Below are positions 1 to 64,000 of a stretch of DNA of 64,000 nt, piece by piece. This DNA is from Catellatospora bangladeshensis (lineage in GTDB: Bacteria; Actinomycetota; Actinomycetes; Mycobacteriales; Micromonosporaceae), in the NCBI RefSeq assembly GCF_016862575.1, contig NZ_BONF01000002.1, forward strand, positions 1 to 64,000, written 5' to 3'. The first letter of the stretch is position 1. Each line of letters begins with the position of its first letter. The translations under genes were made by a program, and so were the position numbers. The notes under the pieces were generated by a model. The model worked only from the letters and a program-made list of their open reading frames with translations, had not been told where the DNA came from and made no database searches.

Positions 1-25
1 GTGCACGTCCGAGAAGGCTTCACGG

Positions 26-87
26 TGCAGTTTCCCTGAAACTGCAGGCCCGAGGCGGCTCCGCGTTGCGGGTTCCCCGAAGCTGCA
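26..87. repeat. Inverted repeat, family C, degenerate copy
   Basis: The stretch contains TGCAGTTTCCCTGAAACTGCA followed by TTCCCCGAAGCTGCA and resembles the better preserved copies at 24457-24527 and 37564-37631, which share the core GCAGTTTCGGGGAAA and its complement. No gene is visible in bases 1-144 apart from this element, which lies beyond the 3' end of the hydrolase gene. Membership is by eye; this is the weakest of the three copies. Confidence 0.5.
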
Positions 88-144
88 CGACGTGAGCGGC
101 CGCGCGTCCGGCTAGGTCGGAGGCGGCGATCGGGTTGGTGACGG

Positions 145-897
145 TCAGCCCCGGAGGAAGTCGAGCAGAAGCGGGTTGAGGGCGGCCGGGTCCTCCAGGC
201 TGGGCAGGTGCCCGGCCCAGTCGAGGGCGGTATGCCGGGCGCCGGGGATCTCGGCGGTCAGGCGCGCCGCGATGTCGCCGAAGAAGTCGACGTCGTGCGC
301 GCCGGACACGACCAGCGTGCGGGCCGTGATCGCGGACAGCTCGGTGTCGACCTGCACCGACGCCACGTCGTCCGCGGCGAGCTGCACCTCGAACGCCCGG
401 CGCTGCATCGCCGCGACCTGCTCGCGGGTCTCGTCGGTGGCGCGCGGCCCGAGGAAGGTGTCCACGTTCAGCTTCACGGCCGCGTCCACGTCCCCGGCTT
501 CGAGCAGCGCGTCCTCGCTGTCGCTGAACGCGATGATCGCCGGGGTTGGCGGGTGCCCGCGCAGCGCCGCGCAGAGCAGCACGAGGGTGCCGACGCGGTC
601 GGGCCACCTGGCGGCGAGTTCGTGGGCGACCCGGCCGCCCATCGACGCGCCGCCGAGCGAAACCTGCCCGATGCCGTACATGTCCAGCAGGGCGATCACG
701 TCGGCGGCGTTGTCGTAGGTCTCCGCCGGCGCGGGGGTGTCGCCGAAGCCGCGGAAGTCCACGGCCAGCACCCGGAATCCGGCGTCGAGCAGCGGCTGCC
801 ACTGGGGCTGCCACATCCGGCGGTCGCAGACGGACGAGTGCAGCAGCACGACGGCAGGCGCGTCGGCCGGACCGTCGATATCATGATCAAGAAGCAT
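145..897 (-). CDS. Alpha/beta hydrolase fold protein
   Basis: The 250-residue protein has the alpha/beta hydrolase layout: an oxyanion-type LLHSS segment near residue 20, the nucleophile elbow GGASMGG near residue 85, the acidic residue in VVSGAHDVDFFG and the catalytic His in WAGHLPSLEDP close to the C-terminus. This is the pattern of small esterases, 3-oxoadipate enol-lactonase-like and haloperoxidase-like enzymes; the substrate cannot be told. The ATG at 895-897 was chosen because homology begins there (LLDHDIDGPADAPAVVLLH); the open frame runs further upstream but over the divergent gene. It is cytoplasmic, with no signal peptide, and lies head to head with the DUF1851 gene 84 bp away. 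Confidence 0.85.
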   Translation of the reverse strand: MLLDHDIDGPADAPAVVLLHSSVCDRRMWQPQWQPLLDAGFRVLAVDFRGFGDTPAPAETYDNAADVIALLDMYGIGQVSLGGASMGGRVAHELAARWPDRVGTLVLLCAALRGHPPTPAIIAFSDSEDALLEAGDVDAAVKLNVDTFLGPRATDETREQVAAMQRRAFEVQLAADDVASVQVDTELSAITARTLVVSGAHDVDFFGDIAARLTAEIPGARHTALDWAGHLPSLEDPAALNPLLLDFLRG

Positions 898-981
898 GGA
901 GCAGAGACTACCGTCCACCCGTCCCGCGCTGTCCAGCCAGTTGACGACCCCTCGGCGTGCCCGCGCTGCCATACTGCCCGG

Positions 982-1440
982 ATGCGGTTGACGAAGACCT
1001 TCTCCGAGCAGCAGTTCGCCCAGGCGCTGGAGTCCTGGGCGTGGCTGGAGCCGTCCGGGCGCAAGCCGCTGTTCACCTCGCTGTTCGGCGACGTGTTCCT
1101 GGCCGGGCCGGACGGGTGCTGGTATCTCGACACCATCGAGGGCACGCTGACCAGGCCCTGGGCGTCGGCCGACGAGCTGGAGCGCGACCTGTCCACCGAG
1201 GAGGGCGAGAACCGCTACCTGCTGGCCGGGCTCGCGGAGGCGGCCGAGGGGCGTGGCCTCGTGCTCGGCCCGGATCAGGTGTACGCGCTGCTGCCCCCGC
1301 CCGTGCTCGGCGGCCGGGCCACCGCCGAGGCGGTGAGCGTGGAGGACTTCGCCGTGGCGCTGAACATGCTTGGCCAGATCCACGAGCAGGTCCGCAACCT
1401 GCCGCCGGGCGCCCGGATCACCGGCGTGGAGCTGGCCTGA
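982..1440 (+). CDS. DUF1851 / Tdi1 C-terminal-like domain protein
   Basis: The 152-residue cytoplasmic protein matches the DUF1851 pattern (C-terminal domain of the T6SS immunity protein Tdi1): LFGDVFLAGPDG, then CWYLDTIEGTLTRPW, then an alternating acidic region. In actinobacteria such proteins usually stand alone without a T6SS, and none is visible here, so a role as an immunity or SMI1/KNR4-like protein is only a family-based guess. The ATG at 982 gives the first conserved residues (RLTKTFSEQQF). The gene is divergent from the hydrolase and convergent with the DUF309 gene, with a 3-bp gap between their stops. Confidence 0.75.
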   Translation: MRLTKTFSEQQFAQALESWAWLEPSGRKPLFTSLFGDVFLAGPDGCWYLDTIEGTLTRPWASADELERDLSTEEGENRYLLAGLAEAAEGRGLVLGPDQVYALLPPPVLGGRATAEAVSVEDFAVALNMLGQIHEQVRNLPPGARITGVELA

Positions 1441-1443
1441 CGC

Positions 1444-1956
1444 TCACCCGTGGGCGCGCAGCCGAGGGGTGAGCGCGTCCGGGTCCACGCCGTCGAGGCC
1501 GTCGCGTTCGATGCGGGCGGCGAGCGCGCGCGACCAGGCCACCAGGCCGGGGACGTCCACGTCGTGGGGCGGGGCGGCGGCGTACGCCTCGATGCGGTCG
1601 GCGGCGCGGCCCAGCAGGCGCGGCGCGCCGGTGGCGTTGCCGCGCCGGGCGTGGGTGAGGCCGACGGCCAGCTGTGCCAGCCCGCGCCACAGCTCGCGCT
1701 CGGGATCCGGTGCCGCCTTCCAGGCGCCCTCCAGCACCTCGTGCGCGTGGAACGCCCGCCCCTGATCCAGCAGCTCCTGCGCCTGTGCCAGCGCCTCGTC
1801 GGGGGTCAGCCGCAGGTCGTCGGGCGTGGTCGGCACGCCCTGCGCACCACGCGGCAGCGGCCGGCCCAGCTCGTCGCGCGGCCGCGCGTTGCGGGCGCGT
1901 CCCGCCCCGTCCCGATCCCGATCCCGATCCCGATCCCGATCAGCGGCAGTGTCCAT
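1444..1956 (-). CDS. DUF309 domain protein
   Basis: The 170-residue protein carries the DUF309 signature: FHAHEVLEGAW near residue 72 and LWRGLAQLAVGLTHARRGN after it, a short helical-bundle family of unknown role widespread in actinobacteria. The N-terminus is odd: residues 7-16 are alternating Asp-Arg encoded by a hexanucleotide tract (1911-1940), so this end is probably disordered and variable in length. DUF309 proper starts near residue 50. The start at 1956 is the only ATG before the tract; a later start cannot be excluded. The gene ends 3 bp from the convergent DUF1851 gene. Confidence 0.75.
   Translation of the reverse strand: MDTAADRDRDRDRDRDGAGRARNARPRDELGRPLPRGAQGVPTTPDDLRLTPDEALAQAQELLDQGRAFHAHEVLEGAWKAAPDPERELWRGLAQLAVGLTHARRGNATGAPRLLGRAADRIEAYAAAPPHDVDVPGLVAWSRALAARIERDGLDGVDPDALTPRLRAHG
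1911..1940. repeat. Hexanucleotide microsatellite (CCCGAT)x5
   Basis: Five perfect tandem copies of CCCGAT are seen, preceded by an imperfect copy. They lie in the 5' end of the DUF309 gene and translate as Arg-Asp repeats on the minus strand. Because the unit is 6 bp, slippage changes length without breaking the frame. Confidence 0.95.
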
Positions 1957-1974
1957 CCGTCCATCCTGCCCGAG

Positions 1975-2029
1975 GTTAGGAAGGGCACCTTCTACACCGA
2001 CGTCCGTTAAGAGGGTGCCCTTGCTTTCA
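1975..2029 (-). repeat. Inverted repeat, family A, copy 1
   Basis: The arms AAGGGCACC and GGGTGCCCTT flank about 20 bp. On the minus strand it begins with the TGA stop codon of the aminotransferase gene (TGAAAGCAAGGGCACC) and ends with CCTAAC. It can form a strong hairpin after that gene and before the convergent-side DUF309 promoter. It is somewhat diverged from the other seven copies. Confidence 0.9.
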
Positions 2030-3298
2030 GAGGAGGGTGGGGCGGAGGGCGTTGTGGGCGGCGAGTTCGGTGAGGGCGGCGTTGAGCTGGTCGACGTGCT
2101 CGTCGGTGTGGGCCGCGGTGAGCTGCACGCGGAAGCCCACCTGGCCGCGCGGGACCAGGGGGTATGCGGCGAGCGTGACGTAGACGCCGTGGCGCCAGAG
2201 CAGGTCGGCGGCGTCCTTGAGGTCGTAGCCGGCCGACAGCGGCAGCTCGATGACCGGGGTGGCGTGCCGGTTGGGCGTGTGCACGCGCAGCTCGCGCAGG
2301 TGGGCCAGGACCCGGGCGGTGAGCCGGTGCAGGGTGGCGCGCAGCTCGTCGCCGCGCGAGTCGTTGACGTCGAAGCCGGCCAGCACCGCGGCCAGCGAGT
2401 GCACGGGGGACGGGCCGGAGTAGAGGTACGGCGGGGCGGCGAGTTTGAGTTCCTCCTTGAGCGCCGTCGGCACCGCGACGAACGCCAGCAGCGCCGAGTA
2501 CGCCTTGGAGAAGCCCCCGACGAGCACCACGTCGTCGTACGTCTCGGCGCAGTGGCGCACCACGGCGTTGCCGCGCGTGCCGTACGGCGTGCCGCCGCCC
2601 GCCCCGTCGCCCGTGCCGTCGCGCTCGCCGATCACGCCGAAGCCGTGCGCGTCGTCGACGTAGAGGAGCGCGCCCCACTCGCGGCATACCGCGGCGAGCC
2701 GGGGCAGGTCCGGGATGTTGCCGGTCATGCTGTTCACGCCGTCGAGGCAGACCACGCGGGGCCGGTCCGCGGCGGCCGAGCGCAGCAGCCGCGCCAGCTC
2801 GTCCGGGTCGTCGGCGTGCCAGCGGTAGAGCTGCGCGCCCAGGCCGCGGGCGTACGAGCCGCCGTCGTAGATGGTCTTGTGCGCGCTGGCCTCGACGAAC
2901 ACCGAGCCGCTGTCGACCAGCGCGGGCAGCACCGACATGTGGATGTGCGTGATGGTGGGCAGCACCAGGCTGTCGGGCGCGCCGAGCAGCTCGGTGAGCC
3001 GCTCCTCGATGTCGGGGTAGAGGCGCGGGTTGCCCAGCAGCCGCGACCAGCCGGGGTGGGTGCCCCAGCGGCGCACCGCCGCCTCACCCGCGGCGATGAT
3101 CTCGGGGTCCAGGTCGAAGCCGAGGTAGTTGCAGGAGGCGAAGTCGACCAGCCAGTGGTCGCCGATGCGGATGCGCCTGCCGTCCACCTCCTCGATGACG
3201 GCGTCGTACATAGGTGTCTGCGCGCGCAGCCGGTCCAGCTGATCGGTCGACGGCACCCGGTGCGCGTCGGGGGTGTGCACGCCGGATGCCTTCGTCAC
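2027..3298 (-). CDS. Alpha-oxoamine synthase family (AONS/CqsA-like) PLP enzyme
   Basis: The 423-residue fold-type I PLP enzyme belongs to the alpha-oxoamine synthase family (BioF, Kbl, serine palmitoyltransferase, CqsA), which condenses an acyl-CoA with an amino acid. Visible marks are the N-terminal FASCNYLGFDLDP, the cofactor-binding DDAHGFGVIG near residue 217 and the Schiff-base lysine in VGGFSKAYSA near residue 266. Residues 228-239 are a Gly-rich insertion. No biotin genes are nearby, so BioF is unlikely. The GTG start at 3298 has a GAGGAGG site 4 bp upstream. It lies 22 bp downstream of the GGDEF-EAL gene on the same strand and is almost certainly co-transcribed, which invites comparison with CqsA/LqsA-type signal synthases; that link is inference. 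Confidence 0.8.
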   Translation of the reverse strand: MTKASGVHTPDAHRVPSTDQLDRLRAQTPMYDAVIEEVDGRRIRIGDHWLVDFASCNYLGFDLDPEIIAAGEAAVRRWGTHPGWSRLLGNPRLYPDIEERLTELLGAPDSLVLPTITHIHMSVLPALVDSGSVFVEASAHKTIYDGGSYARGLGAQLYRWHADDPDELARLLRSAAADRPRVVCLDGVNSMTGNIPDLPRLAAVCREWGALLYVDDAHGFGVIGERDGTGDGAGGGTPYGTRGNAVVRHCAETYDDVVLVGGFSKAYSALLAFVAVPTALKEELKLAAPPYLYSGPSPVHSLAAVLAGFDVNDSRGDELRATLHRLTARVLAHLRELRVHTPNRHATPVIELPLSAGYDLKDAADLLWRHGVYVTLAAYPLVPRGQVGFRVQLTAAHTDEHVDQLNAALTELAAHNALRPTLL

Positions 3299-3320
3299 AC
3301 TGCCTCCTCGGAATCGGTGG

Positions 3321-6300
3321 TCATGCGGCCACCTTCTGCTCGGTGATGACGGTGATCGCCTGCTCGCCGGTGAGCGGCCGGGCGAACAGGAAGCCCTGGC
3401 CGTAGCGGCAGCCGATGCGCGACAGCAGGTCGCGTTCCACGGTGCGCTCGATGCCCTCGGCGATGACCTGCAGGCCGAGCGTGTGCGCCAGCCGGACGAT
3501 GCCGTCGACCAGCGCGGCCTGCTGCGCCGACGAGGCGATGGTGCTGGTGAACAGCCGGTCGATCTTCACCACGTCCAGCGGCACGTGGCGCAGGTAGCTC
3601 AGTGACGAGTAGCCGGTGCCGAAGTCGTCGATGGCCACCCGGATGCCGGTGGTGCGCAGCTCGGTGAGGTCCTCCCAGACCTGGTCGTCGTCGCGCAGCA
3701 GCAGGCTCTCGGTGATCTCCAGCATCAGCCGGCCCGGCGGCAGGCCCTCCGCGGTGAGGATGTCGTGCACGCTGGACACGAAGCCCGGGGTGCGGAACTG
3801 GCGCGCGGAGACGTTGATGCTCACGTACGGCGCGGCGTCGCCGGCCTCCCGTTGCCAGCGCGCGGCGGCGGCCACGGCCTGGTGCAGCACCTCGGTGCCG
3901 ATCGCGACGATCTGGCCCGACTCCTCGGCCACCTCGATGAACTCGCCGGGCAGCAGCCGGCCCCGGTGCGGGTGGTTCCAGCGCACCAGCGCCTCGTACC
4001 CGGCGGTCACCCCGGTGCGCAGCTCGACGATGGGCTGGAACTCGACGGTGAACTCCTTGCCGGCGATGGCCTGGTCCAGCTCGGTGCGCAGCTCCAGCCG
4101 CTCCACGATCGCGGTGTGCAGGTCCGGCAGGTAACGCCGCCACTGCCCCTTGCCCTCGCCCTTGGCCACGTACAGCGCCAGGTCCGCCTGGCGCAGCAGC
4201 TCCGGGGCGCTGCGCGCGTCGGCGCTGGTGGAGATGCCGATGCTGGCCGCGCCGGAGACGAGCCGGTCGTCGATGGTGAACGGCTCGCCGAGCGCCGCGA
4301 CGATGCGGTCGGCGACCTCGTCGATGGTGGCCGCGTCGGGGGCGCCCTCGATCAGCGCGGCGAACTCGTCGCCGCCGAGCCGGGCCGCGACGTCGTCGGT
4401 GCGCAGCACGGCGGCAAGGCGCTGCCCCACCGCCCGCAGCAGCCGGTCGCCGTGCTCGTGGCCCAGGGTGTCGTTGACCACCTTGAAGTCGTCCAGATCG
4501 ATGAAGAGCACGCCGACCACGGAGCCGTCCGCGTCGGCGCGGGCGATGGCCTGCCCGATGCGCTCGGCGAAGCGCACCCGGTTGGCCAGGCCGGTGAGGG
4601 AGTCGTGATACGCCAGGTGGGTCAGCTCGGACTCCATCCGGCGCTGGTCGGTGACGTCCCGGAGGGTCAGCACGAGCGCGCCCACGGTCGTCTCCTCGCG
4701 CAGGTCCCGGCAGGAGACCTCGGTCTGCACGGTGGTCCCGTCCGGGCGGAGCACGGTCCAGTCGGCCGTGTCCGCGTCATCGTCGGCGGCGGCGAGGGCG
4801 AACAGGTCGGCCACCAGCGTGTCGTGCGGACCCGCGACCAGCTCGGACAGGTTCTTGCCGGTCAGCTCGGCGGTGCCGAAGACGGTCTGGGCCGACGGGC
4901 TGGCGTACCGGATGCGCCCGGTGTCCGGTTCGATGATCAGGATGACGTCCGCGGCGTTGTGCACCAGCGTGCGGAAGTACTGCTCGCTGTTGTGCCGGGT
5001 GATCTCGTTGCTCAGCATGATGCGCTCGATGGCGAGCGCCGCCTGCGAGGCGACCAGCTCCATGGGCATCTGCAGGTAACTGAGCGAGTTCTCGTCCGAC
5101 GCGATGAGCAGTACGCCGATGTGCGGGTCTCCGGTCGGCCGGTCCTCCAGCGCCAGCGGGCAGATCATGGTGATCTCGAAATCGCCCATCCGGGCCGCGA
5201 TGTCCGGCGGCAGCGAGCGGGTGAACCGCAGCTGGGAGCCGGTGGTCATGCCCGGCTGGAACAGGTCGGTGGCGTTGCCGTCGTCGTTCATGATCATGGC
5301 GACCCGGTAGTCGTTGCCCGGGGGCAGCAGCCGCTCCGCCGTGCGCTTGAGCGCCCAGGTGACGCCGTCGACCGTGGTGGCGGACATGAGCGCGGCGTTG
5401 CTGGCCCGGATGCCGCTGGTGCGCATGGTGTTGCCGCGATAGCTGTTGATCACGCCGAACAGCCGGCCCAGCGTCAGCAGCACGGTGGTGACCACGAAGG
5501 CGACGATCACCATCGGGTACTGCAGACGGCCCTGGCCCACCCCGATCACCAGCACGAGCAGCGGGATCAGCACGAAGACGACCAGCAGCGCCTGGTGCGT
5601 GGTGCGCATCTCGCGCGGCCGGACCACGCGCGGCGTGGTCAGGTCGGCCATCGAGGGATGCAGCGCGGCGGCGCCCCAGCAGGCGTAGAAGACGATCCAG
5701 CCCAGGTCCACCGGGCCGCCCACGGTCCAGTAGCCGTGCAGCTGCACCAGCCCGTACATCACGTCGGCGGCCATCAGCCCGACCGCGCCCACGGTCAGCA
5801 GCGCCACGGTCGGGCTGAACGGCACCACGGAGATGAGGCGGCCGACGGTGGCCAGCACGAGGATGTCGCCCAGCGGGTAGGCCACCGAGACCAGCCGCTG
5901 GGTCATGGTCAGGTCCTGGTTGAGGATCTGGGGGCTGATCAGGAAGACCCAGGACAGCAGGCCCAGCCCGGCGGTGACGATGAGCGCGTCGAGCGGCACG
6001 GTCCGGTCCCGCGCCGCCGCGCCCGCCTTCGACAGGCCGAGCAGGCCGATGGTGACCGCCGGGTACATCGCCAGGTAGAGCATGTCGGCCGGGGACGGGA
6101 ACGGGTTCGCCTGGCCGAACACGTCGGTCATCACGTTGTAAAGGGTGTCCCCGGCGCAGAGCAGGGCAAGGCCCAGGATCATCCAGAACCAGGGCGACCA
6201 GCGGCGCGGGCGGTAGCGGAACAGGCCGTAGACGATCGCTCCGGCGCTGCTGAGGCCGATCGCGCACCACAGCGGGATGTGCGCGGCGGGGAAGGCGTAG

Positions 6301-6362
6301 AAGGCCCCCGCCAGCAGGGCCATCCAGACGCCGTACCAGGCCATCACTCTGCGGGCTGACAC
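3321..6362 (-). CDS. Membrane GAF-PAS-GGDEF-EAL cyclic-di-GMP protein
   Basis: The 1013-residue protein starts with about ten predicted membrane helices (residues 5-300). A GAF-like region (about 315-450), a PAS domain (about 460-570), GGDEF (about 580-745) and EAL (about 755-1005) follow. The GGDEF motif is intact (ARLGGDEF), with an RTDD inhibitory I-site five residues before it. The EAL half keeps GYEALVRW, LEITES, DDFGTGYSS and AEGIE, so both cyclase and phosphodiesterase look competent. The membrane half probably senses a ligand, and the GAF and PAS domains could add further input. The gene heads a two-gene unit with the AONS-family enzyme and diverges from the secreted lysozyme-fold gene. 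On its 5' side AT-rich sequence with CGTATACG lies at 6429-6436. Confidence 0.92.
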   Translation of the reverse strand: MSARRVMAWYGVWMALLAGAFYAFPAAHIPLWCAIGLSSAGAIVYGLFRYRPRRWSPWFWMILGLALLCAGDTLYNVMTDVFGQANPFPSPADMLYLAMYPAVTIGLLGLSKAGAAARDRTVPLDALIVTAGLGLLSWVFLISPQILNQDLTMTQRLVSVAYPLGDILVLATVGRLISVVPFSPTVALLTVGAVGLMAADVMYGLVQLHGYWTVGGPVDLGWIVFYACWGAAALHPSMADLTTPRVVRPREMRTTHQALLVVFVLIPLLVLVIGVGQGRLQYPMVIVAFVVTTVLLTLGRLFGVINSYRGNTMRTSGIRASNAALMSATTVDGVTWALKRTAERLLPPGNDYRVAMIMNDDGNATDLFQPGMTTGSQLRFTRSLPPDIAARMGDFEITMICPLALEDRPTGDPHIGVLLIASDENSLSYLQMPMELVASQAALAIERIMLSNEITRHNSEQYFRTLVHNAADVILIIEPDTGRIRYASPSAQTVFGTAELTGKNLSELVAGPHDTLVADLFALAAADDDADTADWTVLRPDGTTVQTEVSCRDLREETTVGALVLTLRDVTDQRRMESELTHLAYHDSLTGLANRVRFAERIGQAIARADADGSVVGVLFIDLDDFKVVNDTLGHEHGDRLLRAVGQRLAAVLRTDDVAARLGGDEFAALIEGAPDAATIDEVADRIVAALGEPFTIDDRLVSGAASIGISTSADARSAPELLRQADLALYVAKGEGKGQWRRYLPDLHTAIVERLELRTELDQAIAGKEFTVEFQPIVELRTGVTAGYEALVRWNHPHRGRLLPGEFIEVAEESGQIVAIGTEVLHQAVAAAARWQREAGDAAPYVSINVSARQFRTPGFVSSVHDILTAEGLPPGRLMLEITESLLLRDDDQVWEDLTELRTTGIRVAIDDFGTGYSSLSYLRHVPLDVVKIDRLFTSTIASSAQQAALVDGIVRLAHTLGLQVIAEGIERTVERDLLSRIGCRYGQGFLFARPLTGEQAITVITEQKVAA

Positions 6363-6628
6363 GCTCCTCCTTCCGGCGCGGCAGGCGGGGCGGCACGCGG
6401 CCCGAATTAAGCGATTATGACAGCTTTTCGTATACGTTATCGCCTCCGCGGCCCCTCGCGCGGGGGATATGTCCAGCTCAGCGCCCTGGCACGTACTTCG
6501 TCCGGGGCTGACCGGCGACCTGGAACCGCCCGCGTGGCCTGGGCCACAAAGGGGATAGTTCCGGAATCTCGGAAATGCCCGCCCGGTTGAACCCTCCCGT
6601 AAGACTTCCCAACGAAGGGATCTACCCC
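6363..6628. other. Divergent intergenic region
   Basis: This 266-bp gap separates the cyclic-di-GMP gene from the secreted lysozyme-fold gene and must hold promoters for both. Bases 6405-6445 are unusually AT-rich for this genome and contain the palindrome CGTATACG (6429-6436); on the minus strand CATAAT at about 6415-6420 is a plausible -10 box. The 3' part before the GTG start is a structured GC-rich leader, but I could not match it to a known riboswitch. Confidence 0.5.
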
Positions 6629-7360
6629 GTGGTCAACGTCGACCTGATCAAGCGCACGACCTTCCGAGCCGTCCTCGCCGCCACCGGCATGGCAGTGCTC
6701 ACCGGTATCGCGGCCAGCCCGGCCGCCGCGGCGTCCGACGCCGTAACCGAGGCCAAGGCCGTGGCAGCTCCGGTCGCGGCACCCGCCACCAAGACCGAGG
6801 CGAAGGCTGTCGCGCAGGCTCCGGCCGCCAAGCCGGCCGCGAAGCCGGCCGCCCAGGCCCCGGCTGCCAAGCCGAAGGCCGAGGCACTGGCCAAGGCCCC
6901 GAGCCGCCAGCAGCTGATGCCGGCACCGGTCGCGGAGTACCAGACCGCGTTCAAGCCGACCGCCGAGCAGAAGCGCAACGCCGAGGTCATCATCGAGACC
7001 GGGCAGAAGATGGGCCTGCCGCCCCGCGCGTGGGTGATCGCCGTGGCGACCGCCGCGCAGGAGTCGACCCTGAACAACCTGGGTCACCTGGGCGACATGA
7101 ACGACCACGACTCGCTGGGCCTGTTCCAGCAGCGCCCGTCGGCCGGCTGGGGCACGCCCGAGCAGATCACCGACCCGGTGTACTCCGCGAAGGCGTTCTA
7201 CAACGGGCTGAAGAACGTGCCCGGTTACGACACCATGGCGCTGACCGACGCCGCCCAGACCGTGCAGGTCTCGGCCTTCCCGAACCACTACGCCAAGTGG
7301 GAGAAGATGGCCGCCGACCTGGTGATGGCCAAGTACGGGCAGGGTCCGTACGCCGCCTGA
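6629..7360 (+). CDS. Secreted lysozyme-fold-like protein, Ala/Lys-rich linker
   Basis: The 243-residue exported protein has a Sec signal peptide (residues 1-30, basic then hydrophobic, ending SPAAAAS). A low-complexity Ala-Pro-Lys linker (about 35-90) is followed by a domain with AVATAAQESTLNNL and HDSLGLFQQRPSAGWG. In actinobacteria the latter segment is typical of transglycosylase/lysozyme-like domains, with the Glu in AQEST as the candidate catalytic residue. It probably acts on peptidoglycan outside the membrane. The GTG at 6629 is preferred because GAAGGGA lies 8-14 bp upstream and the signal peptide starts there; an in-frame ATG at 6575 lacks both. A strong terminator follows. Confidence 0.8.
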   Translation: MVNVDLIKRTTFRAVLAATGMAVLTGIAASPAAAASDAVTEAKAVAAPVAAPATKTEAKAVAQAPAAKPAAKPAAQAPAAKPKAEALAKAPSRQQLMPAPVAEYQTAFKPTAEQKRNAEVIIETGQKMGLPPRAWVIAVATAAQESTLNNLGHLGDMNDHDSLGLFQQRPSAGWGTPEQITDPVYSAKAFYNGLKNVPGYDTMALTDAAQTVQVSAFPNHYAKWEKMAADLVMAKYGQGPYAA

Positions 7361-7373
7361 TCAAGGTGTGCGA

Positions 7374-7411
7374 AAGCCCCGCCACTGCTACAACAGCAGT
7401 GGGCGGGGCTT
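7374..7411 (+). terminator. Terminator hairpin after the lysozyme-fold gene
   Basis: AAGCCCCGCC-ACTGCT pairs with AGCAGT-GGGCGGGGCTT around a 5-6 base loop, giving a near-perfect GC-rich stem of about 16 bp starting 13 bp after the stop codon. There is no long T-tract, as is usual in high-GC actinobacteria. Confidence 0.8.
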
Positions 7412-7437
7412 CGCCGTATCCAGGGGAGGGCGCGACG

Positions 7438-8430
7438 GTGAACGGGTTCGAGGTCCGGGTCGTCGCGCGGGCCGCCGCCGGTGACCTGGCGCACTTCCCC
7501 GACGTGGTGCGCCTGGACGGCGGGCGGCTGCTGGCGGCCTTCCGGGAGGGCGCCGGGCATGTCAGCCACGAGGGCCGGATCCGGCTCACCAGCTCCGAGG
7601 ACGGCGGCCGGAGCTGGTCGGCACCGGTGGTCGCGGTGGACGGGCCGTACGACGACCGGGACCCCAAGCTCGCCGTGCTCGCCGACGGCACGGTGCTGCT
7701 CAGCTGCTTCACCCTCGACTGGAGCAGCGCCCGCGACTTCGCGGTGCGCGGCGTCCACGTGCGGCGCAGCAGTGACGGCGGGCACACCTGGTCGGCGCCG
7801 GCCGCGGTGGGCACCGCGCTGCGCGGCCCGGCCTCGCACGGCGCCGCGGTCGAGCTGCCCGGCGGTGACCTGCTGCTCCCGCTCTACGGCCTGCCGCAGT
7901 CCGAGGGTGGCTCGGTCGCCTCGGTGGTACGCAGCACCGACGGCGGCCGGACCTGGCCCGCGGCTTCCGAGACCGTCTTCGCCGCGGTCGGCGGCGTCGA
8001 GTTCCAGGAGCCGACGCTGACCGTGCTGCCCGGCGGCGGGCTGGTTGCGCTGGTGCGCACCGCGGGCGCCCACGCCTGGCTGGCCCGCTCCGCCGACGGT
8101 GGCCGCACCTGGACGGCCCCCGAGGAGCTGGACCTGCCCGCCTCGTCCCACCATGTGCTGGCGCTGGACGGCGGCGGCGTGCTGGTGACGTACGGCGACA
8201 CCTCCGGCCGCTTCTCGCCCCGCCGCATCACCTCCGGCCGCCTGATCCGCGACCCGGGCGGCGACTGGTCCGGCGTGCCCGACCTGCCGCTCTACGACTC
8301 CGGCGTGGACGACCAGGCCAACCCGTCCAGCGCCCAGCTGCCGGACGGCCGCCTGCTCACCCTGTCCTTCGACGTCACCGCCGCCACGGTCGTCGCCGTC
8401 GTCACCGCACCCGACGACTATCCGGCCTGA
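7438..8430 (+). CDS. BNR-repeat sialidase-like protein
   Basis: The 330-residue protein is a predicted six-bladed beta propeller. Four Asp-box motifs are visible (SSEDGGRSW, SSDGGHTW, STDGGRTW, SADGGRTW) at regular spacing, together with RDPKLAVLADG and FQEPTLTVLPGG, the pattern of exo-alpha-sialidase-like proteins. No signal peptide is seen, so it appears cytoplasmic, unlike secreted sialidases, and sialic acid may not be the substrate. The GTG start at 7438 follows GGGGAGGG by 7 bp. It is a single-gene unit between a terminator and a family A repeat. Confidence 0.85.
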   Translation: MNGFEVRVVARAAAGDLAHFPDVVRLDGGRLLAAFREGAGHVSHEGRIRLTSSEDGGRSWSAPVVAVDGPYDDRDPKLAVLADGTVLLSCFTLDWSSARDFAVRGVHVRRSSDGGHTWSAPAAVGTALRGPASHGAAVELPGGDLLLPLYGLPQSEGGSVASVVRSTDGGRTWPAASETVFAAVGGVEFQEPTLTVLPGGGLVALVRTAGAHAWLARSADGGRTWTAPEELDLPASSHHVLALDGGGVLVTYGDTSGRFSPRRITSGRLIRDPGGDWSGVPDLPLYDSGVDDQANPSSAQLPDGRLLTLSFDVTAATVVAVVTAPDDYPA

Positions 8431-8440
8431 CCTGGCACAG

Positions 8441-8495
8441 GTTAAGAAGGGCACCTTCTACTACGCATAGCGTTAAGAAGGTGCCCTTCCTTCTA
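8441..8495 (-). repeat. Inverted repeat, family A, copy 2
   Basis: It is nearly identical to the family consensus. On the minus strand it begins with the TAG stop of the symporter gene (TAGAAGGAAGGGCACC), continues through a loop with CTATGCGTAG and ends AGAAGGTGCCCTTCTTAAC. It sits between two convergent genes and could terminate both. Confidence 0.95.
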
Positions 8496-10136
8496 TCGGG
8501 CGTGGGCGGGGGAGCGGGAGCGGCTGGGGGTCGGGCCGTCGATGAGGGCGTCGGAGTGGCGGGGGGCGGCGTCGCGGGCGTCGGCGTAGTAGTCGGACGG
8601 GCGGGTGGCGTCGAGGCCGGCGGGTACGCGCAGGCCGCGCAGGAGCAGGGTGCCGGCGACCACGACGAGCAGGTTGACGGCCAGGGCGAGCAGTCCGGTG
8701 TAGACGGTGGCGCGGGTGTCGAGGCCGAGCTGGGCCAGCGGGAGGTTGGAGCCGCCGAAGTGGGCCTTGAGGACGCGGCCGTCGGCGGCGCGCTGCGGGA
8801 TGTGGTACATCGCGAGCAGGCCGGTGCCCAGGCCGGTGAGCAGGCCCGCGGCCAGGGCGTAGCGGTGGAACCAGCCGGTCCACAGGCCGAGCACCACGGC
8901 GGGCACGGTCTGCAGCACGATGACGCCGCCGATCAGCTGCAGCTCGATGGAGAACTCCTGGTCGAGCAGCAGGATCGCGAGCAGCGCGCCGAACTTCGCC
9001 AGCAGCGACACCCAGCGGCTGACCCGGGCCTCCTCGGCGGGGGTGGCGCCGGGGCGCAGGTACTCCCGGTAGACCGAGCGGGTGAACAGGTTCGCCGCGG
9101 CGATGGACATGACCGCGGCCGGGATCAGCGCGGCCACCCCGATCGCGGCGTAGCCGATGCCCGCGCACCAGGCCGGGAACACCTCGTGGAACAGCTGCGG
9201 CACGACTGTGTTCAGGTCCCCGCCGACCGGGCGCACGCCCTGGCCGATGGCGAAGAAGCCGAGCATCGCCAGCAGCCCCAGGGCCAGGCAGTACACCGGC
9301 AGCGCGGCCGCGTTGCGCTGCACCGTGGCCCGGTCACGGGCGGCCAGGATGCCGGTCAGCGCGTGCGGGTACGCGAAGATGGCCAGCGCCGAGCCGATGA
9401 CCAAGGTCAGGTAGCCTGACCAGCCGCCCTCGGGCAGCAGCAGGCCGCTGGCCGGGGAGGCGTCGGCGGTGAAGCGCTCGCCCGCGCTCCGGAACGCCGC
9501 GACCCAGCCGCCGGACATGGCGACCAGCAGGATCACCGCGAGCACCAGCCACAGCAGCAGGATGTCCTTGGCGATGGACAGCAGCGCCGGGGCGCGCAGC
9601 CCGGACCGGAAGGTGCACACCGAGGCCACCAGGACGGCGGCGGCCAGCGGCCACTCGCCGGTGACGCCGAGCGTGGCGAACATCGCCCGCAGCGCGACGA
9701 GCTGCACCGCGATGTATGGCATGGTGGCCACGATCCCGGTGACCGCGACCAGCGCGGCCAGCCCGCGCGAGCCGAACCGGGCCCGGGTGAACTCGGCCGA
9801 GGTGACGAAGCCGTGCGCGTGCGACACCGACCAGGTGCGCGTGCTGATGACGTACGCCAGCGGCGCGCTGATGATGGCGAACGGCACCGCGAAGAAGCCG
9901 GCCGCGCCGACGCCGTACACCAGCGCAGGCACCGCGATGTAGGTGTACGCCGTGTACATGCTGCCGCCGAGCAGGAACCAGGTGACCCAGTTGCCGAAGG
10001 CGCGGCCGCCCACGCCCCACTCCTCCAGCGAGTGCAGGCTCGGCGGGCGGCGCCAGCGCGCGGCGAGGAAGCCGAGCAGCAGCATGGCGCCCAGCAGCAC
10101 GGTGAAGGTGCCGATCTCGACCTGGCGGGCGCTCAC
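8493..10136 (-). CDS. Sodium:solute symporter (MctP-like permease)
   Basis: The 547-residue integral membrane protein of the SSS family has about 13 hydrophobic helices. Family marks include WFLLGGSMYTAYTYIAVPALVYG in helix 2, SAEFTRARFGSRGLAAL, and the sodium-site region AALIPAAVMSIAAANLFTRSVY near residue 340. A DUF3311 protein encoded directly upstream, overlapping by 4 bp, is the arrangement known for monocarboxylate uptake permeases of the MctP type, so uptake of lactate, pyruvate or acetate is likely. The GTG start at 10136 uses the GTGA overlap and is probably translationally coupled. The last residues are a hydrophilic tail ending at a family A repeat. Confidence 0.88.
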   Translation of the reverse strand: MSARQVEIGTFTVLLGAMLLLGFLAARWRRPPSLHSLEEWGVGGRAFGNWVTWFLLGGSMYTAYTYIAVPALVYGVGAAGFFAVPFAIISAPLAYVISTRTWSVSHAHGFVTSAEFTRARFGSRGLAALVAVTGIVATMPYIAVQLVALRAMFATLGVTGEWPLAAAVLVASVCTFRSGLRAPALLSIAKDILLLWLVLAVILLVAMSGGWVAAFRSAGERFTADASPASGLLLPEGGWSGYLTLVIGSALAIFAYPHALTGILAARDRATVQRNAAALPVYCLALGLLAMLGFFAIGQGVRPVGGDLNTVVPQLFHEVFPAWCAGIGYAAIGVAALIPAAVMSIAAANLFTRSVYREYLRPGATPAEEARVSRWVSLLAKFGALLAILLLDQEFSIELQLIGGVIVLQTVPAVVLGLWTGWFHRYALAAGLLTGLGTGLLAMYHIPQRAADGRVLKAHFGGSNLPLAQLGLDTRATVYTGLLALAVNLLVVVAGTLLLRGLRVPAGLDATRPSDYYADARDAAPRHSDALIDGPTPSRSRSPAHAR

Positions 10137-10345
10137 CGCCGCCCCCGCCTGCTCAGCTGGTACACCAGCACGGTGACCGCCGTGGCCAGGAACGCGCAGC
10201 CCACCTGGTACCAGTAGAAGAACGGGATGCCCCACAGCCGCGGCTCCAGCCGGTCGTACAGGCCGACCGGCAGCGGCGCGAGGATCGGGATGAGCAGCAG
10301 CCACTGCCATCCGCGCCGTGCCGGACGTGCTCCGTGCTCGGCCAC
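10133..10345 (-). CDS. DUF3311 small membrane protein
   Basis: The 70-residue protein has two transmembrane helices (WLLLIPILAPLPVGL and FFYWYQVGCAFLATAVTVLVYQL). The conserved WGIPFFYWYQ segment identifies DUF3311, which accompanies SSS-family permeases in actinobacteria much as YhdT accompanies PanF. The GTG start at 10345 has AAGGAGG 5 bp upstream; longer open frame upstream lacks a ribosome site. It probably stabilises or modulates the symporter, but this has not been shown for the family to my knowledge. Confidence 0.88.
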   Translation of the reverse strand: MAEHGARPARRGWQWLLLIPILAPLPVGLYDRLEPRLWGIPFFYWYQVGCAFLATAVTVLVYQLSRRGRR

Positions 10346-10518
10346 CGGTGCCTCCTTTCGGGTCCGCCCCGGCGGCGGCACGCCGTGCCGGGGATCGCGC
10401 TGAGTGATCAGGACACTGTCTGCCGGTAACGCGCCGGTGACATCGGCGAAATCACCGGTCTTGCCGCGCGCGATCTTCCGGAACCGCCGCCCCCTTCCGC
10501 CGGGACCACCGCGACCCC

Positions 10519-10538
10519 TATATTGCACTCACAGTGCA
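10519..10538 (+). promoter_or_regulatory. -10 box and perfect palindromic operator, site 1
   Basis: TATATT (10519-10524) is a good -10 box and runs into TGCACT-CAC-AGTGCA (10524-10538), a perfect 6+6 palindrome with a 3-bp centre. The acyl-CoA dehydrogenase operon starts 29 bp further on. Related palindromes lie before the liv operon, the thiolase, the SDR and the tetR gene. Repression by the TetR at 20659 is my inference. Confidence 0.75.
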
Positions 10539-10566
10539 TCTTGTTTCAGTATGCAAGGAGGGCCGC

Positions 10567-11754
10567 GTGGCCGCACCTGTCACCGCCGACGACCTGCTGG
10601 CGCGGGTCGACGGCTTCCTGGCCGCGCACGATCCGGCCGGTGACCGGCTGGAGTTCCTGCGTGCCCGCTTCGACGCGGGGCTGGCCTGGGTGCACTACCC
10701 GGTCGGGCTGGGCGGAATCGGTGCACCCCGAGTGCTGCAATCCGTGGTGGACCAGCGCTTCGCCGCCGCGGGCGCGCCCGACAACCGGCCCCGGCGCATC
10801 AGCATCGGCCTCGGCATGGCCGCGCCCACCGTGCTGCGCCACGGCACGGCCGCGCAGCGCGCCCGCTACCTGCGTCCGCTGTGGACCGGCGAGGAGGTGT
10901 GGTGCCAGCTGTTCAGCGAGCCCGGCGCCGGCTCCGACCTGGCGGGCGTGGCCACCCGGGCGGTACGCGACGGCGACGGCTGGCTCGTCGACGGGCAGAA
11001 GGTGTGGACCTCCATGGCGCACCAGGCGCGCTGGGGCATCCTGCTCGCCCGCACCGACCCGGCCGTGCCCAAGCACCAGGGCCTGACCTACTTCGTGTGC
11101 GACATGCACGCCCCCGGCGTCGAGGTACGCCCGCTGCGGCAGGCCACCGGCGAGGCCGAGTTCAACGAGGTGTTCCTGTCCGGCGTACGGCTGGCCGACG
11201 AGCTGCGGATCGGCGCCGTCGGCGAGGGCTGGGCGGTCGCCCGCACCACGCTGATGAACGAGCGCGTCGCGATCGGCGGCAACGCGCTGCCGCGCGAGGG
11301 CGGCATGATCGGCGTGCTGGCCCGGACCTGGCGGGAGCGCCCCGAGCTGCGCACCCCGGCGCTGCACGACGAGGTGCTGCGGCTGTGGGTGCGCGCCGAG
11401 GCGCTGCGGCTCACCGGCGTACGCCTGCGCCAGCAGCTCGCCGCGGGGGAGCCCGGCCCGGAGGGCTCGGCCATGAAACTCGCCTTCGCCGCGCTCACCC
11501 AGCAGATCTCCGGCGTCGAGGTGGAGCTGCTCGGGGCCGAGGGCCTGCGCCACGACGGCTGGGACGCCACCCGGCCCGAGGAGGTGGACCTGATCGGGCG
11601 CGGCGCGACCTACCGCTGGCTGCGCGCGAAAGGCAACTCCATCGAGGGCGGCACGTCCGAGATCCTGCGCAACATCGTCGCCGAGCGGGTGCTCGGACTG
11701 CCCGCCGAGCCGCGCACCGACACCGGCGCCGCCTGGAAGGACCTGCCGCGATGA
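10567..11754 (+). CDS. Acyl-CoA dehydrogenase (catalytic partner)
   Basis: The 395-residue flavoenzyme has the acyl-CoA dehydrogenase order: helical N-domain, the FAD-binding LFSEPGAGSDLAGVATRA near residue 119, a middle beta domain with DGWLVDGQKVWTS, and a C-terminal helical domain ending NSIEGGTSEILRNI, where the Glu of EGGTSE is the catalytic base position. It dehydrogenates a CoA thioester at C2-C3, passing electrons to ETF. The GTG start at 10567 follows AAGGAGGG. Its stop overlaps the next dehydrogenase by 4 bp. A complete and a catalytic-residue-less subunit side by side recall the heteromeric FadE-type enzymes of sterol catabolism; the substrate is unknown. Confidence 0.92.
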   Translation: MAAPVTADDLLARVDGFLAAHDPAGDRLEFLRARFDAGLAWVHYPVGLGGIGAPRVLQSVVDQRFAAAGAPDNRPRRISIGLGMAAPTVLRHGTAAQRARYLRPLWTGEEVWCQLFSEPGAGSDLAGVATRAVRDGDGWLVDGQKVWTSMAHQARWGILLARTDPAVPKHQGLTYFVCDMHAPGVEVRPLRQATGEAEFNEVFLSGVRLADELRIGAVGEGWAVARTTLMNERVAIGGNALPREGGMIGVLARTWRERPELRTPALHDEVLRLWVRAEALRLTGVRLRQQLAAGEPGPEGSAMKLAFAALTQQISGVEVELLGAEGLRHDGWDATRPEEVDLIGRGATYRWLRAKGNSIEGGTSEILRNIVAERVLGLPAEPRTDTGAAWKDLPR

Positions 11755-12920
11755 ACCTCGACCTGCGCTACACCGAGGACCAGGAGCTGCTGCGCGACTC
11801 GGTGCGGGCCATGCTCGCCGACCACGCGCCGTGGACGCGGGTGCTCAAGGTCGCCGAGAGTCCTGAGCCCGACGACGCCGACCTGTGGCGGCTGCTCGCC
11901 GTCGAGACCGGACTGGCCGCCCTGGCCGTGCCCGAGCACCTGGGCGGGGCCGGGGGCGGCTTCGCGGAGACGGCCGTGGTGCTGGAGGAGCTGGGCCGCG
12001 CCTGCGCCCCGGTGCCGTACCTGGGCACGACGGTCGCCACCCGCGCCCTGCTCCACCTCGGCGACACGGACCTGCTGCGCACCGTGGCCGCGGGCGAGGT
12101 GATCGCCCTGGCCCTCCCGTTCAGCGCCGGACCACCGAGGGATGATCGCGAGTTCGTGTCCAAACCTGAGGTCCAGCCGCACTTCGTGACACGAAACAGC
12201 GATCTTGCCGCGCGATCCGAGGTCGAGGTGACCCTCTCCGGCGACGGCGAGCCGCTGCTCAACGGGGCGGTGCACAGCGTCGCGGAGGCGCTGCGGGCAC
12301 GGGTGCTGCTGGTGCCGGCGGGCGGCGGGCTCTACGCCGTGGACACCTCGGCGGCGGGAGTGCGGCGCGAGCAGGTGGTGTCGCTGGACGAGACCCGGCC
12401 GCTGTGCGACGTCTCGCTGTGGAACGTGCCCGCGCGGCTGCTCGCCTCGGGGGAGCGGGCGGCGGCGGCGCTGGACGCGGCGCTGGTGACCGGTGCCGCG
12501 CTGCTGGCCTCGGAGCAGCTCGGGCTGGCCCAGTGGTGTCTGGACACGACGGTCGAGCACCTGCGCACCCGGTATCAGTTCGGGCGGGCGGTCGGTTCGT
12601 TCCAGGCGCTCAAGCACCGGCTCGCCGACCTGTGGGTGGAGCTGGCGCAGGCGCGGGCGGTGGCCAGGCACGCGGCGGCCTGCGTGGCATCCGAGGACCC
12701 GGACGCGCGGCTGGCGGCGTCGCTGGCGCAGGCGCACTGCGGCCCGGTCGCGGTGCGCGCGGCGGAGGAGTGCGTGCAGCTGCACGGCGGCATCGGCTTC
12801 ACCTGGGAGCACCCCGCCCACCTGTACCTGAAACGGGCCAAGAGCGCCGCGATCGCCTACGGCACCGCCGCCCACCACCGCACCGTCCTCGCCACCCTCA
12901 CCGACCTCACCCCCGCCTGA
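11751..12920 (+). CDS. Acyl-CoA dehydrogenase-like partner subunit, with internal repeat
   Basis: The 389-residue protein has the N- and C-terminal helical domains of acyl-CoA dehydrogenases (VPEHLGGAGGGFAETAVVLEELG; RYQFGRAVGSFQALKHRLADL; QLHGGIGFTWEHPAHLYLKRAK). It lacks the Glu-Gly-Thr segment near the end, reading AYGTAAHHRT instead, so it is probably a non-catalytic partner in an alpha2beta2 enzyme with the upstream product. Residues 131-152 are encoded by a family B inverted repeat whose codons (AAA CCT, ACA CGA, CTT) are atypical here; the frame stays open. The segment lies between the N-domain and the beta domain, probably as a surface loop. The start is the ATGA overlap at 11751. Confidence 0.85.
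   Translation: MNLDLRYTEDQELLRDSVRAMLADHAPWTRVLKVAESPEPDDADLWRLLAVETGLAALAVPEHLGGAGGGFAETAVVLEELGRACAPVPYLGTTVATRALLHLGDTDLLRTVAAGEVIALALPFSAGPPRDDREFVSKPEVQPHFVTRNSDLAARSEVEVTLSGDGEPLLNGAVHSVAEALRARVLLVPAGGGLYAVDTSAAGVRREQVVSLDETRPLCDVSLWNVPARLLASGERAAAALDAALVTGAALLASEQLGLAQWCLDTTVEHLRTRYQFGRAVGSFQALKHRLADLWVELAQARAVARHAAACVASEDPDARLAASLAQAHCGPVAVRAAEECVQLHGGIGFTWEHPAHLYLKRAKSAAIAYGTAAHHRTVLATLTDLTPA
12144..12204. repeat. Inverted repeat, family B, copy 1 (inside a gene)
   Basis: The arms GATCGC and TTCGTGTC on the left and TGACACGAA and GCGATC on the right match the four intergenic copies of family B. It lies wholly inside the second acyl-CoA dehydrogenase gene in an open frame and adds about 20 residues. 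The middle is less symmetric than in the other copies. Confidence 0.85.
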
Positions 12921-13042
12921 CCGCATCGCGGTTGATTCATCACGAGTGCAAGTTTTGATCTTGCGCCGGGGTGATTTCAGTGGGTTCGTCAGGGGAGGTC
13001 ACGGGCTCGTAACGAGGGTATTGACGAGCCGTTTCTCAAACC
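12921..13042. other. Intergenic region before the liv operon
   Basis: No gene is seen here. GCAAG-TTTTGAT-CTTGC (about 12948-12964) is a small inverted repeat 27 bp after the dehydrogenase stop and could help end that transcript. The rest leads into the liv promoter. Confidence 0.4.
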
Positions 13043-13057
13043 TACACTCCTAGTGTA
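13021..13057 (+). promoter_or_regulatory. liv operon promoter with operator, site 2
   Basis: TTGACG (13021-13026), a 16-bp spacer and TACACT (13043-13048) make a near-consensus sigma-70-type promoter. The -10 box is itself the left arm of the perfect palindrome TACACT-CCT-AGTGTA (13043-13057). A repressor bound there would block RNA polymerase directly. The site matches the family seen at 10524, 19388, 19494 and 20596. Confidence 0.75.
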
Positions 13058-13099
13058 ATTACTTAGTCCTCCTTCATCCCGGCGATTGCAGAGGTGACG

Positions 13100-13990
13100 A
13101 TGAAAGCGCCGTCCGGCGAGACATCCGCGGCAGGGCACCGCCTCGCCCTGCGCGGCATCGGCGTGCGATTCGGCGGCCTGACCGCATTGGACGGGGTGTC
13201 GCTCGACGTCGCGCCCGGCCAGGTGGTCGGGGTGATCGGCCCGAACGGCGCGGGCAAGACCACGCTGTTCAACGTGGTCTGCGGCCTGGTCCGGCCCACC
13301 AGCGGCACGCTGGAGCTGAACGGCGCGCGCCTGGTGCCGCAGCCGCATCGGCTGGCCGGGCTCGGCGTCGTCCGCACCCTGCAGGGCGTCGGCCTCTTCC
13401 GCGGGCTGACCGTGCTGGAGAACGTGATGGCCGGTGCCACCTGCACCGCCCGCACCGGGTTCTTCTCAGGTCTGCTCGCCCTGCCCCGCGCGGACCGCGA
13501 CGAGCGGCGGCTGCGGGAGGAGGCGATGGCGCAGCTGGAGCGCTTCGGCGTGGCCGGTTACGCGGCGGCGCTGCCCGGCACGCTGCCGTACGCCGTGGGC
13601 AAGCGCGTCGCCCTGGCCCGCGCGCTGGCCGCCCGCCCGCGCCTGCTGCTGCTGGACGAGCCCGCGGGCGGGCTGGGCGCGCAGGACATCGAGGAGCTGG
13701 CCGAGCTGATCACCACGCTGCCGCGCGAGGCGGGCTGCTCGGTGATGCTCGTCGAGCACCACATGGACCTGGTGATGCGGGTCTGCGACCGGATCGCGGT
13801 GCTCGACTTCGGACGGCGCATCGCCGAGGGCACCCCGGACGAGGTCCGGGAGAACCCGGCGGTCACCGAGGCCTACCTAGGCGCCGAGGCCGACCCCATC
13901 CCGCTCGGCGAGGAGACCACCCCACCCGCCCCGGCGGCCGTCCCGTTCGTGCGGGAGGCCGCCCCGTCCGCGCAGGAGGCCGCGGCATGA
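13100..13990 (+). CDS. livG: Branched-chain-type ABC transporter ATPase LivG
   Basis: The 296-residue cytoplasmic ATPase has Walker A GPNGAGKTT near residue 55, Walker B LLLLDEP and the switch His in LVEHHMDLV. The usual LSGGQ-like signature is replaced by LPYAVGKRVALARAL, a variant found in LivG-type proteins. The C-terminal 35 residues are an Ala/Pro-rich tail beyond the fold. The ATG at 13100 has GAGG 5 bp before it; a GTG at 13094 is the alternative. It is the first gene of a livGFHM-plus-binding-protein operon, an unusual order with the ATPases first. HAAT-family importers take up branched amino acids, amides or organic acids; the setting suggests a carboxylic acid. Confidence 0.88.
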   Translation: MKAPSGETSAAGHRLALRGIGVRFGGLTALDGVSLDVAPGQVVGVIGPNGAGKTTLFNVVCGLVRPTSGTLELNGARLVPQPHRLAGLGVVRTLQGVGLFRGLTVLENVMAGATCTARTGFFSGLLALPRADRDERRLREEAMAQLERFGVAGYAAALPGTLPYAVGKRVALARALAARPRLLLLDEPAGGLGAQDIEELAELITTLPREAGCSVMLVEHHMDLVMRVCDRIAVLDFGRRIAEGTPDEVRENPAVTEAYLGAEADPIPLGEETTPPAPAAVPFVREAAPSAQEAAA

Positions 13991-14763
13991 GCGCCGACAC
14001 CACCGCCGATGCCCTGCCCGCGCCGGTGAGCGCGGGCGGCGCGACCGGCGACGCGATCCTGCGGGTGAGCGGGCTGACCGCCGGGTACGGCGCGGCGCCG
14101 GTGCTCCAGGACATCGAGCTGACCGTGCGGACCGGCACCATCGCGGCCGTGCTCGGCGCGAACGGCGCGGGCAAGACGACGCTGCTGCGCACCCTGTCCG
14201 GCCTGGTCCGGCCGAGCGCCGGGGACATCGTGTTCGACGGGCGGCCGCTGCGCGACGTGCCGGTGGAGCAGCTGGTGCGGCGCGGCATGGCGCACGTACC
14301 GGAGGGCCGGGGCGTGGTCGCCGAGCTGACCGTCGACGAGAACCTGCGGCTGGGCGGCCTGTGGCGGCGCGACCGCGCCGACGCGGCCAGGGCGCTGGCC
14401 GAGGTGTACGAGCTGTTCGAGCCGCTGGCCCAGCGCCGCCGGCACGCCGGGCACCAGCTGTCCGGCGGTGAGCGGCAGATGCTGGCGCTGGGCCGCGCCC
14501 TGGTGGCCCGGCCGAAGCTGCTGCTGCTCGACGAGCCGTCGCTCGGCCTGGCCCCGCGCGTGATCGCACAGATCATGGGCCTGCTGCGGCAGCTGCGCGA
14601 CCAGACCGGGCTGACCGTGCTGCTGGTCGAGCAGAACGTGCGCAGCGCGCTGTCGGTCGCCGACGAGGCGGTGGTCATGTCGCTGGGCCGCATCGTCACC
14701 GCGACCACGGCCGGCCGGCTGCGCGACGACGAGCAACTCCGCCACGCCTACCTGGGCTTCTGA
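13987..14763 (+). CDS. livF: Branched-chain-type ABC transporter ATPase LivF
   Basis: The 258-residue ATPase has Walker A GANGAGKTTLL near residue 58, signature HQLSGGERQMLALGRAL, Walker B LLLLDEPSLGLAP and HVPEGRGVVAELTVDENL, the last typical of LivF. About 22 extra N-terminal residues precede the fold. The start codon overlaps the livG stop as ATGA, so the two ATPases are translationally coupled and probably form a heterodimer under LivH and LivM. Confidence 0.92.
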   Translation: MSADTTADALPAPVSAGGATGDAILRVSGLTAGYGAAPVLQDIELTVRTGTIAAVLGANGAGKTTLLRTLSGLVRPSAGDIVFDGRPLRDVPVEQLVRRGMAHVPEGRGVVAELTVDENLRLGGLWRRDRADAARALAEVYELFEPLAQRRRHAGHQLSGGERQMLALGRALVARPKLLLLDEPSLGLAPRVIAQIMGLLRQLRDQTGLTVLLVEQNVRSALSVADEAVVMSLGRIVTATTAGRLRDDEQLRHAYLGF

Positions 14764-14790
14764 CCCCGCGATCCATGAAAGGAGGGCACA

Positions 14791-15669
14791 TTGGACCGCT
14801 TCGTCTTCCTCACCTTCGACGGCCTGTCCAAGGGTGCGGTGCTGGCCGCGTTCGCGCTGGCCCTGGTGCTCATCTGGCGGGCCGCCCGCATCGTCAACTT
14901 CGCCCAGGGCGCGATGGCGGTGGCCGCCGCGTACGCCGCCTACAGCGTCACCAGCGCGACCGGCTCGTACTGGCTGGGCTTCGGCGCGGCGCTGGCGGGC
15001 GGCCTGCTGATCGGCCTGGTCGTGGAGCGCGCGGTGATGCGCTTCGTGGACCACACCTCGCCGCTGGCCGAGGTGATCGTCGCGCTCGGCCTGGTGCTGG
15101 TGTTCCAGGCGCTGCTCGGCATCTTCTACGGCAACGAGTATCTGCCCACCGGCACACCGTTCAGCAGGACGGCGCTCACGGCGGGCGGGGTGCCGCTGCT
15201 GTCCCGCTACGACCTGTTCGTGTTCGGGGCGGTGCTGCTCGTCGTGGTCGCGCTCGCGCTGCTGTTCACGCGTACCCCCGTGGGACTGCGCATGCGGGCC
15301 TCGGCCTTCGCCCCCGAGGTGTCCCGGCTGCTCGGCGTGAACGTCGGCGGCATGCTGACGCTGGGCTGGGCGCTGGCCTCGGCGGTCGGGGCGCTGGCCG
15401 CGATGCTGGTCATCCCGACCGAGCTGGGCCTGCACCCGCACGCCATGGACCTGGTCTTCGTCTCCGCGTTCACCGCGGCCGTGGTCGGCGGGCTGGACAG
15501 CCCGGTCGGCGCGGTGGTCGGCGGCCTGTCCGTCGGCCTGATCCTCTCGTACGTCAGCGGCTACCTGGGCAGCGACGTCACCCCGATGGCGGTCCTCGTG
15601 CTGCTGCTCGCGGTGCTGCTGGTGCGTCCGGGTGGCCTCTTCTCCAGCACCGTGGCGAGGCAGGTATGA
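14791..15669 (+). CDS. livH: Branched-chain-type ABC transporter permease LivH
   Basis: The 292-residue protein has about eight membrane helices and the LivH marks RIVNFAQGAMAVAAAY near residue 35, GLRMRASAFAPEVSRLLGVNV (the ATPase-contact loop, about 165-185) and SAFTAAVVGGLDSPVGAVVGG. It forms half of the membrane channel. The TTG start at 14791 follows AAAGGAGGG by 5 bp and gives the natural N-terminus. The stop overlaps livM by 4 bp. Confidence 0.9.
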   Translation: MDRFVFLTFDGLSKGAVLAAFALALVLIWRAARIVNFAQGAMAVAAAYAAYSVTSATGSYWLGFGAALAGGLLIGLVVERAVMRFVDHTSPLAEVIVALGLVLVFQALLGIFYGNEYLPTGTPFSRTALTAGGVPLLSRYDLFVFGAVLLVVVALALLFTRTPVGLRMRASAFAPEVSRLLGVNVGGMLTLGWALASAVGALAAMLVIPTELGLHPHAMDLVFVSAFTAAVVGGLDSPVGAVVGGLSVGLILSYVSGYLGSDVTPMAVLVLLLAVLLVRPGGLFSSTVARQV

Positions 15670-16709
15670 GCATCCTCCGCAACTCGACACTGCTCCGGCA
15701 TCTCGCCTTGACGCTGCTGGCGGGGGTGGTGCTCTACCTGCTCACGCTGCAACTGGAGCCGTTCCGCAACTTCCAGCTGGCCACCGTCGCGGCGTACCTG
15801 TGCGCCACGGCCGGGCTGACCGTCCTGGTCGGCCTGAACGGGCAGCTCTCGCTGGGACACGGCGCGCTGATGGCGGTCGGCGCGTACACCGTCGCGCTGA
15901 GCCAGAACAGGCTCTCCGACGCGGGCGTCACCGGCAACCAGGTGCTGCCGCTGTCGCTGGCGCTGGGCGTGCTGGTCACCATGGCCGCGGGCGCCGTCAT
16001 CGGGCTGGCCGCCGCCCGCCTGCGCGGGCCGTACCTGGCCGGCGTCACGCTCGCCGTGGCCATCGCGGTGCCCGCCGCGACGGTCACCTTCGACGAGGTC
16101 TTCAACAGCGAGCAGGGCCTGCCCGTGTACGTCGAGCCGCCGCCCCTGTCGCTGGGCCTGTACTTCCCGAACGAGCGCTGGCAGGCCTGGATCGCCCTGG
16201 CCGGGGCCCTGCTCACCATGCTGCTGCTGGCCAACCTGGTGCGCAGCCGGATCGGGCGCAACCTGCGCGCGGTGCGTGACGACGAGGTGGCCGCCCGGTT
16301 GGCCGGCATCCACCTGGCCCGCACCCAGGTGCTCGCGTTCGTGGTGAGCGCGGCCTGCGCGGGCCTCGGCGGCGGCCTGATGGCGCTGCTGGCGCAGAGC
16401 GTCTCGCCCGGCGCGTTCTCGCTGACCCTGTCGCTGTTCCTGCTGATGGCCGTGGTCATCGGCGGGCTGGGCAGCCTGTCCGGCGCGGTGTGGGGCGCGC
16501 TCCTGCTCGTCGCGCTGCCCGACCTCACCCACGACACCACGGACTGGGTGACCCTGTCGCCCGAGGTGGCGCAGCGGCTGGAGGGCAACCTCCCGCTGGC
16601 CGTCTTCGGGCTGACCCTCATCGTCGTGATGATCGCCGCCCCGGGCGGCGTGCAGGGCCTGCTGCGCCGGCTCGGCGCCCTGGTCCGGCGGCGGGTCCCC
16701 ACCCGCTGA
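15666..16709 (+). CDS. livM: Branched-chain-type ABC transporter permease LivM
   Basis: The 347-residue protein has about ten membrane helices. GLNGQLSLGHGALMAVGAYT near residue 58 and GRNLRAVRDDEVAARLAGI near residue 200 are the classic LivM signatures; the latter is the cytoplasmic loop docking on LivG/LivF. It pairs with LivH. The ATG overlaps the livH stop (ATGA). The binding-protein gene follows after 84 bp with its own AT-rich leader. Confidence 0.9.
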   Translation: MSILRNSTLLRHLALTLLAGVVLYLLTLQLEPFRNFQLATVAAYLCATAGLTVLVGLNGQLSLGHGALMAVGAYTVALSQNRLSDAGVTGNQVLPLSLALGVLVTMAAGAVIGLAAARLRGPYLAGVTLAVAIAVPAATVTFDEVFNSEQGLPVYVEPPPLSLGLYFPNERWQAWIALAGALLTMLLLANLVRSRIGRNLRAVRDDEVAARLAGIHLARTQVLAFVVSAACAGLGGGLMALLAQSVSPGAFSLTLSLFLLMAVVIGGLGSLSGAVWGALLLVALPDLTHDTTDWVTLSPEVAQRLEGNLPLAVFGLTLIVVMIAAPGGVQGLLRRLGALVRRRVPTR

Positions 16710-16793
16710 TCACACGGCCGCACCACCGCACCAACCCGCTCCACCGCATTTATATCGATAATCATCAATGTATTCGAAGGGATCGGTGTCACC

Positions 16794-18071
16794 ATGAATG
16801 CCCTGACCCGACGCGGTGTCGCGCTCGCCGCGGCCGCCGCGCTGCTCACCGCCGTCGCGGCCTGCAGCGACGACGCGAACACCCCGCCCGCCGAGGTGCC
16901 GGGCGTGTCGGCCACCGAGATCCTGGTCGGCTCGCACATGCCGCTGACCGGTCCCGCCGCGGCCGGCTACTCGGAGATCGCGCCCGCCAGCAAGGCGTAC
17001 TTCGACTACGTCAACGCCAACGGCGGGGTGCACGGCCGTAAGATCAACTACAAGTTCCTTGACGACGGCTACAACCCGGCCAACACCCAGACCGTGGTGC
17101 GCAAACTGGTCCTGGAGGACAAGGTCTTCGCGATCCTGAACGGCCTGGGCACGCCCACCCACACCGGCGTGCTCGACTTCCTCAAGACCAACCGGGTGCC
17201 GGACCTGTTCGTAGCCTCCGGCAGCCGCAGCTGGGACCAGCCGTCGAAGTACCCGACCACGTTCGGCTTCAACACCGACTACACGGTCGAGGGCAAGATC
17301 CTGGCCACCCACATCAAGGCCACCTACGCGGGCAAGAAGGTGTGCTTCTTCGGCCAGGACGACGACTTCGGCCGGGACAGCCTGGTCGGCGTCGAGCAGG
17401 TGCTCGGCGCGGGCGCCGTGGTGGCCAAGGAGAAGTACGTCACCAGCAACACCAACGTCGCCCCGCAGATCGGCGCGCTGAAGGCGGCGGGCTGCGAGGT
17501 CGTCGTGCTGGCCACCGTGCCGGGCTTCACCGCGCTGTCCATGGGCACCGCCGCCCGCATCGGCTTCAAGCCGCAGTGGGTGGTCTCCAACGTCGGCTCC
17601 GACTACCAGACCCTGGCCAAGACGCTGGGCGCGGGCAAGGTGCTGCTGGAGGGCATGATCGGTGTGTCCAACCTGCCCTCGCCGGTGGACGCGGCCGACC
17701 CGTGGACCGCGATGTTCAAGAAGATCCACGACCAGTACAACAGCGCCGCCCCGTTCAACGGCAACGCGGTGTACGGCATGTCGGTGGCGTACCTGTTCGT
17801 GCAGTCGCTGCAGGCGGCCGGCAAGGACCTGACCCGCGAGGGCCTGATCGCCGCGGTCGAGAAGGGCGGCTTCAAGGGCCCGTGGTACGCGCCGCTGCGC
17901 TTCTCCAAGGACGACCACTCCGGCTTCGGCGGCCACCGCCTGACCAAGGTCAGCGGCGACTCGCAGGAGTTCTTCGGCCCGGTCTACGAGACCGACTCGG
18001 AGTCCGGCCCGGTCAACGAGTACGGCGAGCAGCGTCCCACGCCGCCCGCCAACAGCATCCCGTCCGCCTGA
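16794..18071 (+). CDS. ABC transporter substrate-binding lipoprotein (LivK-like)
   Basis: The 425-residue type I periplasmic-binding-fold lipoprotein has a signal peptide with lipobox TAVAAC, lipidated Cys24. EILVGSHMPLTGPAAAG, then the alternating lobes of a LivK/AmiC-type receptor (KVCFFGQDDDFGRDSLVGVEQ; VVVLATVPGFTALSMGTAAR) follow. It captures the ligand outside the membrane for LivHM-GF. An AT-rich stretch (16748-16776) and GAAGGG precede the ATG, so it may have extra expression beyond the operon read-through. The ligand is not identifiable; related receptors near acyl-CoA genes are usually annotated for branched-chain amino acids without proof. Confidence 0.9.
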   Translation: MNALTRRGVALAAAAALLTAVAACSDDANTPPAEVPGVSATEILVGSHMPLTGPAAAGYSEIAPASKAYFDYVNANGGVHGRKINYKFLDDGYNPANTQTVVRKLVLEDKVFAILNGLGTPTHTGVLDFLKTNRVPDLFVASGSRSWDQPSKYPTTFGFNTDYTVEGKILATHIKATYAGKKVCFFGQDDDFGRDSLVGVEQVLGAGAVVAKEKYVTSNTNVAPQIGALKAAGCEVVVLATVPGFTALSMGTAARIGFKPQWVVSNVGSDYQTLAKTLGAGKVLLEGMIGVSNLPSPVDAADPWTAMFKKIHDQYNSAAPFNGNAVYGMSVAYLFVQSLQAAGKDLTREGLIAAVEKGGFKGPWYAPLRFSKDDHSGFGGHRLTKVSGDSQEFFGPVYETDSESGPVNEYGEQRPTPPANSIPSA

Positions 18072-18082
18072 TCCGCTGACCG

Positions 18083-18119
18083 GAAGCGGCCCGGTACGCG
18101 TCGTGCGTACCGGGCCTTC
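18083..18119. terminator. Bidirectional terminator hairpin
   Basis: GGCCCGGTACGC pairs with GCGTACCGGGCC around GTCGT, extended by GAAG and CTTC at the outside. It sits between the convergent binding-protein and thiolase genes, 11 bp after one stop and 13 bp before the other, so it probably ends both transcripts. Confidence 0.85.
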
Positions 18120-18132
18120 AGGTTGGGCGAGG

Positions 18133-19353
18133 TCAGGACAGGCGCTCCAGGACCATGGCCATGCCCTGGCCGCCGCCGACGCACATGGTCTCCAGGCCGA
18201 TGCTCTTGTCGTGCCAGCGCAGCGAGTTGAGCAGGGTGTTGGTGATGCGGGCGCCGGTCATGCCGAAGGGGTGGCCGACGGCGATCGCGCCGCCGTTGAC
18301 GTTCAGCTTGTCCCACTCGATGCCCAGCTCGGCGGCGCTGGCGACGACCTGGACCGCGAACGCCTCGTTGATCTCGACCAGGTCGACGTCCTTGATGGAC
18401 ATGCCTGCGCGGGCCAGCGCCTGGCGTGACGCCTCGACCGGTCCCAGGCCCATGATCTCGGGGGACAGGCCGGACAGGCCGGTGCTGACGATGCGGGCCA
18501 GCGGGGTCAGGCCCAGCTCGGCGGCGCGCCGGTCGGACATGATGACCAGGGCGGCGGCGCCGTCGTTGAGCGGGCACGCGTTGCCCGCGGTCACCGTGCC
18601 GTCGGGCCGGAACACGGGTTTGAGGCCGGACAGCGCCTCCATGGTGGTGCCGGGGCGCGGGCCGTCGTCGGCGCTGACCACGGTGCCGTCCGGCAGCGTC
18701 ACCGGGGTGATCTCGCGCGCCCAGAAGCCGTCCTTGATCGCCTGCTCGGCGAGGTTCTGCGAGCGGCAGGCGAACTCGTCCTGCAGCTCACGGGAGATCC
18801 CCCGGAGCTGGGCCACGTTCTCGGCGGTCTGGCCCATGGCGATGTACACGTCGGGCAGCTCGCCGTCCTCGCGCGGGTCGTGCCAGGTGCCCGCCCCGGC
18901 CTCGGCGCGGGCCTCGGTGCGGGCCAGGGCGCCGGCGAACACGTCGTTGCGGGTGCCGGGCATGCCGTCGCTGCGGCCGTTGCCGTAGCGGGACACGCAC
19001 TCGACGCCGACGGAGAGGAACACGTCGCCCTCGCCCGCCTTGATCGCGTGCAGCGCCATCCGGGTGGTCTGCAGCGAGGACGAGCAGTAGCGGTTGATGG
19101 TGGTGCCGGGGAGGTGGTCGAATCCCAGCATGGTGGCGACCACGCGGCCGAGGTTGTGGCCCTGCTCCCCGGCCGGCTGGCCGCAGCCGAGCACCAGGTC
19201 GCCGATCTCGCGCGGGTCCAGGCCGGGCACCTGGTCCAGCGCCGCGCGTACGATGTCGGCGGCCAGGTCGTCGGGGCGTTTCGTGACGAGCGAGCCCTTG
19301 TTGGCACGGCCGATCGGGGAGCGGGCGGCGGCGACCACCACAGCTTCAGGCAC
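18133..19353 (-). CDS. Acetyl-CoA C-acyltransferase (thiolase, FadA-type)
   Basis: The 406-residue degradative-type thiolase cleaves a 3-ketoacyl-CoA with free CoA. The nucleophile is Cys90 in NRYCSSSLQ, the His is in GGAIAVGHPFGMTG and the second Cys is in ETMCVGGGQGMAM. The NRYCSSSLQTTRMALHAIKAG segment resembles FadA6-like actinobacterial thiolases. It completes beta-oxidation for products of the nearby dehydrogenases, although no dedicated enoyl-CoA hydratase is visible. The ATG at 19353 is preceded by AAGGACAAGGA. A putative operator overlaps the promoter region (19388-19424). Confidence 0.92.
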   Translation of the reverse strand: MPEAVVVAAARSPIGRANKGSLVTKRPDDLAADIVRAALDQVPGLDPREIGDLVLGCGQPAGEQGHNLGRVVATMLGFDHLPGTTINRYCSSSLQTTRMALHAIKAGEGDVFLSVGVECVSRYGNGRSDGMPGTRNDVFAGALARTEARAEAGAGTWHDPREDGELPDVYIAMGQTAENVAQLRGISRELQDEFACRSQNLAEQAIKDGFWAREITPVTLPDGTVVSADDGPRPGTTMEALSGLKPVFRPDGTVTAGNACPLNDGAAALVIMSDRRAAELGLTPLARIVSTGLSGLSPEIMGLGPVEASRQALARAGMSIKDVDLVEINEAFAVQVVASAAELGIEWDKLNVNGGAIAVGHPFGMTGARITNTLLNSLRWHDKSIGLETMCVGGGQGMAMVLERLS

Positions 19354-19387
19354 GTCCTTGTCCTTTCACGAGTACGGGCAAACTTTA

Positions 19388-19424
19388 TGCACTCACGCTG
19401 CGTCTTTCTGGTGGCCCATGTCAA
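19388..19424 (-). promoter_or_regulatory. Thiolase promoter with partial operator, site 3
   Basis: On the minus strand TTGACA (19419-19424) is a perfect -35 hexamer. About 17 bp downstream lies the -10 position, inside TGCACT-CAC-GCTGCG (19388-19402, plus strand). The left half and centre TGCACTCAC equal site 1 exactly; the right half is poor. It is the weakest of the five sites. Confidence 0.5.
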
Positions 19425-19463
19425 TGGCGTGCCGGGTGGGCCTTGTCACCCTCATGACACGCG

Positions 19464-19508
19464 TTGACCGGGCCGCATGGCGTCCCTAATATCAGCACTG
19501 CTAGTGCA
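19464..19508 (+). promoter_or_regulatory. SDR promoter with operator, site 4
   Basis: TTGACC (19464-19469), a 17-bp spacer and TAATAT (19487-19492) make a near-consensus promoter. It is followed at once by AGCACT-GCT-AGTGCA (19494-19508), a palindrome with one mismatch, placed at the expected transcription start. The SDR gene starts 26 bp later. Confidence 0.75.
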
Positions 19509-19533
19509 ACTAGCTGACCGGAAGGAATCCCCT

Positions 19534-20316
19534 GTGACCGCCCTTCTCCTCGACGGCGCCGCGGTCGTCGTCACCGGTGCCGGGTCCGGCATCGGCGCCG
19601 CCCTGGCCCGCCGTCTCACCGCGGCCGGCGCGCGGGTGGTCGTCAACGACCGTGATCCCGTCGCGGCGCAGCGGGTCGCCGCCGAGGTGGGCGGCCCGGC
19701 GTTCCCGGCCGACGTGACCGACCCCGCGCAGGTCGCGGCCCTGGTCGACTTCGCCTGGGAGTCCTTCGGCGCGCTGGACCTGTTCTGCGCCAACGCGGGC
19801 GTGGCCCCGCCCGCCGAGGCGGCCAACGCGTGGGAGCTGGCCTGGCGGGTCAACGTGCTGGCACACGTGCACGCCGCCGAGGCGCTGCTGCCGCGCTGGC
19901 TGGCCGCGGGCCGGGGCCGCCTGCTGGTCACCGCCTCGGCGGCCGGGCTGCTCACCATGCTCGGCAACGCGCCGTACGCGGTCACCAAGCACGCGGCGGT
20001 CAGCTACGCCGAATGGCTGCGTGCCAGCTACGCCCACCGCGGCATCACCGTGCAGGCGCTGTGCCCGCAGGGCGTGCGCACCCCGATGCTGGAGGCGTCC
20101 GGTCCCGGCGGCGGGGTGCTGCTCGATCCGGGCGCGATCAGCGCCGAGGAGGTCGCCGAGGCCGTGGTCGAGGCGCTGGGCGGCGACAGCTTCCTGGTGC
20201 TGCCGCACGGCGAGGTGGCCGACTTCTACCAGCGCCGCGCGACCGACCCGGACCGGTGGCTGCGCGGCATGAACCGGCTGCAGCAGGACCTGGAAAAGCG
20301 CCTCGGCACGGGGTGA
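19534..20316 (+). CDS. Short-chain dehydrogenase/reductase
   Basis: The 260-residue classical SDR has the nucleotide motif TGAGSGIG near residue 14, CANAG near residue 85 and YAVTKHA as the catalytic Tyr-x3-Lys, with the Ser in TASAAG. Asp in VVNDRD after strand 2 favours NAD(H). The C-terminal EVADFYQRRATDPDRWLRG is a family-specific extension. It could oxidise the 3-hydroxyacyl intermediate between the dehydrogenase pair and the thiolase. The GTG at 19534 has GGAAGGA 7 bp upstream; it shares the operator type with the divergent thiolase. Confidence 0.88.
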   Translation: MTALLLDGAAVVVTGAGSGIGAALARRLTAAGARVVVNDRDPVAAQRVAAEVGGPAFPADVTDPAQVAALVDFAWESFGALDLFCANAGVAPPAEAANAWELAWRVNVLAHVHAAEALLPRWLAAGRGRLLVTASAAGLLTMLGNAPYAVTKHAAVSYAEWLRASYAHRGITVQALCPQGVRTPMLEASGPGGGVLLDPGAISAEEVAEAVVEALGGDSFLVLPHGEVADFYQRRATDPDRWLRGMNRLQQDLEKRLGTG

Positions 20317-20365
20317 CGCCGTGCTAGACGTGGGTCAGGACCAGGCGGGGTGCGCTCGCCGGCGC

Positions 20366-20412
20366 GGCCGGCAACCCTGCGACGCGCGCGCAACCCAGAG
20401 GTTGCGGTCCTG
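20366..20412. repeat. Inverted repeat, family E, copy 1
   Basis: GCAACCCTG, a GCGCGCGC centre and CAGAGGTTGCGG resemble the cleaner palindrome at 37669-37711. The symmetry is imperfect here. Confidence 0.55.
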
Positions 20413-20493
20413 GGCCGCGTGACTGCCTCCGGCAGGCTGATCGACCCCTTCGGGCAGCGCGCACCGCTCGGCGAGGTACCTGTCGCCGCAGCC

Positions 20494-20531
20494 CACAACT
20501 TCGGTGTTGTGGCTACAACACAGAAGTTGTG
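20494..20531. repeat. 17-bp-stem hairpin
   Basis: CACAACTTCGGTGTTGT and ACAACACAGAAGTTGTG pair along 17 positions with one mismatch around the loop GGCT. It lies between the SDR and tetR genes. No second copy was noticed in the window. It is AT-richer than its surroundings; it could be a terminator or a protein-binding site. Confidence 0.85.
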
Positions 20532-20595
20532 AACCCGGGCCGGGGATACCTCCGGGCGGCGCGTTCGGCCTGCGGGCCGGGCGCGGCCGCGCGAC

Positions 20596-20610
20596 TACAC
20601 TCTGCGTGCA
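20596..20610 (+). promoter_or_regulatory. tetR auto-operator, site 5
   Basis: TACACT-CTG-CGTGCA fits the operator pattern with one mismatch, and TACACT can serve as the -10 box as at the liv promoter. It lies 49 bp before the tetR start codon, where an autoregulatory site is expected. Confidence 0.6.
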
Positions 20611-20658
20611 CTTACGGTAGGGCGGTCGGCGGACCGCGGAGAGACAGGCGGTGGCGCG

Positions 20659-21279
20659 ATGACCAGGACGGGCACCGCGGGCAGGGTCGACGGGCGGACC
20701 GCCCGCGCCGAGCGGACCCGCGCCGCGATCGTGGACGCGCACCTCGCCCTGATCACCGAGGGTGATCTGCGGCCGACCGGTGAGCGCATCGCCGAGCGGG
20801 CCGGGGTGTCGCTGCGCGCGCTGTGGACCAACTTCGCCGACATGGAGACGCTCTTCGAGGCGAGCGGCGCACGCGTGCTGGCCAGCCAGGACGCCGCGTA
20901 CCGCCCGGTGGATCCGGCGCTGCCGCTGCGCCGCCGGGTGGAGGAGTTCTGCGCCCAGCGCGCCGAGCTGCTCCAGCTGATCGCCCCCATGGCGCGGGCG
21001 GCGGCGATGCGCGAGCCGGTGTCCGCGCAGCTGCACCGCAACCGGCTCAAGCACATCGACCGGGTACGCGACGAGGTGACCGTGCTGTTCGCGCCGGAGC
21101 TGGAGATGGCCGGCGCGGGGCGGGAGCAGCTGCTGCACGCGCTGCTCGCGGCCGCCATGTGGTCCAACTGGTCCATGCTGCGCGACGGCCTCGGGCTGGA
21201 CGTCGACCAGGCGCGCGGCGTCATGGTCCGCACGGTCACCGCGCTGCTGCTGAACGCCATGGCCTCCGGCATGGCATAG
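20659..21279 (+). CDS. TetR family regulator of the 10.5-20.3 kb island
   Basis: The 206-residue protein has an N-terminal TetR helix-turn-helix (RAAIVDAHLALITEG, then GERIAERAGVSLRALWTNF, residues 20-63) and a C-terminal all-helical ligand domain. Members near CoA catabolic genes usually bind an acyl-CoA. It is the nearest regulator to five copies of the palindrome T(A/G)CACT-N3-AGTG(C/T)A and probably represses the dehydrogenase, liv, thiolase, SDR and its own genes; this is inference. Compared with typical TetR proteins the helix-turn-helix reads LWTNF rather than YYHF. Confidence 0.85.
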   Translation: MTRTGTAGRVDGRTARAERTRAAIVDAHLALITEGDLRPTGERIAERAGVSLRALWTNFADMETLFEASGARVLASQDAAYRPVDPALPLRRRVEEFCAQRAELLQLIAPMARAAAMREPVSAQLHRNRLKHIDRVRDEVTVLFAPELEMAGAGREQLLHALLAAAMWSNWSMLRDGLGLDVDQARGVMVRTVTALLLNAMASGMA

Positions 21280-21332
21280 CGGCACGATTCACGTCTTTCC
21301 AATCCCGTTACTTATAGGTAACACTGTGGGGC

Positions 21333-24314
21333 ATGGTAAATGCATCGACAGTGCACATACCAACGGAGCGCGGCTCGTCCGGGCAGGTCGCGGTAGCGCC
21401 GCGCCCGGCGGCCCACCAGCTCCCGCTGCGCGGCCGCGAGCGCGAGCAGCAGACCGTCGCCGCGCTGCTGGCCGCCGCGGCGTCCGGCACCGGCGGCGCC
21501 CTCCTCCTGCACGGCGACCTGGGCAGCGGCAAGACCGCGCTGCTGCGCGCCGCCGCCGCGACCGTGCCCGAGGGCACCTGCCTGCTGGAGACCACCGGGC
21601 TCGCGGAGGAGGCCGACCTGCCATACGCCGGGCTGCAAGGCCTGCTCCAGCCGGTCACCGACCGCATCGCGCTGCTGCCCCCGCTGCAGGCGCGCGTGCT
21701 GACCGGGGCGCTGTCCGGCGCGGGCTGCGCCGACGGCGACCGGCTCGCCCTGGCCATGGCGGTGCTCACCCTGCTCGGCGAGCTGGGCCGGGAACACCTC
21801 GTGCTGTGCTGCGTGGACGACGTGCACGCGCTGGACCGGCCCTCCCTCGACGTCATCGCGTTCGTCGCGCGGCGGCTGCGCGCGCACCGGGTGGCCCTGC
21901 TGCTCGCCGCCTCCGCCGAGCCCGCGCTCAGCGGCGTACCACTGCTGCCCGTCCGCGAGCTGGACCCGCGCGCGAGCCGAACCATGCTCGCCGACCTGCT
22001 GCGCGGTGACGAACCGGACGGCCCGCTCACGGCCCACCTGCTGCGCGGCCATGTGCCGGACGGCCCGCTCCCGGCCTCCCCGCTGGGCGGCGACACGCTG
22101 GACGGCGGCCCGGCGGGCACGTCCCCGGCGCTCGGGTGCGCCGCCGGCCTGGAGGCGCTGCCCGGCGCGCTCGACGGCGACGGCGGTGACGGCGATCCGC
22201 TCGCGGCGCTGGCCGCGCTGGGCGGCGGCAATCCGCGCGCGCTGGCAGACCTCGCCGCCTCGCTCACCGACAGCCAGCGCCGCGGCGAGGCGCCGCTGCC
22301 CACCCGGCTGCCCGCCGACAGCGCGCTGCTGCGGGCATACCGCGCCCGCCTCGACCGGCTGCCCTCCGACACGCGCTGGCTGCTGCTGCTCGCCGCGGCC
22401 GACGAGGAGAACGACGCGGCCGGGCTGGTCCGCGCCGCGCTCGGGTCCGGAGTGGACATCGCCGCGCTCGCCCCGGCCGAGGACGCCGGGCTGGTCCGGG
22501 TCGGCCGGGGCGGCATCGTGTTCCCGCAGCCGCTGGCCCGCACACTGGCCTACGAGGAGGCGCCGCTGGCCCAGCGCCGCGCCGCCCACCTGCACCTGGC
22601 CCGCACGCTCGACCCCGACCGGGAGCGGCTGCGGCGGGCCGTGCACCTGGCCGCCGCCGCGTACGGACCCGACGCGCGGCTGGCCGCGGAGCTGGAGGAC
22701 GCGGCGGGCGACGGCGGTTACTCGCGCGCCTCGGCGGCACTCGAGCACGCCGCGCAGCTCACCACCGAACCCGCCGGAGCGGCCAGCCGCCTGGTCACCG
22801 CCGCCCGCTACGCCTGGCAGTCCGGCAGCCCGCACCGGGCCCGCAGCCTGCTGCGACGCGCTCACCCGGGGGCCCGAGACCGGGCCGCCACCGCCGAGAG
22901 CGAGGTGCTGTCCGGCGAGATCGAGCTGCGCGCCGGGGCCACCGTCAACGCCGTCGAGTCGCTGCTGTCGCTGGCCGACCGGCTCGCCGGCACCCGCCGC
23001 GAGCTGGCCGTGCTGGCGCTGCTGCGGGCCAGCGAGGCGGTCTGCTTCTCCGGCGACCACCCCCGCTACGTCGAGGTCGCCACGCGGGCGGCGGCGCTGC
23101 GCCGTCCCGGCGACCCCGCCGACCTGGAGGTGGTGTTCGAGCACATCGCCGGGTTCGGCGCGACGTTCCTCGGGCGCCACGACCGGGCGCTGCGGCCGCT
23201 GCGGCGCACCATCGACCTCGGCGCCGCGCTGGACAGCGCCGCCCCGCTCACCTGCGCCGCCGCGTCCGCGCTGCTGCTGGCCGACGACGTGGGCGCGCAC
23301 CGGCTCGCCGCCCGCGCGGTCGAGGTGGCCAGGGACACCGGCGACGTGTCCGCGCTGCCGCTCGCCCTGGAGATGGCCGCCTACGCCGAGTACTGGCTGG
23401 GCCGGTACGACGCGGCCGCCGCCACCAGCCTGCACGGGCTGCGCGCCGCGCGGGCCTGCGGGCAGGGCAACTACGCCGGGGACCACCAGGCGATGCTGGC
23501 GGTGCTCGCGGCCATCCGGGGCGAGCGCGAGCTGTCCCTGCGCCGCATCCGCGACATCGAGGTGGCGCCGGGCACCGGGCAGACCAACCGTCCCAAGGCG
23601 CTGAGCCAGTGGGCGCTGGCCGTGCTCGACCTGCTGGCCGGGCGGCCCGCCGACACGGTCACCAGGATCGCGGCGATCGCCTGCCCGCGTACCGGCCGGG
23701 GGCATGTCGTGGTGCAGGCCATGGCGACGCCATGGCTGGTCGAGGCCGCGGTCCGCGCCGACGGGCGGGAACAGGCCGTCGCGGCGCTGGCCGGATTCGA
23801 CGGGTGGGCCGCGTCCACCGGCGACCCGGTGCGCCGGGCGCTGTCGGCGCGCTGCCACGCGCTGCTCGCCCCGCGTGGCAGCGCCGCCGCCGAGGAGCAC
23901 TTCCAGCAGGCGCTGACGCTGCACCTGGCCGGGGAGGCCGACTTCGAACGCGCCCGCACCGAGCTGCTGTTCGGCCAGGAGCTGCGCCGCGCCCGCCGCC
24001 CCCGCGACGCGCGCGAGCACCTGCACCACGCGCTGGAGACGTTCACCCGCCTCGACGTGCCCGCCTGGACCGACCAGGCCCGCGCCGAGCTGCGCGCGGC
24101 GGGCGAGGCGGTGGACGCCCCCGCGGTCCGCGCCGCCGACGTCCTCACCGCTCAGCAGCTGCAGATCGCCCGCCTGGTCCGCGACGGCGCGACCAACCGC
24201 GAAGTGGCCGCCCACCTCTTCCTCAGCACCCGCACCGTCGACCACCACATGCGCAACATCTTCGCCCGCCTCAACATCCGCTCCCGCACCGAACTCGCCA
24301 AGGCCCTCACCTAG
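21333..24314 (+). CDS. LAL-type LuxR regulator with AAA ATPase
   Basis: The 993-residue protein begins with a signalling ATPase domain: Walker A GDLGSGKTALL near residue 65 and Walker B LVLCCVDDVHALD near residue 160. A long helical, probably TPR-like middle region follows, then a LuxR helix-turn-helix in the last 60 residues (LTAQQLQIARLVRDGATNREVA, TRTVDHHMRNIFARL). Large ATP-binding LuxR regulators (MalT/LAL type) are activators of catabolic or secondary metabolism genes. Residues 221-262 hold three 14-residue near-repeats. No good ribosome site precedes the ATG; TATAGG lies about 20 bp upstream, and TGCATC-GAC-AGTGCA at 21341-21355 inside the gene recalls the TetR operator. Confidence 0.88.
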   Translation: MVNASTVHIPTERGSSGQVAVAPRPAAHQLPLRGREREQQTVAALLAAAASGTGGALLLHGDLGSGKTALLRAAAATVPEGTCLLETTGLAEEADLPYAGLQGLLQPVTDRIALLPPLQARVLTGALSGAGCADGDRLALAMAVLTLLGELGREHLVLCCVDDVHALDRPSLDVIAFVARRLRAHRVALLLAASAEPALSGVPLLPVRELDPRASRTMLADLLRGDEPDGPLTAHLLRGHVPDGPLPASPLGGDTLDGGPAGTSPALGCAAGLEALPGALDGDGGDGDPLAALAALGGGNPRALADLAASLTDSQRRGEAPLPTRLPADSALLRAYRARLDRLPSDTRWLLLLAAADEENDAAGLVRAALGSGVDIAALAPAEDAGLVRVGRGGIVFPQPLARTLAYEEAPLAQRRAAHLHLARTLDPDRERLRRAVHLAAAAYGPDARLAAELEDAAGDGGYSRASAALEHAAQLTTEPAGAASRLVTAARYAWQSGSPHRARSLLRRAHPGARDRAATAESEVLSGEIELRAGATVNAVESLLSLADRLAGTRRELAVLALLRASEAVCFSGDHPRYVEVATRAAALRRPGDPADLEVVFEHIAGFGATFLGRHDRALRPLRRTIDLGAALDSAAPLTCAAASALLLADDVGAHRLAARAVEVARDTGDVSALPLALEMAAYAEYWLGRYDAAAATSLHGLRAARACGQGNYAGDHQAMLAVLAAIRGERELSLRRIRDIEVAPGTGQTNRPKALSQWALAVLDLLAGRPADTVTRIAAIACPRTGRGHVVVQAMATPWLVEAAVRADGREQAVAALAGFDGWAASTGDPVRRALSARCHALLAPRGSAAAEEHFQQALTLHLAGEADFERARTELLFGQELRRARRPRDAREHLHHALETFTRLDVPAWTDQARAELRAAGEAVDAPAVRAADVLTAQQLQIARLVRDGATNREVAAHLFLSTRTVDHHMRNIFARLNIRSRTELAKALT
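21993..22118 (+). repeat. Three tandem 42-bp units in the LAL gene
   Basis: Three successive 14-residue units read DLLRGDEPDGPLTA, HLLRGHVPDGPLPA and SPLGGDTLDGGPAG. The first two are close at the DNA level and the third is diverged. They lie in the linker after the ATPase core and look like a tandem expansion. Confidence 0.8.
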
Positions 24315-24324
24315 CGGGGCTCGC

Positions 24325-24403
24325 TTGATCCACCGACTTGCCGGGCAGATGGGCGTATCTTGACCGTCCATTCGCCCATGTGCCAGGCAAGTCGGCGGAT
24401 CTT
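24325..24403. repeat. Inverted repeat, family D, copy 1
   Basis: This 79-bp imperfect palindrome has arms GATCCACCGACTTGCC and GGCAAGTCGGCGGATC, inner arms GCAGATGGGCG and CGCCCATGTGC, and a TATCTTG-containing centre. The copy at 48797-48875 has the same length and order. It lies 10 bp after the LAL stop codon. Confidence 0.92.
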
Positions 24404-24456
24404 GGGCGGGCGTCGCCCGGGGGGCTCGTGAGTGGTCCGTGGCCGCGCCCGGATGC

Positions 24457-24527
24457 GTCCGCAGTTGCGGGGAAAGTGCACGAATGAGCGACGCCTTATC
24501 TGCACTTTCCCCGAAACTGGGGCGGAC
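24457..24527. repeat. Inverted repeat, family C, copy 2
   Basis: GTCCGCAGTTGCGGGGAAA, then GTGCA, and TGCACTTTCCCCGAAACT with GCGGAC make a 71-bp palindrome. It ends just after the alcohol dehydrogenase stop codon (minus strand) and is separated from the family D copy by 53 bp, so two different element types lie in one 217-bp gap. Confidence 0.9.
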
Positions 24528-24531
24528 GGGG

Positions 24532-25620
24532 TCAGGAGAAGAGGATGACCGAGCGGGCGCCTTCGCCGCGGGACATGCGGGCGAAGGCCTCCGGGGCCTC
24601 GTCGAGGGTGATCCGGTCGGTGATGAGCGCCGCCGGGTCGAGGTCGCCGGCCAGGACCTGGCGGGCCAGGCCGGGCAGGTCGCGGTCGGGGTCGGAGTTG
24701 CCGTACACCGACGAGCGCAGCGTGCGGGCCGAGTGGAACACGTCCAGCGCGGCGAGGCTGACCATGTCGTCCTTGGCGCCCATGCCGACGACGGTCACCT
24801 GGCCGCCGCGCCGGGTGGCCCGCCAGGCCGCGCGGATGGTCGCGGCCCGGCCCACGCACTCGAAGGCGTGATCCGCGCCGCGGCGTTCGGTCAGCCCGCG
24901 CACCTGGCCGCTCAGCTCGTCGCCGGAGACCAGGAAGTGGGTCGCCCCGGCGGCCAGGGCCAGCTCCCGCTTGGCGTCGGAGACGTCCACGGCGATCACC
25001 GCACCGGCCCCGGCGGCGCGCGCCGCCATCACCGTGGACAGCCCGACCCCGCCCAGCCCGATGACCAGCGCGGACTCGCCGGGCCGCAGCGCGGCGGTAC
25101 GCAGCACCGCGCCTACCCCGGTGAGCACCGCACAGCCGAGCAGCGCCGCGGTGTGGAACGGCAGCTCCTCGGGCACCGCGATGACGGCGTGGTCGCCCAC
25201 CACGACCTCCTCGGCGAGCGCGCCGAGACCGAGGGTGACGTTCAGTGGCGTACCGTCGGCGAGAGTGCCCCGGGGCGTGCTCGCGACGCCCGCGGTCTCG
25301 CACAGCCACGGCTGCTCGTGGGTGCAGAACCAGCAGCGGCGGCAGGGCGGCGCCCAGTTCAGCACCACGTGCGCGCCCACAGCGACCGACGCCTCCGGCC
25401 CCGCCGCGGTCACCACGCCCGCCGCCTCATGCCCCAGGACGAGGGGGTACGCCGCGGCGAGGGTCCCGTTCACCATGGACAGATCGGAGTGGCACACCCC
25501 GGCGGCACGGATGCGCACGCGCACGTCACGCGGACCGAGCTCGGGCAGCACGATCGGCTCGACGGCCAGCGGCGCCCCGGCCCCGTGGCAGACCAGCGCG
25601 CGTACCGTCGCGGCGCTCAT
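24532..25620 (-). CDS. Zinc-dependent alcohol dehydrogenase
   Basis: The 362-residue MDR-family enzyme has catalytic zinc ligands Cys43 and His64 (GVCHSD, GHEAAG), the structural zinc set Cys93, Cys96, Cys99 and Cys107, and the nucleotide motif GLGGVG near residue 190, followed by an Asp (VDVSD) favouring NAD. It resembles class III-type dehydrogenases acting on primary alcohols. Its ATG overlaps the aldehyde dehydrogenase stop by 4 bp, so alcohol-to-acid oxidation by the pair is likely. Confidence 0.92.
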   Translation of the reverse strand: MSAATVRALVCHGAGAPLAVEPIVLPELGPRDVRVRIRAAGVCHSDLSMVNGTLAAAYPLVLGHEAAGVVTAAGPEASVAVGAHVVLNWAPPCRRCWFCTHEQPWLCETAGVASTPRGTLADGTPLNVTLGLGALAEEVVVGDHAVIAVPEELPFHTAALLGCAVLTGVGAVLRTAALRPGESALVIGLGGVGLSTVMAARAAGAGAVIAVDVSDAKRELALAAGATHFLVSGDELSGQVRGLTERRGADHAFECVGRAATIRAAWRATRRGGQVTVVGMGAKDDMVSLAALDVFHSARTLRSSVYGNSDPDRDLPGLARQVLAGDLDPAALITDRITLDEAPEAFARMSRGEGARSVILFS

Positions 25621-27077
25621 CGCTGGATCGCCTTGGTCTCGAGGAACTCCTGCAGCCCGTGCCGGCCCAGCTCGCGGCCGATGCCGGACTGCTTGTACCC
25701 GCCGAACGGGGCCAGCGGGTTGAACGGCGCCCCGTTGACGTCCACGGCGCCGGTGCGCAAACGCCGGGCCACAGCCAGCGCCCGTTCCTCGTCGCCGGAC
25801 CAGACCGCGCCGGCCAGGCCGTACCGGGAGTTGTTGGCGATGGCGACGGCCTCGTCGTCGGTGTCGAACGGGATCACCACCAGCACCGGCCCGAAGATCT
25901 CCTCCTGGGCCACCACGCTGTCCGGGTCCACATCGGCCAGCACCGTCGCCGCCACGAAGTGGCCCCGGTCCGGCACCGGCGCGTCCAGGCCGCCCGCGAT
26001 CAGCCGCGCCCCGTCGGCGAGCCCGCGCGCGATGTACCCACGCACCGTCTCGCGCTGCGCGGCCGAGGCCAGCGGCCCGAGCCGGGTGGCCGCGTCGAAC
26101 GGGTCGCCGGGCGTCTGCCCCGCGGCCGCCTCGGCGGCGATGGCCAGCGCCTCCTCGTACCGCGAGCGGTGCACCAGCATGCGGGTCCACGCGGTGCACG
26201 TCTGGCCCGAGTTGAGGAACGCGTTCCCGACGCCGGTCTTCACCGCGCGCCGCAGGTCGGCGTCCGCCAGGATCACGTTGGCCGACTTGCCGCCCAGCTC
26301 CAGCGACACCCGCGCGATGCGGTCGGCGGCCAGGTGCGAGATGCGCGCGCCGACCGCGGTCGAGCCGGTGAACGACACCAGGTCCACGTCGGGGTGCCCG
26401 GCGATGGCCGAGCCGACCACCGAACCCGGCCCGGTGACCAGGTTGGCCACGCCCGGCGGCAGGCCCGCCTCGTCGACCGCGTCGAACAGCAGGTACGCCA
26501 CCAGCGGGGTCAGGTCGGCGGGCTTGAGCACCACGGTGCAGCCCGCGGCCAGCGCGGCGGCCAGCTTGGCCACGATCTGGTGCAGCGGATAGTTCCACGG
26601 GGTGATCGCGCCGACCACGCCGACGGGCTCGCCCACGATCAGCGAGTTGCCGACGGTGTGCGTCGGCGCGGGTTCGGCGGCCAGCTCGGCGTACGACTTC
26701 AGCACGGTCAGCGGCAGGCCGGCCTGCACCTTGGCGGAGATCTTGAGGGGGGTGCCCAGCTCGCGGGCGACCGTGGCGGCGATGTTCTCGGCTCGCGCGG
26801 CCAAGGCGGTGTGCAGGCGGTTCAGGTGTGCCGCGCGCTCGGCCGGGGCCAGCGCCGACCACGGGCCGAACGCGGCCTTCGCGGCGGCGACGGCGCGGTC
26901 CACGTCCACCGTGTCACCGGCGGGCACGTGCGCGATCACCTGCTCGGTGGTCGGGTCCTCCACGGCGATGACGCCGGTGCCGTGCGGGGCGGTCCAGCGC
27001 CCGTCGATATAGAACGCGGTGCGGTCGGCGATCGGGGTGGTACGCCCCGGATGCGTCGCCGCGGCTGCCAGGTCCAT
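25617..27077 (-). CDS. NAD(P)-dependent aldehyde dehydrogenase
   Basis: The 486-residue enzyme has the full ALDH pattern: PWNYPLHQ near residue 155, FTGSTAVG, the Glu in LELGGKSAN, the catalytic Cys in FLNSGQTCTAW and EEIFGPVLVVIPF. It oxidises an aldehyde to the acid, presumably the product of the alcohol dehydrogenase encoded next. The ATG at 27077 has GAAGGGA upstream. The 19-bp operator at 27187-27205 lies 110 bp before it, tying the pair to the TetR at 27484. Confidence 0.92.
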   Translation of the reverse strand: MDLAAAATHPGRTTPIADRTAFYIDGRWTAPHGTGVIAVEDPTTEQVIAHVPAGDTVDVDRAVAAAKAAFGPWSALAPAERAAHLNRLHTALAARAENIAATVARELGTPLKISAKVQAGLPLTVLKSYAELAAEPAPTHTVGNSLIVGEPVGVVGAITPWNYPLHQIVAKLAAALAAGCTVVLKPADLTPLVAYLLFDAVDEAGLPPGVANLVTGPGSVVGSAIAGHPDVDLVSFTGSTAVGARISHLAADRIARVSLELGGKSANVILADADLRRAVKTGVGNAFLNSGQTCTAWTRMLVHRSRYEEALAIAAEAAAGQTPGDPFDAATRLGPLASAAQRETVRGYIARGLADGARLIAGGLDAPVPDRGHFVAATVLADVDPDSVVAQEEIFGPVLVVIPFDTDDEAVAIANNSRYGLAGAVWSGDEERALAVARRLRTGAVDVNGAPFNPLAPFGGYKQSGIGRELGRHGLQEFLETKAIQR

Positions 27078-27186
27078 GCGGTCCCTTCCCATCGGGCGGC
27101 CGTGCAGGGCGGGACCGCGGGGGAGCGGGGACGACGCCGTCGGGCCGCGATAGCGGGCGGGCTCCGGCCGATGGCCGAGGCCCGCA

Positions 27187-27205
27187 AAACTAGCGCTGCA
27201 AGTTT
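27187..27205 (-). promoter_or_regulatory. 19-bp operator for the second TetR, site 1
   Basis: AAACTAGCGCTGCAAGTTT has AAACT and AGTTT arms around nine bases. It matches the complement of the site at 28183-28201 at 17 of 19 positions. Its place upstream of the aldehyde/alcohol dehydrogenase operon suggests repression by the TetR at 27484. Confidence 0.8.
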
Positions 27206-27343
27206 CGACTGTAGTACGACTCCGCCCCGGGAACCAGGGTCGGGTCGCACGGTGCACGCCCGGAGCACGCCGGGCCTGGGACGGACGAGGCCGCCGTCCA
27301 CCGCGGCCGGGGTGTTTCGGTGCTCCCTCGGGCGGGTTCGGTC

Positions 27344-27410
27344 GAAGATCGCTGTCTCGTGTCAGAACCTGTGCTCAGGCCGCAGATCTTGACACGAACT
27401 AGCAATCATC
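27344..27410. repeat. Inverted repeat, family B, copy 2
   Basis: GAAGATCGCTGTCTCGTGTC pairs loosely with TTGACACGAACTAGCAATC. It is the most diverged intergenic copy, lying between the aldehyde dehydrogenase promoter and the tetR 3' end. Confidence 0.8.
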
Positions 27411-27483
27411 AGCGGCCGACGTGCCGAGACCCTCGGCGGACGGACTTAGGTAGGTTTCTGACCTGCCGAAACGTGCCGCACCG

Positions 27484-28119
27484 TCAGCGCGGGGCGACCG
27501 TGGCGTCGTACTCCCGGGACAAGCCGTCGATCAGCGCGTCCAGCCCGAGGGCGAACGCCCCTTCGTCGACGCTGTGTTGGTGCTCCGCCAGGCGATGGGC
27601 CTGGGACAGGTGCGGATAGTGCGCCGCGTACAACTCCGGATCCTCCACGAAGCCCCGCGCGAACGACCCCAGCGACGACCCCGCCACCAGGTACCGCATC
27701 ACCGCGCCGATGTGCGTGGCCCGCGCGGGCGGCCACCCCGCCTTGACCAGCGCCCCGTACACCGCGTCGGCCATGTGCAGCGCCGCCGGCCGCCGCCCCG
27801 GGCCCTGGGCCAGGAACGGGACGATGTTCGGATGCGCGGTGAGCGCCGCCCGGTACGACCGCGCCCACAGCTTCAGCGCGTCCCGCCAGTCGTGCGTGGT
27901 GAAGAACGACACGTCCACGCCCGCGATGATCGCGTCGGCGACCGCGTCCAGGATGTCGTCCTTGGTGGCGAAGTGGTTGTACAGCGACGGCCCGCGTACC
28001 CCCAGCTCGGCGGCCAGCCGGCGGGTCGAGAAGGCGGCCAGCCCGTCCGCGTCGATCATCGTGGCGGCCGTCTCGACGATGCGCTGCCGGCTCAGCAGGG
28101 CCTGGCTCGGCCGGGGCAT
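27484..28119 (-). CDS. TetR family regulator of the 24.5-33.4 kb genes
   Basis: The 211-residue protein has a classical TetR helix-turn-helix (RIVETAATMIDADG, STRRLAAELGVRGPSLYNHF, residues 12-50) and a C-terminal domain resembling TetR_C regulators (ALKLWARSYRAALTAHPNIVPFL). It is divergent from an acyl-CoA dehydrogenase gene with the shared operator at 28183-28201 between them, and a second copy lies upstream of the aldehyde dehydrogenase operon. The ligand is probably a CoA thioester or an acid/aldehyde from this pathway (inference). Confidence 0.9.
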   Translation of the reverse strand: MPRPSQALLSRQRIVETAATMIDADGLAAFSTRRLAAELGVRGPSLYNHFATKDDILDAVADAIIAGVDVSFFTTHDWRDALKLWARSYRAALTAHPNIVPFLAQGPGRRPAALHMADAVYGALVKAGWPPARATHIGAVMRYLVAGSSLGSFARGFVEDPELYAAHYPHLSQAHRLAEHQHSVDEGAFALGLDALIDGLSREYDATVAPR

Positions 28120-28182
28120 GGGCGGTTCTCCCTCTGTCGGTGCTCGCCCGAAACTCTGCCACAGCGGGGTCTGGACGCGATA

Positions 28183-28201
28183 AAACTTTCACCGCTAGTT
28201 T
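28183..28201. promoter_or_regulatory. 19-bp operator for the second TetR, site 2
   Basis: AAACTTTCACCGCTAGTTT lies in the 88-bp gap between the divergent tetR and acyl-CoA dehydrogenase genes and ends 6 bp before the dehydrogenase GTG. It should therefore block that gene's transcription directly. Confidence 0.82.
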
Positions 28202-28207
28202 ATTGGC

Positions 28208-29356
28208 GTGGACATGACACTGTCGCCGGAACACGCCGCGCTGCGCCGGCTCGCCGCCGAGTTCGTCGACCGCGAGGTGGCGCCGCACGCGGCCGAGTGG
28301 GACCGGCGCGAGAGCGTCGACCGCACCGTGGTCAAGCAGCTCGGCGAGCTGGGCTTCCTCGGCCTGACCGTCGCCGAGGAGCACGGCGGCAGCGGCGGCG
28401 ACCACCTGGCGTACTGCCTGGTGCTGGAGGAGCTGGGCCGGGGCGACTCGTCCGTGCGCGGGCTGGTGTCGGTCTCGCTGGGGCTGGTCGCCAAGAGCAT
28501 CTCGGCGTACGGCACCGACGCGCAGCGGCAGCGCTGGCTGCCCGGCCTGTGCGGGGGCGACCTGCTCGGCTGCTTCGCGCTGACCGAGCCGGGCACGGGC
28601 TCCGACGCCGCGTCGCTGACCACCCGCGCCGAGCGTGACGGCGACGGCTGGCGCCTCACCGGCTCGAAGATCTTCATCACCAACGGCACCTGGGCCGATG
28701 TGGCGCTGGTGTTCGCGCGCACCGGCGGGCCGGGGCCGCGCGGCGTCACCGCGTTCCTGGTGCCCACGGACGCGCCGGGGCTGACCCGGCGCGAGATCCA
28801 CGGCAAGCTCGGGCTGCGCGGCCAGCCCACCGCCGAGCTGGTGCTCGACGGGGTGCGGGTGCCCGGCGACGCGGTGCTCGGCACCGAGGGGCGCGGCTTC
28901 CACCTGGCCATGTCCACGCTGGACAAGGGCCGGATGTCGGTCGCGGCCGGGTGTGTCGGCATCGCGCAGGGCTGCCTGGACGCGTCGGTGGCGTACGCGA
29001 CGCAGCGCACCCAGTTCGGCAAGCCGATCGCGGCGTACCAGCTGGTCCAGCAGTTGATCTCGGATGTCGCGGTGGACACCGCGGCGGCCCGGCTGCTGGT
29101 GTGGCGGGTCGCCGACCTGATCGACCGGGGACAGCCGTTCGCGACCGAGGCGTCGATGGCGAAGCTGTTCGCCAGCGAGGCCGCGGTGCGCGCGGCGAAC
29201 AAGGCCCTCCAGGTGTTCGGCGGGTACGGCTACGTCGACGAGTACCCGGTCGGCAAGTACCTGCGCGACGCGCGGGTGACCACCCTCTACGAGGGCACCA
29301 GCCAGATCCAGCAGCTGCTGATCGGCCGCGCCCTCACCGGCGTGAACGCCTTCTGA
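28208..29356 (+). CDS. Acyl-CoA dehydrogenase
   Basis: The 382-residue enzyme is a complete acyl-CoA dehydrogenase: CFALTEPGTGSDAASLTT near residue 122, SKIFITNGTWADVALVFART, RTQFGKPIAAYQLVQQLI, QVFGGYGYVDEYPVGKYLRDARV and the catalytic Glu in YEGTSQIQ. It resembles short/branched-chain acyl-CoA dehydrogenases. The GTG at 28208 has no ribosome site and sits 6 bp after an operator, so a leaderless or very short leader transcript is likely; an ATG at 28214 is the alternative. A family A repeat separates it from the downstream SDR. Confidence 0.92.
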   Translation: MDMTLSPEHAALRRLAAEFVDREVAPHAAEWDRRESVDRTVVKQLGELGFLGLTVAEEHGGSGGDHLAYCLVLEELGRGDSSVRGLVSVSLGLVAKSISAYGTDAQRQRWLPGLCGGDLLGCFALTEPGTGSDAASLTTRAERDGDGWRLTGSKIFITNGTWADVALVFARTGGPGPRGVTAFLVPTDAPGLTRREIHGKLGLRGQPTAELVLDGVRVPGDAVLGTEGRGFHLAMSTLDKGRMSVAAGCVGIAQGCLDASVAYATQRTQFGKPIAAYQLVQQLISDVAVDTAAARLLVWRVADLIDRGQPFATEASMAKLFASEAAVRAANKALQVFGGYGYVDEYPVGKYLRDARVTTLYEGTSQIQQLLIGRALTGVNAF

Positions 29357-29366
29357 CCAGCGAGAC

Positions 29367-29421
29367 GTTAAGAAGGGCACCTTCTACTACGGATAGCGTT
29401 AAGAAGGTGCCCTTCCTTTCA
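29367..29421 (-). repeat. Inverted repeat, family A, copy 3
   Basis: This full-length copy lies between the dehydrogenase stop and the SDR start. Its AAGGAAGGG end faces the SDR gene and ends 3 bp before that gene's ribosome site AGGGAGG. The TGA at this end belongs to no sense gene, making this one of the two copies not fused to a stop codon. Confidence 0.95.
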
Positions 29422-29436
29422 AGGGAGGACATGAGC

Positions 29437-30198
29437 ATGGGGAACAGGTTCGGCGGGCGGGTCGCGGTGGTGACCGGGGGCGCGCAGGGCATCGGGGCGG
29501 CGACCGCGAAGCGGCTGGCCGGGGAGGGCGCCACGGTTGCCGTGGTGGATCTCAGTGAGGAGCGCAGCGAGGCGCTCGCGAAGGAGATCCGGGACGCCGG
29601 CGGGGTGGCCACGGGGTACGGGTGTGACGTCACGGATGAGGCGGCGGTGATCGCGACCGTCGATCGGGTGGTGGGAGATCACGGGCGGCTGGACATCCTG
29701 GTGAACAACGCGGGGATCACGCGGGACGATCTGCTGTTCAAGATGAGCGCGGCGGACTGGCACGCGGTGCTGAACACGAACCTGACCAGCATGTTCTATC
29801 TGTGCCAGGCGGTGCAGCAGCACATGGTGGGGCAGAAGTACGGCAAGATCGTGAATCTGAGCAGCCGGTCGGCGCTGGGCAACCGGGGGCAGGCCAACTA
29901 TGCGGCGGCCAAGGCGGGGGTGCAGGGGCTGACCGCGACGCTGGCGATCGAGCTGGGGCCGTTCAACATCTGCGTGAACGCGGTCGCGCCCGGTTACGTG
30001 GCCACCGCGATGACGGCCGCGACCGCCGAGCGGGTCGGTTCGACGGCTGAGGCGCACCAGCAGTGGGCGTCGGAGCACACGCCGCTGCGCCGGGTGGCCC
30101 AGCCCGAGGAGATCGCCTCGGTGATCGCGTTCCTGGCCAGCGACGACGCGTCGTTCGTGACCGGGCAGACCCTGTACGTCAACGGCGGAGCCCGCTAA
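29437..30198 (+). CDS. SDR, 3-oxoacyl-(ACP/CoA) reductase-like (FabG type)
   Basis: The 253-residue SDR is FabG-like: TGGAQGIGAATAKRL near residue 13, NNAGITRDDLLFKM, the catalytic Ser in NLSSRSALGN, YAAAKAG and the C-terminal FVTGQTLYVNGG. It probably acts as a 3-hydroxyacyl-CoA dehydrogenase in this pathway. The ATG at 29437 has GGGAGG 8 bp upstream; the ATG at 29431 is too close. Codon use is unlike its neighbours: GGG, GCG and T-ending codons are frequent, especially in the 5' half, which hints at a different origin or mutation bias next to the repeat. Confidence 0.9.
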   Translation: MGNRFGGRVAVVTGGAQGIGAATAKRLAGEGATVAVVDLSEERSEALAKEIRDAGGVATGYGCDVTDEAAVIATVDRVVGDHGRLDILVNNAGITRDDLLFKMSAADWHAVLNTNLTSMFYLCQAVQQHMVGQKYGKIVNLSSRSALGNRGQANYAAAKAGVQGLTATLAIELGPFNICVNAVAPGYVATAMTAATAERVGSTAEAHQQWASEHTPLRRVAQPEEIASVIAFLASDDASFVTGQTLYVNGGAR

Positions 30199-30221
30199 CA
30201 ACCACCGGAAAGAGGACCACT

Positions 30222-31394
30222 GTGGACTTCTCGCTCACCGACGAGGAGCGGGCGATCCGCGACACCGCCCGCGCGTTCATCCGCAAGGAGGTCGTGCCGC
30301 TGGAGCACGAGCTGCTGCGCCGCGAGCGGGCCGGACAGCCCGGCATCGAGCGTAGCGAGCTGCGCGAGCTGCAGCTCAAGGCGCGCGCCTTCGGCTTCTG
30401 GGGCCTGGCCACCCCGGAGGAGCACGGCGGCATGGACCTGCCCGCCGTCATGCAGTCGCTGATCTGGACCGAGGTCGGGCACACGCTGGTGCCGTTCCGC
30501 TTCGGCGGCGAGGCCGACAACATCCTGTTCCACGCCAACGACACGCAGCGCGCGGAGTACCTGCTGCCCACCATCGAGGGCGAGCGGGTGTCCTGCTTCG
30601 CCATCACCGAGCCGGGCGCCGGCTCCGACGCGGCGAACATCAAGATGTCCGCCCGCCGCGACGGCGACGACTGGATCCTCAACGGCGAGAAGACCTTCAT
30701 CACCAACGGCAACGACGCCGACTTCGCCATCGTCGTCGCGGTCACCGACAGGGACAAGGGGGTACGCGGCGGCGGCACCACCGCGTTCCTGGTGGACCGG
30801 GCGATGGGGTGGCGTTCGGAGCCGATCGCCACCATGGGCCCGGCGACCCCGGCCTCGCTGGTCTTCGACGACGTGCGGGTGCCCTCCCGCAACATCCTCG
30901 GCGAGGTCGGCCAGGGCTTCGAGCTGGGCATGCAGTGGATCGGCAAGGGTCGTTACATCATCCCGTCGCACGCGCTCGGCGTCGGCGAACGCGCCCTGCA
31001 GATGGCCGTCGACTACGCGAACACCCGGCAGACGTTCGGCCACCCGATCGCCGACTACCAGGCGATCCAGTGGATGATCGCGGACTCGGAGACGGAGCTG
31101 GAGGCGGCCCGCTGGCTGGTGCTGCGCGCCGCGTGGACGGTTGACCAGGGCCAGGACCCGCGCCACTCGTCCTCCATGGCCAAGCTCTACGGCGCCGGCA
31201 TGATCAACCGGCTGGTGGACCGGGTCATGCAGATCCACGGCGGCATGGGCTACACCCGTGAGCTGCCGGTGGAGCGCTGGTACCGCCAGATGCGGCTGCT
31301 GCGCATCTACGAGGGCACCGACGAGATGCAGCGCCTGATCATCTCCCGGGACCTGCTGCGCGGGTACACGAAGATAGGCGGGCACCTGGCATGA
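30222..31394 (+). CDS. Acyl-CoA dehydrogenase
   Basis: The 390-residue enzyme is a complete acyl-CoA dehydrogenase: CFAITEPGAGSDAANIKMSA, GEKTFITNGNDADFAIVVAV, RQTFGHPIADYQAIQWMIAD, QIHGGMGYTRELPVERWYRQMR and the catalytic Glu in YEGTDEMQR. The GTG at 30222 follows GGAAAGAGGA. Its last codons overlap the MaoC-like gene by 4 bp. With the SDR before it and the hydratase-like and synthetase genes after, it belongs to one operon of beta-oxidation steps. Confidence 0.92.
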   Translation: MDFSLTDEERAIRDTARAFIRKEVVPLEHELLRRERAGQPGIERSELRELQLKARAFGFWGLATPEEHGGMDLPAVMQSLIWTEVGHTLVPFRFGGEADNILFHANDTQRAEYLLPTIEGERVSCFAITEPGAGSDAANIKMSARRDGDDWILNGEKTFITNGNDADFAIVVAVTDRDKGVRGGGTTAFLVDRAMGWRSEPIATMGPATPASLVFDDVRVPSRNILGEVGQGFELGMQWIGKGRYIIPSHALGVGERALQMAVDYANTRQTFGHPIADYQAIQWMIADSETELEAARWLVLRAAWTVDQGQDPRHSSSMAKLYGAGMINRLVDRVMQIHGGMGYTRELPVERWYRQMRLLRIYEGTDEMQRLIISRDLLRGYTKIGGHLA

Positions 31395-31834
31395 GGGTGT
31401 TCACCTCCGCGCAGGAACTGGCCGCCGCCGTCGGCCAGTGCATCGGGCCCGGCCCCTGGCAGCGGGTGGACCAGGCACGGCTGGACGCGTTCGCCGACGC
31501 GACCGGCGGGCCGCGCTGCACCGGGCTGGGCGCGGCGGCGCCCGGCTACCTCACCCTGTCCCTGCTGCCGCTGCTGGTGCACGACGTGTACCGGTTCGAC
31601 AACGTGCGGCTGGGCGTGAACTACGGGGTCAACCGGGTGCGCTTCCCGGCGCCCGTGCCGGTGGGCGCCGCGATACGGCTGCTCGCCCGCATCGCCGAGG
31701 TCGAACCCGTGGACGATGGCATGCCGGGTGGCGTGCAGCTCATCACCCAGCTGACCATACGCGCCGACGGCCAGGACAAACCGTGCTGCGTCGCCGAGAC
31801 GGTCAGCCGCATCTACTTCGAGGAGGAGCCGTGA
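31391..31834 (+). CDS. MaoC-like hot-dog protein lacking the hydratase motif
   Basis: The 147-residue protein aligns by eye with NodN/MaoC-type (R)-specific enoyl-CoA hydratases: QARLDAFADATG, PGYLTLSLLPLL, GVNYGVNRVRFPAPVPVG. In active members ADATGD is followed by HQWIHVDPERA-like residues with the catalytic Asp and His. Here it reads ADATGGPRCTGLGAAAPGYLTLS, about ten residues shorter and without either. It is thus probably inactive as a hydratase, or has another role as a partner or thioester-binding subunit. It overlaps both neighbours by 4 bp, so expression is coupled. Confidence 0.8.
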   Translation: MRVFTSAQELAAAVGQCIGPGPWQRVDQARLDAFADATGGPRCTGLGAAAPGYLTLSLLPLLVHDVYRFDNVRLGVNYGVNRVRFPAPVPVGAAIRLLARIAEVEPVDDGMPGGVQLITQLTIRADGQDKPCCVAETVSRIYFEEEP

Positions 31835-33375
31835 GCACGCTATCCCTGGCCGCCGTGCTGGCCGAGGCGGCCCGCCGCCGGCCGGACAAGGTCGCCGTCG
31901 TCGACGCGTTCGGCCGCGAGACCTATGCCGACCTGTGGCGGCAGGCGCTGGAGTACGCCGCCGGCCTGCGCGAGCTGGGCGTCCGGCCCGGCGACGCGGT
32001 CGCACTCGTAGTGCCGAACGTGACCGACTTCCCGCGCGCCTACTACGGGGTGCTCGCGGCGGGCGGCGTCGTGGTGCCGGTGCACCTCCTGCTCACCCCG
32101 GGCGAGGCCGCGTACGTGCTGCGCGACAGCGGCGCGAAGCTCGTCGTCTGCCACAGCGGCCTGCTCGCGCTCGGCGCCCCGGCCGCTGCCGAGGCGGGCG
32201 TGCCCCTGGTCAGCGTCGGGCCGCGCCCCGATCTGGAGGCGGGCGGCACCGGCCCGGCCCGGCTGGAGGACGTGAGCGCGAGCGTCGCGCCGCTGCGCTC
32301 GTACGCCACCCGTGAGCCGAACGACCCGGCGGTCATCTTCTACACCAGCGGGACCACCGGGCGGCCCAAGGGCGCGGTGCTCACCCACCTCAACATGGTG
32401 CTGAACGCGACCGTGAACAGCTTCGACGCCAACGACGCCCGCCCCACCGACATCGTGCTCGGCTGCCTGCCGCTGTTCCACACGTTCGGGCAGACCGTCG
32501 GCATGAACGGCGCGTTCCGCATCGGCGCGACGCTGGTGCTGCTGGCCCGGTTCACCGGCGAGGCGGCGCTGGACCTGATGGTGCGGGAGGGCGTGGACGT
32601 CTTCCACGGCGTACCCACCATGTATGTCGCCCTGCTCGAAGCCGCGGCGGGACGCGAGGATCTGCCGAAGCTGCGCCTGTCCATATCCGGCGGGGCCGCG
32701 CTGCCGGTCGCGGTGCTGGAGCGGTTCAACGCAGCCTTCTCGACCACGATCTTCGAGGGCTACGGCCTGTCCGAGACCTCGCCCACCGCCACCACCAACC
32801 AGCCCCACTTCGGCGTCCGCGCCGGCACCATCGGGCATCCCATCTGGGGCGTCGAGGTGGAGATCGCCCGCGCCGAGGTCGACGACCGCATCGAGCTGCT
32901 GGGCACAGGCGAGCTGGGCGAGATCGTGATCCGCGGCCACAACGTGTTCGCGGGCTACCACGGCAACCCCGAGGCGACCGCGCAGGCCGTGGTCGACGGC
33001 TGGTTCCGCACCGGCGACCTGGGCACCAAGGACGCCGACGGCTTCATCGCCATCGTGGACCGCAAGAAGGACATCGTCATCCGCGGCGGCTTCAACGTCT
33101 ACCCGCGCGAGGTCGAGGAGGTCCTCGCCCGCCACCCCGCCGTCGAGCTGGTCTCCGTCATCGGCGTCCCCGACGCCGTCCACGGCGAGGAGATCTGCGC
33201 CGTCGTCGTCCTCCGCCCCGACGCCGACCCCGTCACCGAGCAGTCCCTCATCGACTGGTCCCGCGACCAGCTCGGCAAGCACAAGTACCCCCGCCGCGTG
33301 CACTTCCGCGACGACCTCCCCATGGGCCCCAGCCACAAGGTCCTCAAACGCGAACTCCGCCGCCTCCTCTCCTGA
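31831..33375 (+). CDS. Long-chain-type acyl-CoA synthetase (FadD-like)
   Basis: The 514-residue ANL-superfamily ligase activates a carboxylic acid with ATP and CoA. It has the P-loop YTSGTTGRPKGAVLTH near residue 170, GYGLSETSP near residue 310, WFRTGDLG, DRKKDIVIRGGFNVYPREVEE and the catalytic Lys in SHKVLKRELR near the C-terminus. It supplies the CoA thioester to the dehydrogenases of the same operon. The GTG at 31831 overlaps the MaoC-like stop and follows AGGAGG. The 3' third switches to mostly C-ending codons. The stop codon merges with a family A repeat, a likely operon terminator. Confidence 0.92.
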   Translation: MSTLSLAAVLAEAARRRPDKVAVVDAFGRETYADLWRQALEYAAGLRELGVRPGDAVALVVPNVTDFPRAYYGVLAAGGVVVPVHLLLTPGEAAYVLRDSGAKLVVCHSGLLALGAPAAAEAGVPLVSVGPRPDLEAGGTGPARLEDVSASVAPLRSYATREPNDPAVIFYTSGTTGRPKGAVLTHLNMVLNATVNSFDANDARPTDIVLGCLPLFHTFGQTVGMNGAFRIGATLVLLARFTGEAALDLMVREGVDVFHGVPTMYVALLEAAAGREDLPKLRLSISGGAALPVAVLERFNAAFSTTIFEGYGLSETSPTATTNQPHFGVRAGTIGHPIWGVEVEIARAEVDDRIELLGTGELGEIVIRGHNVFAGYHGNPEATAQAVVDGWFRTGDLGTKDADGFIAIVDRKKDIVIRGGFNVYPREVEEVLARHPAVELVSVIGVPDAVHGEEICAVVVLRPDADPVTEQSLIDWSRDQLGKHKYPRRVHFRDDLPMGPSHKVLKRELRRLLS

Positions 33376-33428
33376 AAAGGAAGGGCACCTTCTTATCGTT
33401 TTCCGTAGTAGAAGGTGCCCTTCCTAAC
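33373..33428 (+). repeat. Inverted repeat, family A, copy 4
   Basis: It begins with the TGA stop of the acyl-CoA synthetase gene (TGAAAAGGAAGGGCACC). The loop reads TATCGTTTTCCGTAG, a variant shared in part with copy 7. The stem is intact. Confidence 0.95.
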
Positions 33429-33517
33429 TCTCTTCGCCTAGGGTTCCAACCTCGGTGGTGCCGCTGCCCGTGTACGTGGGTCGAAAGGTCGGACCCACGG
33501 AACGGGGAGGTGACGGG

Positions 33518-34045
33518 TTGGCGGACGACGAAGGGTTCCGCGAGTTCGTGCACGCGCGGCTGGCCAGGCTGTCACGGGTGGCGTACCTGCTGACCGGCGA
33601 GCACCACGCGGCCGAGGACCTGCTGCAGAACACGCTGGTCAGGCTGGCGTCGAAATGGCCGAAGGTGTCCCGCACCGGCGTGCCGGACGCCTACGTGCGC
33701 AAGGTGATGTACCACGAGCACGTCTCGTCCTGGCGGCGCAGCCGCCACCTGCGCAGCGAGCTGACCACGGCCGAGCTGCCCGAATCCGGGTCCGGGCCGG
33801 ACATGGCCGCCGAGACCGTACGCCGCCTCCTGCTGGAGCAGGCGCTGGCGAAGCTGACCCGCAAGCAGCGCGCCGTGATCGTGCTGCGCTACTTCGAGGA
33901 CCTGTCCGAGGCCGACGCCGCCGAGGCGCTCGGCGTCTCCGTGGGCACGGTCAAGAGCCAGACGTCGTACGCACTCGGGCGGCTGCGTGAACTGGCCCCG
34001 GAGCTACACGTGCTGGTCAAGGAGCCGAACGGAGTGAGCGCATGA
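33518..34045 (+). CDS. SigE-family ECF RNA polymerase sigma factor
   Basis: The 175-residue ECF sigma factor has region 2 (FVHARLARLSRVAYLLTGEHHAAEDLLQNTLVRLA, residues 11-45) and region 4 with helix-turn-helix (LTRKQRAVIVLRYFEDLSEADAAEALGVSVGTVKSQ). It is of the small SigE type common in actinobacteria. The TTG at 33518 follows GGGGAGG by 7 bp and gives the natural N-terminus. It overlaps the following membrane protein gene by 4 bp, the usual place of an anti-sigma or partner protein. Confidence 0.9.
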   Translation: MADDEGFREFVHARLARLSRVAYLLTGEHHAAEDLLQNTLVRLASKWPKVSRTGVPDAYVRKVMYHEHVSSWRRSRHLRSELTTAELPESGSGPDMAAETVRRLLLEQALAKLTRKQRAVIVLRYFEDLSEADAAEALGVSVGTVKSQTSYALGRLRELAPELHVLVKEPNGVSA

Positions 34046-35289
34046 CCGACCTGAGGCAACTGCTCACCGACATCGGCGAGCGCGCGGGCAGCTACGACGT
34101 GACCGAACGGGCACTCACGATCACCCGGCGGCGCAGGCGGCGGCGCGCGGCCGTCGGCACCACCGCGGCGGCGCTGGCGGTCGCCGCGATCGCGACCTGG
34201 AGCCTGTGGCCGGGCGCGCCCGGCAGCGCCCCTGACCCGGCGGTGTCGCCGTCCGCCGGACCATCCCTGCCGACCTCGTGCACTCTCGGCAGCCTGCCGC
34301 TGCCCGACGGGGCCACCTACGGCGTCGTCTACCAGGTCGACCCGACCGGCCGGTACGCGGTCGGTGGGACCGACGTCGACGCCAAGAAGTACGACCGCGA
34401 TCTGCTCTTCTGGGACGGGGACGCGGTGCGCCGTCTGTCGCTGCCCGGCAGGCTGCAGTACTTCCACGACGTCAACTCCGCCGGCACCGCGCTTGCCTCG
34501 GCGGTGATCGACGGAAAGGAGTCGGCCTGGGTGTACCGCGATGGCGAGTTCACCCGGCTCGACGGCGAGGCCTTCGCGAGTGACCTGAACGAGAGCGGCG
34601 TCATCGCCGGCACCATCAGCTCGGGCCCGGACGGTCCGGGTGGCCAACCGGTGCGCTGGCGGACCCCTGACTCGCCGATGGAGCTGTTGCCGCTGCCGCC
34701 GGGTGACTGGCGGCACGGCGTACTGGTCCGCGGCATCGACGACGACGGCACCATCGTGATGGGTGGGTATGAGAACAGTGCCAAGGACCAGATGGCGTAC
34801 GCGCTCCGTCCCGACGGCTCATGGCAGGAGCTGACCCCGACCATCGATGGTGTGACCGGCCGTAACGTGAGCGTCTACGCCATCCGGGGCGGCTGGGTCG
34901 TCGGACAGGTCCTGCTACCCGATGGGACCGGGCAGCGAGGGTCCGGCATCACCGGCGTGCTGTGGAATCTGCGCACGGGAAAGGCCCAGTCACTCGGCCG
35001 GTCCGGCCCTCCCACCGTCGTCAACGCGCAGGGCTGGACCGTGCACGAGACGGAACCGGTGTTCGGCCCCAGGGGGCAGACGCGGACCCCGGTACCGACT
35101 CCGGCCGGGTCGCTGTGGTTGCTGTCCCCGGCGGGCGACCGGACCGCGGTACCCGCGCCGGCCGGGCAGACGCCGTGGCATGTGCAGGTCTACTCCGTGA
35201 GCGACGACGGCCGGGTGCTGGTCGGGCTGCGGCAGCTGAGCGAGCCGTACGGCAAGGACCACGTGCCGGTGCGCTGGCGCTGCTCCTGA
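34042..35289 (+). CDS. Single-pass membrane protein, putative ECF partner
   Basis: The 415-residue protein has a cytoplasmic N-terminus (residues 1-36, ending in a run of arginines), one membrane helix (about 37-57), a Pro/Ser spacer and an extracellular domain of repeated WD-like or kelch-like strands (LLFWDGDAVRRLSLPG, DVNSAGTALASAV, DLNESGVIAGTIS, GIDDDGTIVMGGY, SVSDDGRVLVGLR), probably a beta propeller. No zinc-binding anti-sigma motif is seen, but the layout and 4-bp overlap with the sigma gene suggest it senses an external signal and controls the sigma factor. Function is inferred only from position. Confidence 0.78.
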   Translation: MTDLRQLLTDIGERAGSYDVTERALTITRRRRRRRAAVGTTAAALAVAAIATWSLWPGAPGSAPDPAVSPSAGPSLPTSCTLGSLPLPDGATYGVVYQVDPTGRYAVGGTDVDAKKYDRDLLFWDGDAVRRLSLPGRLQYFHDVNSAGTALASAVIDGKESAWVYRDGEFTRLDGEAFASDLNESGVIAGTISSGPDGPGGQPVRWRTPDSPMELLPLPPGDWRHGVLVRGIDDDGTIVMGGYENSAKDQMAYALRPDGSWQELTPTIDGVTGRNVSVYAIRGGWVVGQVLLPDGTGQRGSGITGVLWNLRTGKAQSLGRSGPPTVVNAQGWTVHETEPVFGPRGQTRTPVPTPAGSLWLLSPAGDRTAVPAPAGQTPWHVQVYSVSDDGRVLVGLRQLSEPYGKDHVPVRWRCS

Positions 35290-35291
35290 GC

Positions 35292-35337
35292 TCAAGGCCC
35301 TCTGACGTGTGCGCTTGCCCGCGTCAGGGGGCCTTGA
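35292..35337 (+). terminator. Terminator hairpin after the sigma operon
   Basis: TCAAGGCCC-TC-TGACG pairs with CGTCA-GG-GGGCCTTGA across a 15-base loop, starting 2 bp after the stop codon. Confidence 0.8.
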
Positions 35338-35369
35338 CAGGTGCGCGGCTGCCGTGAAGCCTTCACAGA

Positions 35370-36059
35370 GTGCACCGCCTCATCCTCTGGGACATCGACC
35401 GGACTCTGATCGACGGCGGCCGGGTCGGCCGGGACGTGTTCGTCGCGGCGTACGCGGCGCTGGTGGGCGAGCAGCCCCCGCGCCTGCCCGAGTTCGGCGG
35501 GCGTACCGACCACTGGATCTTCACCACTGCGCTGGAGTGGCACGGCCGGGAGGTCTCCCCGGAGCTGGTCAAGGAGTTCTTCGTCCACCTGGCCGAGCAC
35601 ACGCTGGCGTCCCGGCCGCAGCTCGTGGCACGTGGCGCGGCGCTGAGCGGGGCGGCGCAGGCGCTGGCCGCGCTGGCCGGGCACCAGGGCGTGGTGCAGT
35701 CGGTGGTGACCGGGAACATCCGGGAGGCCGCGCACCTGAAGCTGTCCGCGTTCGGCCTGCTGGACCCGATCGACCTGGAGGTCGGCGGTTACGGCTGCGA
35801 CGACGGTATCCGCTCGGTGCTGGTGCGGCTGGCACACGAGCGGGCGCAGGCCAAGTACGCCGCGACCCTGCCCGCGCGGCAGGTCGTGGTCATCGGCGAC
35901 ACCCCGCACGACATCGAGGCGGCCCGCGCGAACGGGGCGCTCGCGATCGGCGTCGCCACCGGCTCGTGCAGCGCCGAGGAACTGGCCGACGCCGGTGCCG
36001 ACGCGGTGCTGCCGTCGCTGGCCGACACGGCCGCGGTGCTGCGGGCCGCCCTGGCCTGA
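35370..36059 (+). CDS. HAD-superfamily hydrolase (phosphoglycolate phosphatase-like)
   Basis: The 229-residue HAD phosphatase has motif I LWDIDRTLID (nucleophile Asp8, acid Asp10), motif II in VVTGNIREA, a Lys in HLKLSAFG for motif III and motif IV VVIGDTPHDIEAA. A helical cap lies between residues 15 and 90. The substrate is a small phosphomonoester, not identifiable. The start is GTG at 35370 with no strong ribosome site (AAGCC only), shortly after the terminator. Confidence 0.88.
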   Translation: MHRLILWDIDRTLIDGGRVGRDVFVAAYAALVGEQPPRLPEFGGRTDHWIFTTALEWHGREVSPELVKEFFVHLAEHTLASRPQLVARGAALSGAAQALAALAGHQGVVQSVVTGNIREAAHLKLSAFGLLDPIDLEVGGYGCDDGIRSVLVRLAHERAQAKYAATLPARQVVVIGDTPHDIEAARANGALAIGVATGSCSAEELADAGADAVLPSLADTAAVLRAALA

Positions 36060-36159
36060 GCGGCCGGCGGTGGACGGCGGGCTCCCGGCTGGACGATCTG
36101 GCCGTGGCCCGGCTCATATCGGTTCGACAGCCCCCGCCCCGGCCAGCATGATCACCCGT

Positions 36160-36669
36160 ATGACGCGAACCGACGTGCCGTCCAGCTGGGACGAGCGGGC
36201 CACCCTGACCACGTTCCTCGACTACACCCGCGCCACCGTGCGGGCCAAGTGCGAGGGCATCTCCGACGCGGACGCGCGCAAGGCGCCGCTGCCGGACTCG
36301 CCGCTGATGACGGTGGCGGGGCTGGTCAACCACGTGCGCTGGGTGGAGTACTGGTGGATCCAGGTCATGCTGCTGGGCGAGGAGGACACCGCCGCCCCGT
36401 GGACCCGGGAGGACCCGGACCGCGAGTTCCGGATCGCGCTCGACTTCCCGCTCGGGCAGCTGCTCGACGAGTACGACGCGCAGAGCGCCCGCTACCGCGA
36501 GCTGGTCGCGTCGCTGGACCTGGACACGATGTCGCAGCGGCACGTGCGCAGCACCGACGCGCCGGTCACCCTGCGCTGGATCCTGTTCCACCTGATCGAG
36601 GAGATCGCCCGGCACAACGGCCACCTCGACGTGGTGCGCGAGCTGGTCGACGGCGTCAAGGGCCACTGA
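36160..36669 (+). CDS. DinB family protein (DUF664)
   Basis: The 169-residue four-helix DinB/DUF664 protein has the typical start DERATLTTFLDYTRATV, LVNHVRWVEYWWIQVMLLG and HLIEEIARHNGHLDVVREL, which supply the three histidines of the metal site. Members are thiol-dependent (mycothiol or bacillithiol) transferase-like proteins; in actinobacteria a mycothiol-related role is plausible. ATG at 36160 is preferred, with 36148 as an alternative. It is followed by an SDR gene 72 bp on. Confidence 0.85.
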   Translation: MTRTDVPSSWDERATLTTFLDYTRATVRAKCEGISDADARKAPLPDSPLMTVAGLVNHVRWVEYWWIQVMLLGEEDTAAPWTREDPDREFRIALDFPLGQLLDEYDAQSARYRELVASLDLDTMSQRHVRSTDAPVTLRWILFHLIEEIARHNGHLDVVRELVDGVKGH

Positions 36670-36741
36670 GCTGCCCTGTTGCACCCACCGGCGGCTCCCG
36701 GCGCGCGTAGCGTGGACCGGGACGTGTCGGGGGGAGTCGTC

Positions 36742-37530
36742 ATGGATCTGCGGCTGGACGGCAAGGTCGCGGTGGTCACCGGGGCGAGCAAGGGCATCGG
36801 CCTGGCGGTGGTGAAGGCGCTGCTCGCCGAGGGCGCCAGGGTGGTCGCGGCGGCTCGTGGCACGGGTGGTGAACTGGAGGCGCTCGCCGGGCAGCCGACG
36901 GTGCATCCGGTCGCCGTGGACCTGGCGGAACCGGCCGGGCCGCAGCGGCTGATCGACGCGGCGGTGGCCGCGTACGGCGGGCTGGACGTGCTGGTCAACA
37001 ACGTGGGGGCGGTGAAGCCGCGGCTGGGCGGAGTCGCGTCGGTGACCGACGAGGACTGGGCGTGGTCGCTGGCGGTGAACCTGATGTCCGCCGTGCGCAC
37101 CACCCGGGCCGCGCTGCCGCACCTGCTGGCCCGGGGCGCGGGCTGCATCGTTACGGTCAGTTCGATCAACGCGTTCCTGCCGGACCCGCTGATCGTCGAC
37201 TACACCGCGTCGAAGGCGGCGCTGACGAACTTCTCCAAGGCGCTGTCCAAGGAGGTCGGCCCGAAGGGCATCCGGGTGAACACGGTCAGCCCCGGCCCGG
37301 TGCGCACGCCGCTCTGGGTGGGGGACGACGGGGTGGCGAAGTCGTTCGGCGCGGCGGGCGGGGCGTCCGCGGAGGACGTCGCCGCGCAGGTCGCGAGCCA
37401 GGCGGCGACGGGCCGGTTCACCGAGCCCGAGGAGGTCGCCGACCTGGTGGCGCTGCTGGCCGGTGCCCGTGCGGGCAACGTCACCGGCGCCGACTTCGTC
37501 ATCGACGGCGGCATGATCACCACCCTCTGA
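36742..37530 (+). CDS. Short-chain dehydrogenase/reductase
   Basis: The 262-residue classical SDR has TGASKGIGLAVV near residue 14, NNVGAV, the Ser in TVSSINAF and YTASKAA as catalytic Tyr-x3-Lys, ending in GADFVIDGGM. AAARGT after strand 2 favours NADP(H). The family is often annotated for 3-oxoacyl reduction; the substrate is open. The ATG at 36742 has GGGGGGAG 5 bp upstream. A region with family C and E repeats follows. Confidence 0.88.
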   Translation: MDLRLDGKVAVVTGASKGIGLAVVKALLAEGARVVAAARGTGGELEALAGQPTVHPVAVDLAEPAGPQRLIDAAVAAYGGLDVLVNNVGAVKPRLGGVASVTDEDWAWSLAVNLMSAVRTTRAALPHLLARGAGCIVTVSSINAFLPDPLIVDYTASKAALTNFSKALSKEVGPKGIRVNTVSPGPVRTPLWVGDDGVAKSFGAAGGASAEDVAAQVASQAATGRFTEPEEVADLVALLAGARAGNVTGADFVIDGGMITTL

Positions 37531-37563
37531 CCGGCCCGCCTGCCCCGCACCGCGGTGGGCGCG

Positions 37564-37631
37564 GCTGCAGTTTCGGGGAAACCGCAGCTGTGTCCTGGCC
37601 CTTTGGTGCACTTTCCCCGAAACTGCGGCAG
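37564..37631. repeat. Inverted repeat, family C, copy 3
   Basis: CTGCAGTTTCGGGGAAA and TTTCCCCGAAACTGCGGCAG flank about 30 bp. This is the best copy of family C. Confidence 0.9.
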
Positions 37632-37668
37632 GGGCCGCGGTCACGTCGGGAGGCGGATAGGCCGCAAC

Positions 37669-37711
37669 CCTGATGATGCGCGCGCATCACCAGGGTTGCG
37701 GCTGGGGCGGG
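37669..37711. repeat. Inverted repeat, family E, copy 2
   Basis: GCCGCAACCCTG and CAGGGTTGCGGC are perfect 12-bp arms, and the inside TGATGCGCGCGCATCA is a second palindrome, so the whole element can fold into one nearly continuous hairpin. Compare 20366-20412. It lies 38 bp after the family C copy. Confidence 0.85.
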
Positions 37712-37751
37712 CGCGCCGGCCGCCACGGGGGAGAGCGGCGGCGCGCCCTGC

Positions 37752-39143
37752 TCAGCGGGCGGGCTCGGCCTGGACCAGCGGGTTCGCCGTGGTCATCGGC
37801 CGGGGCGCCGGGCGGGTGCGGCGGCCGTGCCACAGCACCCGGGCCAGCACGCCCGGCGCGAACAGCCGCTGCGGCGGGGCCATCAGATTGGCCACGGACA
37901 GGAACGCCTGCCCGACCGCGGGGCTCTTGACGGCCGCGCGGTGCAGGCGGCCGACGTACGCGTTGAGGAAGTTGACCTTGCCGGTGCGCGCGCCCTGCAC
38001 GTCGGGGTAGCGCAGGTCGGCGCCGACCGCGATGTCCCACGGCACGTCGATGACCTTCGCGGCGGCGGCGTAGAAGCGCTTCGGCAGGCCCTCGCGGCCC
38101 TGGCGCAGGCTGTCGCGCAGCACCATCGCCTCGGCGGCGGCCACGGTCATGCCCTGGCCGTACGCCGGGTTGAAGGCGCAGATCGCGTCGGCGACGGCGA
38201 CCAGGCCCTCGGGCAGCCGGTCGAGGCGCTCGTAGCGGCGGCGCACGCTCACCGGCAGCCGCAGCTTAAGCGCCGGTCCGATCGGCTCGGCCTTGGTGAC
38301 CAGCTGGAACAGCTCGTCCCCGGGCAGCTGCCGGGCGAACTCCGGGTACGCCGCCTCGTCGGCGGGCGGCACGTTGTCCCGGCCCACGCCGATCAGGGTG
38401 ATCATCCAGCGGTCGCCCTCGACCGGCACCGCTACGGAGCCGTACGGCAGCTCCGGCGACGGGCTGATCACGAACGCGGTCGCGCTGACCTGGCCCGGGG
38501 TCCGCCGGTAGGTGCGCGAGACGTAGTAGGTGACCGGGTCGACGTGCTCCTCGGCCGGCTTCTCGTAGCCCAGCTCGGCGAGCCAGGTCGGGCCGCGGTT
38601 GCCCCGGCCGGTCGCGTCGATCACCAGGTCGGCGTCGACGTGCTGCTCGGTGCCGCCGGCGGGCAGCACCCGGGCGCCGGTGACCCGGCTGCGGTCGGCG
38701 GAGGCGAGCAGGCCGAGCGCCTCGTGGCGCTCGCGCAGCTCGACGTTGGGCAGCGCGGCGACCCGGCGGCGCACGCCGGCCTCCAGGCCGACCCGGGTCA
38801 CGCCGAGGCCGGCCAGGCCGGTGTGCTTGGCCGCGAGGCGGTGGCCGTCGTTGATCCATACGACGTCGCCCTGGACGTCGACCGGGACCGCGCCCGCCGC
38901 GGTCAGCTCCGCGGCGAGACCGGGGAACAGCTCCTCCAGCACCTGGCGGCCGCGGGCGAGCAGGCCGTGGGTGTGGTCGCCCTGCGGCACGCCCTTGCGT
39001 CCGGTGGTGCCGTCGGTGGGCAGCGCGTCGCGGTCGAAGATGGTGACCTTCTCGAACGACTCGCTCAGCACGCGGGCGGCGAGCAGGCCGCCGATGCTGG
39101 CGCCGAGCACGATCGCGTGCCCGGACTTCTCCTTGGCAGACAA
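37752..39143 (-). CDS. FAD-dependent oxidoreductase (geranylgeranyl reductase-like)
   Basis: The 463-residue flavoprotein has the N-terminal FAD motif VLGASIGGLLAARVLSE, DATGRGNRGPTWLAELG near residue 180 and AFNPAYGQGMTVAAAEA near residue 320, the second FAD contact. This is the pattern of aromatic-ring monooxygenase/halogenase-like and geranylgeranyl-reductase-like proteins found as stand-alone genes in actinomycetes. No partner or cluster is visible; the substrate is unknown. The TTG at 39143 has GGAG 7 bp upstream. The C-terminal 70 residues are basic. Confidence 0.82.
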   Translation of the reverse strand: MSAKEKSGHAIVLGASIGGLLAARVLSESFEKVTIFDRDALPTDGTTGRKGVPQGDHTHGLLARGRQVLEELFPGLAAELTAAGAVPVDVQGDVVWINDGHRLAAKHTGLAGLGVTRVGLEAGVRRRVAALPNVELRERHEALGLLASADRSRVTGARVLPAGGTEQHVDADLVIDATGRGNRGPTWLAELGYEKPAEEHVDPVTYYVSRTYRRTPGQVSATAFVISPSPELPYGSVAVPVEGDRWMITLIGVGRDNVPPADEAAYPEFARQLPGDELFQLVTKAEPIGPALKLRLPVSVRRRYERLDRLPEGLVAVADAICAFNPAYGQGMTVAAAEAMVLRDSLRQGREGLPKRFYAAAAKVIDVPWDIAVGADLRYPDVQGARTGKVNFLNAYVGRLHRAAVKSPAVGQAFLSVANLMAPPQRLFAPGVLARVLWHGRRTRPAPRPMTTANPLVQAEPAR

Positions 39144-39493
39144 GGTTCACTCCGTCTCGGTGAGGGATGTGAACTCAAGGTAAGGACGGATGACGCAATC
39201 ATGAAAACGAATTCGCGGTCTGGTTACAGACAGTGTGTGCTCGCTCGCACCCGAAAAAATCTTTGAAAGACTTTTCAGTATGAATGATCGGTGTGGAGCG
39301 CTCTGCGTGCGGGAATCCGTTGCGCAATACGGAATCCGACAGTGATCCCTGAAAACGGAACTGTATGAAGCTCCGATTTGTACGGCAAGTCCGGCAGATA
39401 GACGCTCTTCACGGCGAGTCAATGCGGCGCTAACATCCTTGAAACTTGCGCAAGAGTTTCCATCCGCCCCCTCCCTGACCCAGGAGGAGACTC
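39144..39493. other. AT-rich intergenic region with amylase control region
   Basis: This 350-bp gap has much lower G+C than the rest of the window. It must hold the promoters of the divergent flavoprotein and amylase genes. No open frame with family features is present. An operator-like palindrome lies at 39441-39460. Confidence 0.65.
39441..39460 (+). promoter_or_regulatory. Putative MalR/LacI-type operator before the amylase
   Basis: GAAACTTGCGCAAGAGTTTC contains the perfect 10-bp palindrome CTTGCGCAAG inside GAAA...TTTC. CTTGCA/TTGCAAG-type repeats are known targets of LacI-family maltose regulators (Reg1/MalR) at Streptomyces amylase promoters. It lies 33 bp before the start codon. Confidence 0.6.
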
Positions 39494-41683
39494 GTGTCCC
39501 GACGCAACCGCCCCCTCGCCGCGGCGCTCGCCTCATTATTGCTGGCAGCGGGCCTCGCCGCCGCTGTCGCGGCCCGCCCCACACCCGGCCCCGACCTGGT
39601 CCCCGCCAAGGCCGACGCCAACCCGGGCAACCGTGACGTCATCGTGCATCTCTTCCAATGGCCCTGGGCCTCCATCGCGAGCGAGTGCACCAGCGTGCTC
39701 GGCCCGAAGGGCTACGGAGCAGTGCAGGTGTCCCCGCCGCAGGAGCACGTCGTGCTCGGCGGCCAGGGCTACCCCTGGTGGCAGGACTACCAGCCGGTCA
39801 GCTACCAGCTCGTGTCCCGCCGCGGCGACCGCGCCGCCTTCGCCAACATGATCACCACCTGCCACAACGCCGGGGTGAAGATCTATGTGGACGCGGTCGT
39901 CAACCATATGACAGGCGGCGCCTCCACCGGGACCGGCTCGGCCGGCTCGACGTACTCGCAGTACAACTACCCGGGGATCTATCAGAATCAGGACTTCCAC
40001 CACTGCGGCCGCAACGGCAACGACGACATCGTCAGCTGGGGCGACCGCTGGGAGGTGCAGAACTGCGAGCTGGTCAACCTCTCCGACCTGGCCACCGAGT
40101 CGAGCTACGTGCGCGGCAGGCTCACCGCGTACCTCAACGACCTGGTGTCGCTCGGGGTGGACGGGTTCCGGGTGGACGCGGCCAAGCACATGCCCGTCGC
40201 CGACCTCCAGGCGATCCTCGGCGGCGTCAGCGGCGCGCCGTACGTGTTCCACGAGGTGATCGAGGACAGCGCCTTCCCGCCCGGCGAGTACGCGGGCATC
40301 GGCGACGTCACCGAGTTCCGCTACGGCGACGTGGTCGGCAACGCGTTCCGTGACGCGAACCTGTCCAACCTGACCAACCTCGCCTCGCAGATGGCGCTGA
40401 GCAGCGGCGACGCCGTCAACTTCATCGACAACCACGACACACAGCGCAACGGGCGGGCCCGGCTCACCTACAAGGACGGGCAGACCCACGCGCTGGCGCA
40501 GGCGTTCAGCCTGGCGTACCCGTACGGCACGCCCCAGCTGATGAGCAGCTTCACCTTCACCAACCCGGAGGCCGGGCCGCCCGCCGCGAGCAACGGCACC
40601 ACCAACCAGGTGACCTGCGGCTCCGGCTGGGAGTGCGAGCACCGCCGCACCGTGGTGGCCAACCTGGTCGGCTTCCACAACGCGGTCAACGGCACCGGTG
40701 TCGGCAACTGGACCTCGCCGTCCTCGTCCCGCATCGGCTTCTCGCGCGGCAACATCGGCTATGCCGCGTTCAACCGCGACGGGTCGGCCTGGAGCACCAC
40801 CTTCAGCACCGGCCTGCCCGCCGGCGTGTACTGCAACGTGGCCACGGGCGACTTCACGGCCGGTGCCTGCTCCGGCAGCACGGTGACCGTGAACTCGTCC
40901 GGCCAGGCCACGGTCTCGGTGGCCGGCAACAGCGCGCTGGCGATCTACACCGGCGCGATGGTGAGCAGCTCACCCCAGCCCTCGGCCTCGGCCTCACCGT
41001 CCCCCAGTGGCACGGCGTGCACGACCGTCGCCGTCACCTTCGAGTCGAACACCACGACCACCACCGGGCAGAACGTGTACGTCGCGGGCAGCATCGCCCA
41101 GCTCGGCTCGTGGAACACGGCGAACGCCGTGGCCATGTCGAGCGCGGCGTACCCGCTCTGGCGGGTCACCGTGAACCTGCCGGCGGGCGCCTACTTCGAG
41201 TACAAGTACATCAAGAAGACCAGCTCGGGCACCGTGACCTGGGAAAGCATCGCCAACCGCAATCACACGGTCCCGACCGGCGCCTGCGCCGTGACCTACA
41301 GCGAGACCTGGAACGTGACCGGCGGCACCACCCCGTCCCCATCCGCCTCGCCGTCGGCGTCACCCTCGCCGAGCGGCACCGCTTGCGCGAGCATCGCCGC
41401 CGCGTTCTCGGTCAACGCCACCACGGTCTGGGGCCAGAACGTCTACGTGATCGGCTCCGTCCCCGCCCTCGGCAGCTGGAACACCGCCAGCGCGGTGGCC
41501 CTGTCCAGCGCGGCCTACCCCGTCTGGGCCGCGACGATCAACCTCCCGCCCGGCACCACCTTCACCTACAAGTACATAAAGAAGGACGCCTCCGGCAACG
41601 TCACCTGGGAGAGCGACCCCAACCGCTCCCGTACCACCCCCACCACCCCCTGCACCACCACCTACGCCGACACCTGGCGCTGA
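39494..41683 (+). CDS. amy: Secreted alpha-amylase with two CBM20 domains
   Basis: The 729-residue secreted GH13 enzyme has a signal peptide at residues 1-27. The catalytic barrel shows VDAVVNHM, DGFRVDAAKH (nucleophile Asp), FHEVIED (acid/base Glu) and FIDNHDTQR. An all-beta C domain ends near residue 490. A Ser/Pro linker leads to CBM20 number 1 (about 512-615), a second linker and CBM20 number 2 (about 630-729). The CBM20 modules have QNVYVAGSIAQLGSWNTANAVAM and QNVYVIGSVPALGSWNTASAVAL and bind raw starch. Two tandem CBM20 are unusual against the common single one. The GTG at 39494 follows AGGAGGA. The stop merges with a family A repeat. Confidence 0.95.
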   Translation: MSRRNRPLAAALASLLLAAGLAAAVAARPTPGPDLVPAKADANPGNRDVIVHLFQWPWASIASECTSVLGPKGYGAVQVSPPQEHVVLGGQGYPWWQDYQPVSYQLVSRRGDRAAFANMITTCHNAGVKIYVDAVVNHMTGGASTGTGSAGSTYSQYNYPGIYQNQDFHHCGRNGNDDIVSWGDRWEVQNCELVNLSDLATESSYVRGRLTAYLNDLVSLGVDGFRVDAAKHMPVADLQAILGGVSGAPYVFHEVIEDSAFPPGEYAGIGDVTEFRYGDVVGNAFRDANLSNLTNLASQMALSSGDAVNFIDNHDTQRNGRARLTYKDGQTHALAQAFSLAYPYGTPQLMSSFTFTNPEAGPPAASNGTTNQVTCGSGWECEHRRTVVANLVGFHNAVNGTGVGNWTSPSSSRIGFSRGNIGYAAFNRDGSAWSTTFSTGLPAGVYCNVATGDFTAGACSGSTVTVNSSGQATVSVAGNSALAIYTGAMVSSSPQPSASASPSPSGTACTTVAVTFESNTTTTTGQNVYVAGSIAQLGSWNTANAVAMSSAAYPLWRVTVNLPAGAYFEYKYIKKTSSGTVTWESIANRNHTVPTGACAVTYSETWNVTGGTTPSPSASPSASPSPSGTACASIAAAFSVNATTVWGQNVYVIGSVPALGSWNTASAVALSSAAYPVWAATINLPPGTTFTYKYIKKDASGNVTWESDPNRSRTTPTTPCTTTYADTWR

Positions 41684-41735
41684 AAGGAAGGGCACCTTCT
41701 TAACGCTATGCGTAGAGGAAGGTGCCCTTCTTAAC
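41681..41735 (+). repeat. Inverted repeat, family A, copy 5
   Basis: It begins with the TGA stop of the amylase gene (TGAAAGGAAGGGCACC), loop AACGCTATGCGTAG, ending AAGGTGCCCTTCTTAAC. The 282-bp gap to the convergent helicase gene also holds a family B and another family A copy. Confidence 0.95.
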
Positions 41736-41780
41736 GCGCCGCAGGGTGCGGCCTCGCGCCAGCGGCGTGGCCCAGGCTCC

Positions 41781-41845
41781 ATGATCGGCGTTTCGTGTCA
41801 AGAAGTGCGGTCTGGCCACACCTTCTGACACGAAACACCGATCAT
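41781..41845. repeat. Inverted repeat, family B, copy 3
   Basis: ATGATCGGCGTTTCGTGTCA and TGACACGAAACACCGATCAT are 20-bp arms with one mismatch, and AGAAGTG/CACCTTCT pair inside. It lies between two family A copies. Confidence 0.95.
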
Positions 41846-41915
41846 GGCGAGCGCACCCGGCGCGTGGCCGCTGCGGGCGCGTCAGACCACCACAGGCACG
41901 GGCACAGGCCAAGGG

Positions 41916-41968
41916 GTTAACAAGGGCACCTTCCTCTACGCATAGCGTTAAGAAGGTGCCCTTCCTTA
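41916..41968 (-). repeat. Inverted repeat, family A, copy 6
   Basis: On the minus strand it begins with the TAA stop of the helicase gene (TAAGGAAGGGCACC) and ends AAGGTGCCCTTGTTAAC. With copy 5 it forms a facing pair at a convergent gene junction. Confidence 0.95.
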
Positions 41969-44134
41969 TCGCCAGGGGTGGGTGGCGATGGTGGTGAGGC
42001 GCTGGGTGGCGCGGGAGAGGGCGACGTAGAGGGTGCGCCTGCCCGCGTCGGTGCCGGCGTCGACGGCGCCGGGCTCGACCAGGACGACGGCGTCGTACTC
42101 CATGCCCTTCGCGGCCAGCGCGGTGACCACGCGCAGGCGGTCGGTGTCCCACTCGGACAGGCGGGCCCGGATCCGGTCCCGCGCCCGCGCGTCGGGGGCG
42201 ATCACGCCGACGGTGCCCTCGACCTCGGACAGCAGCGCGGCCACCGCGTCGCGCACCGCGCCGTCCAGCTCGGCGGCGGGCACCAGGCGGTGCACCGGCT
42301 CGATGCCGGTGGTCCGTACGGCCTTCGGCAGCGGCAGGTCCGGCGACACCTTCCGGATCACCTCGGCCGCCACCGCGAAGATCTCCGTCGAGTTGCGGTA
42401 GTTCGTGGTGAGCTGGTGCGGGTGCCGCTTGCGGCCGCCGAGCGCCTCGTCCCGGGCCCGGATCATCTCGTTGGCGCCGCCGATCCAGGCGGACTGGGCC
42501 GGGTCGCCGACCACGGTCCAGCTCGCCGCGTGCCCCCGGCGGCCGATCATGCGCCACTGCATCGGTGTGACGTCCTGCGCCTCGTCGACCACCACGTGCG
42601 CGTAGTCGCGGTAGTCGACCTCGCGCGGCGTGGCGGCCTGCGCGGCGCGGGCGCGCTCGTACACCGTCGCGGCCTCGCGGATGCCGCCCACCGTGAACGC
42701 CTCCCGCCTGCGCCTCTTCGGCTTGGGCTGGGTGCCGAGCAGGTCGTGCAGCTCGTCGAGCAGCGGCACGTCGTCGATGCTGGGGCCCTGCTCGCGCAGC
42801 GGCGCCAGGGCACGCGACAGCAGCTTCTGCTCCTCGTACGACAGGGTGCCCTCGGCGGCGCGGCGCAGCCGGTTCGGCTCGGCGAGCCAGCCCAGCACCT
42901 GCACCGGGCTCACGATCGGCCACCAGGCCTTGAGGAAGTCGCGGAAGCCCTCGTGCTCGGACAGCTCCTCGTCGAAGCGGGCCTGCTCCAGCCGCGGCTG
43001 TTTCGCCTTCATCCGCTCCCAGAGCAGGTCGAGCACGGCGCCGAACGCCTTCGCGCGGATCGCGTTGCGCGGGTTGCCGCGCCCGATCCGGCGGCGGATC
43101 TCCTCGCCCTCGTGGCGGGTCAGCTCCAGCCACTCGCCGCGGTAGCGCAGGCGCAGACCGTCGGGGTTGCCGGGCGGCGCGGCCTCGGCGGCGCGGCGCA
43201 GCACCCGGCGCATGCGCAGCGAGCCCTTCACGGCGCGTACGGCCGCCGTCTCCTCGCGGGTCGCGTCGAACCCGGGCACGAGCTGCCCGACGGAGCGCAG
43301 CGTGGCCGACTCCTCGCCGAGGGCGGGCAGCACCGTCTCGATGTACTCGACGAACACCGGCGACGGGCCGACGATCAGCACCCCGCCGCCCGCGAAGCGC
43401 GCCCGGTCTGCGTACAGCAGGTAGGCCGCGCGGTGCAGCGCGACGGCGGTCTTGCCGGTGCCCGGACCGCCCTCGACCATGGTCACCCCGGACGCGGGGG
43501 AGCGGATCGCCAGGTCCTGCTCGTGCTGGATGGTGGCGACGATGTCGCGCATGCCGGTGCCCTTGGCCCGGCTCAGCGCGGCGAGCAGCGCGCCGTCGCC
43601 GACCACCCGCATGCCCTCCGGCGCGGCCGAGGGGTCCAGCAGGTCGTCCTCGAGGCCGGTCACCTTCTCGCCGAACGACGAGATCATCCGGCGGCGGATC
43701 ACGCCCAGCGGCTGCGCGGCGGTGGCCCGGTAGAAGGCCGCCGCGGCCGGGGCCCGCCAGTCGATCAGCAGCGGCTCGGCCGTCTCGGTGCGCACCCCGA
43801 GACGCCCGATGTAGCGTGGCCGCTCGGCCCACGCCGCCGCCTCCGGGTCGGCCGCGACCTCGTCGGCGCCCGCCCCGCTGTGATCGGGGTGCATGTCGAG
43901 GCGGCCGAAGACCAGGCCCTCGTGCTCGGCGTCGAAGGCGTGCCGGCGCCGGGCCGCGTGGAACACCATCGCGTCGCGCTCGACCAGTGAGCCGTACGTG
44001 CCCACCCGGGCGAGTTGATAACCGTCGGCCTCGGCCTTCGCGGCGTCGGCGCGCAGCCGCGCGAGCCGCGCGTACACGCGGTCCACGTGCTGCTGCTCGA
44101 TGGCGATCTCGTCGTGCAGGGTGTTGTCAGACAT
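41966..44134 (-). CDS. helD: HelD-like RNA polymerase-associated helicase
   Basis: The 722-residue UvrD/Rep-like SF1 protein of the HelD type has an N-terminal coiled coil (residues 1-60, probing the polymerase secondary channel in known structures), DWRAPAAAAFYRA, Walker A GGPGTGKTAVALHRAAYLLY near residue 220, DEAQDVTPMQWRM and motif VI YVALSRATQRL at the C-terminus. HelD frees stalled RNA polymerase from DNA; actinobacterial class II members include HelR, which protects against rifamycins. The ATG at 44134 follows GGGAGAC. The leader has half of a rifamycin-element-like palindrome (44149-44168). Single-gene unit. Confidence 0.88.
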   Translation of the reverse strand: MSDNTLHDEIAIEQQHVDRVYARLARLRADAAKAEADGYQLARVGTYGSLVERDAMVFHAARRRHAFDAEHEGLVFGRLDMHPDHSGAGADEVAADPEAAAWAERPRYIGRLGVRTETAEPLLIDWRAPAAAAFYRATAAQPLGVIRRRMISSFGEKVTGLEDDLLDPSAAPEGMRVVGDGALLAALSRAKGTGMRDIVATIQHEQDLAIRSPASGVTMVEGGPGTGKTAVALHRAAYLLYADRARFAGGGVLIVGPSPVFVEYIETVLPALGEESATLRSVGQLVPGFDATREETAAVRAVKGSLRMRRVLRRAAEAAPPGNPDGLRLRYRGEWLELTRHEGEEIRRRIGRGNPRNAIRAKAFGAVLDLLWERMKAKQPRLEQARFDEELSEHEGFRDFLKAWWPIVSPVQVLGWLAEPNRLRRAAEGTLSYEEQKLLSRALAPLREQGPSIDDVPLLDELHDLLGTQPKPKRRRREAFTVGGIREAATVYERARAAQAATPREVDYRDYAHVVVDEAQDVTPMQWRMIGRRGHAASWTVVGDPAQSAWIGGANEMIRARDEALGGRKRHPHQLTTNYRNSTEIFAVAAEVIRKVSPDLPLPKAVRTTGIEPVHRLVPAAELDGAVRDAVAALLSEVEGTVGVIAPDARARDRIRARLSEWDTDRLRVVTALAAKGMEYDAVVLVEPGAVDAGTDAGRRTLYVALSRATQRLTTIATHPWR

Positions 44135-44251
44135 GCGTCTCCCGGGCCGGGCCTTGCGGCGATGGTGCCTCGCCAGGGTACGGGCTGCCTCCGACTCGAA
44201 GATCGATCACCGGGCCGATGTGGCGTGCGGTACGACCCGATAAACTGGAGA

Positions 44252-44932
44252 TCAGCCGACCCGCTCCTTGGCGGGCCGCTTCGCGGGCGACTCGCCCGCC
44301 ACCGGCTCGGCCCCGCCGGTCTCCGCCAGCGCCTTCTTCGCGCGCTGCTTGAACCACCAGGTGGTGCCCAGCCCGGCGACCACGGCCAGGATCAGCGCCG
44401 CCCACGAGAAACGCTTGAGCCAGTGCTCCGCCACCTCGCCCAGCGCGTAGATCGCGAAGGTGGTGCCGAACGCCCAGACCAGCCCACCGCCCGCGTTGGC
44501 CACCAGGAACTTCCGGTACGGCACCTTCAGCGCGCCGGCCATCGGCCCGGCCAGGATGCGCAGCAGCGCGATGAACCGGCCGAAGAACACCGCCCACACG
44601 CCCCAGCGCCCGAACATCGTCTCGGCGCGCACGATCTGCTCCGGACCCAGGTGCTTCGGGAAGCGGCGGCCCAGGCGCTCCAGCAGCGGGCGGCCGCCGC
44701 GCTTGCCGATCGCGTACCCGATGGAATCGCCGACGATCGCGCCGCTCGCGGCCGCGATCGCCACGCCCCACGGGGAGATGTGCTGGGTGGTCGCCGCCAG
44801 CAGCGACGAGCTGACCAGGACGATCTCGCCCGGCAGCGGGATGCCCATGCTCTCGGTGCCGATGACCAGGCCGACGAGCAGGTACACGACGAGGGCCGGG
44901 AGGGTCTCCAGCCACTGGCCGACGAACTCCAT
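44252..44932 (-). CDS. DedA family membrane protein
   Basis: The 226-residue protein has the DedA/SNARE-associated fold: ESMGIPLPGEIVLVSSSLLA near residue 27, GYAIGKRGGRPLLERLG, then FGRFIALLRILAGPMAGALKVPYRKFL near residue 117, with four to five hydrophobic segments. The Glu and the Arg residues of FGRF and LLR are the functional ones in known members. DedA proteins act as lipid scramblases for polyprenyl or phospholipids. The last 30 residues are a charged tail. The start at 44932 has GGAGAAGGTGAACG before it. Confidence 0.92.
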   Translation of the reverse strand: MEFVGQWLETLPALVVYLLVGLVIGTESMGIPLPGEIVLVSSSLLAATTQHISPWGVAIAAASGAIVGDSIGYAIGKRGGRPLLERLGRRFPKHLGPEQIVRAETMFGRWGVWAVFFGRFIALLRILAGPMAGALKVPYRKFLVANAGGGLVWAFGTTFAIYALGEVAEHWLKRFSWAALILAVVAGLGTTWWFKQRAKKALAETGGAEPVAGESPAKRPAKERVG

Positions 44933-45065
44933 CGTTCACCTTCTCCCGTGAGCAGCACCCGAGGTCGTACGCCGCCCGGGACGCTCGAAAGATACCCGAC
45001 CGGCAGGGCTGTCGCATCAGGCTCGAGCCCCTAGTGGGCGCGCGGGGGTGTCGGATCGCGGCGTT

Positions 45066-45118
45066 GCGGCCGTGAGAAGGGTCGCACTACTTCTGAGTAG
45101 TCTTCCGGTCACGGCCGC
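45066..45118 (+). promoter_or_regulatory. Long hairpin in the carbonic anhydrase leader
   Basis: GCGGCCGTGA (45066-45075) pairs perfectly with TCACGGCCGC (45109-45118), GAAGG with CTTCC inside it, and ACTACT with AGTAGT around TCTG at the tip. The structure ends 20 bp before the ATG of the carbonic anhydrase gene. It may be an attenuator, leader RNA or operator. Confidence 0.75.
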
Positions 45119-45138
45119 CTAGCGGCGACCCTGATCGC

Positions 45139-45774
45139 ATGACGCAGTCGAAGACCGCGCCCCCCGACCACACCCTGGACACGCCCGGCACGCGCCGGGG
45201 GCCGGCAGAGTCGCTGGCCGATCTCATGGCGGGCAACCGCCGGTTCGTGGCGGGCCGTCCCCGCTACGGGCACCACGTCGCCGAGGCCGCCTCGCGCTCC
45301 GGCGGGCAGGAGCCCTACGCCGTCGTGCTGGGCTGCATCGACTCCCGCGTGCCGCTGGAGGCGGTGTTCGACCAGAACTTCGGCTCCATCTGCGTGGTGC
45401 GCTCCGGCGCCCACGTGCTGGACCGCTCGGTCGTCGGCTCGGTCGAGTTCGCCGTGTCCGAACTGCACGCCTCGCTGGTGATGGTGCTCGGCCACGAGCG
45501 CTGCGGCGCCGTCGCCGCCACCGTCGACGCGCTGCGCACCGGCAGCCGCCCGGACGGCTTCATGGGCTACCTGGTGGACCAGATCGCGCCCGCGGTGACC
45601 GAGGCCGGCCTGAACGACGCGCAGGTGCAGGCCAAGGCGCTGCGCCGGCACGTGACCCGCACCGCCGAGCAGCTCCGCCTGGCCGACCGCCTGGCCCAGG
45701 CCGCAGCCGCCGGCCGCGTCCAGATCGTCGGCGCCGTGTACGACCTCGACACCGGCGTCGTAGACCTCCTCTGA
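45139..45774 (+). CDS. Beta-class carbonic anhydrase
   Basis: The 211-residue protein is a beta carbonic anhydrase: zinc ligands Cys66, His119 and Cys122 with the Asp68-Arg70 dyad (GCIDSRVP, GHERCGAV). It interconverts carbon dioxide and bicarbonate, needed by carboxylases such as the acyl-CoA carboxylase encoded 4 kb downstream. The first 25 residues are poorly conserved and no export signal is present. The ATG at 45139 lies directly after the long leader hairpin. Confidence 0.93.
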   Translation: MTQSKTAPPDHTLDTPGTRRGPAESLADLMAGNRRFVAGRPRYGHHVAEAASRSGGQEPYAVVLGCIDSRVPLEAVFDQNFGSICVVRSGAHVLDRSVVGSVEFAVSELHASLVMVLGHERCGAVAATVDALRTGSRPDGFMGYLVDQIAPAVTEAGLNDAQVQAKALRRHVTRTAEQLRLADRLAQAAAAGRVQIVGAVYDLDTGVVDLL

Positions 45775-45791
45775 CCCGGCCCACGCCGTGC

Positions 45792-45858
45792 GAAGATCGC
45801 GGTCTCGTGTCGGAATGTGCGGGTTGGCGCCGCCTTTCGACACGAGACGGCGATCTTC
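45792..45858. repeat. Inverted repeat, family B, copy 4
   Basis: GAAGATCGCGGTCTCGTGTCG and CGACACGAGACGGCGATCTTC are near-perfect arms. It lies 17 bp after the carbonic anhydrase stop codon. Confidence 0.95.
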
Positions 45859-45935
45859 ACGTACTCCCTGGGTACGACGAGAAGCCCGCGGGCGCGTGGC
45901 CTGCGGGCTTCTGGACGTGCGGGTGAGGGAGCTGC

Positions 45936-46262
45936 TCAGCCCTCGAAGATGCCGGCCTCGGCCAGCCGCTTCTCGGTGGCGTCCCAGCCGTGGCCCGGGT
46001 GCGCGGTGTTCAGCGCGACGAGCTCGGCACGGATCTTGGTGGCGTGACCCGCGCCCGCGAGCACGCGGATCTCCTCGATGAAGGCGTCCGAGGTCGTGCT
46101 CAGGTGCACGGTCTTGCCGTTGGTGAGGTTCCGCACGTAGGCGTGCTTGCCGTTGTTCAGCGGAATGATGTACTTGAACTCACCGAGCACGCTCAGCGCG
46201 CCACCCTTGGCCTCACCGGCCCGGACAGACGCGCGCGCGGTCTTGGAGGTGTTGCTCGCCAC
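45936..46262 (-). CDS. Small hypothetical protein
   Basis: The 108-residue protein is not recognised as a named family. It is soluble, with a beta-rich centre (GEFKYIIPLNNGKHAYVRNLTNGKTVHLSTTSDAF) and a C-terminal helix (EEIRVLAGAGHATKIRAELVALN). The GTG at 46262 is chosen because AAGGAG lies 7-12 bp upstream; longer open frame lacks a site. Standing alone between the carbonic anhydrase and the DUF3145 gene it is probably real: codon use is normal and the ribosome site is strong. Confidence 0.75.
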   Translation of the reverse strand: MASNTSKTARASVRAGEAKGGALSVLGEFKYIIPLNNGKHAYVRNLTNGKTVHLSTTSDAFIEEIRVLAGAGHATKIRAELVALNTAHPGHGWDATEKRLAEAGIFEG

Positions 46263-46496
46263 GACGTACTCCTTGAAGTCTGGTTGACCAGAGAACTCTA
46301 CATGACGTCCACGCGATCCCTGACCGGCGTCGCCTTCCGGTGTGACGGACACGTCGCCGCGGGCCGGTCGGACATTTCATCCGGCGAGTTTCGCGATTCT
46401 CTGGCGCCACATCCGTCCCACCAGTCATAGTGGGTGAGATCGCCGGAGTCGTCAGGCCGTAGGGGAAGACGAGCCTGTCCGTCTCGGGAGGTCACC

Positions 46497-46991
46497 GTGC
46501 CCACGCGTGGCGTCGTACACGTCCACTCGAGCCCGCTCGCCGTGTGTCCTCACGTCGAGTGGGCGATTTCGCGCGCCCTGAAAAGCGGCGCGGTCAACCT
46601 GCACTGGTCGGTGCAGCCCGTCGAGCCCAGCGCCCGGCGCGCCGAGTGCGGCTGGTCGGGCCGTCCCGGCACCGCCGCGGACATCGCCGCCGAGCTGCGC
46701 CAGTGGCCGATGCTGCGCTTCGAGATCACCGAGGAGCCGAGTCCCGGGGTGGACGGCGAGCGGTTCATGCACGTCCCCGGCCGGGGCCTGTTCCGGGCGG
46801 CGATGGGCGCGGCCGGTGACATCCAGCTCGGCGAGGACCGGCTGCGCACCATCATCACGTCCAGCCGCAGCCCGGAGGCGCTGGCCCACGCGCTGGACCT
46901 GGCCATGGGCACCCCCTGGGACGCCGAGCTGGAGCCGTACCGCTACGCGGCGGAAGGGGCGCCGGTCACGCTGCTGACGAGGGCGGGTTAG
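46497..46991 (+). CDS. DUF3145 domain protein
   Basis: The 164-residue protein matches DUF3145: VVHVHSSPLAVCPHVEWAISRALKSG, ECGWSGRPGTAADIAAELRQWPMLRFEITEEPS, ERFMHVPGRGLFRAAMGAAGDIQLGEDRLR. It is a conserved actinobacterial family of unknown role that in Streptomyces lies beside the fabD-fabH-acpP-fabF genes; here it is 4-5 kb away from them. GTG at 46497 has GGGAGG 5 bp upstream. Cytoplasmic. Confidence 0.9.
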   Translation: MPTRGVVHVHSSPLAVCPHVEWAISRALKSGAVNLHWSVQPVEPSARRAECGWSGRPGTAADIAAELRQWPMLRFEITEEPSPGVDGERFMHVPGRGLFRAAMGAAGDIQLGEDRLRTIITSSRSPEALAHALDLAMGTPWDAELEPYRYAAEGAPVTLLTRAG

Positions 46992-47051
46992 GCCGTACGG
47001 ACGATGCGGGGATGCGTGTAACGGTTGACCCCGTCCCGTCCGGCTGGTGGG

Positions 47052-48758
47052 ATGTCCCGCGTGACCTCGTCAACGCAGAAGTGGTTCCGCAGGCTCGGCG
47101 CGACGGTGTCGGGCCTGTGCGCAGTGGCGGTCGCGGCGGCCGCGTGCGGCACCGCGCCCGACCACGGGGGAGCGCTGCCGATGCAGGACCCGGCCGATCC
47201 GTCGGCCAAGGTCGCCGCCATGGTGAAGCGGATGTCCGACGCGGACCTGGCCGGCCAGGTGCTGATGCCGTTCGCGTACGGCCGCTCGGCCACCGACGTC
47301 TCGGCCGGGACGAAGGCGGCCAACCAGGCCCTGGCCGGGGTGGACACCCCCGCGCAGATGGTGGAGAAGTACCGGCTCGGCGGCATGATCCTGATCGGCT
47401 TCGGCGGCGACGACCCGACCGCCGCCAACCAGCCGGTCAACAACGTGCAGAACCCGGAGCAGGTGCGGGCGCTGACCACCGGCCTGCAGAACGCCGCGGC
47501 CCGGCTGGAGGCCGACGTGCCGCTGCTGATCGGCATGGACCAGGAGTTCGGCGTGGTGTCCCGGCTCACCACCGGGGTGACGGCGCTGCCCAGCGCGATG
47601 GCGTTCGGCGCGGCGGGCAACCCCCGGCTCACCGAGGCGGCCTGGCGCGCGGCAGGCTCCGAGCTGGCCGCGGTCGGCGTGAACGTCAACTTCGCCCCGG
47701 TCGCCGACGTGCTCGGCGCGGCGGGCAGCAACGTGATCGGCTCGCGCTCGTACGGCACCGACCCGAAGGCCGCCGGTGACCAGGTCGTCGCCGCGATCAA
47801 GGGCATGCGGGCGGGCGGGGTGGCCGCCACCCTCAAGCACTTCCCCGGCCACGGGCACACCACCGCGGACAGCCACTCCGAGCTGCCGGTGCTCGCCCAG
47901 TCGCGCCAGCTGCTCGACAAGGACGACCTGGCCCCGTTCAAGGCCGGCATCGCCGCGGGCGCGCCGTTGATCATGTCGGGCCACCTGGACGTGCAGTCCG
48001 TGGACCCGGGCGTGGCGGCGACGTTCTCCAAGAAGGTGCTGACCGACCTGCTGCGCGGCGAGCTGGGCTTCCAGGGCGTCGTGGTGTCGGACGGCATGAA
48101 CATGGCCCCGGCCATGAAGCTGCCCCCCGGTGAGGCCGCGGTCGCCGCGCTGAACGCGGGCAACGACCTGCTGCTGATGGTGCCCAACGTGAAGCAGGCG
48201 CACCAGGGCCTCGTGGACGGCCTGAAGGCGGGCAAGCTCTCCCGCGAGCGCCTCACCGAGGCCGCGACTCGGGTGCTGAAGCTCAAGCTGAGCCTCGGCG
48301 AGGCCGCCGCGCCCGCGCTGTCCACCGTGGGCACCCACGCGCAGCAGGTGTCCCCGGTCGCCGCCGCGTCGGTCACGCTGCTGCGGGGCGCCTGCGGCCA
48401 GCCGCTGGTGACCGGGCCGGTGCGGGTCACCGCGGCGTCCGGCCGGGAGAAGGCACGGGCGCGCCTGGCCGCCGCGCTGAAGGAGGCGGGCGTGTCCGTG
48501 GTGGAGACCGGCGGCAGCGTGGTGCACCTGGTCGGCTACGGGGACACGGCCGAGGACCTGAGCGCGGGCGCCGCGGTCACGGTGCACATGGACGTGCCGT
48601 ACCTGCTGGCCCAGTCCACCTCGAAGGTGCTGGTGGCGACGTACTCCTCCAGCGACCTCTCGATGGACGCCCTGGCCCCCGTCCTCGCGGGCAAGGCCAA
48701 GCCCACCGGCAAGGCCCCCGTCGAGATCAAGGGCCTACCCCGCACCACCTGCTCCTGA
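47052..48758 (+). CDS. GH3 lipoprotein, beta-N-acetylhexosaminidase-like
   Basis: The 568-residue lipoprotein has a signal peptide with lipobox AVAAAAC. The GH3 barrel shows GFGGDDP, FAPVADVLG, the NagZ-type loop KHFPGHGHTTADSHSELP and the nucleophile Asp in VVVSDGMNM. This His/Asp-containing loop (not a C-terminal Glu) serves as acid/base in NagZ-type enzymes, so hydrolysis or phosphorolysis of N-acetylglucosaminides from cell wall turnover is likely. A C-terminal domain (about 440-568) has fewer matches. ATG at 47052 is preferred; the TTG at 47025 is possible. Confidence 0.88.
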   Translation: MSRVTSSTQKWFRRLGATVSGLCAVAVAAAACGTAPDHGGALPMQDPADPSAKVAAMVKRMSDADLAGQVLMPFAYGRSATDVSAGTKAANQALAGVDTPAQMVEKYRLGGMILIGFGGDDPTAANQPVNNVQNPEQVRALTTGLQNAAARLEADVPLLIGMDQEFGVVSRLTTGVTALPSAMAFGAAGNPRLTEAAWRAAGSELAAVGVNVNFAPVADVLGAAGSNVIGSRSYGTDPKAAGDQVVAAIKGMRAGGVAATLKHFPGHGHTTADSHSELPVLAQSRQLLDKDDLAPFKAGIAAGAPLIMSGHLDVQSVDPGVAATFSKKVLTDLLRGELGFQGVVVSDGMNMAPAMKLPPGEAAVAALNAGNDLLLMVPNVKQAHQGLVDGLKAGKLSRERLTEAATRVLKLKLSLGEAAAPALSTVGTHAQQVSPVAAASVTLLRGACGQPLVTGPVRVTAASGREKARARLAAALKEAGVSVVETGGSVVHLVGYGDTAEDLSAGAAVTVHMDVPYLLAQSTSKVLVATYSSSDLSMDALAPVLAGKAKPTGKAPVEIKGLPRTTCS

Positions 48759-48796
48759 CGGTCCACGCCTGGCGCGGCCCCGGCCGGTTCGCGGCC

Positions 48797-48875
48797 AAGA
48801 TCGTCCGACTTGCGTGGCAGGTGGGCGTATCTTGGGCTGGCTTTCGCCCATCTGCCGGGCAAGTCGGTGGATCTA
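48797..48875. repeat. Inverted repeat, family D, copy 2
   Basis: It is 79 bp long like the copy at 24325-24403. Arms AAGATCGTCCGACTTGC and GCAAGTCGGTGGATCT, inner arms GGCAGGTGGGCG and CGCCCATCTGCC. Its right edge supplies the TAG stop (48873-48875) of the minus-strand xdhC-like gene. Confidence 0.92.
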
Positions 48876-49403
48876 GAACGAGAAGCCGCCGGGGCGGTGG
48901 TTGCGGTCCGCGATGAGGCCGGCCAGGGTGGCCACGGCGATCTCGGCGGGGGTACGCGAGCCGATGTTCAGCCCGATCGGCCGGTGCACCCGGGCGACGG
49001 CGTCGTCGGGCACGCCCCGCTCGCGCAGCGCCGCCACGTGCGGCGCGGTGTGCCGGGGACTGCCCATCACGCCGATCCAGCGTGCCCGCGTCTGCAGTGC
49101 CGCGTCCAGCAGCGCGCCCAGCTCGGGCCGGTCGTGGTCGGTGACCACCACGTCGGCGTCCCCGTCGGCGAAGGACGGGTCGACCGAGCTGGCCAGGCGC
49201 AGGTGGCCGGGACGGGACGCGGCGTCGACCCGGCTCAGGTCGGGCTCCACGAGCACCGTGCGGTAGCCGAGGTCGTGGCCGAAGTGCAGCAGGTGAGCGG
49301 CGACCGGCGAGGCGAAGACCGCCACGAGGGTACGCATGCCGTGCTGCGCGGTCAGGTCGCCGTGCGCCAGGGCGCACGCTGGATCCGGATGCGAATGTGC
49401 CAC
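48873..49403 (-). CDS. XdhC-like Rossmann protein, C-terminal domain only
   Basis: The 176-residue protein holds the XdhC C-terminal Rossmann domain: RTLVAVFASPVAAHLLHFGHDLGYRTVLVEPDLSRV, VVVTDHDRPELGALLDAAL, WIGVMGSPRHTAPHVAALRERGV and RPIGLNIGSRTPAEIAVATLAGLI. XdhC proteins bind and mature the molybdenum cofactor for xanthine dehydrogenase family enzymes, but the usual N-terminal XdhC/CoxI domain is missing and no molybdoenzyme gene is nearby. It may be a two-gene split whose other half is elsewhere, or a stand-alone type. The stop codon lies in a family D repeat. Confidence 0.82.
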   Translation of the reverse strand: MAHSHPDPACALAHGDLTAQHGMRTLVAVFASPVAAHLLHFGHDLGYRTVLVEPDLSRVDAASRPGHLRLASSVDPSFADGDADVVVTDHDRPELGALLDAALQTRARWIGVMGSPRHTAPHVAALRERGVPDDAVARVHRPIGLNIGSRTPAEIAVATLAGLIADRNHRPGGFSF

Positions 49404-49504
49404 CTGATCAGCCTAATGCGGCGCCCGTGTCGGGGCCGGATGCCGCTTGTCGACGCGGCCCGTGACCCCGTTGCCCATGCGGGGGAGCGCCCCTGCCCAC
49501 CGAC

Positions 49505-49559
49505 GTTAAGAAGGGCACCTTCTACTACGGAAAACGTTAAGAAGGTGCCCTTCCTTCTA
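49505..49559 (-). repeat. Inverted repeat, family A, copy 7
   Basis: On the minus strand it begins with the TAG stop of the carboxylase gene (TAGAAGGAAGGGCACC), loop AACGTTTTCCGTAG, and ends AAGGTGCCCTTCTTAAC. Confidence 0.95.
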
Positions 49560-50960
49560 GAGGGGGATGTTGCTGTGGGCGCCGCGGGCGGCGGGGGCGG
49601 CGGCGAGGGCCTCGGCGATGCGGCGGCGGGAGTCGGCGGGTTTGATGACGTCGTCGACCACGCCGATCTCGACGGCGCGGTTGACGCCGCCGGCGTTGCG
49701 GGTCTGCTCCTCGACGAGGCGGGTACGCAGCTCCTCGCGTTCGGCGGCGGGGGCGGCGGCCAGTCTGCGGCGGTGCAGGATGTTCACCGCGGCGCCCGCG
49801 CCCATGACGGCGACCTCGGCGTTCGGCCAGGCGAAGACGGCGCTCGCGCCGAGCGCGCGGGAGTTCATCGCGATGTACGCGCCGCCGTACGCCTTGCGGG
49901 TCACCAGGGTCACCCGGGGCACGACCGCCTCGGCGAACGCGTGCAGCAGCTTCGCGCCGCGGCGCACCACGCCGTCCCACTCCTGGCCCAGGCCGGGCAG
50001 GTAGCCGGGCACGTCGACCAGCACGATCAGCGGCACGCCCAGCGAGTCGCACATGCGCACGAAGCGGGCCGCCTTCTCGGCGGCGGCCGAGTCGAGGCAG
50101 CCGCCCAGGCGCATCGGGTTGTTGGCCACGACGCCCACGGTGCGGCCCGCGAAGCGGCCCAGCGCGGTCACCACGTTCGGCGCCCACTTGGCGTGCAGCT
50201 CCACGCCGGGCTCGTCGAGCAGGGCCGCGACCACCGGCTTGACGTCGTACGCGCGGTTGAACGCGGCGGGCATGGACGCGGACAGGTCGCGGTCGTCGGT
50301 CACGTCGGCCGGGACGAGCCGCCCCTGCCTGCCCAGCAGCCGGGCCAGCCGGCGCGCCTCGGCCAGCGCCGCGTCGTCGTCCTTGCAGGTCAGGTGGACC
50401 ACGCCGGAGCGCTTGCCGTGGGCTTCGGGGCCGCCCAGGCGCTCCATGTCGACCTGCTCGCCGGTGACGGAGCGGACCACCTCGGGGCCGGTCACGAAGA
50501 TCCGGCCCGCGTTGCTCATGATCACGATGTCGGTCAGCGCCGGCCCGTACGCGGCACCGCCGGCCGCGGGGCCGAGCACCACGGAGAGCTGCGGCACGCG
50601 GCCCGAGGCGCGCACCATCGCCGCGAACACCTGGCCCACCCCGTCCAGCGCCGCGACGCCCTCGGCCAGCCGGGCGCCGCCGGAGTGCCACAGGCCGACC
50701 ACCGGCAGGCGCTCGCGCACCGCGGTGTCGATGGTGTCCACGATGTGCCGGCAGCCGTCGGCACCCAGCGCGCCGCCCATGGTGGTGGCGTCGGTGGCGA
50801 AGGCGACCGCGGGCATGCCGTCGATCTCGCCGCGCGCGCTGCTCACACCGGAGCCGTCGGCGGCGGTCAGCGCGCGTACGGTGCCGGCGTCGAACAGGGA
50901 CCGCAGCCTGACCTGCGGATCGCGGTGGTCGACGGCGGCGCCGGCCGAGGTCGGGGTCAT
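49557..50960 (-). CDS. accD: Acyl-CoA carboxylase beta (carboxyltransferase) subunit
   Basis: The 467-residue carboxyltransferase has the crotonase-like double domain: GLWHSGGARLAEGVAAL and the oxyanion loop SVVLGPAAGGAAYGPALTD in the N-half, VGVVANNPMRLGGCLDSAAAEKAARFV and RKAYGGAYIAMNSRALGA in the C-half. It transfers carboxyl from biotin to acetyl- or propionyl-CoA; the alpha subunit is not in the window. It is somewhat shorter than PccB (about 520-530). Gene order after fabF matches actinobacterial fab clusters, so malonyl-CoA supply for FAS II is likely. AGGAGACCCGG precedes the ATG. Confidence 0.9.
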   Translation of the reverse strand: MTPTSAGAAVDHRDPQVRLRSLFDAGTVRALTAADGSGVSSARGEIDGMPAVAFATDATTMGGALGADGCRHIVDTIDTAVRERLPVVGLWHSGGARLAEGVAALDGVGQVFAAMVRASGRVPQLSVVLGPAAGGAAYGPALTDIVIMSNAGRIFVTGPEVVRSVTGEQVDMERLGGPEAHGKRSGVVHLTCKDDDAALAEARRLARLLGRQGRLVPADVTDDRDLSASMPAAFNRAYDVKPVVAALLDEPGVELHAKWAPNVVTALGRFAGRTVGVVANNPMRLGGCLDSAAAEKAARFVRMCDSLGVPLIVLVDVPGYLPGLGQEWDGVVRRGAKLLHAFAEAVVPRVTLVTRKAYGGAYIAMNSRALGASAVFAWPNAEVAVMGAGAAVNILHRRRLAAAPAAEREELRTRLVEEQTRNAGGVNRAVEIGVVDDVIKPADSRRRIAEALAAAPAARGAHSNIPL

Positions 50961-51014
50961 CCGGGTCTCCTAACGCCGAGGGAGGGTGCGGACGGTGACG
51001 CGGGACTTCAAGCT

Positions 51015-51096
51015 GCGAACAGCGACGGGCCAGGCACTCCGGTCGCGAACAGCGACGCCCGGGCACTCCGATCGCGAACAGCGACGCCCAGGCACC
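51015..51096. repeat. Three direct repeats of about 29 bp
   Basis: GCGAACAGCGACG begins at 51015, 51045 and 51074, each followed by a (G)CCC(A/G)GGCAC-type segment. They lie in the 195-bp gap between fabF and accD. The third unit runs into the terminator hairpin. Confidence 0.9.
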
Positions 51097-51117
51097 GAGT
51101 GGGCGCCTGGGCGTCGC
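51081..51117 (-). terminator. Perfect hairpin downstream of fabF
   Basis: GCGACGCCCAGGC (51081-51093) and GCCTGGGCGTCGC (51105-51117) form a perfect 13-bp stem with an 11-base loop, 39 bp after the fabF stop in the direction of transcription. All three direct repeats carry near copies of the left arm, so alternative pairings are possible. Confidence 0.8.
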
Positions 51118-51155
51118 CGGGCTGCGCCGGCTGCCGAGCATGTCGGCGGGCCGGA

Positions 51156-52382
51156 TCAGACCTTCGTGAACAGCAGGGCGACGTTGTGCCCGCCGAAGCC
51201 GAACGAGTTGTTCAGCGCGGCCGCGATCTGCAGCGGGCGGGCCTTGAGCGCGGCCACGTCCATCGTCAGAGCGTCGTCGGGGTCGTCGAGGTTGATCGTC
51301 GGCGGCACGACCGAGTCGCGGATCGCCAGGATCGTCGCGATCGACTCCAGCGCCCCGGCCGCGCCGAGCAGGTGCCCGGTCATCGACTTGGTCGCGGTCA
51401 GCACCGGGTGCTCACCCAGCGCCGCCCGCAGCGCCGCGATCTCCGCCATGTCGCCCACCGGGGTCGACGTGGCGTGCGCGTTGACGTGGTTGACGTCCGC
51501 CGGGTCCACACCGGCGTCGCGCAGCGCCTTCGCGATGGCCCGGGCGGCGCCCGTGCCCTCGGGGTGGGGCTGCACGATGTCGTACCCGTCGGAGGTCATC
51601 CCCGCGCCGGCGAGGCGGGCGTACACCCGGGCGCCGCGCGCGGCGGCGTGGTCGGCCCGCTCCAGCACCACGATGCCCGCGCCCTCGCCGAGGACGAAGC
51701 CGTCGCGGCCCTTGTCCCACGGCCTGGACGCCTTCTCCGGCTCGTCGTTGCGCGTCGACATGGCGCGCATCGAGGCGAAGCCGGCGATCGGCAGCGGGTG
51801 GATCACGGCCTCGGTGCCACCGGCGATCACGACGTCGGCACGACCCGAGCGGATCATGTCGAGACCCCAGGCCAGGCCCTCCGCGCCGGTGGCGCAGGCG
51901 CTGGTCGGGGCGTGCACGCCGGCCTGTGCTCCGTACTCCAGGCCGACGAAGGCGGCCGGCCCGTTCGGCATCAGCATCGGCACGGTGTGCGGGCTGACCC
52001 GCCGCGCGCCGGACGCCTCCAGGATGTCGTCCTGGGCCAGCAGGGTCTGCGCGCCGCCGATGCCGGAGCCGACGACGACGCCGAGCCGCTCGCGGTCCAG
52101 GCCGGTGTCGGCCAGTCCCGCGTCGGCCCACGCCTCGGCGGCGGCGATGAGCGCCAGCGCCTCGGAGCGGTCCAGCTTGCGCAGCCGGACGCGGTCGAGG
52201 ACCTCGCTCGGCTCCACCGCCAGCTGGGCGGCGATCTTCACCGTCAGCTGATCGGCCCACTCCTGGGTCAGCGGACTGACCCCGGAGCGGCCGGCCAGCA
52301 TCGCGTCCCAGGTGGAGGCGACATCCCCGCCGAGCGGGGTGGTCGCGCCCATACCGGTGACGACAACGTCAGGCTTGGTCAC
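51156..52382 (-). CDS. fabF: Beta-ketoacyl-ACP synthase II
   Basis: The 408-residue condensing enzyme elongates acyl-ACP with malonyl-ACP in FAS II. The catalytic Cys163 lies in APTSACATG, with the two His in NAHATSTPVGD and MTGHLLGAAG and the terminal NNSFGFGGHN loop. Complete length. The GTG start at 52382 lies 16 bp after the acpP stop codon; only a weak site is seen, so coupling to acpP is likely. Last gene of the fabD-fabH-acpP-fabF unit before a terminator. Confidence 0.96.
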   Translation of the reverse strand: MTKPDVVVTGMGATTPLGGDVASTWDAMLAGRSGVSPLTQEWADQLTVKIAAQLAVEPSEVLDRVRLRKLDRSEALALIAAAEAWADAGLADTGLDRERLGVVVGSGIGGAQTLLAQDDILEASGARRVSPHTVPMLMPNGPAAFVGLEYGAQAGVHAPTSACATGAEGLAWGLDMIRSGRADVVIAGGTEAVIHPLPIAGFASMRAMSTRNDEPEKASRPWDKGRDGFVLGEGAGIVVLERADHAAARGARVYARLAGAGMTSDGYDIVQPHPEGTGAARAIAKALRDAGVDPADVNHVNAHATSTPVGDMAEIAALRAALGEHPVLTATKSMTGHLLGAAGALESIATILAIRDSVVPPTINLDDPDDALTMDVAALKARPLQIAAALNNSFGFGGHNVALLFTKV

Positions 52383-52398
52383 GTCAAATCTCGCAACT

Positions 52399-52641
52399 TC
52401 AGGAGTTGGCGACGATGAACGAGACAGCGTCGCCGACGGTCTTCAGGTTCTGGACCTCGTCGTCCGGGATCTTCGCGCCGAACTTCTCCTCGGCGGCCAC
52501 GACGACCTCGACCATGGAGAGCGAGTCGACGTCGAGGTCCTCGGTGAACGACTTCTCCTCGGAGACGTCGTCGGGGTTCACGCCGGCGACCTCTTCGAGG
52601 ATCTCGGCCAGGCCGGTGACGACCTCTTCACGAGTAGCCAT
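52399..52641 (-). CDS. acpP: Acyl carrier protein
   Basis: The 80-residue acidic four-helix protein carries the 4'-phosphopantetheine attachment site Ser40 in DVDSLSMVEVV. It shuttles acyl chains between the FAS II enzymes encoded on both sides. The ATG at 52641 has GAAGGGAAACCGAG upstream; a longer in-frame start lacks this. Gap to fabH is 63 bp, to fabF 16 bp. Confidence 0.97.
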   Translation of the reverse strand: MATREEVVTGLAEILEEVAGVNPDDVSEEKSFTEDLDVDSLSMVEVVVAAEEKFGAKIPDDEVQNLKTVGDAVSFIVANS

Positions 52642-52704
52642 GGAACTCGGTTTCCCTTCGGTTGGGTTAACTGATGAACGGTGGTGCAAAGCCACGGGTG
52701 GGGC

Positions 52705-53649
52705 TCAGGGGCAGCGCACGACCTGACCCGCGTAGGTCAGACCGCCGCCGAAGCCGACGAGGAGCACCGGCGAGCCGGACTTCACCTCGCCGCGCTCGAT
52801 CATCTTGGACAGGGCCAGCGGGATGCTCGCGGCCGAGGTGTTGCCCGACTCGACGATGTCCCGCGACAGCACCGCCGGGTCCACGCCGATCTTCCGCGCG
52901 AGGGGCTCGATGATGCGCAGGTTGGCCTGGTGCGGCACGAACCCGCCCAGGTCGCCGGGGGCGACGCCGGCCTTCTCGCAGGCCGCGAGCGCGACCTGGG
53001 GCGCGGTGGAGGTGGCCCAGCGGAAGACCTTCTGGCCCTCCTGGGTGATGTACGGCTGCCAGCCCTCGATCGCGATCGCGTCGCTCGGGTCGCTGCCCCA
53101 CACCACCGGGCCGATGCCGGCCTCCTCGCCCTCGGCCACCGCGGTGATGACCGCGGCGCCCGCGCCGTCGGCGAAGATCACGCAGGTGCTGCGGTCGGAC
53201 CAGTCGGTGATCTGCGACAGCTTCTCGGCGCCGATGACGAGGGCGTGGCGGGCGGCGCCCGCGCGGATCGCGTGGTCGGCGGTGGCCAGCGCGTACGAGA
53301 AGCCCGAGCAGGCGGTGTTCACGTCGAACGCGGCGGCGCCGGCCACGCCCAGCTTGTCGGCGACCCGGCAGGCCACGTTCGGGCTGCGGTCCACCGAGGA
53401 GCAGGTGGCGACCACGACCAGGTCGATGTCGGCGGCGGTCAGGCCGGACGCGGCCAGCGCCTTCTCCGCGGCGAATCCGGCCATGTCGGCGACGGTCTCG
53501 CTGTCGGCGATACGCCGCTCCTTGATACCGACGCGGGACTGGATCCACTCGTCGTTGGTGTCCACCATCTGGGCCAGGTCGTCGTTGGTGACGACCCGCG
53601 AGGGCTGGTAGTGCCCGAAGGCGAGGATCTTGCTGCCGCTGGTGGTCAT
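52705..53649 (-). CDS. fabH: Beta-ketoacyl-ACP synthase III
   Basis: The 314-residue enzyme starts chains by condensing an acyl-CoA with malonyl-ACP. The triad is Cys114 (NTACSGFSYAL), His240 (VPHQANLRI) and Asn270 (ESGNTSAAS). Actinobacterial FabH prefers branched starters such as isobutyryl-CoA; that preference cannot be read from this sequence. The ATG overlaps the fabD stop by 4 bp. Confidence 0.96.
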   Translation of the reverse strand: MTTSGSKILAFGHYQPSRVVTNDDLAQMVDTNDEWIQSRVGIKERRIADSETVADMAGFAAEKALAASGLTAADIDLVVVATCSSVDRSPNVACRVADKLGVAGAAAFDVNTACSGFSYALATADHAIRAGAARHALVIGAEKLSQITDWSDRSTCVIFADGAGAAVITAVAEGEEAGIGPVVWGSDPSDAIAIEGWQPYITQEGQKVFRWATSTAPQVALAACEKAGVAPGDLGGFVPHQANLRIIEPLARKIGVDPAVLSRDIVESGNTSAASIPLALSKMIERGEVKSGSPVLLVGFGGGLTYAGQVVRCP

Positions 53650-54593
53650 GAGGTGCTCTCCGATCCGGACGACGGGGCCGACCCGTGGCGCGCGATCAGG
53701 TCCTTCGCGGCGGGCAGGTCGTCGGGTGTGTTCAGCGTGACGATCTCCGGGGTGCCGGTTCGCAGCTCACGCTTGACCAGGCCGGCGAGGGTGCCGGCCG
53801 GCGGCAGCTCGATGACGGCGGTGACGCCGAGGTCGGCCAGGGCGCGCATGCACAGGTCCCAGCGCACCGGCGCGGTGACCTGGCGCACCAGGCGGCCCAG
53901 CATGTCCGCGCCGCTGGTGACGGCGGCGCCGTCGGCGTTGGACAGCTGCGGGCGCAGCGCGTCGGCCGGGGTGATCCCGGCGGCGAACGACGCCAGCGCG
54001 GCCTCGGCCGGGGCCATGTACGGGGTGTGGAACGCCCCCGCCACCTGCAGCTTGATGACCCGGGTGCGGGCCGGCGGGGCGGCGGCGAACTTGTCCAGCG
54101 CGTCCAGCGCGCCGGCTGCGACGATCTGCCCGGCGCCGTTGCGGTTGGCGGCGTAGAGGCCGTGGCTGTCCAGCACGGCCAGCAGCTCGGCCTCGTCGCC
54201 GCCGAGCACGGCGGCCATGCCGGTGGGCTCCAGGGCGCACGCCGCGGCCATCTCGCGGCCGCGTACACCGGCCAGCGTGATCGCCGACTCGGGCGTCAGC
54301 ACGCCGGCCAGGGCGGCCGCGCCCAGCTCACCGACGCTGTGCCCGGCGACGACCGAGACGCCCTGCACGGGCAGCTGCTCGGCGGCGAGCAGCGCGGCGG
54401 CGATCAGCAGCGGCTGGGTCTTGGCGGTGTCCTTGATCTCCTCGGCGTCGGCCTCGGTGCCGAGGTGCACCAGGTCGACGCCGGCGAGCTCGGACCAGGA
54501 CCGCAGCCGCTCGGCGGCGCCGTCGAGGTCGAGCCACGGCTTGAGGAAACCGGGTTTCTGGGCACCCTGGCCCGGGGAGAGTACGGCGAGCAC
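53646..54593 (-). CDS. fabD: Malonyl-CoA:ACP transacylase
   Basis: The 315-residue acyltransferase has the GQGAQ start motif (LSPGQGAQKPG), nucleophile Ser86 in AGHSVGELG, an Arg in VRGREMA and His189 in AGAFHTPYM. It loads malonate on ACP. The GTG at 54593 is the natural N-terminus (LAVLSPGQG); no strong ribosome site is seen. It is the first gene of the fab operon and diverges in control from the upstream fasR gene across 118 bp. Confidence 0.95.
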   Translation of the reverse strand: MLAVLSPGQGAQKPGFLKPWLDLDGAAERLRSWSELAGVDLVHLGTEADAEEIKDTAKTQPLLIAAALLAAEQLPVQGVSVVAGHSVGELGAAALAGVLTPESAITLAGVRGREMAAACALEPTGMAAVLGGDEAELLAVLDSHGLYAANRNGAGQIVAAGALDALDKFAAAPPARTRVIKLQVAGAFHTPYMAPAEAALASFAAGITPADALRPQLSNADGAAVTSGADMLGRLVRQVTAPVRWDLCMRALADLGVTAVIELPPAGTLAGLVKRELRTGTPEIVTLNTPDDLPAAKDLIARHGSAPSSGSESTS

Positions 54594-54661
54594 GTATTCA
54601 ACCCTGAGGGATCACGGACCAGCGCGCCGTTGCCGGGGTTGACTAAATCCTCCTACCGAAG

Positions 54662-54678
54662 TTGTGGGTACCCCACAA
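54662..54678 (-). promoter_or_regulatory. Palindrome in the fabD promoter region
   Basis: TTGTGGG-TAC-CCCACAA is a perfect 7+7 palindrome 69 bp upstream of the fabD start. FasR is known to activate the fabD promoter in Streptomyces, and this is the only strong palindrome in the gap, so it is a candidate FasR site. Its match to the published site was not checked. Confidence 0.55.
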
Positions 54679-54711
54679 AGATCGGCGGACGGTGGCGGAA
54701 TTTTGTCCGGT

Positions 54712-55920
54712 TCATGCTGGCTTGGACTGCTGTTCTCCCTGCGTACCGGGCTCCAGGCGGCCCAGCGCGAGGGCGATCCGCAGGGTGAACGCGTCACGGG
54801 GAGTCAGCGGTCCGAAGCCTGTGACCTCAGCCACTCGGCGCAGCCGGTAACGCACCGTGTTCGGGTGGACGAACAACGCGCGAGCCGTCGCCTCCAGCGC
54901 GCCGCCGTGGTTGAGGAACGCGTCCAGCGTCTCCAGCAGCTCCCCGCTGGTCCGGGCGAGCGCGCCGTACGCCGAGTGGCGCAGGATGCGCCGGGCCTCG
55001 CCGTCCCCGGCCAGGGCCCGCTCGGGCAGCAGGTCGTCGGCGGCGACCGGGCGGGGCGCGGCGGGCCAGGCGGGCGCGGCCCGGTAGCCCGCCATCGCTG
55101 CGCGGGCCGACTCGGTGGCCGCCTCCAGCGACGGCACGGCCGGGCCGACCACGACCGGTCCGGCGCCGAACGCGGGCAGCAGGCGCTCGGCCGTGCCGAC
55201 CGGGTCGGCGGCCCCGCCCATGACCACGACCAGGCGGTCGCCGTGCACGCCGCCCAGCACCTCCACGTCGGCCCGCCGGGCCGCCCGGTGCACGCCGTGC
55301 AGCACCACGGCCGCCTCGCCGCCGGGGGAGCGGCCCACCACCACCGCGACCGGCGGCGCGTCGGTCCAGCCGAGCGCGGCCGCGCGGCTGGCCAGCACGT
55401 CCGCCGAGTCGCCGCGCAGCAGCGCGTCCACCAGCAGCGCCTGCAGCCGGGCGTCCCAGGCGCCGCGGGACTCGGCGGCGCGCGCGTACACCCGGGCCGC
55501 GGCGAAGGCGACCTCGCGCGAGTAGCGCAGCACCGCCTCGCGCAGCTGCTGCTCCTCACCCTTTGCGGCGAGGTGGGGCACCTGCTCCTCGACCACGTCG
55601 ATGGTGACCTTGATCAGGGCCACGGTCTGCTGCAGGTTGATGCTGCGGGCCAGCGCCCGCGGCGCGACGTCGAACACCTCGTCGGAGACGGCCTGCGGGC
55701 CTCCCCTGGCGCCCGCCCCTTGGCGCAGCCACTGCACCAGCGACTGCACTCCGGCCTGGGCCACCAGCATGACCCACGAACGCTGGTCGGCGGGCAGCTC
55801 CCGGAACCAGGCCAGCGTCTCGTCCATGCGCGACACGCTGGCGGTGGCGAGCGCGCCCGCGGACCGCTCGATCTGCCGCAGGGTCGCGGCCAGCGGCTCC
55901 CCGTCGGTCATGTGCCCCAT
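54712..55920 (-). CDS. fasR: FasR-like fatty acid synthesis regulator (PucR/CdaR type)
   Basis: The 402-residue regulator has a central GGDEF-like/CdaR ligand region and a C-terminal PucR-type helix-turn-helix (ETLDAFLNHGGALEATARALFVHPNTVRYRLRRVAEVTG, about residues 325-365). Position directly upstream of fabD in the same direction is that of FasR, the activator of fab genes in Streptomyces coelicolor, hence the name. ATG at 55920 or 55911 are both possible and neither has a good ribosome site. The gene is separated from fabD by 118 bp holding the candidate operator. Confidence 0.88.
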   Translation of the reverse strand: MGHMTDGEPLAATLRQIERSAGALATASVSRMDETLAWFRELPADQRSWVMLVAQAGVQSLVQWLRQGAGARGGPQAVSDEVFDVAPRALARSINLQQTVALIKVTIDVVEEQVPHLAAKGEEQQLREAVLRYSREVAFAAARVYARAAESRGAWDARLQALLVDALLRGDSADVLASRAAALGWTDAPPVAVVVGRSPGGEAAVVLHGVHRAARRADVEVLGGVHGDRLVVVMGGAADPVGTAERLLPAFGAGPVVVGPAVPSLEAATESARAAMAGYRAAPAWPAAPRPVAADDLLPERALAGDGEARRILRHSAYGALARTSGELLETLDAFLNHGGALEATARALFVHPNTVRYRLRRVAEVTGFGPLTPRDAFTLRIALALGRLEPGTQGEQQSKPA

Positions 55921-56008
55921 GATAGGTAGCCGCCGGCCCGCCGAACCGCGGCTCACGGCGCACCGCCCGGCGCGGCGGTGAACCCGGGACGCCGCTTGGC
56001 CAGAGCCG

Positions 56009-56821
56009 TCACGGCTGGTGGCGCGCCTCTCCCGGGATCGTGGGATAAGCCTGTGTGGGCGGGTATGCCGGGGCGGCGGTCTCCGGGTCCGGCGCCGGGC
56101 CCGCCGCCGGGTAGGCCGGCGCCGAGTCCACGACGGCCTGCGCCGCACGCTGGCGGCGGCTCAGCCACACGGCCAGCACGACGATGCCGACGATCACGAG
56201 CAGGCCGAGCACGCCGCCCACCACGGCCACCACGGGCCACGGGAAGGAGCTGTCCTCCGCGACCGCGCGCAGCTTGTTGTCCTCGCCGACCTGCAGGTCC
56301 CAGCGCACGGTGCGGCCGTCGACGACCGCGCGGGAGTCGTGCTCGACCACCTCGCCGGGGAAGGTGACCGCGAACGTGATCCGGATGCCGCTCAGGAACG
56401 GGCGCATCAGCTCAGCCTGCCTGCCCAGGTCGGCGACGCCGGTGCCGAGGTCGGCGGTGAAGACGTACTTCCCGTCGGCATGGGTGAGCGAGGGCGCGCC
56501 CGGCTTGCCGGAGTTGAAGTCCGCCAGCGGCAGGTCGTCGTAGACGATCTTCTTGCCGTAGTACTTCCCGTCGTCGTACACCTCGGTGCGCGAGCCCTCC
56601 GGCAGGTCGGACATCCCGCTCTCGGCGCTGGCGAAGGCCTGCTCCGGGTCCTTGCCGCTCAGCTTGAGCACCGACTTGTCCAGCGCCAGCACGACCGTGC
56701 CGTCCAGCGTGTCGTCGCTGTTGACGGTCATGTCCAAATCGAGCTTCATGCAGCCGGTCAGGCTGAACGCGACCAGCGCGAGCGCGGCGAGGGTGCGCAG
56801 GGAGGTCCGGAGCTTCCGCAT
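56009..56821 (-). CDS. LppM-like lipoprotein (DUF3153)
   Basis: The 270-residue envelope protein has a signal peptide with lipobox SLTGC, an LppM-type beta/alpha domain (MKLDLDMTVNSDDTLDGTVVLALDKSVL, near residues 25-55), one C-terminal membrane helix (about residues 197-222) and a short Pro/Tyr-rich cytoplasmic tail. LppM of mycobacteria binds lipids and is linked to lipid transport. ATG at 56821 is preferred over 56839. Next on the same strand upstream is another exported protein. Confidence 0.85.
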   Translation of the reverse strand: MRKLRTSLRTLAALALVAFSLTGCMKLDLDMTVNSDDTLDGTVVLALDKSVLKLSGKDPEQAFASAESGMSDLPEGSRTEVYDDGKYYGKKIVYDDLPLADFNSGKPGAPSLTHADGKYVFTADLGTGVADLGRQAELMRPFLSGIRITFAVTFPGEVVEHDSRAVVDGRTVRWDLQVGEDNKLRAVAEDSSFPWPVVAVVGGVLGLLVIVGIVVLAVWLSRRQRAAQAVVDSAPAYPAAGPAPDPETAAPAYPPTQAYPTIPGEARHQP

Positions 56822-56876
56822 CCGGCCAGTATGTGGCACCGCCGCCGCGCCGGGAAGCCGGGCGGCGGTGCCCAGG

Positions 56877-57524
56877 TCAGACGGTCCGCCGGAACGCGTA
56901 CGCGATGGCGAAGACGCCGAGTGCGATCACGACGACGACCGCGCCGTTCAGCCCGACGAAGCGCTGCCAGTCGCCGACCATGGCCTGGATGTCCGGCTCG
57001 GCCGCGCCCGACTCCGGCAGGCCGCCGCCCTTGCCGCCACCCTGCCCCAGCTCGGCGCTGCCCAGCGGCACACCGGCCTGGCGCAGCGAGGTCTCCATGG
57101 TCAGGCGGCCGATGAACCAGCCCGCGGCGACCTTGCGCTTGTCCGGCTGGGCGGCCGGGCGGAACACCCGAGGCCCGCCGACGGCCTGCGGGTAGATGTC
57201 GTAGGTCTGCTTGTCGACGTCGTTGAGCGCGGTCACCACGGTGAACTTCGGGCCCAGCTTGTCGGCCGCGGGCGACTTGGTCACACCGGGCCGGCTCGCC
57301 AGCCAGTCCACCTCGGTGATCATCGCGCCGAACTCCTTGGGGTGCTGATCGGAGCGCAGTGTGATGGGCGCCGACAGCGACTCGCCGCTGATCGTGATGC
57401 TCCTCACCACCGGTGAGGGACTGGGCTTCGGCGAAGGTGTCGGTGCGGCGTACGCGGGCGCGCCGAGCAGCAGCAGGGCTGCCGCGAACAGTCCTGCCGC
57501 GACCTTCAGAGTGCTGCGCTTCAT
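56877..57524 (-). CDS. Exported membrane-anchored protein of unknown function
   Basis: The 215-residue protein has a signal peptide (residues 1-25, ending PAYA), a Pro/Ser-rich start, one central domain of about 120 residues (ITLRSDQHPKEFGAMITEVDWL; TYDIYPQAVGGPRVFRP) and a C-terminal membrane helix (GAVVVVIALGVFAIAYAF). It should face outward, anchored by the C-terminus. I do not recognise the family. The start at 57524 is the first Met before the signal peptide. Confidence 0.82.
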   Translation of the reverse strand: MKRSTLKVAAGLFAAALLLLGAPAYAAPTPSPKPSPSPVVRSITISGESLSAPITLRSDQHPKEFGAMITEVDWLASRPGVTKSPAADKLGPKFTVVTALNDVDKQTYDIYPQAVGGPRVFRPAAQPDKRKVAAGWFIGRLTMETSLRQAGVPLGSAELGQGGGKGGGLPESGAAEPDIQAMVGDWQRFVGLNGAVVVVIALGVFAIAYAFRRTV

Positions 57525-57750
57525 AGCCGCCCCGTTTCGTGCGTCACCTGGTGCCAGTGTGACCGGTGGTACCCCAGTAAGACCCACGGCGAACCCGTTC
57601 GGTTGCAGATCGGATAGTCACGTTTCAGACACGGTTCACACGGTGCCCGGTTGGTCACGAAAACCGCACGTCAACTGGCCGGGAACCAAACCGGCCGGTA
57701 GCGTCGACCAACTGCGGAATGCGGTGGAGCATAACGAAGCGGAGGCGATC

Positions 57751-58353
57751 GTGGGGGACAGTATCCAGCGGCCGGGACGGCGGCGGCGGGCCCGGCTCGG
57801 CGGGGCGATGATCGCCCTGGCGGCGGCCCTCGGCGCGCTGCTGCTCGGGGCGAGCCCGGCCTGGGCGCACAACTCGCTGGTCGAGGCCACACCCGCGAAG
57901 AACGCCACGCTGGCCGCACCTCCCGCGCAGGTGAAACTGCGCTTCCTCGCGACGCTGAAGAGCGACGGCACCAAGCTGACGGTGACCGGTCCGGACGGGG
58001 CCGCGGCGGCGGGCGCCACGGCGGTCAGCGGCAAGGCCGTGTCCGCACCGTTCACCGGCACGGCGGGCGGCGCCTACACGGTGGCGTACGAGGTGCTGTC
58101 CCAGGACGGCCACCTCATCAAGGGGTCCTACAAGTTCACCCTGGACACGGCGGAGAGCGCCGCGGCGAGCCCGACCGCGGTGCCGTCGCCGGCCGCCCCG
58201 TCCTCGGCGGCGCCGTCCACCGTGGCCGCCGCCCCCGCGGCGGACACCGAGGAGGAGACCCCGTGGGGCCCCTGGATCGGTGGCGCCGTGGTGGCGGGAC
58301 TGGTGGTCGGCGGTCTGATCAGCTTCGTCAGGCAGCGTCGGGCGAAAGCCTGA
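57751..58353 (+). CDS. CopC domain copper-binding protein
   Basis: The 200-residue exported protein has a long signal peptide (to about residue 39) cleaved before His, giving the [11 protein letters not shown] start of mature CopC with its N-terminal copper-binding His. [17 protein letters not shown] (second conserved Asp-x-His) follows. A Pro/Ser/Ala linker and a C-terminal membrane helix anchor it. Copper trafficking outside the membrane is likely; the usual CopD partner is absent. GTG at 57751 follows GGAGG by 5 bp. Its 3' end overlaps the gltX 3' end by 26 bp. Confidence 0.9.
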
Positions 58354-59764
58354 CCAGCCGCTGCAGGGTGCGCTCGCGACCGAGCACCTCCAGCGACTCG
58401 AACAGGGGCAGGCCCACGGAGCGGCCGGTGACGGCGACGCGGACCGGGGCCTGCGCCTTGCCCAGCTTGAGGCCGTGCGCCTCGCCCACGGCGACGACGG
58501 TGTTCTTCAGTGACTCGGTGTCCCAGGACGGCAGCCCGCGCAGCGCGGCGATCACGTCCGGCAGGATGCCCGCGTCCTTGGACGCCTTGGCCCAGGACGC
58601 CTCGTCGATCACCGGCTCATCCACGAAGAGGAAGTCCACGTAGGACGGCACCTCGGACAGCACCGCGATGCGGGTCTGCACCAGCTCCGCGACCTGCGCG
58701 AACACGGCCGGGTCGTACCGGTCGGCGTCCCACGGCGGCGGCGTTACGCCGTACCCGCGCTCGGCCCGCTCCTCCTCGGTCGGGAACGGCCCGGTCAGCC
58801 ACGGCGCGCACGCCTGCGTGAACTCTTCCACGCTCAGCGCCCGGATGTACTCGCCGTTGAACGCGCGCAGCTTCTTCTCGTCGAAGAAGGCGGGGGAGGG
58901 GTTGACCTCCTCCAGGCGGAACTCGTCCTCGATCACCGACCACGGCACGATCTCCCGGTCGCCGCTGGGCGCCCAGCCGAGCAGCATCAGGTAGTTGCGC
59001 ATGGCGGCGGCGAGGTAGCCCTCGTCGCGGTACATCTCCAGGGCGACCTTGTCGCGGCGCTTGGACAGCTTCTGCCGCTTCTCGTTCACCACGACCGGCA
59101 CGTGCGCCCAGACCGGCGGGGTGTGGCCCAGCGCCTCCCACAGCAGCTGCTGCTTGGGGGTGTTGGGCAGGTGCTCCTCGGCCCGGATGACGTGGGTGAT
59201 CCCCATCGTCATGTCGTCCACGACGTTGGCCAGCAGGAACACCGGCGAGCCGTCGCCGCGCGCGATGACGAAGTCCTCGATCAGCTTGTTCTCGAAGGTC
59301 GGCTCGCCGCGGATCAGGTCGACGACCTTGGTGACACCCTCGTCCGGGGTGCGGAAGCGCAGCGCGCGGCCCTCGCCCGGGGGCAGGCCCCGGTCGCGGC
59401 AGAAGCCGTCGTAGCCGGAGTACTTGTTGTCGGTACGCGCCTGCACGTCGTCGCGGGTGCAGTCGCAGTAGTACGCCCGGCCCGCGTCGACCAGCTGCTG
59501 GGCGGCCTTGGTGTGCTCGGCGTGGTACGCCGACTGGAACAGGGGCCCCTCGTACGTGTCGCGGGCGATGCCGATCCACTCCAGCGCGGAGAGGATGCCC
59601 TCGGTCCACTCGGGGCGGTTGCGCGCCGCGTCGGTGTCCTCGATCCGCAGCACGAACACGCCGCCCTGCTGCTTGGCGAAGACCGCGTTCTGCAGCGCCG
59701 AGCGGGCGCCGCCGACGTGGAACATACCGGTCGGGGAAGGGGCGAATCGCACACGTACCGTCAC
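58328..59764 (-). CDS. gltX: Glutamyl-tRNA synthetase
   Basis: The 478-residue class I synthetase has the HIGH-type motif [18 protein letters not shown] at the N-terminus, the KMSKS-type motif KLSKRRDKV near residue 240, and Cys residues YYCDC and GFCRDRG of the zinc-binding insert. It charges tRNA-Glu (and possibly tRNA-Gln, later amidated). GTG at 59764 gives the natural start [13 protein letters not shown]. Its stop lies inside the 3' end of the convergent copC-like gene. Confidence 0.96.
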
Positions 59765-59816
59765 GGCTTCCAGGGTACGGCCCGCCCCCGCCCACCCCGC
59801 CACCAGGTTTACCGAC

Positions 59817-59869
59817 GAAGGAAGGGCACCTTCTTAACGCTATGCGTAGAAGAAGGTGCCCTTCTTAAC
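59817..59869 (+). repeat. Inverted repeat, family A, copy 8
   Basis: Full-length copy (GAAGGAAGGGCACC, loop AACGCTATGCGTAG, AAGGTGCCCTTCTTAAC) between gltX and the glycosyltransferase gene. Here the glycosyltransferase stop lies 3 bp beyond the other (TTAAC) end, so it is not fused to a stop codon at the AAGG end as in six others. Confidence 0.95.
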
Positions 59870-59872
59870 CCC

Positions 59873-61423
59873 TCAGGGCTGGGTGGGCTGCTCCCGGACC
59901 AGGAGGGCCACCGCGACACCCTGCGTACGCTGGGCGAACACCGTGGTGAACTCGTCGCGCAGCAGCTCGGCACGGGCCACCGGCATGTGCGCGAACAGGT
60001 CCTTGTCCGGCGCGGAGGTGACCAGCCAGAGCCGGTTCACGCCCGCGGCGCACGCGGCCGGGTCGTCGCACTCGACCGCTTCGAAGCTGCCCCGGTCCTG
60101 CCCGCGCACCGCGACGAACACGTCCTTCGGGGCGCCCGCCACGTCACGCAGCTCGAACGTCATCCCGCGCCGGAACGTGCGCGGCCCGCCGTAGGTGTCG
60201 CCGCCATACGCGATCGCGTCCCCCGGCAGCAGCCGCGGCTTCATGATCTCGGCGGCGGTACGCAGGTCCGCCTGGTTGCCCCCGGGCAGCGTGCGCGCCT
60301 CGACCTGCCCCGGCAGCCCGATCAGCGCCAGCACCGCGAGCGCGGCCAGCGCCACCGCCCAGGCGGGCCCGTCCCCCGCCAGCGTGCGCGGCGGACGGGC
60401 ACCCGCCACCGGGACCAGCGCCGCCGCCCGCGTCGAGAGCTGCCGCAGGGTGCAGGCGGCCAGCAGCACCCAGGCCGGGACCGTGAAGAGCAGGTACCGG
60501 GAGAGCATCATGTTGATCACGGGGGTCAGCGCCAGCACGGCGGCGGGCGGCAGCAGCGCCCAGGCCAGCAGGAAGCGGCGGCGCGGCTCGGCCAGCCGCA
60601 CCGACAGCACCGCCAGCGCGATCACCAGCAGGCCGACCCACATCGAGCCGAAGATGCTGGTCAGGAACTCGCGGATCGACTCCTCGCCGCGGTCGCCGAT
60701 CCAGCCGATCTGGCCGGTCTGCCGCTTGCCGAGCCAGAGCAGCGGGGCCACCGGCAGCCCACCGGCGGCGGTCGTCAGCAGCCAGTTGCGGACCGCGGCC
60801 GAGCGAGCCCCGGCCATGCTGACCGCGAGCACCGCGTACGCCGCGAGCACGGTCAGCGCGACGAGATGCGACCACCCGATAGCGGTGACCGCGAGGGCGT
60901 AGGGCACCCAGCGCCGCCACGAGCCCGGCTGGTCCAGCGCGCGCAGCAGCAGCAGCGCACCGGCCACCGTGCAGGCCAGCGCGAGCGCGTACGGCCGCGC
61001 CTCCGCGCCATACCGCGAAACGGACGGCAGCAGCGCGAACAGCAGGCCGGCGACGAGGCCGGTGCCGGGGGAGAAGAGCCGCCGTCCCAGCGCGCCGACC
61101 AGGCCGGCCGCGGCCGCCATGGCCAGCGCCGAGGGCAGGCGCAGGCTGGTGAGGCCGTCCCCGAAGAGGGCGACCCACGCGCGGGTGAACACGTAGAACG
61201 GCGCGAAGACGGCATCTACCTTGGACAACAGCAGCTGGAGCTGGTGGTTGTCGAGTGAGGCGGCCCACCAGGTGGCGTACTCGTCCCGCCAGAGCGCGCG
61301 GCGCTCGTGGCCGATCAAGACGGTGACCAGGGTGACCAGTGCGGGCAGCGCGACGGGGAGGCTGCGGGCGAGCCGGGAGCCGGAATCGGCGGCGCCGGTC
61401 GCGTGCGGTTGTGGGCGGGTCAA
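59873..61423 (-). CDS. GT-C fold membrane glycosyltransferase (mannosyltransferase-like)
   Basis: The 516-residue integral membrane protein has about 11-12 helices. After helix 1 comes RRALWRDEYATWWAAS, the acidic DE loop typical of GT39/GT-C enzymes using a polyprenyl-phosphate sugar, then SRYGAEARPYALALA and a C-terminal periplasmic domain of about 150 residues. It transfers a sugar outside the membrane. TTG at 61423, with AGGGGG upstream, is preferred; a TTG at 61480 is possible. It is divergent from the Stealth gene, suggesting joint work on a cell surface glycan. Confidence 0.8.
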   Translation of the reverse strand: MTRPQPHATGAADSGSRLARSLPVALPALVTLVTVLIGHERRALWRDEYATWWAASLDNHQLQLLLSKVDAVFAPFYVFTRAWVALFGDGLTSLRLPSALAMAAAAGLVGALGRRLFSPGTGLVAGLLFALLPSVSRYGAEARPYALALACTVAGALLLLRALDQPGSWRRWVPYALAVTAIGWSHLVALTVLAAYAVLAVSMAGARSAAVRNWLLTTAAGGLPVAPLLWLGKRQTGQIGWIGDRGEESIREFLTSIFGSMWVGLLVIALAVLSVRLAEPRRRFLLAWALLPPAAVLALTPVINMMLSRYLLFTVPAWVLLAACTLRQLSTRAAALVPVAGARPPRTLAGDGPAWAVALAALAVLALIGLPGQVEARTLPGGNQADLRTAAEIMKPRLLPGDAIAYGGDTYGGPRTFRRGMTFELRDVAGAPKDVFVAVRGQDRGSFEAVECDDPAACAAGVNRLWLVTSAPDKDLFAHMPVARAELLRDEFTTVFAQRTQGVAVALLVREQPTQP

Positions 61424-61521
61424 GCGTTGACCCCCTGACGGCTGAAAACGGCAGTCAACATGAATATCCTTATTGACCAAATACCCAGACTTATGCGGCT
61501 TATCACCTATGTTGGAGCGTT

Positions 61522-63186
61522 GTGAAGCAGATTGTCAAACGCCTCCTGCCGAGGCCCGCACTGCGCGCCGCCGCCTTCCGCCTCCCGCTCCGCCAGCGCG
61601 TCCGCATCGCCAAACTGCTCGCCGGCGGACCGGTCCGCACCCGCGGCCCGGTGGCACCCGCGGCCTCCTCCCCGGCCCGTGCCTGGCACGACAACCTGCA
61701 GACCGTCACCGGCCTGCTGGACGCCGCCGGCCTCGACTACTTCTGCGTGCCGCACACCGATCCCAAGCGCAGCGCCGTCGCCGTCGCCGCCGAGCACCGC
61801 GCCGCGGTGCTGCGCCTGCTGCGCGGCCAGGGCGCCGCGCAGGTGGTGCGCACCCTCGACACCGCCGGCCGCCGGGTCAGCCCGCAGCGCTGCGCGGTGG
61901 TCCAGGTCCACCGCGCAGGTACGGGCCGCGCGGGAGCGCCGCAGCTCGACGGCGCGTACGCCTGCGAGATCGAGTTCTGGGCGACCGTGAAGGACAAGGG
62001 CTGGCAGGCGCCGCGCCAGGTGGGACCGCGCGCGCACAAGGTCGGCACCGTGCTCAGCGTGGACAATCCCGTGCAGTACGTGCCCGCCGAGCGGCTGTCG
62101 GCGTTCATGCCGCGCGACGGCGAGCCGCGCTACCGCAGCCGCGCCGTGTACGCCGAGCCCGGCCCCACCGACGTGCGCTTCCCCATCGACGTCGTCTACA
62201 CCTGGGTCGACGGCGACGACCCGGCCTGGCGCATCCGCAAGGCCCAGGCGCTCGGCGAGGACCCCGACGACTCGTTCGCCGGGCTGGCCACCAACGCGTC
62301 CCGGTTCACCTCACGCGACGAGCTGCTCTACTCGATGCGCTCGCTGCACGCGTTCGCGCCCTGGGTCAACCACATCTACCTGGTGACCGACGACCAGACG
62401 CCGTCCTGGCTGGACCTGGACTCGGCGTACGTCACGCTGGTCTCGCACAAGGAGATCTTCGGCGACGTGGGGCGGCTGCCCACGTTCAACTCGCACGCCA
62501 TCGAGTCGCGGCTGCACCGGGTGCCCGGCCTGGCCGAGCACTTCCTGTACTTCAACGACGACATGATCCTGGGCCGCCCCGTGCTGCCCACCCAGTTCTT
62601 CTTCGCCAACGGCGTGGCTAAGTTCTTCCCGTCCAGCTCGCTGGTGGACGTGAACCCGCCCGCGCCCGCCGACGCCCCGGTGGACGTCGCCGCCAAGAAC
62701 AACCGGCGGCTGCTGCAGGAGCGCTTCGGCACGCAGCTCTACCAGAAGATGCGGCACGTGCCGTACCCGCTGCTGCGCAGCGTGCTGGAGGAGATCGAGA
62801 CCGAGCTGCACGTGGAGTCGCACGCGACCGCGTCGCACCAGTTCCGCGACCGGGGCGACCTGTCCATCCCGTCGTCGCTGGCGCACTACTGGGCGCACAG
62901 CACCGGACGCTCGGTGCCCGGCTCGATCAGCCACACCTACATCGACCTGGGCCGCCTTATCGCGCCGGTGATGCTGGCCCGGCTGGTCCGGCAGCGCAAC
63001 GTCGACGTGTTCTGCCTGAACGACACCGACTCCGCCGTCGCCGACCTCGCCGAGCAGGCCGGCATGGTGCGCGACTTCATGGAGTCGTACTTCCCGTTCC
63101 ACGCGCCGTGGGAGCTGTCCGGCCGCATGGACCTCACCCAGCGCACCCGCCAGCCCGAACCGGCCGGGGCCCCGGCCCGGGGCTGA
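61522..63186 (+). CDS. Stealth family sugar-phosphotransferase
   Basis: The 554-residue protein has the Stealth conserved regions in order: CR1 PIDVVYTWVDGDDPAWR near residue 230, CR2 SRDELLYSMRSLHAFAPWVNHIYLVTDDQTPSWL near residue 265, CR3 RRLLQERFGTQLYQKMRHVPYPL near residue 395 and CR4 SYFPFHAPWE near residue 530. Stealth proteins are D-hexose-1-phosphoryl transferases building phosphate-linked capsule or cell wall glycans. The N-terminal 180 residues are a variable domain. GTG at 61522 follows TTGGAG. It sits between a GT-C glycosyltransferase and an ABC exporter gene. Confidence 0.92.
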   Translation: MKQIVKRLLPRPALRAAAFRLPLRQRVRIAKLLAGGPVRTRGPVAPAASSPARAWHDNLQTVTGLLDAAGLDYFCVPHTDPKRSAVAVAAEHRAAVLRLLRGQGAAQVVRTLDTAGRRVSPQRCAVVQVHRAGTGRAGAPQLDGAYACEIEFWATVKDKGWQAPRQVGPRAHKVGTVLSVDNPVQYVPAERLSAFMPRDGEPRYRSRAVYAEPGPTDVRFPIDVVYTWVDGDDPAWRIRKAQALGEDPDDSFAGLATNASRFTSRDELLYSMRSLHAFAPWVNHIYLVTDDQTPSWLDLDSAYVTLVSHKEIFGDVGRLPTFNSHAIESRLHRVPGLAEHFLYFNDDMILGRPVLPTQFFFANGVAKFFPSSSLVDVNPPAPADAPVDVAAKNNRRLLQERFGTQLYQKMRHVPYPLLRSVLEEIETELHVESHATASHQFRDRGDLSIPSSLAHYWAHSTGRSVPGSISHTYIDLGRLIAPVMLARLVRQRNVDVFCLNDTDSAVADLAEQAGMVRDFMESYFPFHAPWELSGRMDLTQRTRQPEPAGAPARG

Positions 63187-63250
63187 GCGTCCCGGCGGTG
63201 GCACGGTCACGCGGCGGTGACTCGGTCACGCGCCGGTGGCGCGTCGGTCG

Positions 63251-63315
63251 ATGATCGGCGTTTCGTGTCAAGATCTGTGGCCAGACCGCAGATCTCGACA
63301 CGAAACGCCGATCAA
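63251..63315. repeat. Inverted repeat, family B, copy 5
   Basis: ATGATCGGCGTTTCGTGTCA and TCGACACGAAACGCCGATCA are near-perfect arms; AGATCTGTGG and CCGCAGATCT pair inside. It is the most regular copy. It lies 65 bp after the Stealth stop. Confidence 0.95.
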
Positions 63316-63371
63316 GCCTCCCGGACGCGGACCAAGCCACCCCGAGACGCGGACAAAGCCGGCCCGGCCGG

Positions 63372-64000
63372 TCAGGCCGCCGGTTCCACCAGGAACTGGT
63401 GCGCGGCCAGCTCGCGGTAGAGCGGACTGCTCTCCAGCAGCTCCTCGTGGCGGCCGGTGGCGGCCACGCGGCCGCCCTCCAGCACCACGATCTGATCCGC
63501 ATCGACCACCGTGGACAGCCGGTGCGCCACGATCAGCAGGGTGCGGCCGCGCGCCACGGTGTCGATCGCGTTGCGCAGCGCCGCCTCGTTGCGCGCGTCG
63601 AGGTTGCTGGTCGGCTCGTCCAGCAGCAGGATCGGCGGGGCGGCCAGCAGCGTACGGGCGATCGCCAGCCGCTGCCGCTCCCCGCCCGACAGCAGCACCC
63701 CGCCCTCACCGACCTGCGCGGAAAGGCCCAGCGGGGTGCGGTCGACCAGCTCCTCCAGGTTCACCGCGGCGAGCACCGCCCGCATCTGCTCGTCGGTCGC
63801 GTCCGGCGTGGCCAACCGCAGGTTGTCCCGCAGCGTGCCGGCCAGCACCGGCGACTCCTGCTCCACGTACCCCAGCCTGGCGCGCAGCGCGTCGTGGGTC
63901 AGCTCGCGCACGTCGACCCCGTCCACCCGCAGGCTGCCCGAGGTCACCTCGTAGAACCGCTCCACCAGCGCCAGCAGCGTCGACTTGCCCGCACCGGACG
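63372..64000 (-). CDS. ABC exporter ATPase, C-terminal part (truncated by window end)
   Basis: Only the last 209 codons are present; the gene runs beyond the window. The readable part begins in Walker A (SGAGKST) and includes the Q-loop VEQESPVL, signature LLSGGERQRLAIARTL, Walker B ILLLDEPTSNLD, and switch His VAHRLSTV, which is the nucleotide-binding end of a fused ABC exporter (ABCB-like). In half-transporters the membrane domain lies upstream, out of view. The neighbouring Stealth and GT-C genes make glycan or lipid export one possibility, but multidrug-type exporters look alike. Confidence 0.88.
   Translation of the reverse strand, partial: SGAGKSTLLALVERFYEVTSGSLRVDGVDVRELTHDALRARLGYVEQESPVLAGTLRDNLRLATPDATDEQMRAVLAAVNLEELVDRTPLGLSAQVGEGGVLLSGGERQRLAIARTLLAAPPILLLDEPTSNLDARNEAALRNAIDTVARGRTLLIVAHRLSTVVDADQIVVLEGGRVAATGRHEELLESSPLYRELAAHQFLVEPAA

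Follow-up and report, generated by a model that had tools for sequence, protein, structure and literature searches.

A dispersed family of hairpins behind the stop codons of Catellatospora bangladeshensis: candidate transcription terminators at gene 3′ ends

Family A elements in the window

The window, i.e., the whole stretch of DNA analysed here (64,000 nucleotides, positions 1 to 64,000 of contig NZ_BONF01000002.1 of Catellatospora bangladeshensis), carries eight copies of an imperfect palindrome, designated family A, each lying at the end of a gene (Table 1). All eight near-identical elements reported in a first-pass annotation were recovered by a pattern search of the window, with displacements of at most 4 bp, and 100 shuffles gave no match to either arm pattern. 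The conserved block is 52 bp long, not 54 bp as first described, and comprises AAGG, a 42-nt core and CYTAAC; the same two ends delimit it in 159 distinct sequences. Read in the A orientation, the block is organised as AAGG-AAGGGCACCTTCT-16 nt-AGAAGGTGCCCTT-CYTAAC, where 13-nt inverted arms flank an inner part of 16 nt, which in many copies folds into a short second stem. The commonest inner core is CGCTATGCG, with CGTTTTCCG being rarer in C. bangladeshensis.

Table 1. Family A copies in the window and their relation to neighbouring genes
Feature	Position	Strand	Relation to gene
Family A copy, most worn (AAGC, one arm base changed)	1975-2026	-	Adjacent at its AAGC end to the TGA stop of aminotransferase gene 2027-3298(-)
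Family A copy flanked by convergent stops	8441-8492	-	Adjacent at its AAGG end to the TAG stop of symporter gene 8493-10235(-)
Family A copy	29367-29418	-	Stop of acyl-CoA dehydrogenase gene 28214-29356(+) lies 10 nt before the TTAAC end
Family A copy	33377-33428	+	Separated by 1 nt from the TGA stop of AMP-binding enzyme (acyl-CoA synthetase) gene 31855-33375(+)
Family A copy, first of convergent pair	41684-41735	+	Abuts TGA stop of amylase gene 39494-41683(+)
Family A copy, second of convergent pair	41916-41967	-	2-nt overlap with TAA stop of helicase gene 41966-44134(-)
Family A copy	49505-49556	-	Abuts TAG stop of carboxyl transferase gene 49557-50960(-)
Family A copy	59818-59869	+	Stop of gene 59873-61480(-) (PMT_2 domain) lies 3 nt from the TTAAC end

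The products of the six genes on which the first description focused (aminotransferase, symporter, acyl-CoA synthetase, amylase, helicase and carboxylase) were confirmed by Pfam. At these genes, AAGG had been said to begin within the stop codon itself. This is the case for the 41916 copy only, the block following the stop directly in four genes and after 1 nt in one; the description applies more widely only when the variable GA or AG preceding AAGG is counted as part of the element. The further statement that the TTAAC end never faces the stop is correct for the six genes, but the 29367 and 59818 copies face their nearest stop with this end. The TTAAC end of the 8441 copy lies 10 nt from the stop of a gene on the + strand ending at 8430. 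No match to Rfam at gathering score was obtained within the window, and no published description of family A was found among open-licence PMC papers, in agreement with the first-pass annotation.

Position and polarity at gene ends

The positions of the copies were surveyed with a simple codon-model gene caller on 938 kb, comprising 458 kb of C. bangladeshensis and 480 kb of the nearest species, G007. This sequence contains 66 copies, two inside a called gene and 64 outside, the latter being mostly orthologous between the two species and thus not 64 independent events. An arm is found within 20 nt of a stop codon in 55 of these 64 copies and within 6 nt in 29, compared with 11% and 3%, respectively, for 80,000 random intergenic placements. 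The values for C. bangladeshensis alone are 27 and 14 of 31 copies. The copies have a gene 3′ end as neighbour in 62 of 64 cases (68% under the null). With regard to position, the view that these elements are more than chance terminators and are strongly tied to gene 3′ ends is supported.

The polarity, previously described as fixed, is a bias and not a rule: the nearest stop is faced by the A-end in 48 of 61 copies and by the T-end in 13 (p about 8e-6 if copies were independent), with one further copy being unclear and two having no stop neighbour. Five gaps between convergent genes contain two copies (one in C. bangladeshensis, four in G007), and in all five each A-end is directed towards its own gene. 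This 5/5 agreement suggests a function that acts on RNA and is strand-specific and particular to each gene.

The stop codons next to the elements also differ in composition, TAA being commoner there (11/32) than at other genes (20/344) in the 458 kb of C. bangladeshensis; the enrichment extends to stops without contact to the element. At two places of C. bangladeshensis (C8 236275-236316 and C8 322332-322373), inspection by eye suggests that the gene has lost its own stop relative to G007 and that the frame runs to a stop provided by the element or its edge.

Copy number and distribution

The exact two-arm pattern gives 176 matches per strand in the C. bangladeshensis genome, where a single copy can match both strands, and the reversed-pattern control gives none. 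An oriented pattern gives 191 matches; of the 100 listed, three places are perfect palindromes and were counted twice. The genome carries about 190 copies or more. Their two units are almost always together, 130 of 139 units being paired in the 938 kb of C. bangladeshensis and G007, and one solo unit is present in G007.

The exact arms are present in 10 of 11 Catellatospora genomes and were absent from all 30 further genomes searched. A looser pattern, leaving the centre of the arm free, matches in 61 of 300 genomes of the Micromonosporaceae, a family rich in antibiotic producers; some single matches may be due to chance, and the reversed control gives one match in each of two genomes. These 61 genomes represent 8 of 44 genera and include G009, which has no exact arms. 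In two other genera, an arm is located within 20 nt of a stop at 13 of 16 loci, as judged with the gene caller trained on Catellatospora. Occurrence outside the Micromonosporaceae was rejected as background, since the loose pattern gives one match each in 2 of 244 order-mates and the reversed control likewise in 2 of 244.

Orthologous sites and concerted evolution

The comparison with G007, which is about 95% identical, covered about 5% of the C. bangladeshensis genome, and anchors were available in G007 for 32 copies of C. bangladeshensis. A full-length counterpart exists at the matching place for 29 of them; of the other three, one is split by an insert, one lies at a rearranged gene end, and one is a direct-repeat copy that has shrunk to a single unit. 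This last copy (C8 390416-390457) has both arms in one orientation in C. bangladeshensis, and G007 has one unit there, as a deletion between direct repeats predicts. The occurrence of identical elements at matching places in every relative, which the first-pass annotation had equated with a lack of mobility, is thus partly observed, both in the 29 of 32 places shared with G007 and at the end of gene 28214-29356, where a copy is found in 9 of the 10 species with data. At other gene ends, however, copies come and go.

The sequences at these fixed places evolve unevenly. Over the 29 pairs, the arms differ at 16 of 754 positions (2.1%), whereas the inner part differs at 91 of 464 (19.6%), or 83 of 464 when the inverted pair at the 59818 place is flipped; for comparison, 10363 of 134001 third codon positions (7.7%) and 2847 of 46642 intergenic positions (6.1%) differ between the two species. 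The inversion reflects the opposite orientation of the G007 counterpart of the 59818 copy. The change in the inner part has a direction: AACG in C. bangladeshensis corresponds to ATCG in G007 at 13 of the 29 sites and the reverse is never seen, while 12 sites have the same class and four belong to neither. Both classes coexist in both genomes, with hand counts among the copies listed of 81 AACG and 16 ATCG at the first 97 distinct places of C. bangladeshensis and of 31 AACG and 69 ATCG at the first 100 of G007, and many intermediate inner sequences exist. The nearest match of a C. bangladeshensis copy is another copy of the same genome in 17 of 29 cases, the ortholog in 7, and a tie in 5. At the end of gene 28214-29356, the arms are of the C-type in G009, one of each type in G004, and of the A-type in seven other species. 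Together with the counts of inner classes, these arm types show that orthologous places take the version of their own genome. This suggests that copies overwrite one another's sequence, by copying between loci, while their places at gene ends remain.

At the gene end at 33375, the family A hairpins of G007 and of G010 are interrupted by one and the same palindromic insert of about 30 nt, which is absent in C. bangladeshensis, G003, G002, G005 and G006. In the G004 ortholog of gene 49557-50960, a segment of about 28 bp from the end of the gene, stop included, is tandemly duplicated just before the element, which is the single hint in favour of the earlier idea that gene ends are copied together with the element.

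Replacement by other hairpins

We compared 10 gene ends in 8 gaps at which family A occurs in at least one of 11 species, with 99 species-places in all. Family A was detected at 40 of these. The 59 remaining places have a different strong hairpin in 36 cases (shuffled: 2 of 59) and no other hairpin in 23, at least three of which hold a split or missed copy (gene 31855-33375 in G007 and G010, gene 49557-50960 in G004). At the 59818 place, four more distant species exhibit an unrelated hairpin, and in the convergent gap 24314-24532 the hairpins of nine species belong to four unrelated families, two of these assignments having been made by eye. This suggests that hairpin families at gene ends are interchangeable in function.

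Such hairpins are also common within C. bangladeshensis. Among the 287 gene 3′ ends of its 458 kb with a gap of at least 12 nt, family A lies within 45 nt of 34, and another strong hairpin is present at 81 of the remaining 253, compared with 9 of 253 after shuffling and 5 of 68 divergent gaps. One-off hairpins mostly start 0-20 nt past the stop. As they lie similarly near stops, stop proximity is a habit of hairpins in this genome and no proof of stop-directed insertion.

Further dispersed families of gene-end hairpins were seen in the window (24314-24532, 45774 onward and 41790-41900) and at C8. These comprise GACTTGCCTGGCA...TGCCAGGCAAGTC, found at up to 9 places in the 458 kb, GATCGC-GTCTCGTGTC..., found at 4-8 places, and CGAAGCTCCC...GGGAGCTTCG. 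At about C8 311,355-311,390, C. bangladeshensis has a single one-off hairpin where G007 has two convergent copies; it keeps the outer arm cores and looks as if two family A copies had fused.

The comparison of insertion edges at orthologous sites proposed in the first-pass annotation yielded no clean pair of an empty and a filled site, empty sites usually holding another hairpin. No target duplication, such as a MITE of a known insertion sequence would leave, was seen in the site alignments, which offer no clean empty site. The overlap with the stop codon was considered as an insertion signature and rejected, since the distance between stop and arm drifts among orthologs (5, 14, 14, 13 and 7 nt for gene 31855-33375; 4, 5, 9, 17 and 9 nt for gene 39494-41683). 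Insertion aimed at stop codons, one of the explanations originally put forward, is not supported, given these varying gaps, the one-off hairpins at similar distances and the lack of a clean empty/filled pair.

Folding and predicted function

RNA folding of the eight window copies gives energies of -24.2 to -36.8 kcal/mol, with z values of -3.0 to -7.3. Judging from 35 distinct sequences, the arm helix is conserved: the arm pair 7-36 shows a compensatory change, with A-U in 20 sequences, C-G in 15 and no broken case, and the covariation score is 0.113 compared with 0.054 for shuffled sequences, with none of 500 shuffles scoring as high. Paired cells amount to 87.8% (83.5% shuffled). Two of the five covariation measures are within the shuffle range, "pairs changed on both sides" being matched by 40 of 500 shuffles and "further pair types" by 178 of 500, and much of the covariation may go back to a single ancient event that copying has spread. 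The inner stem is broken or imperfect in many copies.

A stable hairpin soon after the stop, as expected of an intrinsic terminator, is present. A U-rich tract right behind the stem is absent, the tail CYTAAC having only two to three U. The poor U-tract bars only the classical type, as U-poor terminators exist. A second point counts against termination: hairpins located 2-6 nt past the stop would sit under the terminating ribosome. Considering the strong folding, the stop proximity, the convergent gaps in which each gene has its own copy, and the presence of other hairpins at the same gene ends in relatives, the stop-linked terminator that had been among the initial suggestions is the best functional reading of family A, and these hairpins probably end transcription.

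Origin and function of family A

We consider it somewhat better than an even bet that family A consists of dispersed 3′-end hairpins, likely acting as bidirectional intrinsic terminators with a weak U-tract, which exchange sequence between fixed gene-end loci. According to this model, a palindrome of about 50 bp would sit a few nucleotides after the stop codon, and its transcribed arms would pair into a helix of 14-17 bp capped by the short inner stem. The helix would stop RNA polymerase and/or protect the mRNA end and could be used in either direction. Copies would persist at gene ends for long and trade sequence by gene conversion or templated copying between loci, so that homogenisation of the arms and of the inner part would follow a separate course in each species; in the long run, a copy could be lost from its gene end, which would then bear a hairpin of a different family. 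Most likely, transcription ends at the element, and copying between loci, rather than selection, causes the likeness of the copies. Against this reading, 13 of 61 copies face their nearest stop the other way. With regard to copying, the intermediate inner sequences would also be expected from stepwise mutation under selection, and homologous recombination (RecA) would have only short arms of 13-20 bp to act on.

An alternative that we regard as unlikely is a REPIN-like non-autonomous mobile element whose transposase has been lost or escapes recognition and whose bias towards stops results from selection against other insertions. Family A indeed has two inverted palindromic units with a spacer, paired in the proportion given above as in REPINs, and its high copy number, its presence or absence between species, the inverted copy at the 59818 place and the solo unit in G007 would all fit. 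However, the Y1 transposase (PF01797), present in 6 of the 11 genomes of the genus, is absent from the draft genome of C. bangladeshensis (99.69% complete) and from G004, G006, G008 and G009, and none of the nine Y1 loci examined holds an element. The GTAG or CGTC tag is absent from the block ends in 159 distinct sequences, an inner CGTAG being common in C. bangladeshensis and G007 and unconserved elsewhere, and neither a target duplication nor a clear new insertion between these two species was seen. With tag and transposase missing, we do not file family A as a REPIN, but it may still spread or homogenise like one.

Less likely still is a species-specific trans-acting factor, such as an RNA- or DNA-binding protein, a 3′-end processing activity or a ribosome-linked control of the upstream gene, that keeps the copies alike without copying. 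The slower change of the arms relative to intergenic DNA (2.1% vs 6.1%) and the enrichment of TAA stops are consistent with such a factor. Hairpins right past the stop could also act on translation, and REPs located no more than 15 nt downstream of an ORF have been singled out as candidates for a role in translational control (PMC12306157). A species-specific binding partner would explain much of the likeness, but less readily the presence of both inner classes side by side in each genome; moreover, the inner part converges within species although it changes at three times the rate of synonymous sites, and the swap for unrelated hairpins speaks against a sequence-specific partner.

Paired DNA uptake sequences used as terminators, which the short repeat in inverted pairs at gene ends might recall, are very improbable and were rejected since the units, a few hundred in number, are nearly always paired. 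That ordinary intrinsic terminators of independent origin became alike by chance or base composition has next to no likelihood: one-off hairpins do occur at similar distances from stops, but the near-identical 42-nt cores repeated about 190 times, with no match in the reversed-pattern control, refute independent origin, although a terminator function may still apply.

Going beyond the preferred reading of hairpins that exchange sequence between fixed loci, one can speculate that gene ends of the Micromonosporaceae are contested by interchangeable families of terminator hairpins, in which overwriting within a family proceeds by a dedicated, templated homing of hairpin into hairpin, with no REP transposase. 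We hold this to be improbable, more so than either the mobile-element or the trans-acting-factor explanation. If true, it would let a species rewrite its terminators genome-wide within about 5% divergence without moving them. Gene conversion among dispersed palindromes has long been proposed for REPs, reportedly by Higgins et al. in 1988 (cited in PMC2267715), but the comparison of orthologous sites is rarely as clean as here, with unique flanks of 95% identity, frozen arms and an inner part switched as a block in one direction. Family A opens two testable questions, namely how homogenisation comes about among very short dispersed repeats, with arms of 13-20 bp, and how one terminator takes the place of another in evolution. 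For annotators, it would be a marker of transcription-unit ends.

Comparison with known systems

Among actinobacteria, the MIRUs of mycobacteria are intergenic repeats that overlap stop and start codons. They are longer, direct tandem units located in operons, whereas family A forms hairpins at transcription-unit ends.

REPs and REPINs resemble family A more closely, as they share short palindromic units, an inverted pair with a spacer, many copies outside genes, a single-strand hairpin and rare singlets, the last being described for REPINs as remnants (PMC8049555). In addition to the missing tag and transposase, family A differs in being tied to stops, rewritten in place and confined, in the genomes searched, to one bacterial family.

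In Neisseria and Pasteurellaceae, a repeated sequence likewise builds the stem of many gene-end hairpins, paired uptake signals forming terminators there; uptake signals are mostly single and number about 1,000 or more (PMC1852404). In contrast, family A units are almost never alone and far fewer, and they have no U-rich tail and no known link to transformation.

Finally, the I-shaped (U-poor) intrinsic terminators of GC-rich actinobacteria share with family A a strong GC-rich stem past the stop and a poor U-tract, and 3′ ends lacking U are described for Streptomyces clavuligerus (PMC8269248). I-shaped terminators are unrelated in sequence from gene to gene, whereas family A is one sequence placed at about 190 genes.
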